From the NCBI GenBank assembly GCA_963402885.1, contig OY727094.1, positions 24,616,501 through 24,680,500 on the forward strand: a stretch of DNA of 64,000 nt, in the 5' to 3' direction. Of the stretch, positions 1 through 64,000 are shown piece by piece; position 1 is the stretch's first letter; every line of letters starts with the position of its first letter. This stretch comes from Antedon bifida. Lineage: Eukaryota; Echinodermata; Crinoidea; Comatulida; Antedonidae. A model generated the notes under the pieces. The model was not told the origin of the DNA and did no database searches. It saw nothing but the letters and a program-made list of their open reading frames with translations. A program made the translations under genes and the position numbers.

Positions 1-695
1 TTTATAAGGGAGATGCACCAATAAAATATACATGATCTTTATCAATATACAGCATTTATAATACAAGTTGAATAGTGTTTTTACCATTACAATAGATGAA
101 GTGCTCATTTATTTCAAATCGTGTATTCATGTTCTCTATAATAGTCATGGCATAACATTATCAGAAAATATACTAAAATCACTCTTTTGTTCTTTGAACC
201 ATTTAATAAACAACTTTATCTTTAATGCAATTGACAACATTTAAAGAGTTGTTTGGTTTACCTTTTTTATAGTAAGTTTGGTGCTGAGTATTTTAATATA
301 TAAAATACAGAAATTGGCATTAGTGAGGTTCTTATTATAAATAGTTGATACCTGAAGTTTCGTGTTTGAGTAACGGGTTTTCATTCCTTTTCGAATAATA
401 ATAAATATTCGCAAAAGAATGAAAACCCGTATCAACTATTTATAATTATGATGATGATGATTATAAGGACGATGATGATGATGATAATGATGATGACGGT
501 GACATATTGACGGTGATGGTAACGACGCTGTTTATGCAAATGCTGCTGCTGAAGGGTTCAGTTTGTTTTAAATATCTCATTTGCTTATTTACTTGTGTTT
601 TTATTTTAAATATATTAATATTTTAAGATGAACTATTAGATACATTCTACTTTCTTTAAATCTGACCTTTTGGAGTTCATTATTCATTATTATAG
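1..695 (+). other. Intron of gene 1 (between P-loop exon and switch I exon)
   Basis: No coding exon is seen. The stretch matches 56655-57362, the intron that follows the P-loop exon of gene 2, at roughly 97% by eye. The P-loop exon of gene 1 should therefore lie about 20 bases left of the window. It holds a foldback (334-446) and an imperfect GAT-rich run at about 447-500. A splice acceptor ends it at 694-695. Confidence 0.8.
334..446. repeat. Intronic foldback, conserved in both gene copies
   Basis: Outer arms ATTATAAATAGTTGATAC and GTATCAACTATTTATAAT are perfect reverse complements. Inner arms around ACGGGTTTTCATTC and GAATGAAAACCCGT pair as well, around an AT-rich loop. About 30 bases on the left side are unpaired. 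The same structure is at about 56993-57106 in gene 2, so it predates the gene duplication. It is probably a small MITE; no protein is encoded. Confidence 0.75.
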
Positions 696-3555
696 ATTTA
701 AATCCAACGAACCATCTACTGATGGTATTGTTATTACAACGACATTGTTTCAAGCAATTGGAAAAGACTGTGACAAGTGGAAGAAGGAAGATATCGACGG
801 TAAGTTTGAAAAGAAGAATTCAACCATACCAAATGACACATTAACTGTTCATTCAAAGTTGGCTGTCCCCACAAAAGAGAGAAACTCTCTCTTTCTTCTT
901 CCTTCAACAAACGCATAATTGCCTGCTTTGGCCAATTTGTGTATAGAGATTAATTAGTATCATAATAAAGGTAAAAACGTACCGGTAAGGTACATTGGAA
1001 ATAATATTTTTATTAAATACTTAAATGCATTTTGGTCTATAATTACATAAATGACCTACATATATTTATTTTATTTACAGGTGATTATGATGATTTGATG
1101 ATATATCTCATTTCTCTAATATTAGTATTTTAATTTATCTCTATGATGTGTACCGTACAATCTTATTTCACCTTGTTTTTTTTTTTTTTTACAGTTATGG
1201 AGCTCAACAAGAAAATACGGGAAGATGCACTTGCAGAAAAACTTGCAACACAGTTAATAAAGGAAGAAATGGATGATGGTGAAGGAAGTTCAGATATGTC
1301 AACATCTAAATCTGATTCCCAACTGGAATCATCAGCAATCTCTTCTTTGGATCCAATAAAAACACGTATGATGAATGTCTACTAAAATTTCTATTACAAG
1401 GATATTTTTATTATTCTAAACAAACTGTATTGGTGATCATAATCAAGTTAAGATGCACTCATACAGTATAGAAACATACATAAAAGTGAAATGTTAGACA
1501 TTTTATATATTGTATCAAAAATATATTATAATGAATTGCAGGAACATCCCAGAAAATGCCTGAACACATCACAGCAAAGATGGAAAAACAAACGTCAACT
1601 GAAACCAAATTACATTTACAAGGTGCAGTTTCAACACCTTCAATATCTGATTTCGAATGTTCTATATCTTCTGACTCTGTGTCTTCAGTGGAAGGTTTGA
1701 TTATTTTTTTAAATATTTTTAAAGTGTTCAAATAAACATCAATAATATAATACGTACTGACTAAAGTTTGGTTGTTTCGCATTTTAATCACTTTACTATA
1801 ACAAGTCATCACGCGAATTAATAGCAACAAATTAATTTAATGAGAAGAAAAGAAATTAATATTTTAGATTATTGTTTAATCCAATTTAATAAACCAATTT
1901 AATGTAAATAATAAATTAATGTAGTGTATTATACATGCTGATGCTGAAATAAACACGAAATTATTATTTTTATTGTTATGAGTGCAACACGACACAAATA
2001 ATCATTTTTGTTTTACATTTTCGCCGACAGAAAACTCGAGATTCAAGCAAACCCAGCGAATATTTGAAGAGGCTGTAGTGGAAGAAAGTACATCAAAGAT
2101 GAATGAAAGAACATCTTTCAACGAACTTCCTTTAGGCGAGGCTTCTACATCTGATTCCAGAGAGTCTGATTACACGTCATTGGCAGTGGAATCGGCAAGA
2201 AAGGGTTGGACTCATTATTTGGTTTTCTTAATTTTTGATAAAATAATATGTATGGCATTATACCATTATTATAAAACATTCTGGAAAATGTTGTCCTCAA
2301 AAAGTTAGTCCATCCAGGGAAGAGTGACATTTTCTTTTCTTGTTGCAAACAAATAAATGTATTAAAATGCAAATATTAAAACTGGGCAATCAATAATATT
2401 CGCTGCTCGTTCAATTCTTTAATAATCCTGAATGATGTATTTATTTATTGTATACGCTTACTTTATCCATTTTAACATTCATTATGTCTACTCACAACCA
2501 ATCAGACCAGTCCATCTATCCATATCTAATTTACACACACCCCATTGATTTGTAGTCATTATTTGAATTTAGAGAGTCAACTAAAAGAAAATCCGACAAT
2601 TCCCGACTCCATTCAAAGAAAAGTTGTTGCTAAAATAAAAAAGCGAAGACGGAAAGATAGTTGGGCGATGAAAATGATTAGGAAATTTGTAAAAAGAAAA
2701 AGTGATGATTCAGAAAGTATTCCAAGTGACGTAACTACTATATGGGACTACGCAGGTCAACTGGACTACTACATAACGCATAGGGTATGTTCCTATTTTG
2801 TTATTTGCTATTACTTAAAAATGTCTTAAAAATTAAAAAATAAATTTATTGGCGCATGTTTAAAAAAAGGGCATTGATTTGCTTGTTTACGTATCTATTC
2901 TATTATACAGACCTTTAAATTATATTTTAAATTTTATTTAATTTATGTATTTTTTCTTTTGTTCATAGTTTTTGTTTCATACGTTAAATGATTATTAAAA
3001 AAATAAAGAGATTTGCTCATAGTGACAGTACGACATTGTGTTGTGGTATAACATTTTCACTAAAGTATTATTGCATGTATCAAATAACACATCCCTAATA
3101 AATGACTTGGAATATAAAAAAAGTTATTATTATCAATTGTATTTTGTTTAGTTTTTCCTCACAAATAGAGTATCCTACTGTGTAACGTTTAATGCGTGTG
3201 ATAACTTGGATGAACCAGCTAATCCGCGAGATTCAATTACAGTAAGTGCCTACAGTACCTATACTTATTTGCTCGAATACACTTTATTAAATATGCATAT
3301 CTTTGTTATTGAGAATATGTTAGCTTACTTTGTAAGATTGAATTTTATTTGTGATTTTAGAGTACACTAGGAATGACCAATTTGGAAATGAATATGTTCT
3401 GGATAAGGTCCATTTATGAACATACTGTGGCACAACATGGTCCAGGAAGTCCCATTAATATTGATGGCAAGATCATCGAGTCACCTCCTATCTGTTTGGT
3501 TGCTACACATATGGACACATTTCGTAAAAAGTCAAAATCAAAAAATTGGATCAAG
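696..3555 (+). CDS. Gene 1 Roc GTPase segment with long insertion
   Basis: Exon 696-799 carries the putative switch I (STDGIVI). The exons at 1195-1365, 1542-1694 and 2031-2204 encode a Ser/Glu/Asp-rich low-complexity stretch. Exon 2573-2784 gives a Lys/Arg-rich segment and then WDYAGQLDYYITHR, the G3 motif of Roc/Ras-like GTPases. 3152-3241 continues with FFLTNR and the following strand. 3361-3555 contains the G4-like ATHMD. About 245 residues separate switch I from G3, against a few tens in ordinary Roc domains. This splits the fold with a probably disordered insert. The 153-bp exon 1542-1694 is open here, unlike in gene 2. Confidence 0.8.
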
Positions 3556-6500
3556 GTAACAGACGTACATTAGCATTAAATAAGCTTACAATTTTGCAAC
3601 AGTATGTGGTATACACGGACAGGATTAAGGCTGAATTAGTTAAAACCGATACAGTGATGAAATATAAATAGCGTAGCCTACGGTCCTCGAATTAAATCGT
3701 GTATTAAGTTTAATTATCGGTTAGACTTATTCAAATCAGAATATGAAATAACAGTTTGTAAGAATCATTACATTCTTGTTGTTATAGCTTGTAATTATGA
3801 AAACACTTTTTATTAAAGGAAGTGGAGGATAAGTTTCGTAAAATGTTTGAAAAAATGGAAGGAATGCCATATGCCGATCATGTAGATCGTGAGATGTACA
3901 TGGTTGATAACACTGTAAAATCGCATGAAGGTATAAAACAACTTAGGAGAAACGTTGGTCGTTACATGAAGGCCATGGTGAGAAGTGTTCCATTAAAATG
4001 GGTGGATTTGCAAGAACAGTTGCAAGAAATTGGAAAAACAACACTGTGTATTACTTTTACTGAGGTAAGATTTTGTTTTTAATGTATAACCGTGAATGTT
4101 ATGTTGTCACGACTGTAAACACAGATTTATATATAAAACACATATAGAGTATGAACGCTAGTACAAAATAATTTATTATCTTATTAAAAATAGTGTACTA
4201 TATGGTAACAATTATAATGTATAAGGTCATAAATTGAAGGTCACATTTCTGTCTACAATGTAAGGTTGACAAGTTCGTTTGTTGAGCCAGCGAATTAATA
4301 TTGCAATAGTAAATATAGATGTCTTGTAATTTTTTAGTATTTGGAAAGTCTTCATCATTATTGTACTATTTTTCTTGTTTAGTTTCCCGCAAAACATGAA
4401 CAACTAAGATTGTTAATAAATCAAACATTGAATTGGTTATTTCGTAATGTTAATACACTTATTTACTATCCTAAAATAAAAATGATAATGTAAAATAAAT
4501 ATAAAAAATGCAAGAAACAGTTACATTTAACCAGAGATAGGCCTTCCCGACAATGCGCTTTCTAAAATGTCTAGTCAAAGTGAAGAATGCTAGATCAAAA
4601 TATGTTTTATTCAACAATTTGTTTACAATTATTTTTAAGGAAAATAACAATATTTAATCATCAAATTCAGTACACTCTATTTTGTTATTAATTTGCATTA
4701 GACATCTAAAATTGGCACTGAATGTGGAATTTCAAAAGATGGGCTATCCACTGCCATAACGTACCTGAATGACATTGGAGTTATCATGTATTCAAGTACT
4801 AACAAGAAATTAAGAAACACAGTGATAACAAATCTTTACATGATGATTGAAATGGTGACAAAAGTGATCACAGTAGTTGAACCAACTATTGAAGTGGTAA
4901 GTAGATAAGGTTAGCAGCAAAATAATTGTCACAAAACGGATTTAAAATATTGACATGTGGATACAACACTGATTACTTTTAGTTAGTTGTTTGTTGTCAA
5001 CATTTATTGTGGTTGTATGAATATGTTTACAAATTAGTTTTTGTATTTATTATTTGGAAACAGAAACAATTAAGAAATCTTTGGAAAAAGCTTAACAAGG
5101 AAGGGATACTTGAGGAAAAATTGCTACGGCATTTATGGAAAAGAGAATTAGAAGAAGATCCAAATCGTTTTGATATTTTTACTGAAGTGATGAAAACATT
5201 TGGTTTGCTCTATGAGAAATTAGAAGTAAGTTGAACAAATTTGCTCTTAACAAAATCTGAGATAATTTTAGTAATATAGTTCGATGTTACATATTATATT
5301 GTTCATAACACTACAAATACTTATTTTACATTAGCATGAAAGCGAAGATAACCGGATGTTCCTGGTTCCATGTCGGATGAAAATTAAGGATGAAAGCCTT
5401 AAAGTTGAAATGGACAAGAAACAGAAGGTATCACTTTATCTTACACCTACGGACTTCCTTCCTGATTCTGTGTACAATACATTGGTTGTTGCATTTCTGA
5501 ACCTGGTGGAGCTTAAAGGTAGAAGACGGGACCCAGTTGTATTTCAAAATCGTAGTGATTTTGACTTTGGAGATCATGAGGTTCGTTTAGGTCCCGTGAA
5601 AATCGACCATCAAAATAAAAACAAGCATGCGTTGAAGGTACGAACATTTATTTAACTCATTATTTACCATAATTTGAATATTTATTATTTCTGTTGATTA
5701 GCTAGCATGTCTTTAGAAAGATTTTAAACAAATATCAAATTATCAATTATTTCTGATCATTTTCTGCATGTAGAAATTTGGTCTCCTAAACATTCAATCA
5801 GTTATAGCAGTGGTGAAAGCTAAGTACGTCTAATCAAGACTACACAGATGGATAATAATACTAGCTGTGATTACCACATAATTTATGTATTCTAATAATA
5901 TGTATTCATTTAAGATTCTTAGAATAAATGTAACTTAGACAATAAAACAACAAATAATTTTATAATAATATAATTTAAATTAATATAGAGGCTATTTTGT
6001 TTTACAGTTTTTAATGTTTTGGTATCTAGGTTGCCCAACGGGTATTTGTAATTCTCTGAAAGATTCTAAAAATTAAATGATACATTATATTCACCAAATA
6101 AATGTACAGTAATGAATATACGTAGACGTAAGCAGTGTGAGATAGAATATGTTAAATAATTCAACAAATCAATACATCTTTTTTAACAGCTTGAAATATC
6201 CCGTCGAACTAAAGTTGACGAAAATAACACAGAGGAAATATTTGAACTAAAACCGAGCTTATGCATTGAGGTAAAGATTCTAAGATTGTAATGTAATAGC
6301 TTATCTGAATGCAGTTATAAGAAACGTTTCATTCAAGTTTATTTATTATGTATTTTTTGTTTTAGATACTAAGCTATTTACAGCTTCAACTAAAGACTGT
6401 GCTGAAAACTAATGAAGGAATCGGTTATAACCTATGTGTGTTGTGTATCGCCTGTTATCCAGAGCACATTCATTTACACGATCTGGAAGAGTGTTTAAAA

Positions 6501-7562
6501 GAAGACAACAGCACTGTTCCATGTGGTGAGAAGTCCATGAAAACTGATCGCTTAAAGCGCTTATTTTTGGAAGGTGGGATTACACATTCATCATATTGTG
6601 TTTAATGACAAAATAAATATGTATTTTATGACAACTAACTATATTACTTATATACATATTTAACCTACAAATAAATAACAATGATATCTTTCAGTGACAA
6701 ATGTACGTGAATATTTATGTAATGATAATAAGTATATCTACACAACTTTTGAAGATATTAAAATATAACATCATTTATTATCATTTCATTTCCAGGCAGA
6801 AGTAGTGTGGAGCCATCACCAATTTATCAAGGTAACTAATATACCAACGCACCACAAGGAATGATACTAGTGAATTGAATGTGTTTATGTCCATGGTGTT
6901 CAAACGATATACACTGTGTACCAAATAATGCATGTATTCAATTGATAGTATTCATCATATTGCGCAATATGATTATTACAATTTTTAATTTGAAAATCTG
7001 AATGTAATTGTTTTCGGTTTTCTTTTTTACAGGATCATCCGAAGAGTTTGAAAAAATCGTGGTAAACGTATCGAGCTGGTATGATGAACATGGCTCACTT
7101 GATAAACTGAAGGTGTTATGCAAAGATCTGATAACACCTTACAATGATCTTCAGAATGCTGACTGCATAGCTTTCTTCAACCTATTGAAACGATCTGGCA
7201 ATGTTACCACTACCAACGTGAAAGTTCTTATTGACGCAATTAATGTCACTAGTACCAATGGTGTTTTGGAGGTCAACAAACTGTTAAAGGAGACATTTGA
7301 TAAAACCAACAAGTGTATCACATCCTTCTCAACATATCGACAACACCTAATTCAGTTCGGTGACGCACTTTCGGAAAAAAATACAAGAGATCTCATCCGT
7401 TTGAAAATTGTTCTAAAAAAACAAAGTAGCAACCAATGGACTGTGATATTAGATCTTGAACAAAGGGGGGTTCTAAGGGAAGATAAATTGCAATCATTTA
7501 TTGCATTTTTAAAGGAGAATAACATGACTGTTCCTGCTGAAAAGTTAGAATATAATGCTTAG
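696..7562 (+). CDS. Gene 1: Roc-COR-DED protein, 3' part (5' part lies outside the window)
   Basis: Sixteen exons join in phase with no stop until TAG 7560-7562: 696-799, 1195-1365, 1542-1694, 2031-2204, 2573-2784, 3152-3241, 3361-3555, 3819-4064, 4702-4896, 5064-5225, 5335-5637, 6190-6270, 6366-6573, 6796-6831, 7033-7562, and the P-loop exon just outside the left edge. Introns are GT-AG; the weakest junctions are donor 2205 (GTTGGA) and acceptor 2572. The product is the tail of a ROCO-type GTPase: switch I region, Ser/acidic insertion, G3 WDYAGQ, G4 ATHMD, COR domain and two DED-like domains. Every exon has a counterpart of equal or nearly equal length in gene 2. By analogy with gene 2, an ankyrin array should lie upstream. 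Expected cytosolic. No AATAAA is seen in the first kilobase after the stop. Confidence 0.85.
3819..6573 (+). CDS. Gene 1 COR domain and Cys-containing tail
   Basis: Exons 3819-4064, 4702-4896, 5064-5225 and 5335-5637 give a typical COR pattern. First comes a helical stretch ending in VPLKWVDLQEQLQ, then a winged-helix-like part with LNDIGVIMYSS, then LWKKLNKEGILEEKLLRHLW, then a second lobe with FLVPCRMK and LPDSVYNTLVV. COR domains dimerise ROCO proteins next to the Roc GTPase; that is family knowledge. Exons 6190-6270 and 6366-6573 add a segment with CVLCIAC and further Cys/His residues, possibly metal binding. Introns 5226-5334 and 5638-6189 are clearly more diverged from gene 2 than the upstream introns. 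Confidence 0.8.
7033..7562 (+). CDS. Gene 1 terminal exon: two DED-like domains
   Basis: One 530-bp exon encodes about 176 residues. Two consecutive all-helical units can be seen. The first has LDKLKVLCKDLI and FFNLLKRSGNV, and the second has FGDALSEKNTRDLIRLK and ILDLEQRGVLREDKL. Spacing and hydrophobic pattern fit death-effector domains (DED), small adaptors that assemble caspase or signalling complexes. A DAPK-like death domain is the main alternative. The short exon 6796-6831 links it to the COR part. The coding frame ends at 7562. Confidence 0.65.
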
Positions 7563-7908
7563 CATTGATGCCGAGTATATTACCAAACTCAATGTCGGTA
7601 AATCGATCAAGTGTTTGTGTTCCAATCTTTAAATGTAAACAATATAAAGCTCTGTCTGCACTATCACAGTATTTTGACCAAAAAAGGTGTGATATGCCCA
7701 GATATTGTAGTTATATCACATCATCACGTCCATATATGGGTACATCACATTTGTTGACGCATAACGTTTAATAATCTTTGAAGCCAGTAAATGTTAAATT
7801 AATTGATTTTAATTTCCGCCAAATACAAAAAAAAACAGTTATAAAAGGCAAGGAAATATTTTTCGATAACTTTCGACTAACATTTCGGGGCTGATTGTAA
7901 AGCAAACT

Positions 7909-7955
7909 AGAGGGTACTCCGAGAGTGTATACTCCGCCTACAGTATTATTTTTTT
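7909..7955. repeat. Terminal fragment of a MITE-like family
   Basis: CTAGAGGGTACTCCGAGAGT followed by ATACTCCGCCTACAG is the reverse complement, with changes, of the right end of the repeat at 25259-25864 (CTCTCGGAGTAACCTCTAG). Only the end is recognisable here. Confidence 0.5.
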
Positions 7956-8270
7956 ACATAAAAATATCCAACTAAAAGAAAAGAGTTTTCTTTATAATTA
8001 CACTACATAGTTAATAGCAGTTTGGTCCTTCCATTTGAAAGCACCCTTAGGTCATTGATAATTGTGGTAAGTTTGGCGAGATTCAGATTAATACTGTTGT
8101 TTATAGGACACACTATTCCCTTTAATATTGAACTTAGTATTAACTCAATTGTGGCAAAGTTTGATGAGATACAGGCATACGGGGTAGTATCGGTATACTG
8201 TATGTCAGCGGAAAAGCAATTTTTAAGAATGCGTAAAGGCCTAACTAATAATGTATATACAAAATCTTAA

Positions 8271-8418
8271 TTAAAAGAGGTCTGATACCATTTCACTTTC
8301 TTTATTAAAAGAGGTCTGATACTATTCATGTTCTTAGTTAAAAGAATTCTGATAATATTTCATTTTCGTCTTAGTTAAAAGAAGTATGATACCATTTCAT
8401 TTTCTTATTAATTAAAAC
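8271..8418. repeat. Short tandem repeat, about 40-bp unit, four copies
   Basis: The word TTAAAAGAGGTCTGATACCA, with variants, recurs four times at 36-46 base spacing, each followed by a TTTCATTTTC-like stretch. Copies are imperfect. Non-coding. Confidence 0.7.
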
Positions 8419-9697
8419 ACTTCACTTTATATTTCTGAAACAAACATTTCCTTATCAGTTGGTGGTATTTCTTGCAATGTTTTTGGATGCGCTTTTCTAT
8501 GTGTTGTTTAAAATGCGCGTTTTTGTTTTACTCATGCTAACTGTAAACTTGATACAGTTATTTTTGTAGAATAGGCCTACGGTATTCGGTACGGTAAATT
8601 AATCATAATCCTATTATTATTCACTATATAATTAATATCATGTTTACATAGTGTAATGTTTATAAGACTAGATTTATTGTAATACAATAGTTAAATCTTG
8701 TTAAATCATGAACATTAACAAGAAACTGAGGATAGCTTATATATAAATTATTTCTTTTTTTTTAAATGAAGATTTAGACAGTGCATCACCTTCTTATTGT
8801 AATTCAATGTTGTCGAAAAATGTGCATAATGTTAGATTTGAAAATAAATCTGCCACATAAAGTGTGATGTAATTATTTATTTGATAATTTAAAAAGCGTC
8901 AATATACTATCTGCAAATTATAACGGTCACAATAATTGATTCAAACATGGAATGGGTAAAGATATAAACTGGTTTTGCTTATTTAGCAATGAACTGATTG
9001 AACTTATAACAGGTTTGGTTTCACACTTATTGATTGTTTATTAATACGGATTGAGACAAAATGTTTTCTTCTAGTTATCATTGTAATCAATTAATTGTAT
9101 TATTTATTAAATTACACATATTATTATATCACATAACATAATAGTAAGATATGTCAGTTATCGATTATTTCTGTTAATTGTTTGTTGTTGCTTCTTAGGT
9201 TTGAGTGGTTCATAATTGTTTTTGTCTTATAAATTTTGATTGGTCAATTAATTTCCCATCTCTACTCCTGGTGGTACCTATAAATAGTTCACAATGGGAT
9301 TCATGAAGATGAAAAATAAAGCTAAACATATTTAATCACATCATGAAGGGGCGTGGTCAAAATGACGTTATTAGTTGTTCAAATGTTTGGGCTCCCCTTT
9401 TAGAATTGTTAGTTAGGTCCCAAAGAAAGTTTCTGCAAAGCTTGGGATGTTGTCACAAAGTGCAAAAAAAAAGTGCTAAGTGACCTGACGACAATATCTT
9501 CATCAACATCAACAGTATATATTTTCTAATCTACCAACACCTGATTTTGTTGTTACTTAATCGTGCATATCATTGAAACCATTTTAATTCCTGGTCGTCT
9601 AAAAGATCCCGAACAATGCAAAAGAAAAATCCTTCTTCGTCTTCCACTGCATCTGTGTCTACTGGTTGTAGAAGAAATTGTAGTGCAACACACGTTT

Positions 9698-9832
9698 AAC
9701 AAGGCCAACAGCCATAAGTCGCGTGCTAAAACGCACAGTGATACCGGACCGACAGACAGACCGACAGACCGACCAACCGACAGATCGACAGACCGACCGA
9801 CACAGTGAACTATAGAGTCGCGTCCACGCGAC
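9698..9832. mobile_element. Small insertion with (CCGA)-type repeats
   Basis: Present in copy A only; copy B reads straight across (ACACGTTT then TAAAAATG). It contains a GACAGACCGACC-type simple repeat at about 9742-9802 and ends with GTCGCGTCCACGCGAC, a short palindrome. AAGTCGCG near its left end is inverted relative to the CGCGACT at its right end. It is a probable non-autonomous insertion. Confidence 0.6.
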
Positions 9833-10701
9833 TAAAAATGAGACATATGAATACTAGTAAATTCCTACATGTATACATTGTAGAGCAGAATAACTTTAAC
9901 CATTTAACGGACCATTTCCATCTAACATCTTTTCTCTGACTCGTGACTACAGTGTACAGTTATTGCAATTGATTACCTTTACAATAACTCACACCTACTA
10001 GGTTTATGGCTAACTATTCATTAAACGTTAGCATTTTTAAAACAATGCAGGCCTAACTAAAATTTGTCTGGAAATTATGTTCAATAAATATACACATATC
10101 TATTTATTATTATATTATATTTAAAATATATGGTATGCTTTTCACACAAATGAAGAATCATTTTGAAGAACAATTGCTTTTTACTTGAAAATGAAAATTA
10201 AACTTGAACCTAAACTAAATGTCAATTTCTTATTTTAACCACTTGACACATAAAACGTATGATAATCGATTATAGTACGTTAACGCCCGACACACAGTAA
10301 TTGTTTTGTTTTTCATAGATGTTCTTAGAAAATGTATCAATCATTTAATTTAACGGTGCTTATTTAACAATATACCTATAAAAACAGTTGTTTTTCTTTT
10401 CCTGTATATATTTGGTCTTTACAATATCAGCTTAGTCATTTGTTAAACCCATTGAGTTGAAATTAATATATTCCACAGTAATAGTGTGTTTCGATTCACT
10501 GAGATTTCAATTTTCTAATGCAATGCAGTTACGACCCATATGTAATTGATCACATTCCTGAGTGTTTTAGGGCATAAAGAACAGTTAAAGTTTAAAGGCC
10601 ATGAACACATTTTGTTACTAGACCTATTAACTTGTTCTTTAGATCAAGAACAAATGTTAGTAAAACATGTTTTTCTCTTTTTAAATGAGAGGTACATGTG
10701 T

Positions 10702-11144
10702 ATGGAACGCCTCCTCTGCCTTCAGTTCACATTTATCATGCAGTACACACCAATCGTCATGCAGTACACACCAATCGTCATGCAGTACACACCAATCGTC
10801 ATGCAGTACACACCAATGGTCATGCAGTACACACCAATCGTCATGCAGTACACACCAAACATCATGCAGTACACACCAATCGTCATGCAGTACATACCAA
10901 ACATCATGCAGTACACACCAATCGTCATGCAGTACACACCAATTTTCATGCAGCACACACCAATCGTCATGCAGTACACACCAATGGTCATGCAGTACAC
11001 ACCAATCGTCATGCAGTACACACCAATCGTCATGCAGTCAAATATTGCGTAATTTATACCGCCACCTATCGACAAAATAGAATGCATGACGATTGGTGTG
11101 TACTGCATGATAAATGTGAACTGAAGGCAGAGGAGGCGTTCCAT
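10702..11144. mobile_element. Hairpin MITE with internal 21-bp minisatellite
   Basis: Terminal inverted repeats of about 62 bp (10702-10763 and 11083-11144) begin ATGGAACGCCTCCTCTGCC and are nearly perfect reverse complements. The element is flanked by 8-bp direct repeats ACATGTGT at 10694-10701 and 11145-11152. The paralogous site in duplication copy B (about 15231-15256) has a single ACATGTGT and no element, so this is an insertion after the segmental duplication. An 8-bp target duplication fits hAT-type elements, but palindromy at the flank leaves 6 or 10 bp possible. No transposase is encoded. Confidence 0.85.
10738..11037. repeat. 21-bp minisatellite, 14 units
   Basis: Unit ATGCAGTACACACCAATCGTC is repeated head to tail fourteen times from 10738 to 11031, plus a partial unit, with point variants (for example AACATC or ATTTTC at the unit end). 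One unit is also the inner edge of both inverted repeats of the surrounding MITE, so the array grew from the element's own arm. Because 21 is a multiple of three, all six frames stay open; this is not coding evidence. Confidence 0.95.
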
Positions 11145-13054
11145 ACATGTGTACATGATTGGATACATATACCTTAGTTAGCATGGATCACAATCTATTG
11201 ATTCAATTGTAAAAGTGTTTTATTAACCATTTAAATACTCTTAAGGTCGTACTTTATTCTTGATTTCTTATTTTTATATACATTCAAATTTTTTGTTAAA
11301 TTATTATTCTCAAACATATTTCTGTATACAAATTTTCTTATTTGCAAAGTTCGTTTACTGTTAAAAGTAGCAATATAATATGATTATTCTAAAGGTTCTT
11401 TAAATCAAGCCTACTCATAATATTATCAAACTTGTTTTAAATGTTACCTTTGCATCATTTTCTCGATTAAAATAAATGAACCAAGCACTCTATTACCAAT
11501 GCTAATAATAACGTACTCTCTATCAGGAAATTGAGTAAGAATTAAAAATCAAAGGCTGTTTTAACGGAATTCTAGCTATTCGTCTCATAGTAGACCTACC
11601 TCTTTCTGCTTCGATAAACTTCTTTTTAATATCAACAATACATTGAGTACAATATAGTTCGGTACCTAATATTGTTATTCGACTCCTATTATGGAATTAT
11701 TGTTATTCAGATCTACTACCTGTTGTGTTTATTCAGCATGCCATTTCCAGTCTCTTTTATGTTTTTGAGCGAACACATATACTCTGCATTTTCTGTACCA
11801 ATCTAGTCACAAACAATGTTATTGATATTGTGCAAGTCGTACACATACACAGCAACTATTGGAGAAATAAAGGATTCAAAATAAGGAATAATCATATTTA
11901 CTTATAAGATGAATTGTAAGTATTTATTTTATTGAAAATCTGCATTACCGTAAACATATAATCATGAGAGATGACTGTAAGATTACACACTCTATTGTAA
12001 ATGTACGATAACTAGTCCTGTAAATAATGTTGACCTAAATTAGGAATACGCTAGCGATTTTGTTTTGCATTCCTTTGTAAGCAGAGAAAGACAGGATGCG
12101 TAGACGAGGAACACATCAATACATTATATATTACGTTTTGAAAGAATGAATAAACGTAATTTAAATTTTTATCAAATATACTGGGACAGTACTAAATGCA
12201 TTTCCACCTGTTTTGGACGTAATGTCTAATAGGCCTACTAATTGAAAAGAGAGCAAAATATTGTATTACTTAGACAAGTAGGCCTAATTGGTGAAACTTA
12301 TCATAAACAGATAATGGACAGTAAAATAAAGATTACAGTTTCTTATAGATTGGTAAGCCTAAACTGACCCCTAGCGGACCGTGTGATTTGAAATGCTTTC
12401 GTATCTTACCTTTCGTAAGCAGATCCGTTAAACGAAAACATTTCTCAAAACATTAAATCAATATATTTTATAAAATATTTTATAAACAATTTTATAATTA
12501 TAAATAAATCACAATATATTCAATTTTACAGTAGATGACCTTTAAATTATCCCACAGGATGATCGTTATAGTTTAGAGTTAAATTATAATTATTAAATTG
12601 TTTCTAAAAATACATACAACAATTGATTGTAAATAATGTAGTCCATTTGGTACGGTTGGTTATATAATTTAGTTACCGAGAATTGAATCAAAATATTGAA
12701 TTAAATTAAGTCGAAGAAGAAACGAATTCTGCTTATTGCAACACGGTTCTCACCGATTTCTTGTCTTGACATGAATTCGGGATGGTACCTTCACAAATAT
12801 AACATTCGTATCAAATAACCGATCATCAATTTATTATTAAATATACGTTTCGATCAGTTGGAACCAATTGGACATATTCTGACATCCAAACTTATACAAC
12901 ACATCAATTAAGTTAAGTAAGTCATGTCGAAGCGTGTCCGTGCCACGCTTTTCGTGAATAATAATACCATTACCGTACGTAACTTATACTAGTGTCTGGT
13001 ACTGACCGTGGTGTTGTCTTATCAGGCTATACATTCAGAAGATATGTTGTCAAA

Positions 13055-13330
13055 ACGTCACATTTGTGAAAACAACCATATTTGTGCAAACATGTTGCCT
13101 TCAAATGTGCAAACAACGACATTTGTGCAAACATGGAGCTTTCAAATGTGCAAATCTATAAAAAATGTATAGTCCACTAATGTGCAAACATCACGCCGTG
13201 TGGAGCCGTGAAATGTGCAAAAAGTCACATTTGTGCAAACAACCACATTTGTGCAAACATTTTACCTTCAAATGTGCAAACAACCACATTTGTGCAAACA
13301 TTTTACTTTCAAATGTGCAAATCTGTAAAA
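13055..13330. repeat. Satellite-like array built from CACATTTGTGCAAAC and AAATGTGCAAA
   Basis: About five units of roughly 50 bp alternate CACATTTGTGCAAACA with its partly inverted partner TCAAATGTGCAAA, so each unit contains a small dyad. Half of a unit is interrupted at about 13158-13205. It lies just after duplication copy A and is not present after copy B. Confidence 0.8.
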
Positions 13331-13863
13331 ATATTATGTTGTATACTGACGGTACCAATATCCAATGACATTACTCTTGGTACATACATTTTTGCGTAGT
13401 ACATTTAATAATAGGCTGAAACATATAGTTTGATTGTTACAAGAATTATAAAAATGTTAGTATTCGAATTTAAATTATAGCAACCTTTATAAATCCATTA
13501 GTCCATTTAATTAATTCAAATCAGTTTATAAAATACACTGTATATAAACAAGTAAAAATTTGATAAATTGTTTGATAAGTTTTGAATTAATCAAAATTAT
13601 CGTTACGAAGAGGATTGACGTATTGTATGTGGGCTTATTATTTGTAATAAGGCATTAGTGCCTTATTGTAATGTCACTGCTGCAAATAGTGTGTTTATTA
13701 TAGTAACAGTGTACACTGATATATTACGTTATATGCTATACACTATTTACCATAACAATGTTGGTTGAAATAGGGATTTAATATGTGAATACTAAATTAT
13801 GATAAATGGAGTAACTAATTAAGTATGTCTGTTAATCTGGTGTATTTCCAGGCTTGTTCTGTT
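13331..13863. other. Spacer between the two segmental duplicates
   Basis: AT-rich DNA without a coding frame, inverted repeat or recognisable element. Confidence 0.5.
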
Positions 13864-16800
13864 AAATGTTTGTTTTTGCTTCTTCGGTTTGAGTGGTTCA
13901 TAATTGTTTTTGTCTTATAAATTTTGATTGGTTAATTAATTTTCCATTTCTACTCCTGGTGGTACCTATAAATAGTTCACAATGGGATTCATGAAGATGA
14001 AAAATAAAGCTAAACATATTTAATCACATCATGAAGGGGCGTGGTCAAAATGACGTTATTAGTTGTTCAAATGTTTGGGCTCCCCTTTAAGAATTGTTAG
14101 TTAGGTCCCAAAGAAAGTTTCTGCAAAGCTTTCATTCATTTTCATTTCATTAATCTACCAATACCTGATGTTGTTGTACTTAATCGTGCATATCCTTGAA
14201 ACCATTTCAATTCCTGGTCGTCTAAAAGATCCCGAACAATGCAAAAGAAAAATCCTTCTTCGTCTTCGACTGCATCTGTGTCTACTGGTTCTAGAAGAAA
14301 TTGTAGTGCAACACACGTTTTAAAAATGAAACATATGAATACTAGTAAATTCCTACATGTATACATTGTAGAGCAGAATAACTTTAACCATTTAACGGAC
14401 CATTTCCATCTAACATCTTTTCTCTGACTCGTGACTACAGTGTACAGTTGTTGCAATTGATTAACTTTACGATAACTCACACCTAGTAGGTTTATGGCCA
14501 ACTATTCATTAAACGTTAACATTTTTAAAACAATGTAGGCCTAACTAAAATTTGTCAGGAAATTATGTTCAATAAATATACACATATCTATTTATTATTA
14601 TATTATATTTAAAATATATGGTATGTTTTTCACACACACAGAATCATTTTGAAGAACAATTGATTTTTACTTGAAAATTAAACTTGAACCTAAACTAAAT
14701 GTCAATTTTTTATTTTAACCACTTGACACATAAAACGTATGCTAATCGAATATAATGCATTAACGCCCGACACACAGTAATTGTTTTGCATAGATGTTCT
14801 TAGAAAATTGTTCAAACATTTAATTTAACGGTGCTTATTTAACAATATACCTATAAAAACAGTTGTGTTTCTTTTCCTGTATATTATGTTTAGTCTTTAC
14901 AATATCAGCTTAGTCATTTGTTAAACCCATTGAGTTGAAATTATTATATTCCACAGTAATAGTGTGTTTCGATTCACTGAGATTTCACCTATATTATTTG
15001 TTTTGCTGCCTTTTGTATTGGCACAAACTACCTGTTTGCTGATCCGTGATCTCTTTCTATAAATGCTAATGCTAATGCAATGCAGTTACGACCCATATGT
15101 AATTGAGTGTTTTAGGGCATAAAGAACACTTAGTGTTTAAAGGCCACGGACACATTTTGTTACTAGACCTATTAACTTGTACTTCAGATCAAGAACAAAT
15201 GTTTTTCTCTTTTAAATGTAAATTAAATGAGAGGTACATGTGTGCATGATTGGATACATATACCTTAGTTAACAGGATGACTAATTACTGATTCATTTGT
15301 GAAGTGTTTAAATACTACATTTAAATACTCTTAAAGTCGTAATTTATGCTTGATTTCTTATTTTTATATACATTCTAATTTATTAAATCATTTTTCTCAA
15401 ACATATTTCTCTATACAAATGTTCTTATTCGCAAAGTTCTTTTTACTGAAAACATGGATTAATTTGATTTTATAATTATTCAAATTCAATATTTTATGTA
15501 AAAAAAAATTAGATTGTTTACACTGAGTTATCTCAACTTTAAAGTAGCAATATATTATGATTATTCTAAAGGTTCTTTAAATCAGGCCTACTCATAATAT
15601 TATCAAACTTGTTTTAAATGTTACCTTTGCATCATTTTCTCCATTAAAATAAATGAACCAAGCACTCTATTACCAATGCTAATAATAACGTACTCTCTAT
15701 CAGGAAATTGAGTAAGAATTAAAAATCAAAGGCTGTTTTAATGGAATTCTAGCTATTCGTCTCATAGTAGACCTACCTCTTTCTGCTTCGATAAACTTCT
15801 TTTTAATATCAACAATACATTGAGTACAATTAATATAGTTTGGTACTTAATATTGTTATTCGACCCCTATTATGGAATTATTGTTATTCAGATCTACTAC
15901 CTGTGGTGTTTGTTAATGCCATTCCAGTCTCCTTTATGTTTTTGAGCGAACACATATACTCGGTATTCTGTACCGATCTAGTCACAAACAATGTTATTGA
16001 TATTGTGCAAGTCGTACACATACACGGCAACTATTGGAGAAATAAAGGATTCGAAATAAGGAATAATCATATTTACTTATAAGATGAATTGTAAGTATTT
16101 ATTTTATTGAAATACTGCATTACCGTAAACATATAATCATGAGAGATGACTGTAAGATTACAGACTCCATTGTAAATGTACGATAACAAGTCTTAATGTT
16201 GACCTAAATTAGGAATACGCTAGCGATTTTGTTTTGCATTCCTTTGTAAGCAGAGAAAGACAGGATGCGTAGACGACGAACACATCGATACATTATAGGC
16301 CTATATTACGTTTTGAAAGAATGAATAAACGTAATTTAAATGTTTATCAAATATACTGGGACATTACTAAATGCATTTCCACCTGTTTTGGACGTAATGT
16401 CTAATAGGCCTACTAATTGAAAAGAGAGCAAAATATTGTATTACTTAGACAAGTAGGCCTAATTGGTGAAACTGATCATAAACAGATAATGGACAGTAAA
16501 ATAAAAATTACATTTTCTATTATAGATTGGTAAACCTAAACTGTCCCCTAGCGGACCGTGTAATTTGAAATGCTTTTGTATCTTACCTTTCGTAAGCAGA
16601 TCCGTTAAACGAAAACATTTCTCAAAACACTAAATCAATATATTTTATAAACAATTTTATAATTATAAATAAATCACAATATATTCAATTTTACAGTAGA
16701 TGACTTTAAAGTATCCCAAAGGATGTTCGTTATAGTTTAGAGTTAAATTATAATTATTAAATTGTTTCTAAAAATACATACAACAATTGATTGTAAATAA

Positions 16801-17549
16801 TTTAGTCCATTACAAATAGCAATTGGTACGGTTGCTTATATAATTTAGTTACCGACAATTTTAAATGTATGATTTATAATTATTGTTTTGACAAATTTAA
16901 TGATGAATTACAATAAACAGTTAACATAACATATCTACTATAGATTAGCAACACATTAAAAACTGGGTTACATTAGGCCTACATCATCGCCCAATTCTTA
17001 GGCTGCCCTAAATATTGTGAAATGTTTACGAAATTAAAAATAATTCTTATGAGTGCCCACAGATGTACTCAAAACTTTGAAAATAAATGTTGTAAGCTAG
17101 ATAATCGTCCACATGGAGTGACAGATACAGGCATGATGTTGATATGTAGTCAAATAGAATTGTCACTGTTGGAATGACATATCGAAAGAAGTGAATCCAA
17201 ATATTGAATTAAATTAAGTCGAAGATTAAACGAATTATGTTTATTGCAACATGGTGCTCACCGATTTCTTGTCTTGACACTTAATGAATTCGGGATGGTA
17301 TCTTCACAAATATAACATTCGTATCAAATAACCGATCATGAGTTTATTAATAAATACACGTTTCGATCAATTGGAAACAATGGAACATATTCTAACATCC
17401 AAAATCCAAACTTATACAATACAACAATTAAGTTTGCTGTCATGTCGAAGCTTGTGCCACGTTTTTCGTGAATAATAATACCGCTAAAGTACGTAATACT
17501 AGTGTCTGGTACTGACCGTGTTTTTGTCTTATCAGTCTATACATTCAGA
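13864..17549. repeat. Segmental duplication, copy B
   Basis: Collinear with 9176-13038. Copy B has its own inserted stretches at about 14990-15070, 15455-15540 and 16861-17190. It lacks the hairpin MITE and the CCGA insertion, so it records the empty sites for both. It contains the better preserved version of a minus-strand coding remnant (14142-14330). Confidence 0.85.
14142..14330 (-). pseudogene. Unidentified coding remnant, duplicated
   Basis: On the minus strand an open segment includes LQFLLEPVDTDAVEDEEG followed by FFFCIVRDLLDDQELKWF. The composition is protein-like, with an acidic patch followed by an amphipathic helix. The paralogous segment in copy A (about 9530-9690) keeps the same frame at first. 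It then has an in-frame stop after the KWFQ-equivalent codons and small indels, so at least copy A is dead. I do not recognise the family; a transposase N-terminus or a captured exon is possible. Confidence 0.35.
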
Positions 17550-18784
17550 TCACAAGATCCAAAAATATAACAGAAATAAATGTGTATGAATCCTCTTGAT
17601 TTATTTATTTATTTATGCATGCATTTAGGATACTACCGTTTAGAACGATAGCTAATTACAAAAACTGTGGTGCGGTCAAATAAAACATAAGGAGTAAATA
17701 ATAAAACTAAATATAAATAAATACGATGGAAAAAGATTATGAAAACCCAATAAAATAGGTTCAAATACAGAATAACTTGAGAGACAAGGAAATGAGATTT
17801 AGAGGGGGAAAACCCCCAAAAAATCTCCGACCAACTTTGTTATGTAGTAAATAAGTAAAGACAATTACTTATTATGTAAATAATACGAAATTAAACTTCA
17901 AAATATTATTATTTTTGTATAAAAAAATAATCTAAATATTCTGTAATGCAGTTTCATATCCATAGCTTAAAATTGCTTAATATTGTTATTGAATATTGAA
18001 TTATTAAATTTATTTTATTGCTAATGCTATGCTGTAGGGTTGGGTAGGTATCGTATCTTGCTATGCTCAAATTTGTCAAATAAATTGTAGAAAATTAACT
18101 TTTTTTGTCTGTATATGTCTTTTTTTTTCATTACGTATTTCCCTATGAAGCATCATACATTTGAGTATAAACTTTGATTTGATTTCTATAATTCTTATCT
18201 CAGTTGCAACAATTACTTATCAATGTTTATAAATTATTAAAAAATATTCCTACAAACAATGCACATTCGCCCACACATCTTATCGTATTATTTTTCAATT
18301 ATGAATTAAAGTAAGTTTACATGTTATATCAGTAGAAGCTGTTGGAGACCGAATTTATTTAATGAATTCAGAATTAGGCCTAAGCCTTAAAAATACAATA
18401 CACATACGCTCAAAACCATGATATCTGGACCGGTATCACAGAGACATTTGGTTAGATGAACTGGTACCAATACCTAACTATATGATGGTGTAGAGGGTTA
18501 CCTAAATTTAACAAAAATGGGTGTCTGCAGGGTACCCCCGCTGCGTATAGACGCGGGGACCCCAAATCGGTACCAGTTAGATGAGAGAGATACCACCTAC
18601 TGTAATTTCATCACTATGTGTTGCTCATTGACATTCTCCCTCCAAATTCACAAACGACAGATATGCTATTTATTGCAATAGTCCCGCCAGATCCCCTAAT
18701 AAGGAGGACCTAAAAAAATGGGGACAACATAGATGAGTGTGATACCATTCACAATTAATGTTAATTGAACAAGTTGAGTTTACA
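17550..18784. other. Intergenic DNA without a gene
   Basis: AT-rich. A TTTATTTATTTATTTATGCAT run at about 17600 followed by an A-rich stretch may be the inverted 3' tail of a non-LTR element. At 18536-18575 there is a GC-rich imperfect hairpin (GGTACCCCCGCTGCG with CGCGGGGACCCC). No coding frame of note. Confidence 0.4.
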
Positions 18785-19510
18785 CAGGGGCGGACGCAGG
18801 GGTGTTGCCCCAGTTGCCCGGGCAACACCTTTAATTTCATACTAACTATTTTTTTCTGCCACTAAATTAAAATTTAGATACCATTTCATCATATTTATAT
18901 TAATCATTAACATTATAGAAGTTCAGGGTTGAAAAACTAGCGTTTTTGTTGTGTTTGTTGACTGTTTGGATTGCTTGTGTGCGTGAGAAGGTACGAAGTG
19001 CCACTACACACTGTGATCGTGGTAAACCCCCGTCACACGGGTCGTTGATTTAGCCATAATCATTGCATTTTGCCGGGGATTCCCTATCATTCGTAGTACC
19101 CTAGCCCCTATGTGTCTTCATTTCCCTACGTCCGTAATATTTGGGCGAATTTCCGTAAAAATTACGAACGTTCCGAACTTTGAAATAGTGTTTTATAATA
19201 TTGCTTCTTTCTGCAAATTTCGATCATATTTTCTTTTGTGGTTGTACAGTTTATAGTGGATAAATGAAAATGAATTCTGGAAATTGTATGTCACGTGATA
19301 ACAAAAAAAGACTACTGTATAGCAATAAAGTATGATATAAAGATGAATGAAACTACACGCACCAATGCATTATGGGAAGGTCCAAATGAATCTGCAATTA
19401 GTATTACAAGTAACATTTTAAAGACAACATGCGCGCGTCAAAAAACTACAAACACGATTCAAACGGAATTGCCTTCAAATTACTGCGTGTCAATTGCATA
19501 CAAGTAATTC

Positions 19511-19692
19511 CGGTCGACGCTATCGTCAACAATAATCGGCGATCTTCTACGTAAACATTGAAATGTTAACGATTTACAGAAAAAGGTACTCGCTATCGTT
19601 ATCATTTCAACTTGATGGTTTTCAAACGATCGTCGTTGAACTGTTAACGATCAACGACGACGATAGCGTCGAATAACGTCGACAGGAAACAG
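19511..19692. mobile_element. Foldback element E1 (GTCGAC family)
   Basis: Starts near CCGGTCGACGCTATCGTC and ends CGACGATAGCGTCGAATAAC then GTCGACAGGAAACAGGCTTA. The two ends are imperfect inverted repeats rich in CGACGATAGCGTCGA dyads. The left half is the reverse complement of the right end of E2 (about 21205-21298). No coding capacity. Confidence 0.6.
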
Positions 19693-20568
19693 GCTTAATT
19701 AATTAATAACTTCCGTCTTATCGCTATTGTGTTGCTGTATATAAAAAATGTTTTATGGGTAGTACCGTGTTTTGTAATTTTTTACCTTTAGGTAAATCAG
19801 GAGGCAAGTGAGTTAGTACTCGTATTGACTGCCCCCTCTCTTGGATGTGTTAATGTGTTTGTCATATGATTGTTTGAAACTATTTTATAGTAGCCTGTCT
19901 ATAACATGTTGTTGTTATAGTGCGTTCATCTTTATGATTCTTGTGTCAAAAAAAAAGTGTCTCTCGTTTTGGTGTTGTGCCTGGATTTTGATAGTGTGTG
20001 TAAGTGTGTGCGTTTTAATGAACTCAATCATTGGCACCAAATATTACAATTTCTTTAAAAGGTCTATAACAGGTATTGATAATATACATTTAAATCGAGA
20101 ATCCTGTGTGTTTTTCTAAAATAGTATCTGTGTAATTTTGAGTGAATAAATATAGACTTCAGTAATATCCTATTGTCTACAGAAAGACCTGCACTAACTG
20201 TGGAACAGCTTTTGTAACGTCACGGCCAAAGTCAATAGCGGCATGTGATCGTGATATTAAAGTTGACCTCAAAGAGAGGTGCGCAGTTGTTGCTACGAAA
20301 TGAATATTGGAATATTGAAATGAATGTATAGTTCTTTGCAAGAACCGGACCTTGATAGGCTTAAAGTAGTTACAGAGTTGCAGGGCATTTTATCATTTTT
20401 TAATGTTTTGTTGTTAACTTAATTGTTAAAATTGGTAAAAGAAGTAATGCTGGCGCCAACAAATTTAACGACCTCCACAACCAAAATATTTCTTTGTAAC
20501 AAAATTTATTTTAAATGGAACGTTACACAAATAATCCTCCGCTTTATCACTACATGAATACCTCCTGT

Positions 20569-21303
20569 CGACGTTATTCGACGCTATCATCGTTAATCGT
20601 TAAAATTTCAACGACGATCGTTTGAAAACGATCAAGTTGAAATGATAACGATAGCGCGAACATTTGATTTCTAGCGTTGAACGTTAGAGTTGAAAACTTA
20701 TGTCTTCTCTCTCGACGTCGTCGTAACGCGAAAAAAAGAATAGAAGATTCCGCTGCCTCTACTAGTAGACTCACAGTGTAGGAGACGTGGGCCTAGGCAT
20801 ACTAATATCTCTATACTGATGGTTCTTCGTTTTCAGTAGGCCTATCCTAGCCCAAATAGCATTTTGGACTAGGAAGAATACTTAGACCTACCTAATATCC
20901 CACGGCTACTTTCCGGAACATCATTTTATAATCACTTTGGCAAGGCTAGGCCTAGCTTTGACCGCGCCGCGATGCAACAAAAATAAATGTAGTCAGCAGA
21001 ATTTTACATCAATTACGTGACGTCATGTGCTGTATCGCCAAGATGATTGGTCAGTTCTTACGTTTTAGCGTTGCGATATCGCTAGAGTTGAACTGGATTC
21101 AACTCTTGCGATTGTCAACGATTGCGAATTGTAGCGTCGATTACCGTCGATTTTTACACCTTTTCCTGTAAATCGCCGACGTTTTGTATCGTCGTCGTTA
21201 GTTCAAAAAGTACCTTTTCCTGTAAATCGTTAACATTTCAATGTTTACGTGGAAGATCGCCGATTATTGTCAACGATAGCGTCGACTAACGTCGACAGGA
21301 AAA
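20569..21303. mobile_element. Foldback element E2 (GTCGAC family)
   Basis: The left end CCTGTCGACGTTATTCGACG and right end CGTCGACTAACGTCGACAGG are inverted repeats extending about 80-100 bases inward with indels. The right end is followed by AAAACAGGCTTA, as in E1. A further half-copy with ACTGGAAACCAGGCTTA lies at about 40900-40985. Between E1 and E2 (19693-20568) there is AT-rich DNA with no gene. Confidence 0.6.
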
Positions 21304-21310
21304 CAGGCTT

Positions 21311-23452
21311 AATAACCAGACAAGAACGTATCTTTGTTACGTTTTACTATCAATTCATTTTCATATAAAGGACATTTCTTAGATTTAGCATTTGTTTCTA
21401 ATCCACTACTGATTGAAAAATGTCGTACAATTTATAATTTTGAATCATGTGATCATGAAGCAGTTGAGATCTCTGTTAAAGTGTCATATAAACGTGCTAA
21501 GGACAAAACTAAAAAAGTCAATATATTGTAGCCATCGGGATTATGTTGTAAATATTTCAAACAAAGCTACAACTGATATAAAACAATTCTGGGCGTATAT
21601 AAGGTCTATAAAAAATGACTCAGATGTTATTAGCTTTAAGATAAATAACACAATGGTATCTGATGCTAAGGTGTTGGCTAATCTTTTCAATACACAATTT
21701 GTAAACAACTTTTGCATAGATAATGATCAGCATTGTGATTTGGATACAATAGATTGTCTTACCAACTTTGAATGTGAACCCTTTGTGATGTATTTTATGC
21801 CCTCTCACAGTTAAATGTATCCAAATCACCAGGACCTGATTGTTTGCTTCCAATATTCTTAAAGTCATGTAAGGCACAATTGGCTAATGTTTTATGTACA
21901 TTCTTTAATTTAACTGTACAAAAATGTATTTTACCAAAACAATGGAAGGATGCAAATGTTGTACCTATTTTCAAAAGAAATGGAAAACCCAAAGACGAAA
22001 TGAAAAGCTATCGTCCAGTGTCTTTAACTCCCATAATTTGTAAGATTATTGAGAAATTGCTTTGCTATCGCTTAAGGGAATATCTAGAATATAATAATAA
22101 CCTTTCAGAAAATCAGTTTGGGTTAGACAAATGTATAGTACTGAACTTTTACTTTCAAAGGTTTTTCATTCATGGGCACAGAGCTTAGAACTTAAAGGTT
22201 GTAAAAATATTGATATTATTTTTCTTGATTTTTCGTCTGCATTTGATAAGGTGTCTCATAAAAGATTATATTAAGAAACTTAATAACTGTGGCATTGGTG
22301 GAAACACTAATGCATGGATTACAGATTTTCTTTCAAATAGACGCCAAAGGGTTATTTACAGAGGAGAAAAGTCAGAGTGGGTAAATGTTACTTCGGGGGT
22401 ACCACAAGGGTCAGTTTTGGGCCCTCTTTTATTTTTGATTTATGTAAGTGATATTGTAAATAATATTTCTTCTTCACTTTTTCAATTTGCTGATGATCAC
22501 ACATTATCACGTCCTATTTATAACAATAATGATTGTAAATTGCTTCAAAAGGATTTAGATTTAATTGCTAAATGGGCACATGTAAACAAACTTCCCTTAA
22601 ATCCTGTCAAATGCGCCGTAATGCATGTTACAAGATGTAAAGAGATAGTTAACTGGGATTATACCATAGAATCAGACAATATTCCTAAAGTTACAGAATT
22701 CAAATTTCTAGGTGTTTATGTAAATAGTTCGTTGTCTTGTCATACAAAAGTTAATTATATATGTTGTAAAGCAAGTAGATTGCTTGGTTTCATTTCAAAA
22801 TGTAGTAAAAATATGTCCTGGTTAGCTATGTTGAACTTATACAAAGCTCTATTACTTCCAGTGGTTACCTACTGTTGTTCAATGTGGGCACCATTTGAGA
22901 AATCATATATTAATAGAATAGAAAGTATACAAAGGAAAGCAACAAGGATAATAATGTTTAGAAAGGAAGGTTCCTGGGACACATCTTATTTTCATAGGTT
23001 GAAAGTGCTTGAATTATTATCTATTGATGACTTGTTTAAATTACATAGACTTTCATTAGGATTTAAGGTGTTGAAAGGTTACTGTCCCCATTCTTTCAAT
23101 GAGTATATTAAAACTAGTGAAAGATGTCCGGGTAGGCTTTTACGTTGGAATTCGAAAGGCAATACTTTTCATAATTCTGTATTTGTTTTCTTTCCTAGAC
23201 TATGGGAGCAAATACCAAATGACATAAAAGATTCACAAACAATTTCAATATTTAAGGCTGCTCTAACAAAACACTATATTTCATGTTATGTATAATTTAT
23301 TTGTATTTTTCTTGTATATGGTTTTATCTTTAACTGATTGTATTGTATGGAGTGAGTGCAGAATCTGTTTGGGCTTTAGCCTATTCTCATTCCTGGTTAT
23401 TTTTACATTGATGACCGAATAAATATTATTATTATTATTATTATTATTATAT
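21311..23452 (+). mobile_element. 5'-truncated, frameshifted LINE (CR1/Jockey-like reverse transcriptase)
   Basis: Coding fragments in shifting frames run in order. 21334-21531 holds the end of an endonuclease domain (LDLAF, then CDHEAVE). 21540-21800 is a linker. 21844-22188 starts the reverse transcriptase (SYRPVSLTPIICKIIEK). 22210-23295 holds the rest: SGVPQGSVLGPLLFLIYVSD, the catalytic box as FADD, and a C-terminal part with YCCSMWAP. At least three frameshifts separate the pieces, so it cannot be active. It ends in an (ATT)n tail at about 23425-23450, as many CR1-like LINEs do. The 5' end abuts the E2 foldback. Confidence 0.9.
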
Positions 23453-23846
23453 CACGCAATCCATTTTTCAACAATATAGTAGTAATAATACAATTTAAAT
23501 TGAATAGCGAGGGATTAGTTACAGTGTTGAATTTGAATAAACCATTGGTAATTTACTGATTTACTAATTTACTGGGACTTCCCCGTGACGTTATCCTATT
23601 GTAGTCGCGTATGTTATAGGCTACAATCCTCTGTTTGCTAGCGCACTATAGGCCTAGAGTGAGTGACATTTCCGGCGAACTAGACGTGCAATTTATCATG
23701 AATTTTACGTGCGAGAGTACCATTTGCGGCCATCTAGGGGGTGTCATTTAACAATTTGCTTCGCCTGTGGCTCAAATACTCAGTGTCTACACAGCCCTAT
23801 AGACTCATTGGGCAACTCTCTTAAAATAGTCCTGCAACCGCCCCTG

Positions 23847-24761
23847 TTATACAATACTAAATGGGTAACAACAGACTAATTGTCCACGGCACCGCAAGTA
23901 CCAGACGCTCTAAAGTTTGACAAGAGAAACCCTTTCTCCCAACTAGGCTATTCTTATATATTGTAGATACCATCAGAAACCATATGATCTAGCACATTGG
24001 AATACCAAAGACCCCGCTAAAGTCTCTAGTCAAGTGTATACTTGATGTGTAATAGGTCATTTTGTTTTCTTTACAATGTGCTAAATGATGTGAAATTGGT
24101 TGCTGGTGGTATCACAATATTTGAATTTTAAGATAGCTACAGTAGTTGGGGGAAGGAGGCCCGGGGTGTCTATATTCAAGCGTCTGTCAGGACCAAGGCA
24201 GTGTATAAGTGGTCTGTAATAGGTCATTCCTTACAATGTGCTAAATGATATAAAATTGGTTGCTGGTGGAATCTACAAATAATATCTAAATTCTAAGATA
24301 GCTACAGCAGTTTCGAGAAGGGGGCCCGGGGAGTTTATAGTCAAATTTAATGGCGTCTGTCAGAACCAAGGCAGTGTTTAAGTAATAATATTATAGTGAA
24401 TGAAATACTAGAACAAAGTCGTTTATGGTTGGCCTAGCCTACTCGAATAAATATCAATTCTTGTAATTTCTTACTTATTATTTCTTACTTATTGTAAAGG
24501 CAATTAGGCATAATATATACAAATGCATTTCTGTTTTCTCTTCATTTTTCAATTTAGTATGAAATATTATTAAAAGAAGAACTTCTAGTATTGCAAAATA
24601 TTGAAATATTGAAAAATGATCAGAAAATAAAAAATAATACAAATAATTATGTTTACGTTTCATTTTTTAGCCACCACAGAATGATTGGCAACTACAGAGT
24701 GCATTTATTTCAATGGATGAATAAGTTATATCTTCAAACTGTGGGAAACTGAATTTTTTAA
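23847..24761 (+). other. Upstream flank of gene 2
   Basis: Contains two tandem copies of a ~170-bp segment (24046-24210 and 24211-24383; shared words TTGGTTGCTGGTGG and GGCCCGGGG). After that it is AT-rich DNA leading to the start codon at 24762. Upstream ATGs at 24681 and 24713 open short frames that stop before 24762 (the second is ATG GAT GAA TAA), so they could act as uORFs if transcribed. No TATA box or initiator is obvious. Confidence 0.5.
24046..24383. repeat. Tandem pair of a ~170-bp segment
   Basis: Both halves share TAATAGGTCATT, TACAATGTGCTAAATGAT, TTGGTTGCTGGTGG, AAGATAGCTACAG and CAAGGCAGTGT in the same order, at perhaps 80% identity. Purpose unknown; non-coding. Confidence 0.75.
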
Positions 24762-25021
24762 ATGGAGAAGTAAGCTTTTCCTTTTATATCCAACAAACTT
24801 TTATATTATAAATAGTTCAAGGAAAATTGTATTTATTATTGTTTAGAAACATGACAAATAAACATATTAACATCATCGACCGAGTATTTCTTGCCATGAT
24901 TCATTTTTATTCCCTTTTTTCCAGAGACCTATTGCTAAGAGCTGCAAGATATGGAGATTTGGAAGAAATTGAAGAAATATGTAAAAAATATCCACATCTT
25001 GTGAACTCCGTAGATACGACG
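24762..25021 (+). CDS. Gene 2 exons 1-2: start and N-terminal ANK cap
   Basis: Exon 1 contributes only ATG GAG AA (24762-24769) before GTAAGC. Exon 2 (24925-25021, 97 bp) completes the split Lys codon and encodes DLLLRAARYGDLEEIEEICK and then YPHLVNSVDTT. This is the half-repeat of two helices that caps ankyrin domains. It ends in phase 0, as all following ANK exons require. The -3 base of the start is T, a weak context. Confidence 0.8.
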
Positions 25022-25298
25022 GTATAAAAACTATATTTATTTGAATTTGAATATGATATAAATCATCACCATGTTTACGGTAAACTCAAGGGTGAAAAAA
25101 AAGAAAACTTTTGAATAATGTTTATATGACAACATTTACTAAGAACCAATATTAAACACACAATCTACTCTATACTATAACTGCGGCCACTTCTTTGAGT
25201 TGGGATAAAACGTAATAGAAAGACAGAATGCGTGTAATCATGCCACAATGGAGATAATTACCTCCGCCAAGGAGGTTATGTTTTCACCCCTGTATGTT

Positions 25299-25331
<33 letters not shown>

Positions 25332-28300
25332 GTGTTTGTGTGTCTGTGAACAGCCTGGAGGCCACAGTTTTTATCCGATTCTCACCAAATTTGGCAACAA
25401 TGATCTATGCCCCAAAAGCTCGGACGAGTCGAATTTGAGGGGAAAAGGTCGTAGGTCAAGGTCACAACTAACAAAAAACTATTTTACTGCCTAGAGACCA
25501 CAGTTTTAATCCGATCCTCACCAAACTTAGCCACAATGATCAATGACACATCATATAATTGTGGTTAATCTTGAAGGGTCAGGGTCAAAGATCAAGGTCC
25601 ACAAAAAACAAAAAAAAAAGAAATTAAAAAGAAATTTAAAAAAAAAAACCTCAGTGGGACTTGAACCAGCGATCTCAACTGTGAGAGGCTGTATACATAA
25701 CCATTACACCACACTGTCATCCACAACTTTGTAGTGTGCAGTTAACATATTTACACTTATTAGAACTAATAAAAAAAATGTAAAAAAAAATATTCAGGGG
25801 GCATTTTATGTAGGGGAACTTTACAGTAGACGGAGGTTTGTACTCTCGGAGTAACCTCTAGTTTTTTGTATAATAGTATGACATAACATTTAGAAATCGC
25901 AATACATCTAACGATAGCATCGTCTCAACTAACTACACTAGCTAGTGAGATTTCAAATATACGTAGGCTAACATGGTATTTTATGCAAATTATTCCCGAT
26001 GAGCATATCTTCAACAACAATTACATAATCATTAACTCAGTTACACATACTGCCGTTACATGGCTCCTTTCAATATTTACACCAATCTTTTCATATTAAA
26101 TTATTGTTTGTGTTGCGTTGTCTTATATCACTGTTAAGTTTACCATTGATAGGCATATCTAAAAAATATGCCTTACTACTTGTTGGCTGCTTTAAGGGGA
26201 ATGAACATTCAATACATTTAATGTGATTTATAGTTCATTTTATCTGTCTGTTATAAAACCATTCTGAAGCATGCAACTAGTGTGGAATGAGCGAATATAT
26301 TTTAGTTCTGAAGCAATTCAACAACTTTACGCGATTCGTCATCAATTTAATCGGCCAACCGCCTTTGTTTGTTAAGAACTACCTGGTGAAGAAATGTAGA
26401 ACTACTCACTCATCCGGTATCTGAAATCAATTGCTTACTGTAGCACGCACGGCTCTACTGACTATATCACTCGGATTAGAAGATGTTTTCTATGTTTGCA
26501 TCGTTGTTTTTTTTACCTGGGGTAACTTTGGCTTTAGCTAATAGTAGAGAAATAGAAGGAATATTATCATGAGTCATCAATCTTAAATACGTGCATTGAC
26601 CACATACTACTTCACTAGCATCTGAGATATAATGAATGTCTGCCTCGGTTTGACTTCTCCGAACCCTTATGGTTTGTAGCATCCACTAACTTGTAGTTTT
26701 CCAGCAGATGAACAATGTCATCATACCATTCGGATTATATTTTGATTTTAGAATAAAAATATCTTTTAGGAATAGAACATTCTGCACTAAGTGATGCAGT
26801 GAGAGGAGAATGTCGAGAATCCCTATCCAAACTCCAAGTAGGCCTATCATTAATTTAATTCGTTAGTGGCTGAGAGTAAGCCAAATAGATTATGAAAAAT
26901 TCATAAACAATGTTATGATTTTCAACATAGAAAAGCGCAACAAAACGAGCGATTTGGGTCAATGGTGTAAAACTTATTATGTATAAATGGATTTAAAAAC
27001 ATGGCATGCTCAACAGGTCAACAATATTTTTTATTTAAAAATTTAAACAAAGGCGAGGCTTATTGAACGACACAATTCTATGAGATAATAGGTTACACTC
27101 TCTATAAGCTTCAATATTTCACACGCATTCAATATAAATTATGTTGGAATGGAAGAATACTTAATTAAAATTACAAACATATACACATTGTGACTAAACT
27201 AAGACTAGGAATATTATAACTAGAAAAAGGAAGATGGAATCGTATTAGGCCTAATAGAAATGATAGATGCAAATTATGCTCTCTACAATCAATTGAAGAT
27301 GAATTCCCTTTAGTTTATTCAGATAGTAGAACTAAGTATATGTTTTCCTCTTACACAAATAATCCATCTAAATTAAAATATAATGTCCTTATGTCTACTA
27401 CAAATACTGATCTCATTACTAAACTCAGAAAATATTTTTAAACGCACTCTATACATTGTATGTTTGCCGTCTGGTTTATTGAAACTACCCCCTCTATAAT
27501 TATTTAACGGCAAACTTGAGGGAAAGAGACGAGATACATTGTTGTTGTTGTTAAATCTCACAGTTGATAAATAGTAGTTTGTTATAATTTTTACGCATTT
27601 ATTGTGATTTTGAGATCCTCATCTCTCTTCCAAGAAGTTTTTTTATGACACTGGCCAAATGTAGTGAAACAGATTTTGCTACTTGTTTATTTGTTAGTTA
27701 AACGAGCATGTTTTGCGACGTTGGCAAGCATCCACAGCTAGGAAAGGTGAAATACAGTACAAAGAGGCAATGAAGTACTGTATATGAGAATGTTTGATAA
27801 TAACTATGTAGGCCCTAAACCACAATACTTTAATTTGTGAAAAATGTAATAATGATGAAATACCAACAACCTCTGAGAAATGTAAAACAAATTGTCCTGC
27901 TTGTCACATATTAAATAAATAATAGTAAAGATATGATAAAATTGGTAAAATACAGACAGTACGACACTTTATTGATACATATTGGTAGCGTTGACAGAGA
28001 TTTACTATTATTTAAATCATTAACGTTATTATTCGTAGTAGTATAAAAAAATTGGTAAAATACAGACAGTACAATACACCTATAGGATAAATACAAATGC
28101 AACAAATATAACAAAAAGGCAAATGTCATATAACTCGAAACATACACATAGCTTGCATTCAAAAGCCTCATATAGCAAATGGGAGAAACGAATTACGTAA
28201 TTTTTTTTTCCATTGTAGGATGAAGGTGGGATGGATAATAGATTAATAATATAACAAAATATTTATTGAATTCACCGTAGAGTGTATTGTTGGAATTTGC

Positions 28301-31300
28301 AATTATGTTTTGAAGGCGGTTTGGTAAATACAGATCTACAAATTCAGTATTCATTAAAGTTTACTTGAATCTAAACGAAATGTCTAGGCTTAGGAATATG
28401 TTTATTAATTTAATAAATTATATTATTTAAAGTTATTAACCATCACCATATGAGTTACGATATTTAAACATCATGTACTGTCAGCTGTCGAATTTTAGAT
28501 TAAACAAGATGCTAAAATCAATACTTTTAAAATGATCATTGCTAAATAATCTGCATGTCTTAATTGAAATCAGTTAGTCATTATTTTCTTAATACCAGGT
28601 ATTTCTATATAATTTACATTCCCTCTTAATGAATTAGAAAATGAATGTAGAAAAGAAAAATATGAAATATAATAATACTAACTTTCTTCTTTCCAGTATG
28701 GAAACACACCGCTACATGAACACCTTGAGTCTGGCAGGAGTAATGTAAAGATAGTCAACAGTCTCATAGCCAACGGAGCCTCAGTCACAGCAACAAACAA
28801 TGTAAATTACTCTTATACAATTATTTAAAAATCCATAGCGTAATTATTTGAATTATCTCCCGTTATAAGCAAATCCTAGATTTGTTTAATGTGTTTTTCT
28901 TTGGAAAAGTGTATAGTTATTATCAAAGGAAAAATACAATTTAAAATATATTAAAAATTGTGTAGCTGTAGCGTTTTAGATTGAACAAGAGCCTAAATTA
29001 GTATTTTTAAAATGTGTTCATTGCTAACCCTTCTGTATTATAATAATTAAAATCATTTATTATCAAAGCAAAACTACAATTTAAAATATATTAAAAATCG
29101 TGCAGCTGACGATAGCATCGTCTCAACTAACTACACTAGCTAGTGATATTTCTAATATACGTAGGCTAACATGGTATTTTATGTAAATTATTCCCGATGA
29201 GCATATCTTCAACAACAATTACATAATCATTAACTCAGTTACACATACTGCCGGTACATGGCTCCTCGCAATATTTACACCAATCTTTTCATATTAAATT
29301 ATTGCATGTGTTTTGTTGTCTTATATCACTGTTAAGTTTACCTTTGATAGGCATATCTAAAAAATATGCCTTACTACTTGTTGGTTCCTCTAAGGGGAAT
29401 GAACATTCAATACATTTAATGTGATTTATAGTTCATTTTATCTGTCATAAAACCATTCTGAAGCAACTTTGTCAACATTAGTGTGGAATGAGCGAATATA
29501 TTTTAGTTCTGAAGCAACAACCTTATACGCGATTCGTCATCGATTTCGGCCAACCGCCTTTGATTGTTAAGAACTACCTGGTGAAGAAATGTAGAACTAC
29601 TCACCCATCCGGTATCTGAAATCAATTGCTTACTGTAGCACGCACGTCTCTACTGATTATATCACTCGGATTAAGAGATGTTTTCTATGTTTGCATCGTT
29701 GTTTTTTTTAGCTGGGGTAACTTTGGCTTTAGCTAATAGTAGAGAAATAGAAGGAATATTATCATGAGTCATCAATCTTAAATACGTGCATTGACCACAT
29801 ACTACTTCACTAGCATCTGAGATATAATGAATGTCTGCCTCGGTTTGACTTCTCCGAACCCTTATGGTTTGTAGCATCCACTAACTTGTAGTTTTCCAGC
29901 AGATGAACAATGTCATCATACCATTCGGATTATATTTTGATTTTAGAATAAAAATATCTTTTAGGAATAGAACATTCTGCACTAAGTGATGCAGTGAGAG
30001 GAGAATGTCGAGAATCCCTATCCAAACTCCAAGTAGGCCTATCATTAATTTAATTCGTTAGTGGCTGAGAGTAAGCCAAATAGATTATGAAAAATTCATA
30101 AACAATGTTATGATTTTCAACATAGAAAAGCGCAACAAAACGAGCGATTTGGGTCAATGGTGTAAAACTTATTATGTATAAATGGATTTAAAAACATGGC
30201 ATGCTCAACAGGTCAACAATATTTTTTATTTAAAAATTTAAACAAAGGCGAGGCTTATTGAACGACACAATTCTATGAGATAATAGGTTACACTCTCTAT
30301 AAGCTCCAATATTTCACACGCATTCAATATAAATTATGTTGGAATGGAAGAATACTTAATTAAAATTACAAACATATACACATTGTGACTAAACTAAGAC
30401 TAGGAATATTATAACTAGAAAAAGGAAGATGGAATCGTATTAGGCCTAATAGAAATGATAGATGCAAATTATGCTCTCTACAATCAATTGAAGATGAATT
30501 CCCTTTAGTTTATTCAGATAGTAGAACTAAGTATATGTTACGTTTTCCTCTTACACAAATAATCCATCTAAATTAAAATATAATGTCCTTATGTCTACTA
30601 CAAATACTGATCTCATTACTAAACTCAGAAAATATTTTTAAACGCACTCTATACATTGTATGTTTGCCGTCTGGTTTATTGAAACTACCCCCTCTATAAT
30701 TATTTAACGGCAAACTTGAGGGAAAGAGACGATTGTTGTTGTTGTTAAATCTCACAGTTGATAAATAGTAGTTTGTTATAATTGTTGTTTGATTCAATTT
30801 TTTACGCATTTATTGTGATTTTGAGATCCTCATCTCTCTTCCAAGAAGTTTTTTTTATGACACTGGCCAAATGTGGTGAAACAGATTTTGCTACTTGTTT
30901 ATTTGTTAGTTAAACGAGCATGTTTTGCGACGTTGGCAAGCATCCACAGCTAGGAAAGGTGAAATACAGTACAAAGAGGCAATGAAGTACTGTATATGAG
31001 AATGTTTGATAATAACTATGTAGGCCCTAAACCACAATACTTTAATTTGTGAAAAATGTAATAATGATGAAATACCAACAACCTCTGAGAAATGTAAAAC
31101 AAATTGTCCTGCTTGTCACATATTAAATAAATATAGTAAAGATATGATAAAATTGGTAAAATACAGACAGTACGACACTTTATTGATACATATTGGTAGC
31201 GTTGACAGAGATTTACTATTATTTAAATCATTAACGTTATTATTCGTAGTAGTTTAAAAAAATTGGTAAAATACAGACCGTTACGACACCTATAGGATAA

Positions 31301-34300
31301 AATACAAATGCAACAAATATAACAAAAAGGCAAATGTCATATAACTCGAAACATACACATAGCTTGCATTCAAAAGCCTCATATAGCAAATGGGAGAAAC
31401 GAATTACGTAATTTTTTTTTCCATTGTAGGATGAAGGTGGGATGGATAATAGATTAATAATATAACAAAATATTTATTGAATTCACCGTAGAGTGTATTG
31501 TTGGAATTTGCAATTATGTTTTGAAGGCGGTTTGGTAAATACAGATCTACAAATTCAGTATTCATTAAAGTTTACTTGAATCTAAACGAAATGTCTAGGC
31601 TTAGGAATATGTTTATTAATTTATTAATAAATTATATTATTTAAAGTTATTAACCATCACCATATGATTTACGATATTTAAACATCATGTACTGTCAGCT
31701 GTCGAATTTTAGATTAAACAAGACGCTAAAATCAATACTTTCAAAATGATGTGCATTGCTAAATCCTCTGCATGTCTTAATTGAAATCAGTTAGTCATTA
31801 TTTTCTTAATACCAGGTATTTCTATATAATTTACATTCACTCTTAATGAATTAGAAAATTAATGTAGAAAAGGATAAATATGAAATATAATAATACTAAC
31901 TTTCTTCTTTCCAGGTTGGAAACACACCGCTACATGAACACGTTAAGTTTGGCAGTGGTAATGTAGAGATAGTGAACAGTCTCATAGCTCATGGAGCATC
32001 AATCACGGCAACAAACAATGTAAATTACTCTTATACAATGATTTAAAAATTAATTAATGATTTTAAAAGTTAATTTACATTATCTCCCGTTATAAGCAAA
32101 CCATAGATTCGTTTATGTGTTTTCATTGGGAAACAATATATAGTTATTATCAAAGCAAAAATACAATTTAAAATATATTAAAAATCGTGCAGCTAACGAT
32201 AGCATGGTCTCAACTAACTACCGTACACAGCTAGTGAGATTTCTAATATACGTAGGCTAACATGGTATTTTATGCAAATTATTCCCGATGAGCATATCTT
32301 CAACAACAATTATATAATCATTAAGTCAGTTACACATACTGCCGTTACATTGCTCCTTGCAATATTTACACCAATCTTTTCATATTATATTATTGCATGT
32401 GTTTTGTTGTATTATATCACTGTTAAGTTTACCATTGATAGGCATATCTAAAAAATATGCCTTACTACTTGTTGGCTCCTTTAAGGGGAATGAACATTCA
32501 ATACATTTAATGTGATTTATAGTTCATTTTATCTGTCTGTTATAAAACCATTCTGAAACAACTTTGTAAACATTAGTGTGGAATGAGCGAATATATTTTA
32601 GTTCTGAAGCAACAACTTTACGCGATTCGTCATCGATTTCGGCCAACCGCCTTTGTTGTTAAGACCTACCAGGTGAAGAAATGTAGAACTACTCACTCAT
32701 CCGGTAACTGAAATCAATTGCTTACTGCAGCACGTACGGCTCTACTATATCACTCGGATTAGAAGATGTTTTCTATGTTTGCATCGTTGTTTTTTTTACC
32801 TGGGGTAACTTTGGCTTTAGCTAATAGTAGAGAAATAGAAGGAATATTATCATGAGTCATCAATCTTAAATACGTGCATTGACCACATACTACTTCACTA
32901 GCATCTGAGATATAATGAATTTCTGCCTCGGCTTGACTTCGCCGAACCCTTATGGTTTGTAGCATCCACTAACTTGTAGTTTTCCAGCAGATGAACAATG
33001 TCATCATACCACTTGGATTATATTTTGATTTTAGAATAAAAATATCTTTTAGGAATAGAACATTCTGCACCAAGTGATGCAGTGAGAGGAGAATGTCGAG
33101 AATCCCTATCCAAACTCCAAGTAGGCCTATCATTAATTTAATTCGTTAGTGGCTGAGAGTAAGCCAAATAGATTATGAAAAATTCATAAACAATGTTATG
33201 ATTTTCAACATAGAAAAGTGCAACAAAACGAGCGATTTGGGTCAATGGTGTAAAACTTATTATGTATAAATGGATTTAAAAACATGGCATGCTCAACAGG
33301 TCAACAATATTTTTTATTTCAAAATTTAAACAAAGGCGAGGCTTATTGAACGACACAATTCTATGAGATAATAGGTTACACTCTCTATAAGCTCCAATAT
33401 TTCACACGCAATCAATATAAATTATGTTGGAACGGAAGAATACTTAATTAAAATTATAAACATAGACACATTGTGACTAAACTAAGACTAGGAATATTAT
33501 AACTAGAAAAAGGAAGATGGAATCGTATTAGGCCTAATAGTAGCCTAATGATAAACTATGAAAATTATGCTCTCTACAATCAATTGAAGATAAATTCCCT
33601 TTAGTTTATTCAGATAGTAGAACTAAGTATGTTTTCCTCATACACAAATAATCCATCTAAATTAAAATATATTGTCCTTATGTCTACTACAAATACTGAT
33701 CTCATTACTAAGCTCAGAAAATATTTTTAAACGCACTCTATACATTGTATGTTTGCCGTTTGCGCCAAAGTTTCAGAGCCATATATAAAGAGTTACGACA
33801 TTGGATTATAGTCACGTGATATGCAGATCAATTTGTGTCAAACTTGTCTTCGTTAATGCATGTAAAGTATAGGAGCAAGAAAATACTTTAAACTTTTTCT
33901 TATATTTAAAAAAATGTAATTGCACATTTTACGGTGAAATATCGATGTGCACAGCGTACAGAAGTACTTGCGGCAAAGAATATTGCGCGCGCGTGCGCTA
34001 GTATACAAATAATGAATGTTTATGAGTGTAATGGTACAAATAATGGCATGAGGTGAATGATGAAAGGTTATATCAATGAGGCAACGCCGAGTTGATATAA
34101 CCTTTCATCATTCACCAAATGCCATTATTTGTACCATTACACGAATATAAAACATTCATTATCTGTTTTATATAACATCTAAATAGATTCCTGTCATTTG
34201 AATCAAATAAAAGGTAGCCCTAGCCAAGAGGTCTACATTTCATTCACATTGATTAAAACAGTAACATTTGGTTTTTAATATTATATTAAATGTTATATTT

Positions 34301-37300
34301 ATATGGATTTTATAAACACTCCAACTTTAGTGTCAATTATGTCAACAAACGACCAAACAATCTTAGGCCTAGCAAGGCTAAAACGCCTAGGCTAGGCCTA
34401 GCCTAAAATTAACAGGCCTAGCTAGGCTAGACCTAGTAGTAGTACTAGCTTGGCTGAAAGGCAAAACTTCGACAGACAATTGGAACTTATCTAGGCTAAT
34501 TATGGTTTTCCAACGATTCCACGTCTTGTAGGGATGTCCCAATTAATTAATCAAAATCCTAAAAACGATCTAAAGGTAATTTAAATGCCTTTTTGAATGA
34601 AATTAGTACATATATACTGTATCTCCAAATCGTACACAAAAATCTGCTGCTGTTGCATATCTCGCGGTGGTGTTTACAAACAACAGAGGCAGGACAACAG
34701 GTGGCGCTGTTGTATTTCACAGTACAGAGCCATAATAATGTCACAGTAATTTGTACACCAGATTTTTTTTCATCCGCGAAACGTTTTTTTTTTTCGTACA
34801 CAAATATGTTTAAAAAGTACTATTAAACGATCGTTTAATAGTGCGTACTATTGCACGCCATGTGACCCACATTCGTCCAATCAAATGACAGGAATTTATT
34901 TAGGTGTTTTGGAACGAAACATCCCATAACTACGTCCTATTAATAACAATTATGTAATATTTTCAATCCATAATGCATGCTTTGATGACTAAATAAAATA
35001 ATAAAGTGTCGTGGATATATTTGTTAATATATTGAATAGGGTATGAACAATATTAAAATAATAAAGGCAAATTATTACAAATAAAATGATGAACGAGTCT
35101 CTGAAAGTTTGTGTCAAAAACACACAGAGAGCCATATACTGTATAAAAAGAGGGGTGATTTGTGTGTTTTTTGTATTGGTTCATGCTTTGATGTATCCTG
35201 ACTTGCATGTAGGCCCTAGCATTTATTCTTTTGTTATTATAGACACAATATATATATGTTACCAAATTAATACCATTAAAAAGATTAATTACTGAAATAA
35301 AAACGGAATATAAGCGTTATTTCATAGACAAAAAAAATCTAAAAATAACGCATTAACTACAGGAAAACGCTATACAAAATAGACGCGCGCGCCCTCAGCG
35401 TGCGAATTCTTTGACACAAAAATGGCTTCTAATTTTCAATGTCGTAACTCTTTATATATAATTATGGCTCTGCAAAGTTTCAGAGCCATATATAGAGAGA
35501 GTTACGACTTCGAATGGATTACTAAAGCCATGTTTGTGTCCAACTATTCCTATGTAGCTTATGGAGTTGAATCTTTTGTTTTGAAAATGTATAACGTTCA
35601 AAAGGCTTTAATTATCGAATTTAATATCAAAACAATCAATTTGATTAAAGGTTTTTGTTAAAATAATAAAAAAATTATAAAGTTACTGCGAACATGATTA
35701 AAAACAACAAAAATAGCAATTTCGGAACGGCTCTGGTTGTGCGCTCCATGCACGCTCTACGCGTGCGCGTTTAGTTTGTACAGCGATTCTCTATAGTAAT
35801 GCATTGTTTTTACATGTTGTTGTTTAAAAATCATGTTCGCAGTAACTTTATGATTTCGTTATTATCTTAACAAAAACATTTAAACAAATTGATTGTTTTG
35901 ATATTAAATTCGATATTTAAAGCCTTGTGAATGTTATACATTTTTTAAGCAAATGACTCGACTCCATACGCTACATAGGCATAGTTGGACACAAACATGG
36001 CCGGTGTGCACACCACGTGACTTTCTAAAATCCGTGAACGCAATGCCGTAACTCTCTCTATTATTATATGGCTCTAAAAAAAAAAAAAAAAATAAAAAAA
36101 AAAAAAATAAAAAAACTACCCCCTCTATAATTATTATTATTATTATTATTATTATCAAAGATCTTATATACTAAAGATAGGACACTCTCGGAATTTTACG
36201 TGCAATTTATGTAACACACATGGAGCTCATTTTATAGGGCGCCCTCTCGCTCAAACAAGTAGATTTATGGATCAGATATGTCTACTATATTGTAACTGAA
36301 TACTCAATTTTTTTCATCACAATAATAATGTGCGATTAAATTATAATAAATTATTTCCTGTACTTTGTATATCTCTATTTGTTTTAATTACTGAATATTG
36401 TTGTTATTATTGAATGTTTATCATCATCATCCTCAAAATCATCATTTAGGAGTAATCATCACTCACATCACTACTACTTATTTATGCGAGTCGGTCCCTC
36501 TGGTATTAACAACACTAAGCGCATCGTATTCCGTTTTTGTTCTTGATATGTTCTTCCTTTTCATCCAGCAGCAAAACAGTATAGATTAGGAAAATATAGT
36601 AGTCAAATAGTGTGTTATAAACAATTAAAAAAGAACAAGAAGTCACTTTTTGAAAATCACTACTTCGACTATTTTATTGCAGTAATTTTTAGGAATATAT
36701 TTATAAACAATCATAGGCTTAAGCCTACAGTCATGACATGAAACAGATTATGATAGTCAATTCTGAGACAATTCATACTAGGACTACTGTATTATGTACC
36801 CATCATTCGCCATGACATTCATTTGTTATTATAATTTATTTAAAACCTGAGATAGCAATTAGTTATGTTATAGTAGTCTCAGTTTAAAATTAACTCAAAA
36901 GCTATTGCAAAATGATGCACGTGCCACCCAGAGGAAATATAAAAAATGTAGAAACATTCAAATAAAATCATCATATTTATAATTATTCAATCATCATACC
37001 AGACCGTCGTAATGATCATCATTTCTAGCCGATAATGCACAGACTGAGGCGCGTACAGACCTCCTACAACTTTATGGCATACCTCATAAATGTGATACTT
37101 TAATTAATTTTTCACTCTTCTTCTTATCACTGATTATGTCTCTGTTGAAGAATTTAACAGCATAGAATATGCGTAGGTTTACGTACGTTTCAATTAGCAA
37201 TGTTTCAATTGCTGGTGAACAAACATTCAACTTCATATAGGAACTAGCTGCTTTGGGTCTTCCAGTTTTCGATTGGTTTCTCGCATCGCACTGTTTACAG

Positions 37301-40300
37301 ATATCGCAATTGTGCTTTACACTTGCTTTCTTGACGACGTAACCGGCTACATATACTAAAGTATTTAGCTGAGTCATCTCAAAGTCTTCTAAGCAGCAGT
37401 CGTCGTCAGTGGTGGAATCGTTGTCTTCTTGATCGGCAACATGATGCGATGATGATGATGATGATTGGGCCATCATTATTGCATCAATTCCATCTAGCTG
37501 TCGATCAGTGTCTTCTAGGCAATTCGAATTCCCTGACGGAATTAACATCCTGTTGCACATAACTTCCTTCAGGGAGGCTCTAAATTCATCTGCCATCGGG
37601 TAATAGCGATGACCCCCTCTCCCTCTGACAATAGAAAATAAGTTCTCAAGGCAATCTTGATTTAGTCTGCCTGTGAGTATAAACTTAAAGGCGTGATTGT
37701 TGATTAATCAGTATTTGAGATTCTTCGAAATGAATATTGCACAAGTGGCAATTACGTGTAAATAGGAACTTGGTTTCCTTCTCAAATCCGCGCGTCGTGT
37801 GTTCTGGGCCCATTTTGCGCACCTGTAAATTAATAATTGTCTAGTGAGTTTTTGCTTTATCATAATTAACGTTTACGTAATTATAGGACGTCTACGTGCA
37901 TGCTAATTGATTTTCAAATTGGTTAAAAATCAAATACTTAAGCCTAACCTAAAACCACTAACTAACTAACGGTTGAATTTCATAAATATTAAGTATAAGA
38001 TTCAATTAAAAATTGTTTGTTAGGGCTACTCAACGGATAAGTAATATAACCAGGGAACAATAAAAATAGTGTAATTTCACTGATATTATAACTAATCATA
38101 ATGTCCTAGCCTAATAATGAATTATTTCATGCGTTAATATACTGTAATGTAAACGGCTAGTTAAATTAAACGAAATAAAATAACCATGAGACAGAAAGCA
38201 AATATTAACCATGAGACGGAAAGCATAAAATAATCAAGATCACAATTTGTTTATATTAAGTATTATTATTATTATTTTTTGTATAATGTAAAAAGAGGGA
38301 CTAGGCCTACAGCGACATGCCAATTGGGCTTCTTGTAGTCTTTCGACCAAATGTTTACTTATATGCCAACAATTGTAATGATATATATTTGGTCAATAAA
38401 TGTTTCTTGAATTGAAAGTTTTAAAAATTGTTTGTTAAGGGTACTAGGCCTAGCCTAAATGTTAAAGGATAAGTAATATAACCAGGGAACAGTGAAATTA
38501 GTGTAATTTCACTGTTATATAACTAATGTACTAGCCTAGTAGGCCTAGCCTAGGCCTAGTAGCCTAATAATGATAATAATAATCATTTCATACGTTTAAT
38601 TATTAATAATAGGCCTAACTAGCCTAGTTTATTAATATAGCCTAGGCCTAGCCTATGTATAAATTGAATAGTAAAAAAAAGTAAAGTAAGATTAGGCTAG
38701 TCCCTATGCCTACATAGTCATAGCATATGTTAAGATGTACTAGGCTACTTAGGCCTATTTAATTACATAAATTTACCTGATCTTGTCTTTGGAAAAATTG
38801 TAAAACTTAAGTTCTGGGTTGGCCTTTCAATTGCTTTTACAATTAATTGCAGCACAGTACATCCCTCCACTTTTTCTCTTTTCATTCAGTGTTTCTTAAC
38901 CATACAAACTTTGGCGCGACTTCTCAATCCCATTTTATAAAGAATATTGCGATCGTCACGCAAAAGTTCGTTACTTGTTTAAGCGAGGGGGCGCACTATA
39001 ATTTGACGCTTCTAAAGTGTTACGCGTAAACGCGGGTAGTGTCACATCTTTAGATTATAAGATCTTTGTTATTATTTAACGGCAAGCTAGAGGGGGAAGA
39101 AAGAGACGAGATACATTGTTGTTGTTGACGGTTTTGCTTGCTCTCAACTCAAGCATGTATTTAAATCTCACAGTTGATAAATAGGCCTAGGCCTAGTAGT
39201 TTGTTAGTATTGTTGTTTGATTCAATTTTAACGCATTTATTGAAGTTTGTTATGACACTGGCCAAATGTGGTGAGACAGATTTTGTTACTTGTTTATTTG
39301 TTATTTGATAGAAACGAGCATTTTAGCCCTAGGCCTACTAGGCTAGCCCTAGAGGCTAGCCAAATTGTGAGGCCCTATATATACTCCGTATAGGCCTATG
39401 TGTAGCGGTGGGCTAGCAACGTTGTAGGTTTTATTTAATCCTGTTGTGTTGCATTTCTTTCTAGTTTTCACCGGATTGTAAGAAAGTACATTAATAAAGA
39501 ATAGTTTCCGAAATGTCATATAAGCTAGGCCTAGGCCTAGTGTGTTTCTTTATTGACCTTACCTCGGGTTGGCACCGGCACATGTATATTATTTCGGCCA
39601 AAGACCATAATAATAAGTGTTTCTTGGATCCTTCAAAGGAACGAAAGAAATTAACCAACTGGTCCGTAATTCAGATGCTAACGGTTCGTCCAAGTCTTAA
39701 TTCTGCTTGCACATAGCCTGTAACACTTTCCTGTAATGTACAGGAGCTGCGAAACTAAATGGATCATAAATCGAACAAATAGAACCTAAAACAGTTCTCA
39801 TCTATATCTATAAGTGTCTTTTAAAATACAAGCAACAAATAAAATATATAAAATGCATATAACTGGAAAATAAAGAGAAAGAACAGAAACGCGGACATTG
39901 GTGATAACTGATAACTGTAGATGCACATGACTTGAAGTCAGCTTTCGGAAGCGTAAACCCAACAATGGATCGTAAAAACCAGCCGATCACTGACGGGGGT
40001 GAATTATGCGGCGTTGGCAAGCATCCACAGCTTGGAAAGGGGAAATACAGCACAAAGAGGCAAAGTACTGTATATGAGAATAGTTGACAATACTATTTAG
40101 GCTCTAAACCACAGTATTTTAATTCGTGATAAATGTAATAATGATGAAATACCAAATAGCTCTGAGAAATGTAAAATAAATTGTCCTTCTTGTCACTTAT
40201 TATATAAATATAGTAAAAATATGGGAAAATGGGTAAAATGCAGACAGTACGACACCCATAAGATAAAATACAAAAGCAACAAATATTTAAAAACCGTCCA

Positions 40301-43300
40301 CCCGAATTACGTAATATTTTCTTTTTTCATTGTAGAATGAAGGTGGGATGGATAATAGATTAATAATATAAACAATATTTATTGAATTAACCGTAGAGTG
40401 TATTGGTGGAATTCGCAATTATTTTTTGAAGGCGGTTTGATAAATACATACAGATCTACAAATTCAGTATTCACAAAGTTTACTTGAATCTAAACGAAAT
40501 GTATAGGATCATTTGATGTTTATATCATCATTTCAATTAGCCACGCGTGAAAAAGAGGAATTCAAAACTCATGAAACAAATTGTCAGCAACAAGATCAAA
40601 TTTTGTCGGCGACTATCACAATTTAATTATGTACAGGTAACACCCTTGCAGGTCCAGTTTTGTTAGGCACTTCATTTCAAAAGATGCCATTTACCTACGG
40701 AATTTTATAGGCAATCATAAATAAATTCTTGTTAACCGTGTCATACATCGTAAAAGCAAGAAAACATTTCAACTCGACCTAACGTCAGGAAGGACATACT
40801 TTGTGATACATTCAACTATCGTAAGGAAGGAATCAGCACATGTAATGATCTTAATCTTTGCGGTTCAACGCGGTCATGATCATTTTTTGTCCACCTTAGT
40901 TTTTGGTCAACTGATTGGAAGGCAAGCGTTATCGTAAGATAATGGCGCAATCGGAAACAGAAGCAGGTCTTACGCCGACTGGAAACCAGGCTTAAAGGGT
41001 GATGTGCTGGATCGCTTCCCGCAAGTTGGTGTCCTTTCTACTAATGATATCGTTCAGTCACATTTCATGTGATGCTTTATTGATACAGTTTGGTAGCGTA
41101 GACAGAGATTTATTAATAAAAATCAGTAACGTTATAATTCGTAGTAGTTAAAAAGTTAATTTTAGTCAGCTCTCGTTTTAAACAAACAGGTAGCATCATA
41201 GAACCATTTTCAAGATCAAGTATACAAAATAATAATATTAAGTTCACTAAGCACCAAATTGGTCGGCTATCTCTTTTTTTGTCATTACATTTTGTAATAA
41301 AATGATAAATTAAACGTCCTTTAATAAATAATAATAATAATTAAATTAATCATAGTTATTAACTATCACCATAAAAATTACGATATTTAAACATCATGTA
41401 CAGCTGTCGAATTTTAGATTAAACAAGACGCTAAAATCAATACTTTCAAATGTTCATTGCTAACACATCTACTGTACAGTACATGTTCAAAGTTAAAATC
41501 AGTTTTTAAATGTTCATTGCTAACACCCCTGCACGTATAAGTTAACATCAGCTAGTTACATTACTTTCTTACTATCAGGTGTTTTCTTTACAGTTTACAG
41601 TCACTATTAATGAATTACAAAATGAATGTTAATTACTCGTTTACAATTAATTAATATTATTAACGTTATTGTCCGTATTAATTAACACTCAATAGTTAAT
41701 ATAAATGAGCTCACGTATAAACCAACCCTGTATTTGTATAATTTGTTTTTCATTGTGAAACACAAGTAATATTTTTGTTATCAAAGTAAGATAATTATAA
41801 TTTAAAAGTATTTTAAACATCATTTAACAAGACGCTAAAATCAATACTTTTTTTTGTGTTTTTCATTGGAAAAGTGTATATAATATATCTATCTATATAA
41901 TCTACAGTAACTCTCAATAAACTACAAAATTAATATAGAAAAGGAAAATATGTAATATAGTAATACCTGTATTCTTTGAAAAAAAGCGTCAAGTTTAATC
42001 TAACTTTCTTCTTTCCAGAATGGAAACACACCGCTACATAGACACGTTTGGTTTGGCCGTGGTAATGTAGAGATAGTGAACAGTCTGATAGCTCACGAAG
42101 CATCAATCACAGCAACAGACAATGTAAATTACTCTTTTACCATGACTTCAAATCATTAACGTAATTATTTGTATTAGTTAACACTACAAGTTAATTTACA
42201 TTATCTCCCGTTATAAGCAAACCCTAGATTTGTTTAATGTGTTTTTCATTGGAAAAGTGTATATAATATATCTATCTATATAATCTACAGTAACTTTCAA
42301 TAAACTACAAAATTAATATAGAAAAGGAAAATATGTAATATATTAATACCTGTATTCTTGAAAAAAAAGCGTCAAGTTTAATCTAACTTTCTTCTTTCCA
42401 GGATGGAAACACACCGCTACATACACACGTTAATTCTGGTCGTGGTGAGGTAGAGATAGTGAACAGGCTCCTATCCCACGGAGCATCAGTTACAGCAACA
42501 AACAAAGTAAATTACTCTTTTACAATGATTTAAAAATCAATAACGTAATTACTCGTATTAGATAACACTACAAGTTAATTTACATTATCTCCCGTTATAA
42601 GCAAACCCTAGATTTGTTTAATGTGTTTTTCATTGGAAAAGTGTATATATAATATATCTATCTATATAATCTACAGTAACTTTCAATAAACTACAAAATT
42701 AATATAGAAAAGGAAAATATGTAATATATTAATACCTGTATTCTTGAAAAAAAAGCGTCAAGTTTAATCTAGTTAACTTTCTTCTTTCCAGGATGGAAAC
42801 ACACCGCTACATACACACGTTAATTATGGTCGTGGTGAGGTAGAGATAGTGAACAGGCTCCTATCCCACGGAGCATCAGTTACAGCAACAAACAAAGTAA
42901 ATTACTCTTTTACAATGATTTAAAAATCAATAACGTAATTACTCGTATTAGATAACACTACAAGTTAATTTAAATTGTCTCCCATTATAAGCAAACCCTA
43001 GATTCGTTTAATGTGTTTTTCATTGGTATAAAGTGTATAGTTATTATCAAAGCAAAAATACAATTTAAAATATATTTAAAATCGTGTAGCTGTAGCATTT
43101 TAGATTGAACAAGACGCTAAATTAATACTGTGTTCATTGCTAGCCCGTCTTTATTATAATAATTAAAATCAACAAGTTGTATTATTTGCTTAATACTAGG
43201 TCTTTCTATATAATTTACATTCACTCTTAATGAATTAGAAAATGAATGTAGAAAATGATAAATATGTAATATAATAATACCTGTACAATTTGCGTCAAGT

Positions 43301-46300
43301 TTAATCTAACTTTATTCTTTCCAGAATGGAAACACACTGCTACATACACACGTTTGGCATGGCAGTGGTAATGTAGAGATAGTGAACAGTCTGATAGCTC
43401 ACGAAGCATCAATCACAGCAACAGACAATGTAAATTACTCTTTTACCATGACTTCAAATCATTAACGTAATTATTTGTATTAGTTAACACTACAAGTTAA
43501 TTTACATTATCTCCCGTTATAAGCAAACCCTAGATTTGTTTAATGTGTTTTTCATTGGAAAAGTGTATATAATATATCTATCTATATAATCTACAGTAAC
43601 TTTCAATAAACTACAAAATTAATATAGAAAAGGAAAATATGTAATATATTAATACCTGTATTCTTGAAAAAAAAGCGTCAAGTTTAATCTAACTTTCTTC
43701 TTTCCAGGATGGAAACACACCGCTACATAAACACGTTATTTCTGGTCGTGGTGAGGTAGAGATAGTGAACAGGCTCCTATCCCACGGAGCATCAGTTACA
43801 GCAACAAACAAAGTAAATTACTCTTTTACAATGATTTAAAAATCAATAACGTAATTACTCGTATTAGATAACACTACAAGTTAATTTACATTATCTCCCG
43901 TTATAAGCAAACCCTAGATTTGTTTAATGTGTTTTTCATTGGAAAAGTGTATATAATATATCTATCTATATAATCTACAGTAACTTTTAATAAACTACAA
44001 AATTAATATAGAAAAGGAAAATATGTAATATATTAATACCTGTATTCTTGAAAAAAAAGCGTCAAGTTTAATCTAACTTTCTTCTTTCCAGGATGGAAAC
44101 ACACCGCTACATAAACACGTTATTTCTGGTCGTGGTGAGGTAGAGATAGTGAACAGGCTCCTATCCCACGGAGCATCAGTTACAGCAACAAACAAAGTAA
44201 ATTACTCTTTTACAATGATTTAAAAATCAATAACGTAATTACTCGTATTAGATAACACTACAAGTTAATTTACATTATCTCCCGTTATAAGCAAACCCTA
44301 GATTTGTTTAATGTGTTTTTCATTGGAAAAGTGTATATAATATATCTATCTATATAATCTACAGTAACTTTTAATAAACTACAAAATTAATATAGAAAAG
44401 GAAAATATGTAATATATTAATACCTGTATTCTTGAAAAAAAAGCGTCAAGTTTAATCTAACTTTCTTCTTTCCAGAATGGAAACACACCGCTACATACAC
44501 ACGTTTGGCTTGGCAGTGGTAATGTAGAGATAGTGAACAGTCTCATAGCTCACGGAGCATCAATCACAGCAACAGACAATGTAAATTACTCTTTTAAAAT
44601 GATTTAAAAATCAATAACGTAATTATTTGTATTAGTTAACACTATCTACAAGTGAATTTAAATTGTCTCCCATTATAAGCAAACCCTAGATTCGTTTATT
44701 GTGTTTTTCATTGGAATCAATGTATAGTTATTATCAAAGCAAAAATAAAATTTAAAATATATTAAAAATAGTGTAGCTGTAGCGTTTTAGATTGAACAAG
44801 AGCCTAAATTAATACTTTTAAAATGTGTTCATTGCTAACCCTTCTGTATTATAATAATTAAAATCAGCAAGTTGTATTATTTTCTTAATACCAGGTCTTT
44901 CTATATAATTTACAGTTACTCTCAATGAACTACAAACTGAAATATAGAGATGATAAATATGTAATATAATAATACCTGTATTCTTGAAAAAAATTCGTTA
45001 AGTTTATTCTAACTTTCTTCTTTCCAGAATGGAAACACAACGCTACATAGACACGTTGCGTTTGGCCGTGGTAATGTAAAGATAGTGAACAGTCTCATAG
45101 CACATGGAGCATTAATCACAGCAACAAACAATGTAAATTACTCTTTTACAATGATTTAAAAATCAATAACGTAATTATTCGTATTAGTTAGCAATATAAG
45201 TTAATCTAAATGAGCTTCCGTATAAACAAACCTTGGATTTGTTTAATTTATTTTCATTGTGTAAAAAGTTATATTTATTTATCAAAGTAAATATAAGTAT
45301 TTTAAACATCATATAGCTGTGTCATTTAACAAGACGCTAATACCAATACTTTCAAAAGTATGTTCATTGCTAACACCTCTCCACGTTGTATTATTTACAG
45401 TACTGTTATACTGTGGTCTAATGTCGTAGACAATTAACAACATACTCCATTTACTTGACAATTTCAGAAAGGGCGCCAATTGTTTAAAGACATTATGTTA
45501 GCATCTAAATGTTAATGCTACTAAATATTTTTTATTTTATGTATCTCTTCCAAAACCACTGAACGGTACGTGCTCACATTTGGCACACTGATGTTTATTG
45601 ATGGGCCACACGATAGGCTATGTCACTTTCCTGAATTTTAGGGATAAACACTAAAAAAGGCAAACAATAGCAGTAATTTGACGTCTCAAAAAAAAAATAC
45701 ACCCAAAAAGTAATAGTTTAATAATAATAACTGGTACTTGATATAGCGCATTATGCTTAAGCCTTAATGCGCTTTACATAGACAGAACAATTTAGAAAAT
45801 TCAAAATTCAAAATGTGGGTTTTGAGAGATTTTTAAAGACTAAGTGTATTCAATCACTGTAGGAAATTTGCGCAAGACGACTGCACGGAGACTAAAATGA
45901 GCACATGTATCCGGATTTGAGATGAAGTTGTTTTATTCCAACAGTCTCATTCAATTCTAAAATATAACATACATCAAACTGATCAAATAAACAGAACATA
46001 TAGTAGAGCAGTTAAGGCCATAAAAATAGCCAAGTTGTGCACTTTATTACCAAAGCATGAAACTTGCCACAAAGTTTCTTTGATGTATATAGATTCAAAA
46101 TATCGGAGGGTGCCAAGTGTCCAACGTCCGGTATGGCGGCCATCTTGATTTCAAAATGGCCACCATAAAAAAAAAATTGTTCATATCTTGGCAACTATAA
46201 ACAGTAGAGACTTGATTCTGGTGTTAAATTGTTCACAAACCACATATTTCTATTTGCTCTAATAAAAAGTTTCGTCAAAAAATGACCGGAAATGACGTTT

Positions 46301-49300
46301 CTTCCAGTTTGACCTTTGACCTCTTATCTGTATATCTCAGTAACTACTGATCATTTTCAATCGATTTTGGTGTCATTTTGTTCAGAATAGAGACATTTAT
46401 ATTTGTAGTAATGAAACATTTTCACATAAAATGACTGGAAATACAATTTATAACCTTTGACATATATAATTATGTGAACATACTGTATGTGGTTTACATT
46501 GAAATAAATGCACCTAATTTTTTTTACCGAAATAAATGCAATGCAATGCATTAATGCAAAAATGACCAGGAATTATTAAATTCTGAATTTTTGACTTTTG
46601 ATGTGATAGGATAGGCGTAAAGTATGACAGATCACTGAGAAACAGCAATCACTGAGCTCATCTATGCCGACTTGTTTGCTAAACTGTGATGTGTCAATCG
46701 TTAGATAAAAGTTTTTGTCCTCTCTCCTTCATCTTTTTTTTTTTTTAATGTATTATACCATATGGACAATTTTCTGAAATAAAAGTTGAATTGAATTGTT
46801 AGATGCCATTTGGAAATATTTTTGATGTAAAGTAGCATTCTTTCGTTGGTCTCTTTGATGTTGCGTATGAGACAAGTTCGGAAAGTTCTCATTTTCATGA
46901 GTTAAGAGAACACCGTCTTTCAAAGTACTTACTACAAACTTATCCTGCATTTGTGCAGTAGACCTACTTTCATTAGTCAGAAACTCAGATAATTCTTGTT
47001 CATTTACGTTGCATCTAAACAAATGTACTCAATTTTTATGGTAATGGGCCTTTGCTGTAAACCATCTGAATCCTTTTCCTCGATTTTCTCTAGTCATTGA
47101 TTTTTTAGCAAAATTCGAACCAAATCAATTCGTGAAAGACATCTCAATATAATTATTCAAGTAATCCTCAAATTAGTGACATGGACCTACAATATACTGT
47201 TCTGTACAAGACCTTTTTAGGCATCCACCTGTGGACTTTCACTTTGAAGGTCTTGGTCTCATAATCATACAAGAAACAATGTCTGATTTAATCAATCAAA
47301 GTAGTGGGTCTAGACAAAGAAGGGGGTGTAATTAATACTTTTAAAATGTGTTCAGTGCTAACCCGTCTGTATTATAATAATTAAAATCAGCAATTTGTAT
47401 TATTTTCTTAATACTAGGTTTTTCTATATAATTTACAGTCACTCTTAATGAATTAGAAAATGAAATATGGAAAAGAAAAATATTTAATATAATAATACAT
47501 GTATTCTTAAAAAAAATGCGTCAAGTTTAATCTAACTTTCTTCTTTCCAGGATGGAAACACACCGCTACATAATCACGTTGGGTATGGCCGTGGTAATGT
47601 AGAGATAGTGAACAGTCTCCTAGCTCACGGAGCATCAATCACAACAACAAACAATGTAAATTACTCTTTTACAATGATTTAAAAAGCATTACATAATTAT
47701 TTGTATTAGTTAACACTACAAGTTAATTGACATTATCTCCCGTTATAAGCAAACCCTAGATTCGTTTAATGTGTTTTTCATTGGAAAATGTATAGTTGTT
47801 ATCAAAGCAAAAATACAATTATATTGAAAATTGTGTAGCTGTAGCATTTTGGATTTAACAAGACGCTAAATTAATACTTTTCTACTATAAGTAACCACTA
47901 GATTCGTTTAATATTTTTTTCATTGGAAAAAATGTATAGTTATTATCAAAGCAAAAATACAATTTAAAATATATTAAAAATCGTGTAGCTGTATAGCGTT
48001 TTAGATTGAACAAGATGCTAAAATTATGTTCATTGCTAACACCTCTCCACGTCCCAATTAATTCAACTAGTTGTATTATTTACAGTACTGTTATACTGTG
48101 GTCTATCGTAGACAATTAACAACATACTCCATTTAATTGACAATTTCTTGACCATAGACCATCCGGACTTTGATGCCGAACGAGTAATGGCGCTTATGTG
48201 TATGATTTTTAACTCATTATGCGTGAACATTGCTCATAATAAAACGATGGGACCCCGTTTACATTACTCAAGTCAATTTTTTACCCCAATTCAGATTTAT
48301 CATCAAACTTTCATTCTATAAACGATAGACATATATCTTGCAAACACGGATTCACATCCGTTGTACTCCAGCCAGACGTGACACATTTCCAGGTGCCTCC
48401 AGTTTAAATAATTGGACTTGTATAATCACCTACACCCGCCAGCAGACAGACACAGTCCCGGGTGTGCACCCGTTGGATCCATTCCGTTCTGTATAATTCA
48501 CATTCACTCTTAATTAATTAGAAAATGAATGTAGAAAAGGATAAATATTATAATATAATAATACATATATTCTTAAAAAATGCCTCAAGTTTAATCTAAC
48601 TTTCTTCTTTCCAGAATGGAAGCACACCGCTACATGAACACGTTACGCTTGCCGATGGTAATGTAGCATCAATCACAGCAACAAACAATGTAAATTACTC
48701 TTTTACAATGATTTAAAAATCAATAACGTTATTATTCGTATACAGTAGTTAACACTACAAGTTAATTTACATTATCTCCCGTTATAAGCAAACCCTAGAT
48801 TCGTGTTTTTCATTGGAAAAATGTATAGTTTTTATCAAAGCAAAAATACAATTTAAAATATATTAAAAATCGTGTTGCTGTAGTAAGACGCTAAATTAAT
48901 ACTTTTAAAATGTGTTCAGTGCTAACCCTTCTGTATTATAATATATAATTAAAATCAGCAAGTTGTTTTATTTTCTTAATACCAGGTCTTTCTATATAAT
49001 TTACAGTTACTCTCAATGAACTACAAACTGAAATATAGAGATGATAAATATGTAATATAATAATACCTGTATTCTTGAAAAAAATGCGTTAAGTTTATTC
49101 TAACTTTCTTCTTTCCAGAATGGAAACACAACGCTGCATAGACACGTTGCGTTTGGCCGTGGTAATCTAGAGATAGTGAACAGTCTCATAGCACATGGAG
49201 CATTAATCACAGCAACAAACAATGTAAATTACTCTTTTACAATGATTTAAAAATCAATAACGTAATTATTCGTATTAGTTAGCAATATAAGTTAATCTAA

Positions 49301-52300
49301 ATGAGCTTCCGTATAAACAAACCTTGGATTTGTTTAATTTATTTTCATTGTGTAAAAAGTTATATTTATTTATCAAAGTAAATATAAGTATTTTAAACAT
49401 CATATAGCTGTGTCATTTAACAAGACGCTAATACCAATACTTTCAAAAGTATGTTCATTGCTAACACCTCTCCACGTTGTATTATTTACAGTACTGTTAT
49501 ACTGTGGTCTAATGTCGTAGACAATTAACAACATACTCCATTTACTTGACAATTTCAGAAAGGGCGCCAATTGTTTAAAGACATTATGTTAGCATCTAAA
49601 TATTAATGCTACTAAATATTTTTTATTTTATGTATCTCTTCCAAAACCACTGAACGGTACATGCTCACATTTGGCACACTGATGTTTATTGATGGGCCAC
49701 ACGATAGGCTATGTCACTTTCTTGAATTTTAGGGATAAACACTAAAAAAGGCAAACAATAGCAGTAATTTGACGTCTCAAAAAAAAAATACACCCAAAAA
49801 GTAATAGTTTAATAATAATAACTGGTACTTGATATAGCGCATTATGCTTAAGCCTTAATGCGCTTTACATAGACAGAACAATTTAGAAAATTCAAAATTC
49901 AAAATGTGGGTTTTGAGAGATTTTTAAAGACTAAGTGTATTCAATCACTGTAGGAAATTTGCGCAAGACGACTGTACGGAGACTAAAATGAGCACATGTA
50001 TCCGGGTTTGAGATGAAGTTGTTTTATTCCAACAGTCTCATTCAATTCTAAAATATAACATACATCAAACTGATCAAATAAACAGAACATATAGTAGAGC
50101 AGTTAAGGCCAATTACCTTTATCAGATTTTTCCTGAATTTCCGCAACTCTCACTGCAACGAATGCCTTGAAGTTGTTAACAGATTTCCTTAACCAGCCAA
50201 GCACAATCATGCTATCCGTCAGATATATTGTCTGGTTAAATTTAAGCCTTGTTTCTTTAATTATCATAGACGCCAGTCTTACTGCCATTACTGCAGCCTG
50301 TAATTCTAATCTCGGTATCGTCAGTCTTTTTATTGGTGCAACTCTCGACTTCCCAGCGATGAACCTTGTCTTATATGTCCCATCATTTAATTTCCATCTT
50401 GCATATGCACATGAACCATAGGCTTTCTCAGAGGCATCACAGAACACTATTAAGGTTAACTTATCTGAGGCGCCCTTTGGTGTGAGACCTCTAGGACATG
50501 TTAGCTCATCTAGCTTCATTAGCTCATAGAACAGGTTTTTCCAAGCCTTTTCTACATCTTCAGGAAATTCTTCGTTCCAACCAACTTTAGCCTGCCACAA
50601 CTCCTGCATTTTTATTTTCGCCTTTATGATCACGGGTGATGCTAAACCAATGGGGTCAAATATTCTAGCTATGACGCCTAACGCCTTCCTCTTATTTATT
50701 CTTCCGTTTAACAAGGTGTCATCAATTTTCACACTAATCATTAAATTATCGTCTTCTTTCTGCCACCTGACTCCCAATACTTTTTCCTTGTTGACTTTGT
50801 TTTCCAAAACAGATGCTATCTTGCCCTTTGTGTCGTCTGTCACCAATCGGCTGTTTGATACCCACTCTTTAACAGTAAATCCTCCTGTATTTAACACTAT
50901 GTCGATATCGTTGATGGTTGATTTTGCCTCTTCTTCCGTTCTAACCGAGGTACATATATCATCCATGTAAACATCATTCTGTAATACCATTGCTGCTCTT
51001 GGATATCTGGCTTCATTTTGTTTCGCTGTTAACTTCAAAGCTGTTTGGGCCATAGCTGGCGCCGGCTTATCTCCGAATGTCAAGACTGTCTTGACATAAA
51101 CGTCAGGATTTCTCTCAACCTCCATGTCTCTCCATAAATATCTATGCACATGTTGGTCGATTTCTGGGATTAGCACGCGATGATACATTTTTGAGATATT
51201 ACTAACAACGGCGACTTTGTTTTCTCGGAACCGCAACATCACTCCCTGCAAACTGTTCAATAAGTCTGGACCCTTTATCCAATAATCATTTATTGACTCT
51301 CCATTATATACATTTGAGGAATTAAAGACAATCCTCACAGGGGTGCTTCGATTTTCTGGACGTAAGACAGCATGGTGTGGGATATAATGAACTGGACCTC
51401 TGTAGTTTTTTACTTCAGTGTCAGATAATTTTCTTGAGAAGCCCGATTGAACCATCTCTTTCATTTGTTGCTTATACGCACTTGAATAATTTTCACTTTT
51501 GCTGAGTTTTCTTTCTAATCCTTTCAACATTTTCTCAGCTTGTACTCGGTTATCTTTAAGATTCTCAGGGTCCTTCATCCAGGGGTAAGGCACCATCCAC
51601 TGGTTTCCAACCTTTGAACATGAGTCCTCTATCAATCTGAGTTCTATATGTTCGTTTGCACTTTCTTGGGTTCCTTTAAATTGACATGACGGAATGTCAA
51701 TTCCCATGGATTCCACTGACCAGAAGTCTGTTAAATCAACATTATTGACTCGGAAGTTCATTACTCTATGTCCATACTTGGGTGCATTTCCTCCTCCTCC
51801 AAATACAGTCCATCCAATCATTGTCTTACAAGCAACAGTATTTCCAATAGATTTTGTCTCGCCTACATGGAAGTTCGCATAGTCAACTCCGATCAGAAGA
51901 TCAATAGGTCCGCCACTTCTTCTTAACGACTTGATTTTGAATTTCTTAGCTAAATCTTCAACGTCTATTTCCTCAACTTCAGTAATAGATGGCATAGCAA
52001 TGGCTAAGACAGGGTATGTGCGTGTATCATCTATGTCTTTTACATATAACCTATATAGTTTTGTATCTAACTGTTCTTCATTTCCTCCCACCTTTGTAAC
52101 AACAGCGACTACTTCTGTTCCTTTCAAATTAAGTTTATCTACCAATTCTTGTCGTATGATCGTGGTTTGTGAGCCAGAGTCTAATAAGACATTTGCAATT
52201 TCTCGTTTCTTTCCACCTAACTTGTAAAACTGGAAGCATTGCTTCTTTTGCTGAGCCCGCAGCCACACATACTAAATTGCCTTTCGCTTTCAACTTTGCA

Positions 52301-55300
52301 CCGTGTAGTAGTTTATGGTGATTCTGCTCACATTGTTTGCCATCAACTATTTCTGGACACTGTCTTTTTCTTGTGCAGTTTGCCATTCTATGGTTTCTTC
52401 CGGCTACCTTTAAACAGCTAAAACACACATAATTTTGTTTGGCTAACATTATCCGATCGTCTGGATTTTTTCCTTTAAATTCGTCGCATTGGTCTGGCCA
52501 ATGGTTATCTGACTTACAGATCCAACATTTCACATTATCTCGTTTTGATTCTGCACTAAACTGATTTATCCGTATCCACTTTGCCGACGTACTACCACTG
52601 GCAACTTGATCACCTTTGTTTGCACTCCCGAATACCGGATCATTTACTTCACTTGTAGCCGCTTTTATGAATGCTACAACATCTTTCAGTTTGGCACTAG
52701 CTCCATCCCCTTTTGACTTAATTTTGTAATTTTCTCGAGCCCACCTATTTTGTATGAACTTCGGAAGCCTTTCAATAATTAACTTTAAACTTCTCTGGTT
52801 ACTTAATTCTTCAACAAATCCCAAGGCACTTAGCGCTTCATAGCAATTCTCAAGATCATCGGAGAATACTCTAAGGTCATTAACATCTACCTTTGGCCTA
52901 TTTAGGATCTTGTCAACCCAGGCTTGAACAATTATACCGGTATTACCATATCTTTCCTTAGGGTTTTCAATGCCATACAATATCCCTCTGTTGTCTCTTT
53001 CATAACACAAAATCGAATGGCTTCTAATGCTTTGCCTTTACAGAAATGTAAAAGAGTATTTAACTTAACACCATCATCGGTTATTCCTGAAACTAGTTCT
53101 TTAATGGTCGTCATAAATGAATGGTACTGTAAGGGATTCCCATCAAAATAACGTGTCACTGATTTGGGAATAGACATAGCTTTGAATATTCCTTCGATTT
53201 GTCTATCATTTATAAATGTGTTACTTGCATTAGTTACTACATTTATGTTACCATTACGTGTATCCACATTACTCACATTATCAGTATTATCTACATCCGC
53301 ATCATTAGTTATCTTAATGTCTTCCTTAATTTCTATTTTACCTTTGATCTCCTTAATTCTACATTTAACTGCTAGCATCTCTGACATGAATTCTTCTTGA
53401 CATTGACCCATCCATTTCTCTTCTTCAGAAAACTCGTGCTCATCCTCTATCAGAGACACAAGTACGGCATGGGCTTCTTCGATTGCGGAAAATATCTCAT
53501 CTGCTTTCTTTAGCTTATCAGTGACTTCCTTTTCGTCATAATTTTCTTTGACTAATATATTTCTTATACCCTTCAAGGTCCTGGTCAGGTTACCTTTAGT
53601 ATTTCTTCTTCTTCGTTTACTTGCCTTCCTTTCCTCAGCCATCTTTCACTACTTCCTATCTTTGGTTCGACACAGTACCCACAAATAGTAAATTGAATTG
53701 TAGGAAATTTGCGCAAGACGACTGCACGGAGACTAAAATGAGCACATGTATCCGGGTTTGAGATGAAGTTGTTTTATTCCAACAGTCTCATTCAATTCTA
53801 AAATATAACATACATCAAACTGATCAAATAAACAGAACATAATCATGTCATTACTACATTTCGTTAACATGTCAAACTTGTCTATTCTTATTGAAACTTA
53901 CTACTTTGCCAGATACAGACACTCAGAATAGCCAATACAAGCTGGTTTGCAACAGTAATCACAATGACTTCTTTCATAGCCTAAACGAACAACATACAGT
54001 ACTATTTATTATGACTCCATAAGTTACTCAAAATGGTGAAATCACTCAAGCGTGACCAGTAAATTCAACAGTAATTCTCTACAACAGATTAACACATATA
54101 AAGTTAAAGCCCCCTTCCCTACGTTTTTTAGATCTAATTTAACATCACAAACTATATTTAATGTAAAAATAATACTATATGGTCCTATTGCGATAATTTT
54201 TTTCGTCTTTAAACGGTTAAAAATGTGAAAAATAAGTCGATTCTAATAATTATAGCGGCCCGCTATAAATCCCAAAATGCATTGCGCGCGGATTGATATT
54301 TTTGTTTTTCACCTGTAATTCGCCCACTTTTCGATCGATCGTGAGGCAAAAACAAATGGAAGACTCCTAACTTTTCAGTGAAAATACCGGGTTTTCCCCA
54401 ACTTGTATCAACGGAGTCTGGCAAAAATAAAAAGACAATTAATGCAGCAACTATACAACGTCAGGCTAGGTATATAGCTAGCGTACGATGTTCGTACGTT
54501 ACCGATGTTTACCAGCTAGGCCTACAAAACTAAGCCTAGCTAGGCTAGGCCTAAGACCGTCCACGAGAGGTCGATCGCCGCGAGCTACTTAGGTAGTGCA
54601 TTGTTTCTCACTTTTTATCATAATTTACCATAAAACGTACATTTAAGACAAGGAATGACATGGTTTAATGTTTTTAAAGTGATATATATGTATTATTTTC
54701 CAAAAAACGTCCAAAATTGCAGGGAAGGGGTCTTTAAGCAACAATTCTTGCAATCTTAATGAAAATACATTCTGATGATTTTATGGAAAATACTGTAGTC
54801 TGTATCATGATAACACAATCTTAACTCAGTTTTAACTATGTATAATAACTCATCTGGTTTGTCCTATTCAAACTCTCGTAAACTACAACTACAAGATGGC
54901 GGCGTCCATCATTACCACGTTGTTGAGACTAACCAAGCAATTATATTTAACACAATTACTAATAATTACAATAAACATCATTGAATAATTTCAGATTCAT
55001 ACATTGAGTGAATTAAACGAACTTACGTCTTTAAACAATATAACCAAACATTTATTTCTACTTGCTTTTAACTAATGTTTCTTAGTAATTAACTGCAACA
55101 CACTCACAGTAGCATTTTCGACGCTCATCTGCCTCAAATCCGTTGGCGGCGCCAATTAAGATTAAACTAAATCTTACAATCACAATAAACATTAAATGGT
55201 AGAGCAGTTAGTATTGTTGTTTGTTAGTGCAAAGGTGCTCAGATTGTGTCATATTAACGTGTTCACACTATTAGCTTATGCATGTGTTTATTACAATCCG

Positions 55301-58300
55301 GATTATGTAAATTACCAGTTTACTCGCTTCGCTCGCATCTAGGTCGTCCACAGATGCTTCTCGAATACATAGTAATTTCAGCGTTAAAAAACTGGCGATT
55401 TCAAATGTACGTACCACAGGACAATAAATGTCATTTACAATAACGAATAAATAAAAACGGTGATTTATGTACTCAACTAAAATTGGCACCCTGTGAATTA
55501 CTTCCGAAAGAGAAACTTGTCACAAAATGAGACCAATTGTTTGAGTCAAATTTAAACAAACTTCATTTGTGTTTTGTATGTAACATTAGGGTTGAGGGAT
55601 GGAAAAGAGGATGGGTGCAAAGAGGAACAATTTTTTAAATATATTCTTTATCCATTTAGTAACAAAATATTAATTGTTTTCATGTTTTACAAATAATATA
55701 CCACTAAATACATTAAAACATTGCGATTTAATACTTTGTTGAAACCGTCACCGTTATTTTCGATTGAAGTACAGTACAGTACATGTAACGATACATCACT
55801 ACAACGTTTATATTTTTTTTGTAATTACATTATTAATTAATACAAACGTTAAGAAGCAACTGTCAGTAATAAAGTTTATTTGTATATGTGTTTATATAAT
55901 GTAAAACAATTTGTGAAAAACACCTCTATTCGGGGCAAATCGTAAATTCGCTTTAATCGTCAATAAATAATTATCTAACTCAATTTAATTAGTAAACAGA
56001 GTTACATAAGGTGGTTAATCAGTACCGAAAGTACGAATCAACTTTATATACCATCGAGTAAAAATTCTTGAAGAAGGGGCGATTTACCGATTTTTTCCCT
56101 TACGTAAATTTATATATAGATTAGTAAAGTAACAGTGGATAATACTTTAATACATTTTTTGTATAGCGAGGACAAACACCAGCATCTGTTTTGAAGGATA
56201 ATGATGAGATCTCCAAAGAGAAGAAAAATAAGATATTGAAGTTACTTGACAGTAAGTTTGTATTAATACACTTTTCTTGAGTTTTGCTCATGAATATTAA
56301 ACTGTGTATTACTAATGACACACATTGAACATTGTACTGAACCTTTGAACTGTATGAATGTGACGAAGATGAACTGTCATAATGACATTTTAAAACTATG
56401 GCTTTGAATTGATTCTTAAGTGTAAAATATTTGTATTTGTTTTTGTATATTTTACATTTATTTTAATTGCAATTTAGTTCCAGTTGAAATATTAGCTAGA
56501 GGTGAGAGCGCCATTAGATCATTTCAAAATGAACTTGAAAATGGTGAGATTGCAGTTGTAAATTCAAGATGTATGTTTCTCGGGAAAGAAGGTGCTGGAA
56601 AAACTAGTTGTGTAAAGGCCATGCTTGGACAAAGGTAACAAAAGAACAAAGTTATTTTATAAGGGAGATGCACCAATAAAATATACATGATCTTCATCAA
56701 TATACAGCATTTATAATTATACAAGTTGAATGGTGTTTTTACCATTACAATAGATTAAGTGCTCATTTATTTCAAATCGTGTATTCATGTTCTCTATAAT
56801 AGTCATGGCATAACATTCCTTATCAGAAAATATATTAAAATCAATCTTTTGTTCTTTGAACCATTTAACAAACAACTTTACCTTTAATGCAATGACAACA
56901 TTTAAAGAGTTGTTTGGTTTACCTTTTTATAGTAAGTTTGGTGCTGAGTACTTTAATATATAAAATACAGAAATTGGCATTAGTGAGGTTCTTATTATAA
57001 ATAGTTGATACCTGAAGTTTCGTGTTTGAGTAACGGGTTTTCATTCCTTTTCGAATAATAATAAATATTCGAAAAAGAATGAAAACCCGTATCAACTATT
57101 TATAATAATGATTATGATGATGATGATTATAAGGACGATGATGATGATGATAATGAATGATGACGGTGACATATTGACGGTGATGGTGACGACGCTGTTT
57201 ATGCAAATGCTGCTGCTGAAGGGTTCAGTTTGTTTTAAATATCTCATTTGCTTATTTACTTGTGTTTTTATTTTAAATATATTAATATTTTAAGATGAAC
57301 TATTGGATACATTCTACTTTCTTTAAATCTGACCTTTTGGAGTTCATTATTCATTATTATAGATTTAAATCCAACGAACCATCTACTGATGGTATTGTTA
57401 TTACAACGACATTGTTTCAAGCAATTGGAAAAGACTGTGACAAGTGGAAGAAGGAAGATATCGACGGTAAGTTTGAAAAGAAGAATTCAACCATACCAAA
57501 TGACACATTAACTGTTCGTTCAAAGTTGGCTGTCCCCACAAAAGAGAGAAACTCTCTCTTTCTTCTTCCTTCAACAAACGCATAATTGCCTGCTTTGGCC
57601 AATTTGTGTATAGAGATTAATTAGTATCATAATAAAGGTAAAAACGTACCGGTAAGGTACATTGGAAATAATATTTTTATTAAATACTTAAATGCATTTT
57701 GGTCTATAATTACATAAATGACCTACATATATTTATTTTATTTACAGGTGATTATGATGATTTGATGATATATCTCATTTCTCTAATATTAGTATTTTAA
57801 TTTATCTCTATGATGTGTACCGTACAATCTTATTTCACCTTGTTTTTTTTTTTTTACAGTTATGGAGCTCAACAAGAAAATATTGGAAGATGCACTTGCA
57901 GAAAAACTTGCAACACAGTTAATAAAGGACGAAATGCATGATGGTGAAGGAAGTTCAGATATGTCAACATCTAAATCTGATTCCCAACTGGAATCATCAG
58001 CAATCTCTTCTTTGGATCCAGTAAAAACAGGTGTGATGAATATCTACTATAATTTCTATTACAAGGGTATTTTTATTATTCTAAACAAACTGTATTTGTG
58101 ATCATAATCAAGTTAAGATGCACTCATACAGTATAGAAACATACATAAAAGTGAAATGTTAGACATTCTATATATTGTATCAAAAATATATTATAATGAA
58201 TTGCAGGAACATCCCAGAAAACGCCTGAACACATCACAGCAAAGATGGAAAAACAAACGTAAACTGAAACCAAATTACATTTACAAGGTGCAGTTTCAAC

Positions 58301-61300
58301 ACCTTCAATATCTGATTTCGAATGTTCTATATCTTCTGACTCTGTGTCTTCAGTGGAAGGTTTGATTATTTTTTTAAATATTTTTAAAGTGTTCAAATAA
58401 ACATCAATAATATAATACGTACTGACTGGTTGTTTCGCATTTTAATCACTTTACTATAACAAGTCATCACGCGAATTAATAGCAACAAATTAATTTAATG
58501 AGAAAAAAAGAAATTAATATTTTAGATTATTGTTTAATCCAATTTAATAAACCAATTTAATGTAAATAATAAATTAATGTAGTGTATTATACATGCTGAT
58601 GCTGAAATAAACACGAAATTATTATTTTTATTGTTATGAGTGCAACACGACACAAATAATCATTTTTGTTTTACATTTTCGCCGACAGAAAACTCGAGAT
58701 TAAAGCAAACCCAGCGAATATTTGAAGAGGCTGTAGTGGAAGAAAGTACATCACAGATGAAAGAAAGAACATCTTTCAACGAACTTCCTTTAGGCGAGGC
58801 TTCTACATCTGATTCCAGAGAGTCTGATTACACGTCATTGGCAGTGGAATCGGCAAGAAAGGGTTGGACTCATTATTTGGTTTTCTTAATTTTTGATAAA
58901 ATAATATGTATGGCATTATACCATTATTATAAAACATTCTGGAAAATGTTGTCCTCAAAAAGTTAGTCCATCCAGGGAAGAGTGACATTTTCTTTTCTTG
59001 TTGCAAACAAATAAATGTATTAAAATGCAAATATTGCATTGGTATTAAAACTGGGCAATCAATAATATTCACTGCTCGTTCAATTCTTTAATAATCCTGA
59101 AAGATGTATTTATTTATTGTATACGCTTACTTTATCCATTTTAACATTCATTATGTCTACTCACAACCAATCAGACCAGTCCATCTATCCATATCTAATT
59201 TACACACACCCCATTGATTTGTAGTCATTATTTGAATTTAGAGAGTCAACTAAAAGAAAATCCGACAATTCCCGACTCCATTCAAAGAAAAGTTGTTGCT
59301 AAAATAAAAAAGCGAAGACGGAAAGATAGTTGGGCGATGAAAATGATTAGGAAATTTGTAAAAAGAAAAAGTGATGATTCAGAAAGTATTCCAAGTGACG
59401 TAACTACTATATGGGACTACGCAGGTCAACTGGACTACTACATAACGCATAGGGTATGTTCATATTTTGTTATTTGCTATTACTTAAAAATGTCTTAAAA
59501 ATTAAAAAATAAATTTATTGGCGCATGTTTAAAAAAAGGGCATTGATTTGCTTGTTTACGTATCTATTCTATTATACAGACCTTTAAATTATATTTTAAA
59601 TTTTATTTGATTTATGTATTTTTTCTTTTGTTCATAGTTTTTGTTTCATATGTTAAATGATTATTAAAAAAATAAAGAGATTTGCTCATAGTGACAGTAC
59701 GACATTGTGTTGTGGTATAACATTTTCACTATATATATTTGTATTATATTAAGTATTATTGCATGTATCAAATAACACATCCCTAATAAATGACTTGGAG
59801 TATAAAAAAAGTTATTATTATCAATTGTATTTTGTTTAGTTTTTCCTCACAAATAGAGTATCGTACTGTGTAACGTTTAATGCGTGTGATAACTTGGATG
59901 AACCAGCTAATCCGCGAGATTCAATTACAGTAAGTGCCTACAGTACCTATACTTATTTGCTCGAATACACTTTATTAAATATGCATATCTTTGTTATTGA
60001 GAATATGTTAGCTTACTTTGTAAGATTGAATTTTATTTGTGATTTTAGAGTACACTAGGAATGACCAATTTGGAAATGAATACGTTCTGGATAAGGTCCA
60101 TTTATGAACATACTGTGGCACAACATGGTCCAGGAAGTCCCATTAATATTGATGGCAAGATCATCGAGTCACCTCCTATCTGTTTGGTTGCTACACATAT
60201 GGACACATTTCGTAAAAAGTCAAAATCAAAAAATTGGATCAAGGTAACAGCGGTACATTAACATTAGATAAGCTTACAATTTTGCAACGGTATGTGGTAT
60301 ACACGGACAGGATTAAGGCTGAATTAGTTAAAACCGATAGAGTGATGAAATATAAATAGCGTAGCCTACGGTCCTCGAATTAAATTGTGTATTAAGTTTA
60401 ATTATCGGTTAGACTTATTCAAATCAGAATATGAAATAACAGTTTGTAAGAATCATTACATTCTTGTTGTTATAGCTTGTAATTATGAAAACACTTTTTA
60501 TTAAAGGAAGTGGAGGATAAGTTTCGTAAAATGTTTGAAAAAATGGAAGGAATGCCATATGCCGATCATGTAGATCGTGAGATGTACATGGTTGATAACA
60601 CTGTAAAATCGCATGAAGGTATAAAACAACTAAGGAGAAACGTTGGTCGTTACATGAAGGCCATGGTGAGAAGTGTTCCATTAAAATGGGTGGATTTGCA
60701 AGAACAGTTGCAAGAAATTGGAAAAACAACACTGTGTATTACTTTTACTGAGGTAAGATTTGGTTTTAAATGTATAACTGTGAATTGTATGTTGTCACAA
60801 CTGTAAACACAGATTTATAAAACACATATAGAGTATGAACACTTGTACTTATTATCTTATTAAAAATAGAGTACTATACGGTAACAATTATAATGTATAA
60901 GGTCATAATTTGAAGGTCACATTTCTGTCTACAATGTAATGTTGCCAATTTTTTTGTTGAGCCAGTGATGTGAATTAATAATACAATAGTAAATATAGAT
61001 GTCTTGTCATTTTTTAGTATTTGGTAGTCTTCATCATTATTGTACTATTTTTCTTGTTTTAGTTGTTCCCGCAAAACATGAGCAACTAAAATTAATAATG
61101 AAATCAAACATTGAATTGTTTATTTCGTAATGTTAATAAAAAGCTATAGTTATCATCCTAAAAAAACTGAACAAAGATAATGTAAAATAAATATAAAAAA
61201 TTCAACGAAACAGTTACATTTAACAAGAAATAGGTCTTCCCGACAATGCGCTTTCTGAAATGTCTAGTCAAGGTGCAGAATGTTAGATAAAAATATGTTT

Positions 61301-64000
61301 TATTCAACAATAAGCTGTTTACAATTATTTTAAAGAAAAATAACAATATTTATTCACCAAATTCAATACATTCTATTTTGTTATTAATTTGCATTAGACA
61401 TCTAAAATCGGCACTGAATGTGGAATTTCAAAAGATGGGCTATCCACTGCCATAACGTACCTGAATGACATTGGGGTTATCATGTATTCAAGTACTAACA
61501 AGAAATTAAGAAACACAGTGATAACAAATCTTTACATGATGATTGAAATGGTGACAAAAGTGATCACAGTAGTTCAACCAACTATTGAAGTGGTAAGTAG
61601 ATAAGGTTAGCAGCAAAATAATTGTCACAAAACAATGTGGATATAAAACTTTTTAGTTGTTTGATGAATTTTTTTGAAGTTGTATAGTGTATGTATTAGT
61701 TATTGTTCATTAGTTTTTTCTCTCTATTATTTGGTAACAGAAAGAACTAAGAATGCTATGGAATAAGCTTAACAAGGAAGGAATACTTGAGGAAAAATTG
61801 CTACGGCATTTATGGAAACATGAATTACAGGAAGATTCAAAGCGTTTTGAAATCTTTACTGAAGTGATGAAAACATTTGGTTTGCTCTATGAGAAATTAG
61901 AAGTAGGTTAAGCATCTTGGCTTTTGATTAAATATGAGAATATTATAGTAGGCCTATTCCAAATCGATGTTACTTTGTCATAACACTATAATTCAACTTT
62001 TTTTTACATCAGCAAGGAAGCGAAGATAATCGGATGTTCCTTGTTCCATCTCGAATGCAAAACACGAAAGAGAGCCTGAAAGTTGAAAAAGACGAGAAAC
62101 ATACGGTGTCGATGTATCTTACACCTACTGATTTTCTGCCTAATGCTGTGTACAATACATTAGTTGTTGCGTTTCTGTATTTAATGGAGAGCAAAGGTAG
62201 ACTACGCGATCCAGTTGTATTTCAAAATCGTAGTGATTTTGACTTTGGAGATCATGAGGTTCGTTTAGGTGCCGTGAAAATCGAGCATCAAAATGAAAAC
62301 AGGCATGCGTTGAAGGTATGAATATTCATTTAACTCATAATTTACCATCAGTTTGAATATTTAATATGTCTGTTAAGTTAGCTAGCATAGCATTAGCAAA
62401 ATATTAAACGAATGCAAAATTATCATTTATTTCGGATTATGTTCTGCAGTTTAGTCTCTTTTAAGAATGTTCATCCAGTTATAGAAACAGTGAGAACCAA
62501 ATATGTGACTACACAGAATGAGATTTAAGAGCTGGGATTACAAAAATGAGAACATGTTTATATTCCAATAATAAGTATTCATTATTTTAGTTTCTTCCTT
62601 GCGATTTTTTTAAAAGTCAAATGATATTCACCCGATAAATGTAATGCAAAAGTAGACGTAAGCAATCTGAGTGAGATGTAGAATGTATGTTAAATATTGT
62701 AATAAATAAATAAATCTTCTTTAACAGCTCGAAATATCCCATCGAATTGAAGTTGACGAAAATAACATAGAAGTAAATGAACCAAACCCGAGCTTGTGCA
62801 TTGAGGTAAAGATTCTAAGATTTTAAATAGCTTACCTGAATGCAATTATGTGAAATGTTTAATTCAAATTTATTATTATTTGTTGTAGATATTAAACTAT
62901 TTAAAGCTTCAACTTAAGACTGTGCTGAAAACTAATGAAGGAATTGGTTATAACCTGCGTGTGTTGTGTATCGCCTGTCATCCAGAGCACATTCATTTAC
63001 ACGATCTGGAAGAGTGTTTGAAAGAAGGTAGCAAAATTGTTCCATGTGGCAAGAGGTCCATGAAAACAGATCGCTTAAAGTGCTTTTTTTTAGAAGGTTA
63101 GTTTACACATCCATGTATGTATTTCGTATTTAAATATAATAAATAATAAAAATAGAAATAAAACAATCATTCAAACTATTATTATTCTAAATATATAAAT
63201 TGTATACATAGAATATCTTATAATGATAATGTGTTTGCAAAACATTTGAAGTTATTAAATAAAACATTATTGTTGTAATTATCATTTCATTTCCAGGCAG
63301 AAGTAATGTAAAGCCAGAACCAATTCACACAGGTAAATTTTACACCAACGCACCATGCACGATAGGAAAGTGAATTTAATACGTTTTGTCTATGGTATTC
63401 AACAGTTATTTACTGTAAACAAAATGATAAGTGTAACCATTTGCAATATTGATCTTAATATTCTTGTTATTTGTTTCTTTCTACAGGATCGTCCGAGGAG
63501 TTTGAACAAATGGTGGTAAACGTATCGACCTGGTATGATGAACATGGCTCCCTTGATAAACTGAAGGTGTTATGCAAAGATCTGATAACACCTTACAATG
63601 ATCTACAGAATGCTGACTGCATAGCTTTCTTCAACCTATTGAAACGATCTGGCAATGTTACCACTACCAACATTAAAGTTCTTGTTGACGCAATTAATGT
63701 CACTGGTACCAATGGTGTTCTGGAGGTCAACAAACTGTTAAAGGAGACATTTGATAAAACCAACCAGTGTATCACATCCTTCTCAACATATCGACAACAA
63801 CTAATTCAGTTCGGTGACGCACTTTCGGAAAAAAATACAAGAGATCTCATCCGTTTGAAAAGTGTTCTAAAAAAACAATGTGACAACCAATGGACTGTGA
63901 TATTAGATCTTGAACAAAGGGGGATTCTAAGGGAGGATAACTTGCAATTATTTATTGCATTTTTAAAGGAGAATAACATGACTGTTCCTGCTGAAAAGTT
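24762..64000 (+). CDS. Gene 2: ankyrin-Roc-COR-DED protein (complete 5' end, last few codons beyond the window)
   Basis: Exons join in phase: 24762-24769, 24925-25021, thirteen ANK exons between 28697 and 49223, 56167-56251, 56478-56634, 57363-57466, 57860-58030, 58207-58359, 58689-58862, 59242-59453, 59840-59929, 60049-60243, 60507-60752, 61398-61592, 61741-61902, 62013-62315, 62728-62805, 62889-63096, 63297-63332, 63487-64000. Total is about 1,500 residues. The start was chosen because ATG GAG AA is followed by GTAAGC, its phase matches exon 2, and an in-frame TAA directly precedes it. Order: ANK cap, 13 ANK repeats, ANK cap, Roc (GKEGAGKTS, WDYAGQ, ATHMD), COR, DED-like pair. The layout recalls DAPK/ROCO proteins without the kinase; a sensor or scaffold role is inferred. 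One in-frame TAA sits in exon 58207-58359, so this copy is either a pseudogene or skips that exon. Confidence 0.8.
25259..25864. repeat. Dispersed repeat (CCTCCGCCAAGGAGG family) in intron 2
   Basis: It begins TACCTCCGCCAAGGAGGTTA and ends CTCTCGGAGTAACCTCTAG. Inside are a GT-rich microsatellite (about 25288-25344), two diverged copies of a motif with CCACAGTTTT and CTCACCAAA, an A-rich stretch and a tRNA-like segment. Another terminus of the same family is at 7909-7955. Open frames inside it are not supported as genes. Confidence 0.6.
25652..25720 (-). pseudogene. tRNA-like sequence (possible SINE head)
   Basis: Read on the minus strand it has an A-box-like GTGGTGTAATGGTTATG, an anticodon-loop-like CTCTCAC and a B-box GGTTCAAGTCC, with spacing like a Glu-type tRNA. 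T-stem and acceptor pairing are poor, so it is not a working tRNA. It may be a tRNA-derived SINE head or a decayed tRNA gene. Confidence 0.45.
26476..26682 (-). pseudogene. BEL/Pao RNase H fragment (unit 1)
   Basis: The minus strand encodes IHYISDASEVVCGQCTYLR and, after a spacer, LLLAKAKVTP. This matches the RNase H segment of BEL/Pao pol, where SDASE-x-x-YG is followed by aK-x-RvaP. It is an isolated fragment without neighbouring pol sequence in frame. It differs from the complete BEL element at 50102, so it comes from another family. Confidence 0.7.
27190..27440 (+). pseudogene. LINE ORF2 C-terminal fragment (unit 1)
   Basis: The plus strand reads TKLRLGIL, a stop, then LEKGRWNRI, RCKLCSLQSIEDEF and further sequence ending at KLRKYF. 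The pattern GRW-n-R, C-x2-C and EDE(H)F is characteristic of the C-terminus of several non-LTR retrotransposons. Broken by at least one stop. Confidence 0.6.
28697..28801 (+). CDS. ANK exon 1
   Basis: 105 bp, phase 0 to 0, 35 residues: YGNTPLH then EHLESGRSN, ending VTATNN. Acceptor TTTCCAG, donor GTAAAT. Variable positions 8, 11, 12 and 14 are E, E, S, R. It is the only repeat starting with Tyr and with Leu at position 10. Confidence 0.85.
29105..31914. repeat. Intron block, unit 2 of 3
   Basis: A near-identical copy of unit 1, including the RNase H fragment (29671-29877, minus) and the LINE fragment (about 30385-30640, plus). Differences are mostly single bases and small indels, so the duplication is recent. 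It ends at the ANK exon at 31915. Confidence 0.9.
29671..29877 (-). pseudogene. BEL/Pao RNase H fragment (unit 2)
   Basis: Same 68-codon open segment as in unit 1, with two residue changes near the C-terminal end (VTPAKK and ENIS here). Confidence 0.7.
31915..32019 (+). CDS. ANK exon 2
   Basis: 105 bp, phase 0 to 0: VGNTPLH then EHVKFGSGN, ending ITATNN. Variable positions 8, 11, 12, 14 are E, K, F, S. Splice sites as in the other ANK exons. Confidence 0.85.
32195..33760. repeat. Intron block, unit 3 of 3 (left part)
   Basis: Collinear with unit 1 up to GTTTGCCGT, where palindromic MITEs interrupt it. Its continuation can be followed at about 36113-36140, 39069-39324, 40009-40300 and 40302-40503, separated by insertions. 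The third block thus grew to about 10 kb before its ANK exon at 42019. Confidence 0.85.
32759..32965 (-). pseudogene. BEL/Pao RNase H fragment (unit 3)
   Basis: The third copy of the 68-codon segment. It remains open, with three substitutions (QAEAEIHY in place of QTEADIHY). An LINE C-terminal fragment follows at about 33475-33735 on the plus strand. Confidence 0.7.
33775..35471. mobile_element. Palindromic MITE X1
   Basis: The left end AGAGCCATATATAAAGAGTT and right end AACTCTTTATATATAATTAT then GGCTCT are inverted repeats. Direct repeats CAAAGTTTC flank it at 33766-33774 and about 35473-35481, consistent with a 9-bp target duplication as made by Mutator-like elements. Inside are a near-perfect hairpin (34010-34157, stem about 65 bp around GAGGCAACGCC) and a second inverted pair (TTCCTGTCATTTGA at about 34190 and its complement at about 34885). 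No transposase. Confidence 0.7.
35482..36075. mobile_element. Full-length palindromic MITE X2
   Basis: Shares its termini (AGAGCCATATA) with X1 and lies directly next to it. Almost the whole element is one inverted repeat: TGTTTGTGTCCAACTATTCC and AAGTTACTGCGAACATGATT in the left arm recur in reverse complement in the right arm, around a GC-rich centre with CATGCACGCTCTACGCG. An A-rich run (36076-36116) follows it. Confidence 0.75.
37084..37822 (-). pseudogene. P-element-like transposase, THAP end joined to C-terminal region
   Basis: From an acceptor at 37823-37824 the minus strand continues a THAP domain (CAKWAQNTRRADLRRKPSSY). It then frameshifts, the other frame carrying a CNIHFEES-like end of the THAP motif. 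It goes on with TGRLNQDCLENLFSIVRGRG and a PMADEFRASLKEVM segment, typical of THAP9/P-element C-termini, an acidic Ser run, then LVYVAGYVVKK and a Cys cluster CDICKQC. The RNase-H-like catalytic region between THAP and C-terminus is missing. Stop at 37084. Confidence 0.75.
38777..38862 (-). pseudogene. THAP-domain first exon
   Basis: Minus-strand ATG at 38862-38860 gives MYCAAINCKSN, a TGA stop, then KANPELKFYNFSKDKI and a good donor (GTAAAT). C-x4-C followed by F-x2-FSKD is the start of a THAP zinc finger, the DNA-binding end of P-element-like transposases. The internal stop shows decay. It splices in phase to 37822. Confidence 0.7.
39069..42018. other. Scrambled remainder of intron unit 3
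   Basis: Pieces matching unit 1 (39069-39324, 40009-40300, 40302-40503, 41076-41160, 41385-41600) are separated by unrelated DNA (39325-40008 and 40504-41075). A half-copy of the GTCGAC foldback family is at about 40900-40985. At about 41570-41720 the sequences that normally flank an ANK exon meet without the exon. No gene recognised. Confidence 0.6.
42019..42123 (+). CDS. ANK exon 3 (class A)
   Basis: 105 bp: NGNTPLH then RHVWFGRGN, ending ITATDN. Variable positions 8, 11, 12, 14: R, W, F, R. Position 28 carries Glu (AHEAS) instead of the usual Gly. First member of an A-B-B higher-order repeat. Confidence 0.85.
42402..42506 (+). CDS. ANK exon 4 (class B)
   Basis: 105 bp: DGNTPLH then THVNSGRGE, NRLLSHGAS, ending VTATNK. 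Variable positions: T, N, S, R. Confidence 0.85.
42792..42896 (+). CDS. ANK exon 5 (class B)
   Basis: Identical to ANK exon 4 at protein level except Tyr for Ser at position 12 (THVNYGRGE). The only codon difference (TCT to TAT) falls on a surface position. Confidence 0.85.
43325..43429 (+). CDS. ANK exon 6 (class A)
   Basis: 105 bp: NGNTLLH then THVWHGSGN, ending ITATDN, with Leu in place of the usual Pro of TPLH. Variable positions: T, W, H, S. Glu at position 28 as in exon 3. Confidence 0.85.
43708..43812 (+). CDS. ANK exon 7 (class B)
   Basis: 105 bp: DGNTPLH then KHVISGRGE, ending VTATNK. Variable positions: K, I, S, R. Confidence 0.85.
44092..44196 (+). CDS. ANK exon 8 (class B)
   Basis: Identical in protein sequence to ANK exon 7, with a near-identical intron before it. 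This points to a very recent copy (384 bp apart) or gene conversion. Confidence 0.85.
44476..44580 (+). CDS. ANK exon 9 (class A)
   Basis: 105 bp: NGNTPLH then THVWLGSGN, ending ITATDN. Variable positions: T, W, L, S. It has the normal Gly at position 28. Confidence 0.85.
45028..45132 (+). CDS. ANK exon 10
   Basis: 105 bp: NGNTTLH then RHVAFGRGN, ending ITATNN. Variable positions: R, A, F, R. Thr replaces Pro in the TPLH signature. It has a duplicate at 49119. Confidence 0.85.
45722..45790. repeat. SINE/LINE-tail-like repeat
   Basis: AATAATAATAACTGGTACTT followed by ATAGCGCATTA-loop-TTAATGCGCT, a short hairpin, then TTACATA. This kind of GGTACTT...AGCGC...GCGCTTTACA tail is widespread in marine invertebrate genomes. 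A second copy at about 49811-49870 came with the segmental duplication. Confidence 0.5.
45858..46010 (-). mobile_element. Short BEL/Pao LTR (solo)
   Basis: On the minus strand it starts TGCTCTACTATATG and ends TTTCCTACA (TG...CA), 153 bp, with a poly(A) signal AATAAA at 45937-45932. It equals the two ends of the long LTR at 53699-55206, with about 1.36 kb missing between them. Flanks (ATCAC and GTTAA) do not form a target duplication. Confidence 0.75.
46021..47550. other. Intron DNA between ANK exons 10 and 11
   Basis: About 46021-47330 is not related to the ANK introns. It includes a stretch with GGCGGCCATCTTGATTTC and two loosely repeated segments around AAAATGACCGGAAAT and AAAATGACTGGAAAT. 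From about 47330 the usual ANK intron resumes (TTAATACTTTTAAAATGTG). No gene recognised. Confidence 0.5.
47551..47655 (+). CDS. ANK exon 11
   Basis: 105 bp: DGNTPLH then NHVGYGRGN, NSLLAHGAS, ending ITTTNN. Variable positions: N, G, Y, R. Confidence 0.85.
47656..48614. other. Intron with an exon-less ANK relic and an unrelated insertion
   Basis: At about 47880-48060 the post-exon intron motif recurs (AACCACTAGATTCGTTTAAT) with no exon before it. At about 48140-48490 there is DNA of different, more GC-rich composition (for example CACCCGCCAGCAGACAGACA), probably an inserted element without visible ends. Confidence 0.5.
48615..48689 (+). CDS. ANK exon 12, shortened by 30 bp
   Basis: 75 bp, phase 0 to 0: NGSTPLH then EHVTLADGNV, joined directly to ASITATNN. 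Compared with the other exons, exactly ten codons are missing (the EIVNSL-containing second helix and its turn). The frame is kept but an ANK repeat without helix 2 should not fold normally. Splice sites are intact. Confidence 0.8.
49119..49223 (+). CDS. ANK exon 13
   Basis: 105 bp: NGNTTLH then RHVAFGRGN, LEIVNSLIAHGAL, ending ITATNN. It differs from exon 10 by Leu for Val and Glu for Lys in helix 2. Last full repeat before the C-terminal cap exon, 6.9 kb away beyond the BEL element. Confidence 0.85.
49949..50101 (-). mobile_element. Short BEL/Pao LTR adjoining pol (3' LTR position)
   Basis: Same 153-bp sequence as 45858-46010. Downstream in element orientation lies host intron DNA; upstream, after GTTAAGGCCA, lies truncated pol. 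It sits where the 3' LTR of the minus-strand element should be, but it came with the segmental duplication, so its link to this element may be secondary. Confidence 0.7.
50103..52268 (-). pseudogene. BEL/Pao pol: protease, reverse transcriptase, RNase H (truncated)
   Basis: About 721 codons are open. An aspartic protease motif LLDSGSQTTIIR lies near residue 28. Pao-type RT follows, with VRIVFNSSNVYNG, the GPDLLNSLQGVMLRFR region, KMYHRV and the catalytic YMDD (VYMDDICTS) near residue 440. RNase H has FCDASEKAYGSCAYAR and RVAPIKRLTIPRLELQA. Typical BEL pol is about twice as long and includes integrase, missing here. The upstream start is in another frame, so no intact polyprotein exists. Confidence 0.9.
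52135..53642 (-). pseudogene. BEL/Pao gag, split by a frameshift
   Basis: The first part (53642-52932) starts MAEERKASKRRRR and has a charged coiled region, then SVTRYFDGNPLQYHSFM and a DUF1759-like segment. It shifts frame near 52960 to the second part (to 52135), with GNTGIIVQAWVDKIL, LPKFIQNRWARE and two Cys-rich motifs: CWICKSDNHWPDQC (zinc knuckle) and CFSCLKVAGRNHRMANC. This order is standard for Pao/BEL gag. A second shift precedes the protease. Confidence 0.85.
53699..55206 (-). mobile_element. Long BEL/Pao LTR (5' LTR position)
   Basis: Its outer ~145 bp at the 53699 side and its last bases GTAGAGCA at the 55206 side equal the short LTRs. Between them lie 1.36 kb found nowhere else in the window (53841-55195), including AGGCCTAG clusters at about 54520-54555 and ACAAGATGGCGGCGTCCATC at about 54893. 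Either this is the full LTR and the short ones are deleted, or it carries an insertion. TG...CA termini in minus orientation. No clear primer-binding site is visible next to it. Confidence 0.65.
55207..56166. other. Intron DNA before the ANK cap exon
   Basis: AT-rich with no gene or recognisable element. It ends in the acceptor TTTTTTGTATAG at 56155-56166. Confidence 0.5.
56167..56251 (+). CDS. Gene 2 ANK C-terminal cap exon
   Basis: 85 bp, enters in phase 0 directly after the ANK exons and leaves in phase 1. It encodes RGQTPASVLKDNDEISKEKK and NKILKLLD. This is the usual closing half-repeat (G-x-TP, then a charged helix ending in LLL-like residues). Its phase is the main proof that the distant ANK exons belong to the same gene as the GTPase. 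Confidence 0.85.
56478..56634 (+). CDS. Gene 2 P-loop exon of the Roc GTPase
   Basis: 157 bp. It encodes a short linker (VEILARGESAIRSFQNELEN), then the first strand and the Walker A motif: CMFLGKEGAGKTSCVKAMLG. G-x4-GK-T/S is present in full, so nucleotide binding is expected. It ends in phase 2 and joins exon 57363. The gene 1 counterpart lies just outside the left edge of the window. Confidence 0.9.
57363..60243 (+). CDS. Gene 2 Roc GTPase segment with long insertion; nonsense codon in one exon
   Basis: Exons 57363-57466 (STDGIVI, switch I), 57860-58030, 58207-58359, 58689-58862, 59242-59453 (WDYAGQLDYYITHR, G3), 59840-59929 and 60049-60243 (ATHMD, G4). They are nearly identical to gene 1. 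Exon 58207-58359 reads TAA at 58260-58262 where gene 1 has TCA. The exon is 153 bp with phase 1 on both sides, so skipping it restores the frame and removes 51 residues from the low-complexity insert only. Confidence 0.85.
60507..63096 (+). CDS. Gene 2 COR domain and Cys-containing tail
   Basis: Exons 60507-60752 and 61398-61592 are almost identical to gene 1. Exons 61741-61902, 62013-62315, 62728-62805 and 62889-63096 are clearly more diverged (for example KELRMLWNKLNKEG against KQLRNLWKKLNKEG, and a three-base shorter exon at 62728). Reading frames are intact throughout, with many conservative changes, so this copy has stayed under constraint at least until recently. CVLCIAC of gene 1 is RVLCIAC here, so a Cys is lost. 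Confidence 0.8.
63487..64000 (+). CDS. Gene 2 DED-like exon (cut by window end)
   Basis: Matches gene 1 7033-7546 with about 95% identity; some 16 bases to the stop are outside the window. Preceded by the 36-bp linker exon 63297-63332. Both DED-like helical units are present (LDKLKVLCKDLI and FGDALSEKNTRDLIRLK). Divergence is lower here than in the COR exons just upstream. Confidence 0.7.

What the first reader, a model, noticed from the sequence alone, without database searches (positions are those of the whole stretch)
24762..64000. A duplicated ANK-Roc-COR-DED gene: kinase-less DAPK/ROCO-like architecture ending in death-effector-like domains
Phase-consistent exons join an ankyrin array to a Roc GTPase (GKEGAGKTS, WDYAGQ, ATHMD), a COR domain and two DED-like units. 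DAPK1 has kinase-ANK-Roc-COR-death domain; here the kinase is replaced by a bare ANK start and the end looks like tandem DED. Two tandem copies suggest a family. It resembles a GTP-switched sensor that recruits DED partners such as caspases or FADD-like adaptors, by analogy with NLR-type receptors. Domain order is seen; function is inference.
Basis: partly seen in the sequence, partly recalled or inferred. Interest (0 to 1): 0.8.

Follow-up and report, generated by a model that had tools for sequence, protein, structure and literature searches.

The report
Hypervariable ankyrin GTPase receptor gene cluster
An echinoderm-like animal carries a row of genes that join a stack of ankyrin repeats, each encoded by its own exon and variable at five positions, to a GTPase switch and a death-effector-like tail, which looks like a germline family of recognition receptors.

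Summary
Copy 2 is a 32-exon model, all introns GT-AG, 1,487 residues without a stop: bare start, ankyrin exons (13 cassettes), Roc, COR, then a death-effector-like exon ending about 22 bases beyond the window. A motif scan found no kinase before it. It belongs to a row of seven P-loop/DED exon pairs, each interval holding cassettes. Across 33 cassette exons (105 nt, one repeat each) the framework is nearly fixed while residues 1, 8, 11, 12 and 14 are hypervariable. Both halves of the data pick the same five sites. On a tree, first and second bases of these codons change about eight times as often as introns, whereas third bases of codons 1, 8 and 12 do not: selection for diversity fits better than a mutation hotspot. 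The genome holds at least 147 exons similar to the Roc P-loop exon. The mitochondrial code points to an echinoderm, perhaps a feather star. Closest analogue: brown-algal LRR-ROCO genes. Most likely a germline repertoire of intracellular recognition receptors. Function, splicing, ligand face and the second DED unit are unproven.

The parts
24762..24769 (+). copy 2 exon 1, start codon (ATGGAGAA)
   Evidence: the stretch 24701-25030 is 82-89% identical to stretches in L009 and L065
24925..25021 (+). copy 2 exon 2, first ankyrin-like repeat
   Evidence: part of the array scanned
28697..32019 (+). two ankyrin cassette exons, 28697-28801 and 31915-32019 (105 nt, phase 0), inside a 3.1-kb direct repeat
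42019..45132 (+). eight ankyrin cassette exons, most in ~383-bp tandem units: 42019, 42402, 42792, 43325, 43708, 44092, 44476, 45028 (105 nt each, phase 0)
47551..49223 (+). three ankyrin cassette exons: 47551-47655, 48615-48689 (75 nt, shortened), 49119-49223
56167..56251 (+). last ankyrin / linker exon (RGQTPASVL...KLLD)
56478..56634 (+). Roc G1 exon, P-loop GKEGAGKTS
   Evidence: 147 matches in the genome
57363..60243 (+). rest of Roc: switch I exon 57363-57466, Ser-rich insert exons 57860-58030, 58288-58359, 58689-58862, G3 exon 59242-59453 (WDYAGQ), 59840-59929, G4 exon 60049-60243 (ATHMD)
60507..62315 (+). COR exons 60507-60752, 61398-61592, 61741-61902, 62013-62315 (the Pfam COR-A match covers the first three; the fourth is assigned by position)
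   Evidence: Pfam COR-A 5e-17 over residues 478-634 of the scanned protein
62728..63332 (+). linker exons 62728-62805, 62889-63096, 63297-63332
   Evidence: the 62889 exon is matched beside 22 of 30 fetched DED exons
63487..64000 (+). C-terminal DED-family exon of copy 2 (continues about 22 bases into L011 to the stop)
696..7565 (+). 3' half of copy 1 (switch I exon to stop codon); its P-loop exon and six ankyrin cassettes lie upstream in L009/L010

Best explanation
These are germline-diversified intracellular recognition receptors of the ROCO class. Shown: one ankyrin repeat per phase-0 cassette exon; tandem copying of cassettes; amino-acid diversification at residues 1, 8, 11, 12 and 14 beyond the silent and intron rate; an open Roc-COR switch under purifying selection in the part compared; a C-terminal DED-family exon; seven P-loop/DED pairs in a row. 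Inferred: the variable residues of each repeat form a binding face; ligand binding changes the Roc-COR GTP state or dimerisation; the DED tail then nucleates a complex with DED adaptors or caspases, giving a cell-death or inflammatory output against microbes or other non-self. Because the standard cassettes are phase 0-0, skipping or adding one keeps the frame, so splicing or unequal crossing-over could also generate new specificities.
For: Gene model and domains. Hypervariable sites: 30 of 33 cassettes carry a distinct five-residue combination; pN 0.507 and pS 0.092 there, framework pN 0.067 and pS 0.127; bootstrap range of pN at the five sites over pS of the whole exon 3.4-4.9. The same five sites come out of genes 1-5 alone and genes 6-7 alone. 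16 of 528 pairs have no silent difference yet average 3.7 replacement differences at the five sites and 1.4 in the framework. Aligned intron diversity 0.13. Changes on a tree per base: 9.5 at positions 1-2 of variable codons, 0.75 at framework positions 1-2, 1.27 at framework third positions, about 1.2 in introns; third positions of variable codons 1, 8 and 12 changed 1, 1 and 0 times. The repeat aligns to natural ankyrins and DARPins; a DARPin paper says randomised surface positions form the paratope (PMC8683736, passages). Purifying selection in exons m-n between the two copies (pN 0.098, pS 0.281). Family expansion. The genome has caspases (28 exon-level matches of 36 candidates).
Against: No transcript, expression or binding data. 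Cassettes are related by duplication and probably conversion, so they are not independent samples. The intron rate comes from ungapped columns, which may understate it; the third-base rate agrees with it. The DED match of both window copies is below Pfam's cut-off and the second unit is weak; the profile found no DED chain in the PDB. The two extra residues of this repeat align at 11-12 in some and at 13-14 in other HMMER alignments, so the match of the variable sites to DARPin's randomised sites is not settled. A C16 relative has ankyrin exons that look nearly alike at the variable positions, so not every member shows the pattern. Diversifying selection also fits recognition of self, mates or symbionts.
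Confidence: 0.6

Rival explanations
1. Allorecognition or gamete self-recognition rather than immunity: the variable ankyrin face binds polymorphic self ligands.
For: Diversifying selection confined to a few positions fits any arms-race or self-recognition role.
Against: Pfam hit no extracellular or membrane family in the model, and a DED-type tail suits cytosolic signalling; signal peptides and membrane segments were not tested.
Confidence: 0.15
2. A signalling scaffold or DAPK-like stress sensor whose ankyrin array merely drifts, with the framework homogenised by gene conversion.
For: Cassettes are homogenised (two neighbours share 105 of 105 exon and 200 of 200 downstream bases); copies 1 and 2 are mosaic, exons 96.5-100% identical in the 5' part and 75-90% in the 3' part except the DED exon at 96%.
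Against: Drift should not give an eightfold excess over introns at first and second bases with almost none at the third bases of codons 1, 8 and 12.
Confidence: 0.12
3. Targeted hypermutation (an editing or mutator process aimed at these codons) rather than selection creates the variation.
For: Variation is confined to five codons; codons 11 and 14 also have third-base changes (8 and 3).
Against: Third bases of variable codons 1, 8 and 12 changed 2 times against 52 at the first two bases (binomial 1.2e-7; all five codons, 13 against 95, 3.3e-7; parsimony counts); a blind mutator would hit them too.
Confidence: 0.05
4. Decaying gene relics or assembly-made tandem copies.
For: Transposon ORFs lie in two introns, one cassette is shortened, and two cassettes of copy 2 have identical exons.
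Against: 32 exons open in phase with canonical splice sites; framework and COR under purifying selection; most cassettes differ in sequence.
Confidence: 0.08

Closest known systems
Brown-algal LRR-ROCO genes (PMC11378527; abstract, section 11 and part 1 of 2 of section 13 read)
   Same: ROCO core; one repeat per exon of fixed length and constant phase; exon duplication; diversifying selection at a few positions of the repeat; proposed immune receptors
   Different: LRR of 72-bp phase-2 exons instead of ankyrin of 105-nt phase-0 exons; no death-fold tail described in what I read; 9-47 ROCO genes and most of them dispersed, here seven pairs in a row and at least 147 P-loop-like exons; alga, not animal
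DAPK1 (kinase-ANK-Roc-COR-death domain; recalled)
   Same: ANK-Roc-COR order and a death-fold C-terminus
   Different: No kinase found; DED-family instead of death domain; array of near-identical cassettes; multigene family
NOD-like receptors (recalled)
   Same: Repeat sensor, nucleotide switch, death-fold output
   Different: Switch is a Roc-COR GTPase, not NACHT; sensor N-terminal and ankyrin instead of LRR; output C-terminal
Placozoan ROCO proteins (PMC4104024, passages read)
   Same: Animal ROCO expansion with death-fold partners
   Different: At least 17 genes, with CARD, death, TPR, LRR and AAA domains; the passages read name no ankyrin cassettes or DED
DARPins (designed; PMC8683736, passages read)
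   Same: Constant ankyrin framework with a few variable surface positions per repeat
   Different: Synthetic; 33-residue repeat (recalled), here 35 with two extra residues near the end of the first helix; exact match of variable sites unsettled

Membership tests
ROCO (Roc-COR) GTPases | Roc domain with P-loop, G3 and G4 motifs | tested here: met
   GKEGAGKTS, WDYAGQ, ATHMD in phase; Pfam Roc 35.9 bits, cut-off 27
ROCO (Roc-COR) GTPases | COR directly after Roc | tested here: met
   Pfam COR-A 62.6 bits, cut-off 35.3
ROCO (Roc-COR) GTPases | GTP binding and nucleotide-dependent dimerisation | not testable with these tools
   needs protein
DAPK family | N-terminal Ser/Thr kinase | tested here: not met
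   model starts with ankyrin; 0 kinase-motif hits on the + strand at 7566-24762 (a motif scan only)
DAPK family | C-terminal death domain | tested here: not met
   DED is the best Pfam match of the C-terminal exon, no Death domain listed
DED proteins | DED over curated threshold, DED fold | tested here: inconclusive
   27 of 27 exon members match DED at E 0.01 or better, best 1.3e-11, but both window copies are under the cut-off; fold prediction failed; second unit weak
NLR | NACHT domain | tested here: not met
   no NACHT hit in Pfam scans
Exon-shuffled ROCO receptors (brown-algal kind) | one repeat per exon, constant length and phase | tested here: met
   33 of 36 exons found by the script are 105 nt; the script looked for phase 0 only, and the 13 cassettes of copy 2 read in phase in the full model
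Exon-shuffled ROCO receptors (brown-algal kind) | diversifying selection at a few sites of the repeat | tested here: met
Exon-shuffled ROCO receptors (brown-algal kind) | repeats are LRR | tested here: not met
   ankyrin
Exon-shuffled ROCO receptors (brown-algal kind) | alternative splicing of repeat exons | not testable with these tools
   no transcripts

The most novel reading that the evidence does not exclude
An animal has evolved a natural counterpart of a designed ankyrin library: tandem one-repeat exons with a fixed framework and five selected variable positions, joined to a GTPase switch and a death-effector tail, forming an anticipatory intracellular receptor repertoire convergent with the exon-shuffled ROCO receptors of brown algae, with cassette choice possibly further varied by splicing or unequal exchange.
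Probability: 0.45. Interest if true: 0.92.

Novelty: new variant of a known kind. Interest (0 to 1): 0.78.

Why it matters
If right, two lineages as far apart as brown algae and echinoderms turned the same GTPase core into repeat-exon receptor repertoires, one with LRRs and one with ankyrins. It would add ankyrin repeats to the scaffolds known to be used as germline-variable receptors, and it makes a direct prediction (which five residues contact ligand) that can be tested with expressed repeat stacks. [quoted passage not shown]

Tried and rejected
Rejected: bryozoan origin. The 11 chromosome-sized contigs suggested it at first (a bryozoan abstract in the listing), but in COX1 the codon AAA falls where asparagine is expected, AGR where serine, ATA where isoleucine and TGA where tryptophan (expected residues recalled), which is the echinoderm/flatworm code. 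The mitochondrial contig of 15,844 bases is close to a feather star's 15,874 (PMC8168746, whole text read) and 15,887 (PMC8820819, start of abstract in the listing); crinoid remains a guess.

Led nowhere: AlphaFold of the DED exon from the two window copies only (mean pLDDT 40.3), so no fold search was run; PDB profile search (no DED chain among 7 hits with E 0.53-4.1); half-against-half profile comparison (probability 0.2%); paper search for the assembly size (none); a C15 relative's ankyrin exons, only one found in 18.8 kb.

Limits of the selection test: the exon-finding script demanded G at position 2, T at 4, L at 6, H at 7, AG before and GT after the exon, so their invariance is by construction; leaving those four codons out, framework positions 1-2 average about 0.87 changes (my arithmetic's table). 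3 of 36 exons found were left out for length (108, 75 and a truncated 60 nt). At least 8 further cassettes (7, one listed at L074) did not fit the script's pattern and were not used. 31 of 33 were used (two lacked flanks). Introns were compared after alignment (0.13); without alignment the columns beyond the splice sites differ by 0.41-0.43, which I put down to indels. Variable sites were first chosen by entropy; the cross-validation answers that. A looser test at six sites taken from DARPin design (recalled, and under one of two possible alignments) gave pN 0.31 against pS 0.155, weaker but in the same direction. Scripts 46 and 62 stopped with an error after printing the tables cited.

Full report
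What is there. The window lies at C7:24,616,501-24,680,500 of a 315.6-Mb animal assembly of 27 contigs; 11 of the 21 contigs whose length I saw are chromosome-sized and make up nearly all of it. On the + strand the window holds the 3' half of one gene (copy 1, 696-7565) and nearly the whole of a second (copy 2, 24762 to about 22 bases beyond the window). Copy 2 assembles into 32 exons, all with AG acceptors and GT donors, reading 1,487 codons without a stop. Order: an 8-nt start exon, a first ankyrin-like exon, 13 ankyrin cassette exons, a last ankyrin/linker exon, eight exons of Roc with a Ser-rich insert between switch I and G3, four exons counted as COR, three linker exons, one DED-family exon. 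Pfam supports ankyrin (2.3e-117), Roc and COR-A over their cut-offs, and DED below its cut-off. The DED exon belongs to a large family: 27 of 27 members given (two window copies and 25 of 30 fetched loci) match DED at E 0.01 or better, best 1.3e-11. The second half of that exon matches DED weakly in 3 of 6 members tried and not in the window copy.

Family. The DED exon search scored 150 of 648 candidates and all 150 matched, some with internal stops; the P-loop exon search gave 147 matches from 150 scored of 213 candidates. Both are lower bounds and count exons, not genes. Both lists show seven pairs in a row on the + strand at C7:24.37-24.68 Mb, each P-loop 7.0-13.0 kb before its DED exon. 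Over the whole lists 53 of 147 P-loop exons are followed by a listed DED exon within 15 kb on the same strand, against 12 in the reverse order and 0 on the opposite strand; at 25 kb the figures are 59 against 28 and 0. Of the 74 P-loop exons with 61% identity or more, 49 are paired at 15 kb; of the other 73, 4. Only 150 DED exons were scored, so unpaired P-loops may still have one. Read by eye, a C15 gene (L081) has an ankyrin repeat, GKEGAGKTS, WDYAGQ, ATHKD, COR-like exons and the DED exon, and one remote C7 member (L085) still reads GLENVGKT, WDFGGQ and GTHYE; the other remote matches were not inspected. An ORF upstream of one distant DED exon on C7 is a ZU5 domain (L080, 1.1e-14).

Ankyrin cassettes. 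Each cassette repeat is its own exon, 105 nt, phase 0 on both sides, so exons can be added or skipped without breaking the frame. The genome search listed 46 matches at E up to 1e-5 (446 candidates, 150 scored): 43 in C7:24.34-24.67 Mb, all +, two on C16, one on C10. The 43 fall to the seven gene intervals as 3, 3, 7, 7, 5, 6 and 12; the short thirteenth of copy 2 is not in that list. In copy 2 most lie in tandem DNA units of about 383 bp and two in a 3.1-kb repeat.

Hypervariability. In 33 full-length cassettes the consensus is nearly fixed, with five exceptions: position 1 (7 residues used), 8 (7), 11 (12), 12 (7) and 14 (8); 30 of 33 five-letter combinations are distinct. At those codons pN is 0.507 and pS 0.092; elsewhere pN is 0.067 and pS 0.127. 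Choosing the five most variable sites from genes 1-5 and testing in genes 6-7, or the reverse, gives the same five sites both times, with pN 0.463 and 0.536 against pS 0.083 and 0.110. Aligned introns next to the exons differ by 0.13. On a tree built from introns and framework (31 cassettes), first and second bases of the variable codons changed 9.5 times each on average, framework first and second bases 0.75, framework third bases 1.27, ungapped intron columns about 1.2. Third bases of codons 1, 8 and 12 changed 1, 1 and 0 times, though most third-base changes there would be silent, against 52 changes at the first two bases. A local mutation hotspot would not spare silent bases, so selection on the residue is the better reading. 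Codons 11 and 14 do have third-base changes (8 and 3). The limits of this test (script pattern, dropped rows, intron columns) are told under Tried and rejected.

Where the variable residues lie. The repeat aligns to designed and natural ankyrins in the PDB (318 distinct chains at 1e-10 or better, 60 shown). It has two residues more than the DARPin repeat. HMMER puts the extra pair at residues 11-12 in some of the printed alignments and at 13-14 in others, so either 11-12 or 13-14 matches the pair before the glycine that ends the first helix, which I recall as randomised in DARPin libraries; residue 1 matches the residue before the turn glycine, also recalled as randomised. Either way the variable residues 11, 12 and 14 lie near the end of the first helix and the loop after it. 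That this face binds ligand here is inference.

Copies 1 and 2 are mosaic: exons c to l are 96.5-100% identical (introns 93-100% up to intron 10, 90% at the next), the exons and introns from m to q 75-90%, the DED exon 96% (gaps left out), as gene conversion would leave it. Exons m-n show pN 0.098 against pS 0.281, so that part is under purifying selection.

Organism. COX1 of the assembly (L082) reads best with AAA as asparagine, AGR as serine, ATA as isoleucine and TGA as tryptophan (expected residues recalled), which fits echinoderms (or flatworms). Mitogenome length is like that of two feather stars. I could not confirm the class or species.

Mechanism. Most likely: the variable ankyrin stack binds a ligand; Roc-COR changes nucleotide state or dimer form; the DED exon recruits DED partners. 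Caspases exist in the genome (28 exon-level matches of 36 candidates); whether any carries a DED was not established because the DED-family search did not complete.

Literature. The closest system is brown-algal LRR-ROCO genes: one LRR per 72-bp exon, alternative splicing, four positively selected sites on the concave face, 9-47 genes (PMC11378527; abstract, section 11 and part 1 of 2 of section 13 read). Placozoan ROCO proteins carry CARD, death, TPR and LRR (PMC4104024, passages). Aplysia has ROCO domains in some TLR and MyD88-like proteins (PMC9334734, passages). Prokaryotic homologues pair the GTPase-COR with rapidly evolving LRRs (PMC8195603, passages). In the listings (20 of 39 papers shown; 3 of 3; 3 of 4; 12 of 29; 15 of 16), read as titles and abstract starts, I saw no animal ROCO family with ankyrin exon cassettes or variable ankyrin positions; the library lacks most subscription journals, so this is a limited negative.

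Contrast inside the genome. A C16 relative has nine ankyrin exon matches, the first six in a tandem of about 1.07 kb, whose residues at positions 8, 11, 12 and 14 look nearly constant. So cassette duplication alone does not produce the pattern; n is small and no statistic was computed.

Noticed in passing
window 50103-53645 (-): A Pao-type retrotransposon (Peptidase_A17 4.8e-52, reverse transcriptase, weak DUF1759) inside the intron between the last cassette exon and the linker exon of copy 2.
   Followed up: partly
window 21413-23295 (+) and 37084-37707 (-): A reverse transcriptase ORF, LINE-like by eye (RVT_1 4.4e-17), between the two copies, and a P-element-like transposase fragment in an intron of copy 2.
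   Followed up: partly
window 10736-11038: A 21-bp tandem repeat, 14.4 copies, open in several frames on both strands; no evidence of a gene.
   Followed up: no
L012:4119-8922 (-): Three tandem single-frame ORFs of 493-495 aa downstream of the cluster; the one scanned holds immunoglobulin domains and, by eye, a hydrophobic stretch: another possible receptor family.
   Followed up: partly
G000:C15 13.46-13.55 Mb and 17.2-17.33 Mb: Tandem arrays of long open frames, many of 950-1030 aa, that match Roc: perhaps a second, intron-free GTPase expansion.
   Followed up: no
L080:3683-4336 (-): A ZU5 domain ORF (1.1e-14) upstream of a distant member of the same DED exon family: the DED exon may serve several receptor types.
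   Followed up: partly
window 1-7565 against 56656-64000: Change from about 97-100% to 75-90% exon identity between copies near the COR exons, rising again to 96% at the DED exon: a gene-conversion-like mosaic.
   Followed up: partly
G000:C7 11.6-18 Mb and C10 11.4-16.1 Mb: Dozens of P-loop exons with near-identical scores, spread over megabases, all on the minus strand.
   Followed up: no
window 58207-58258 and its copy-1 equivalent: A conserved exon-like stretch with GT donor that would shift the frame; perhaps an alternative exon that truncates the protein.
   Followed up: no
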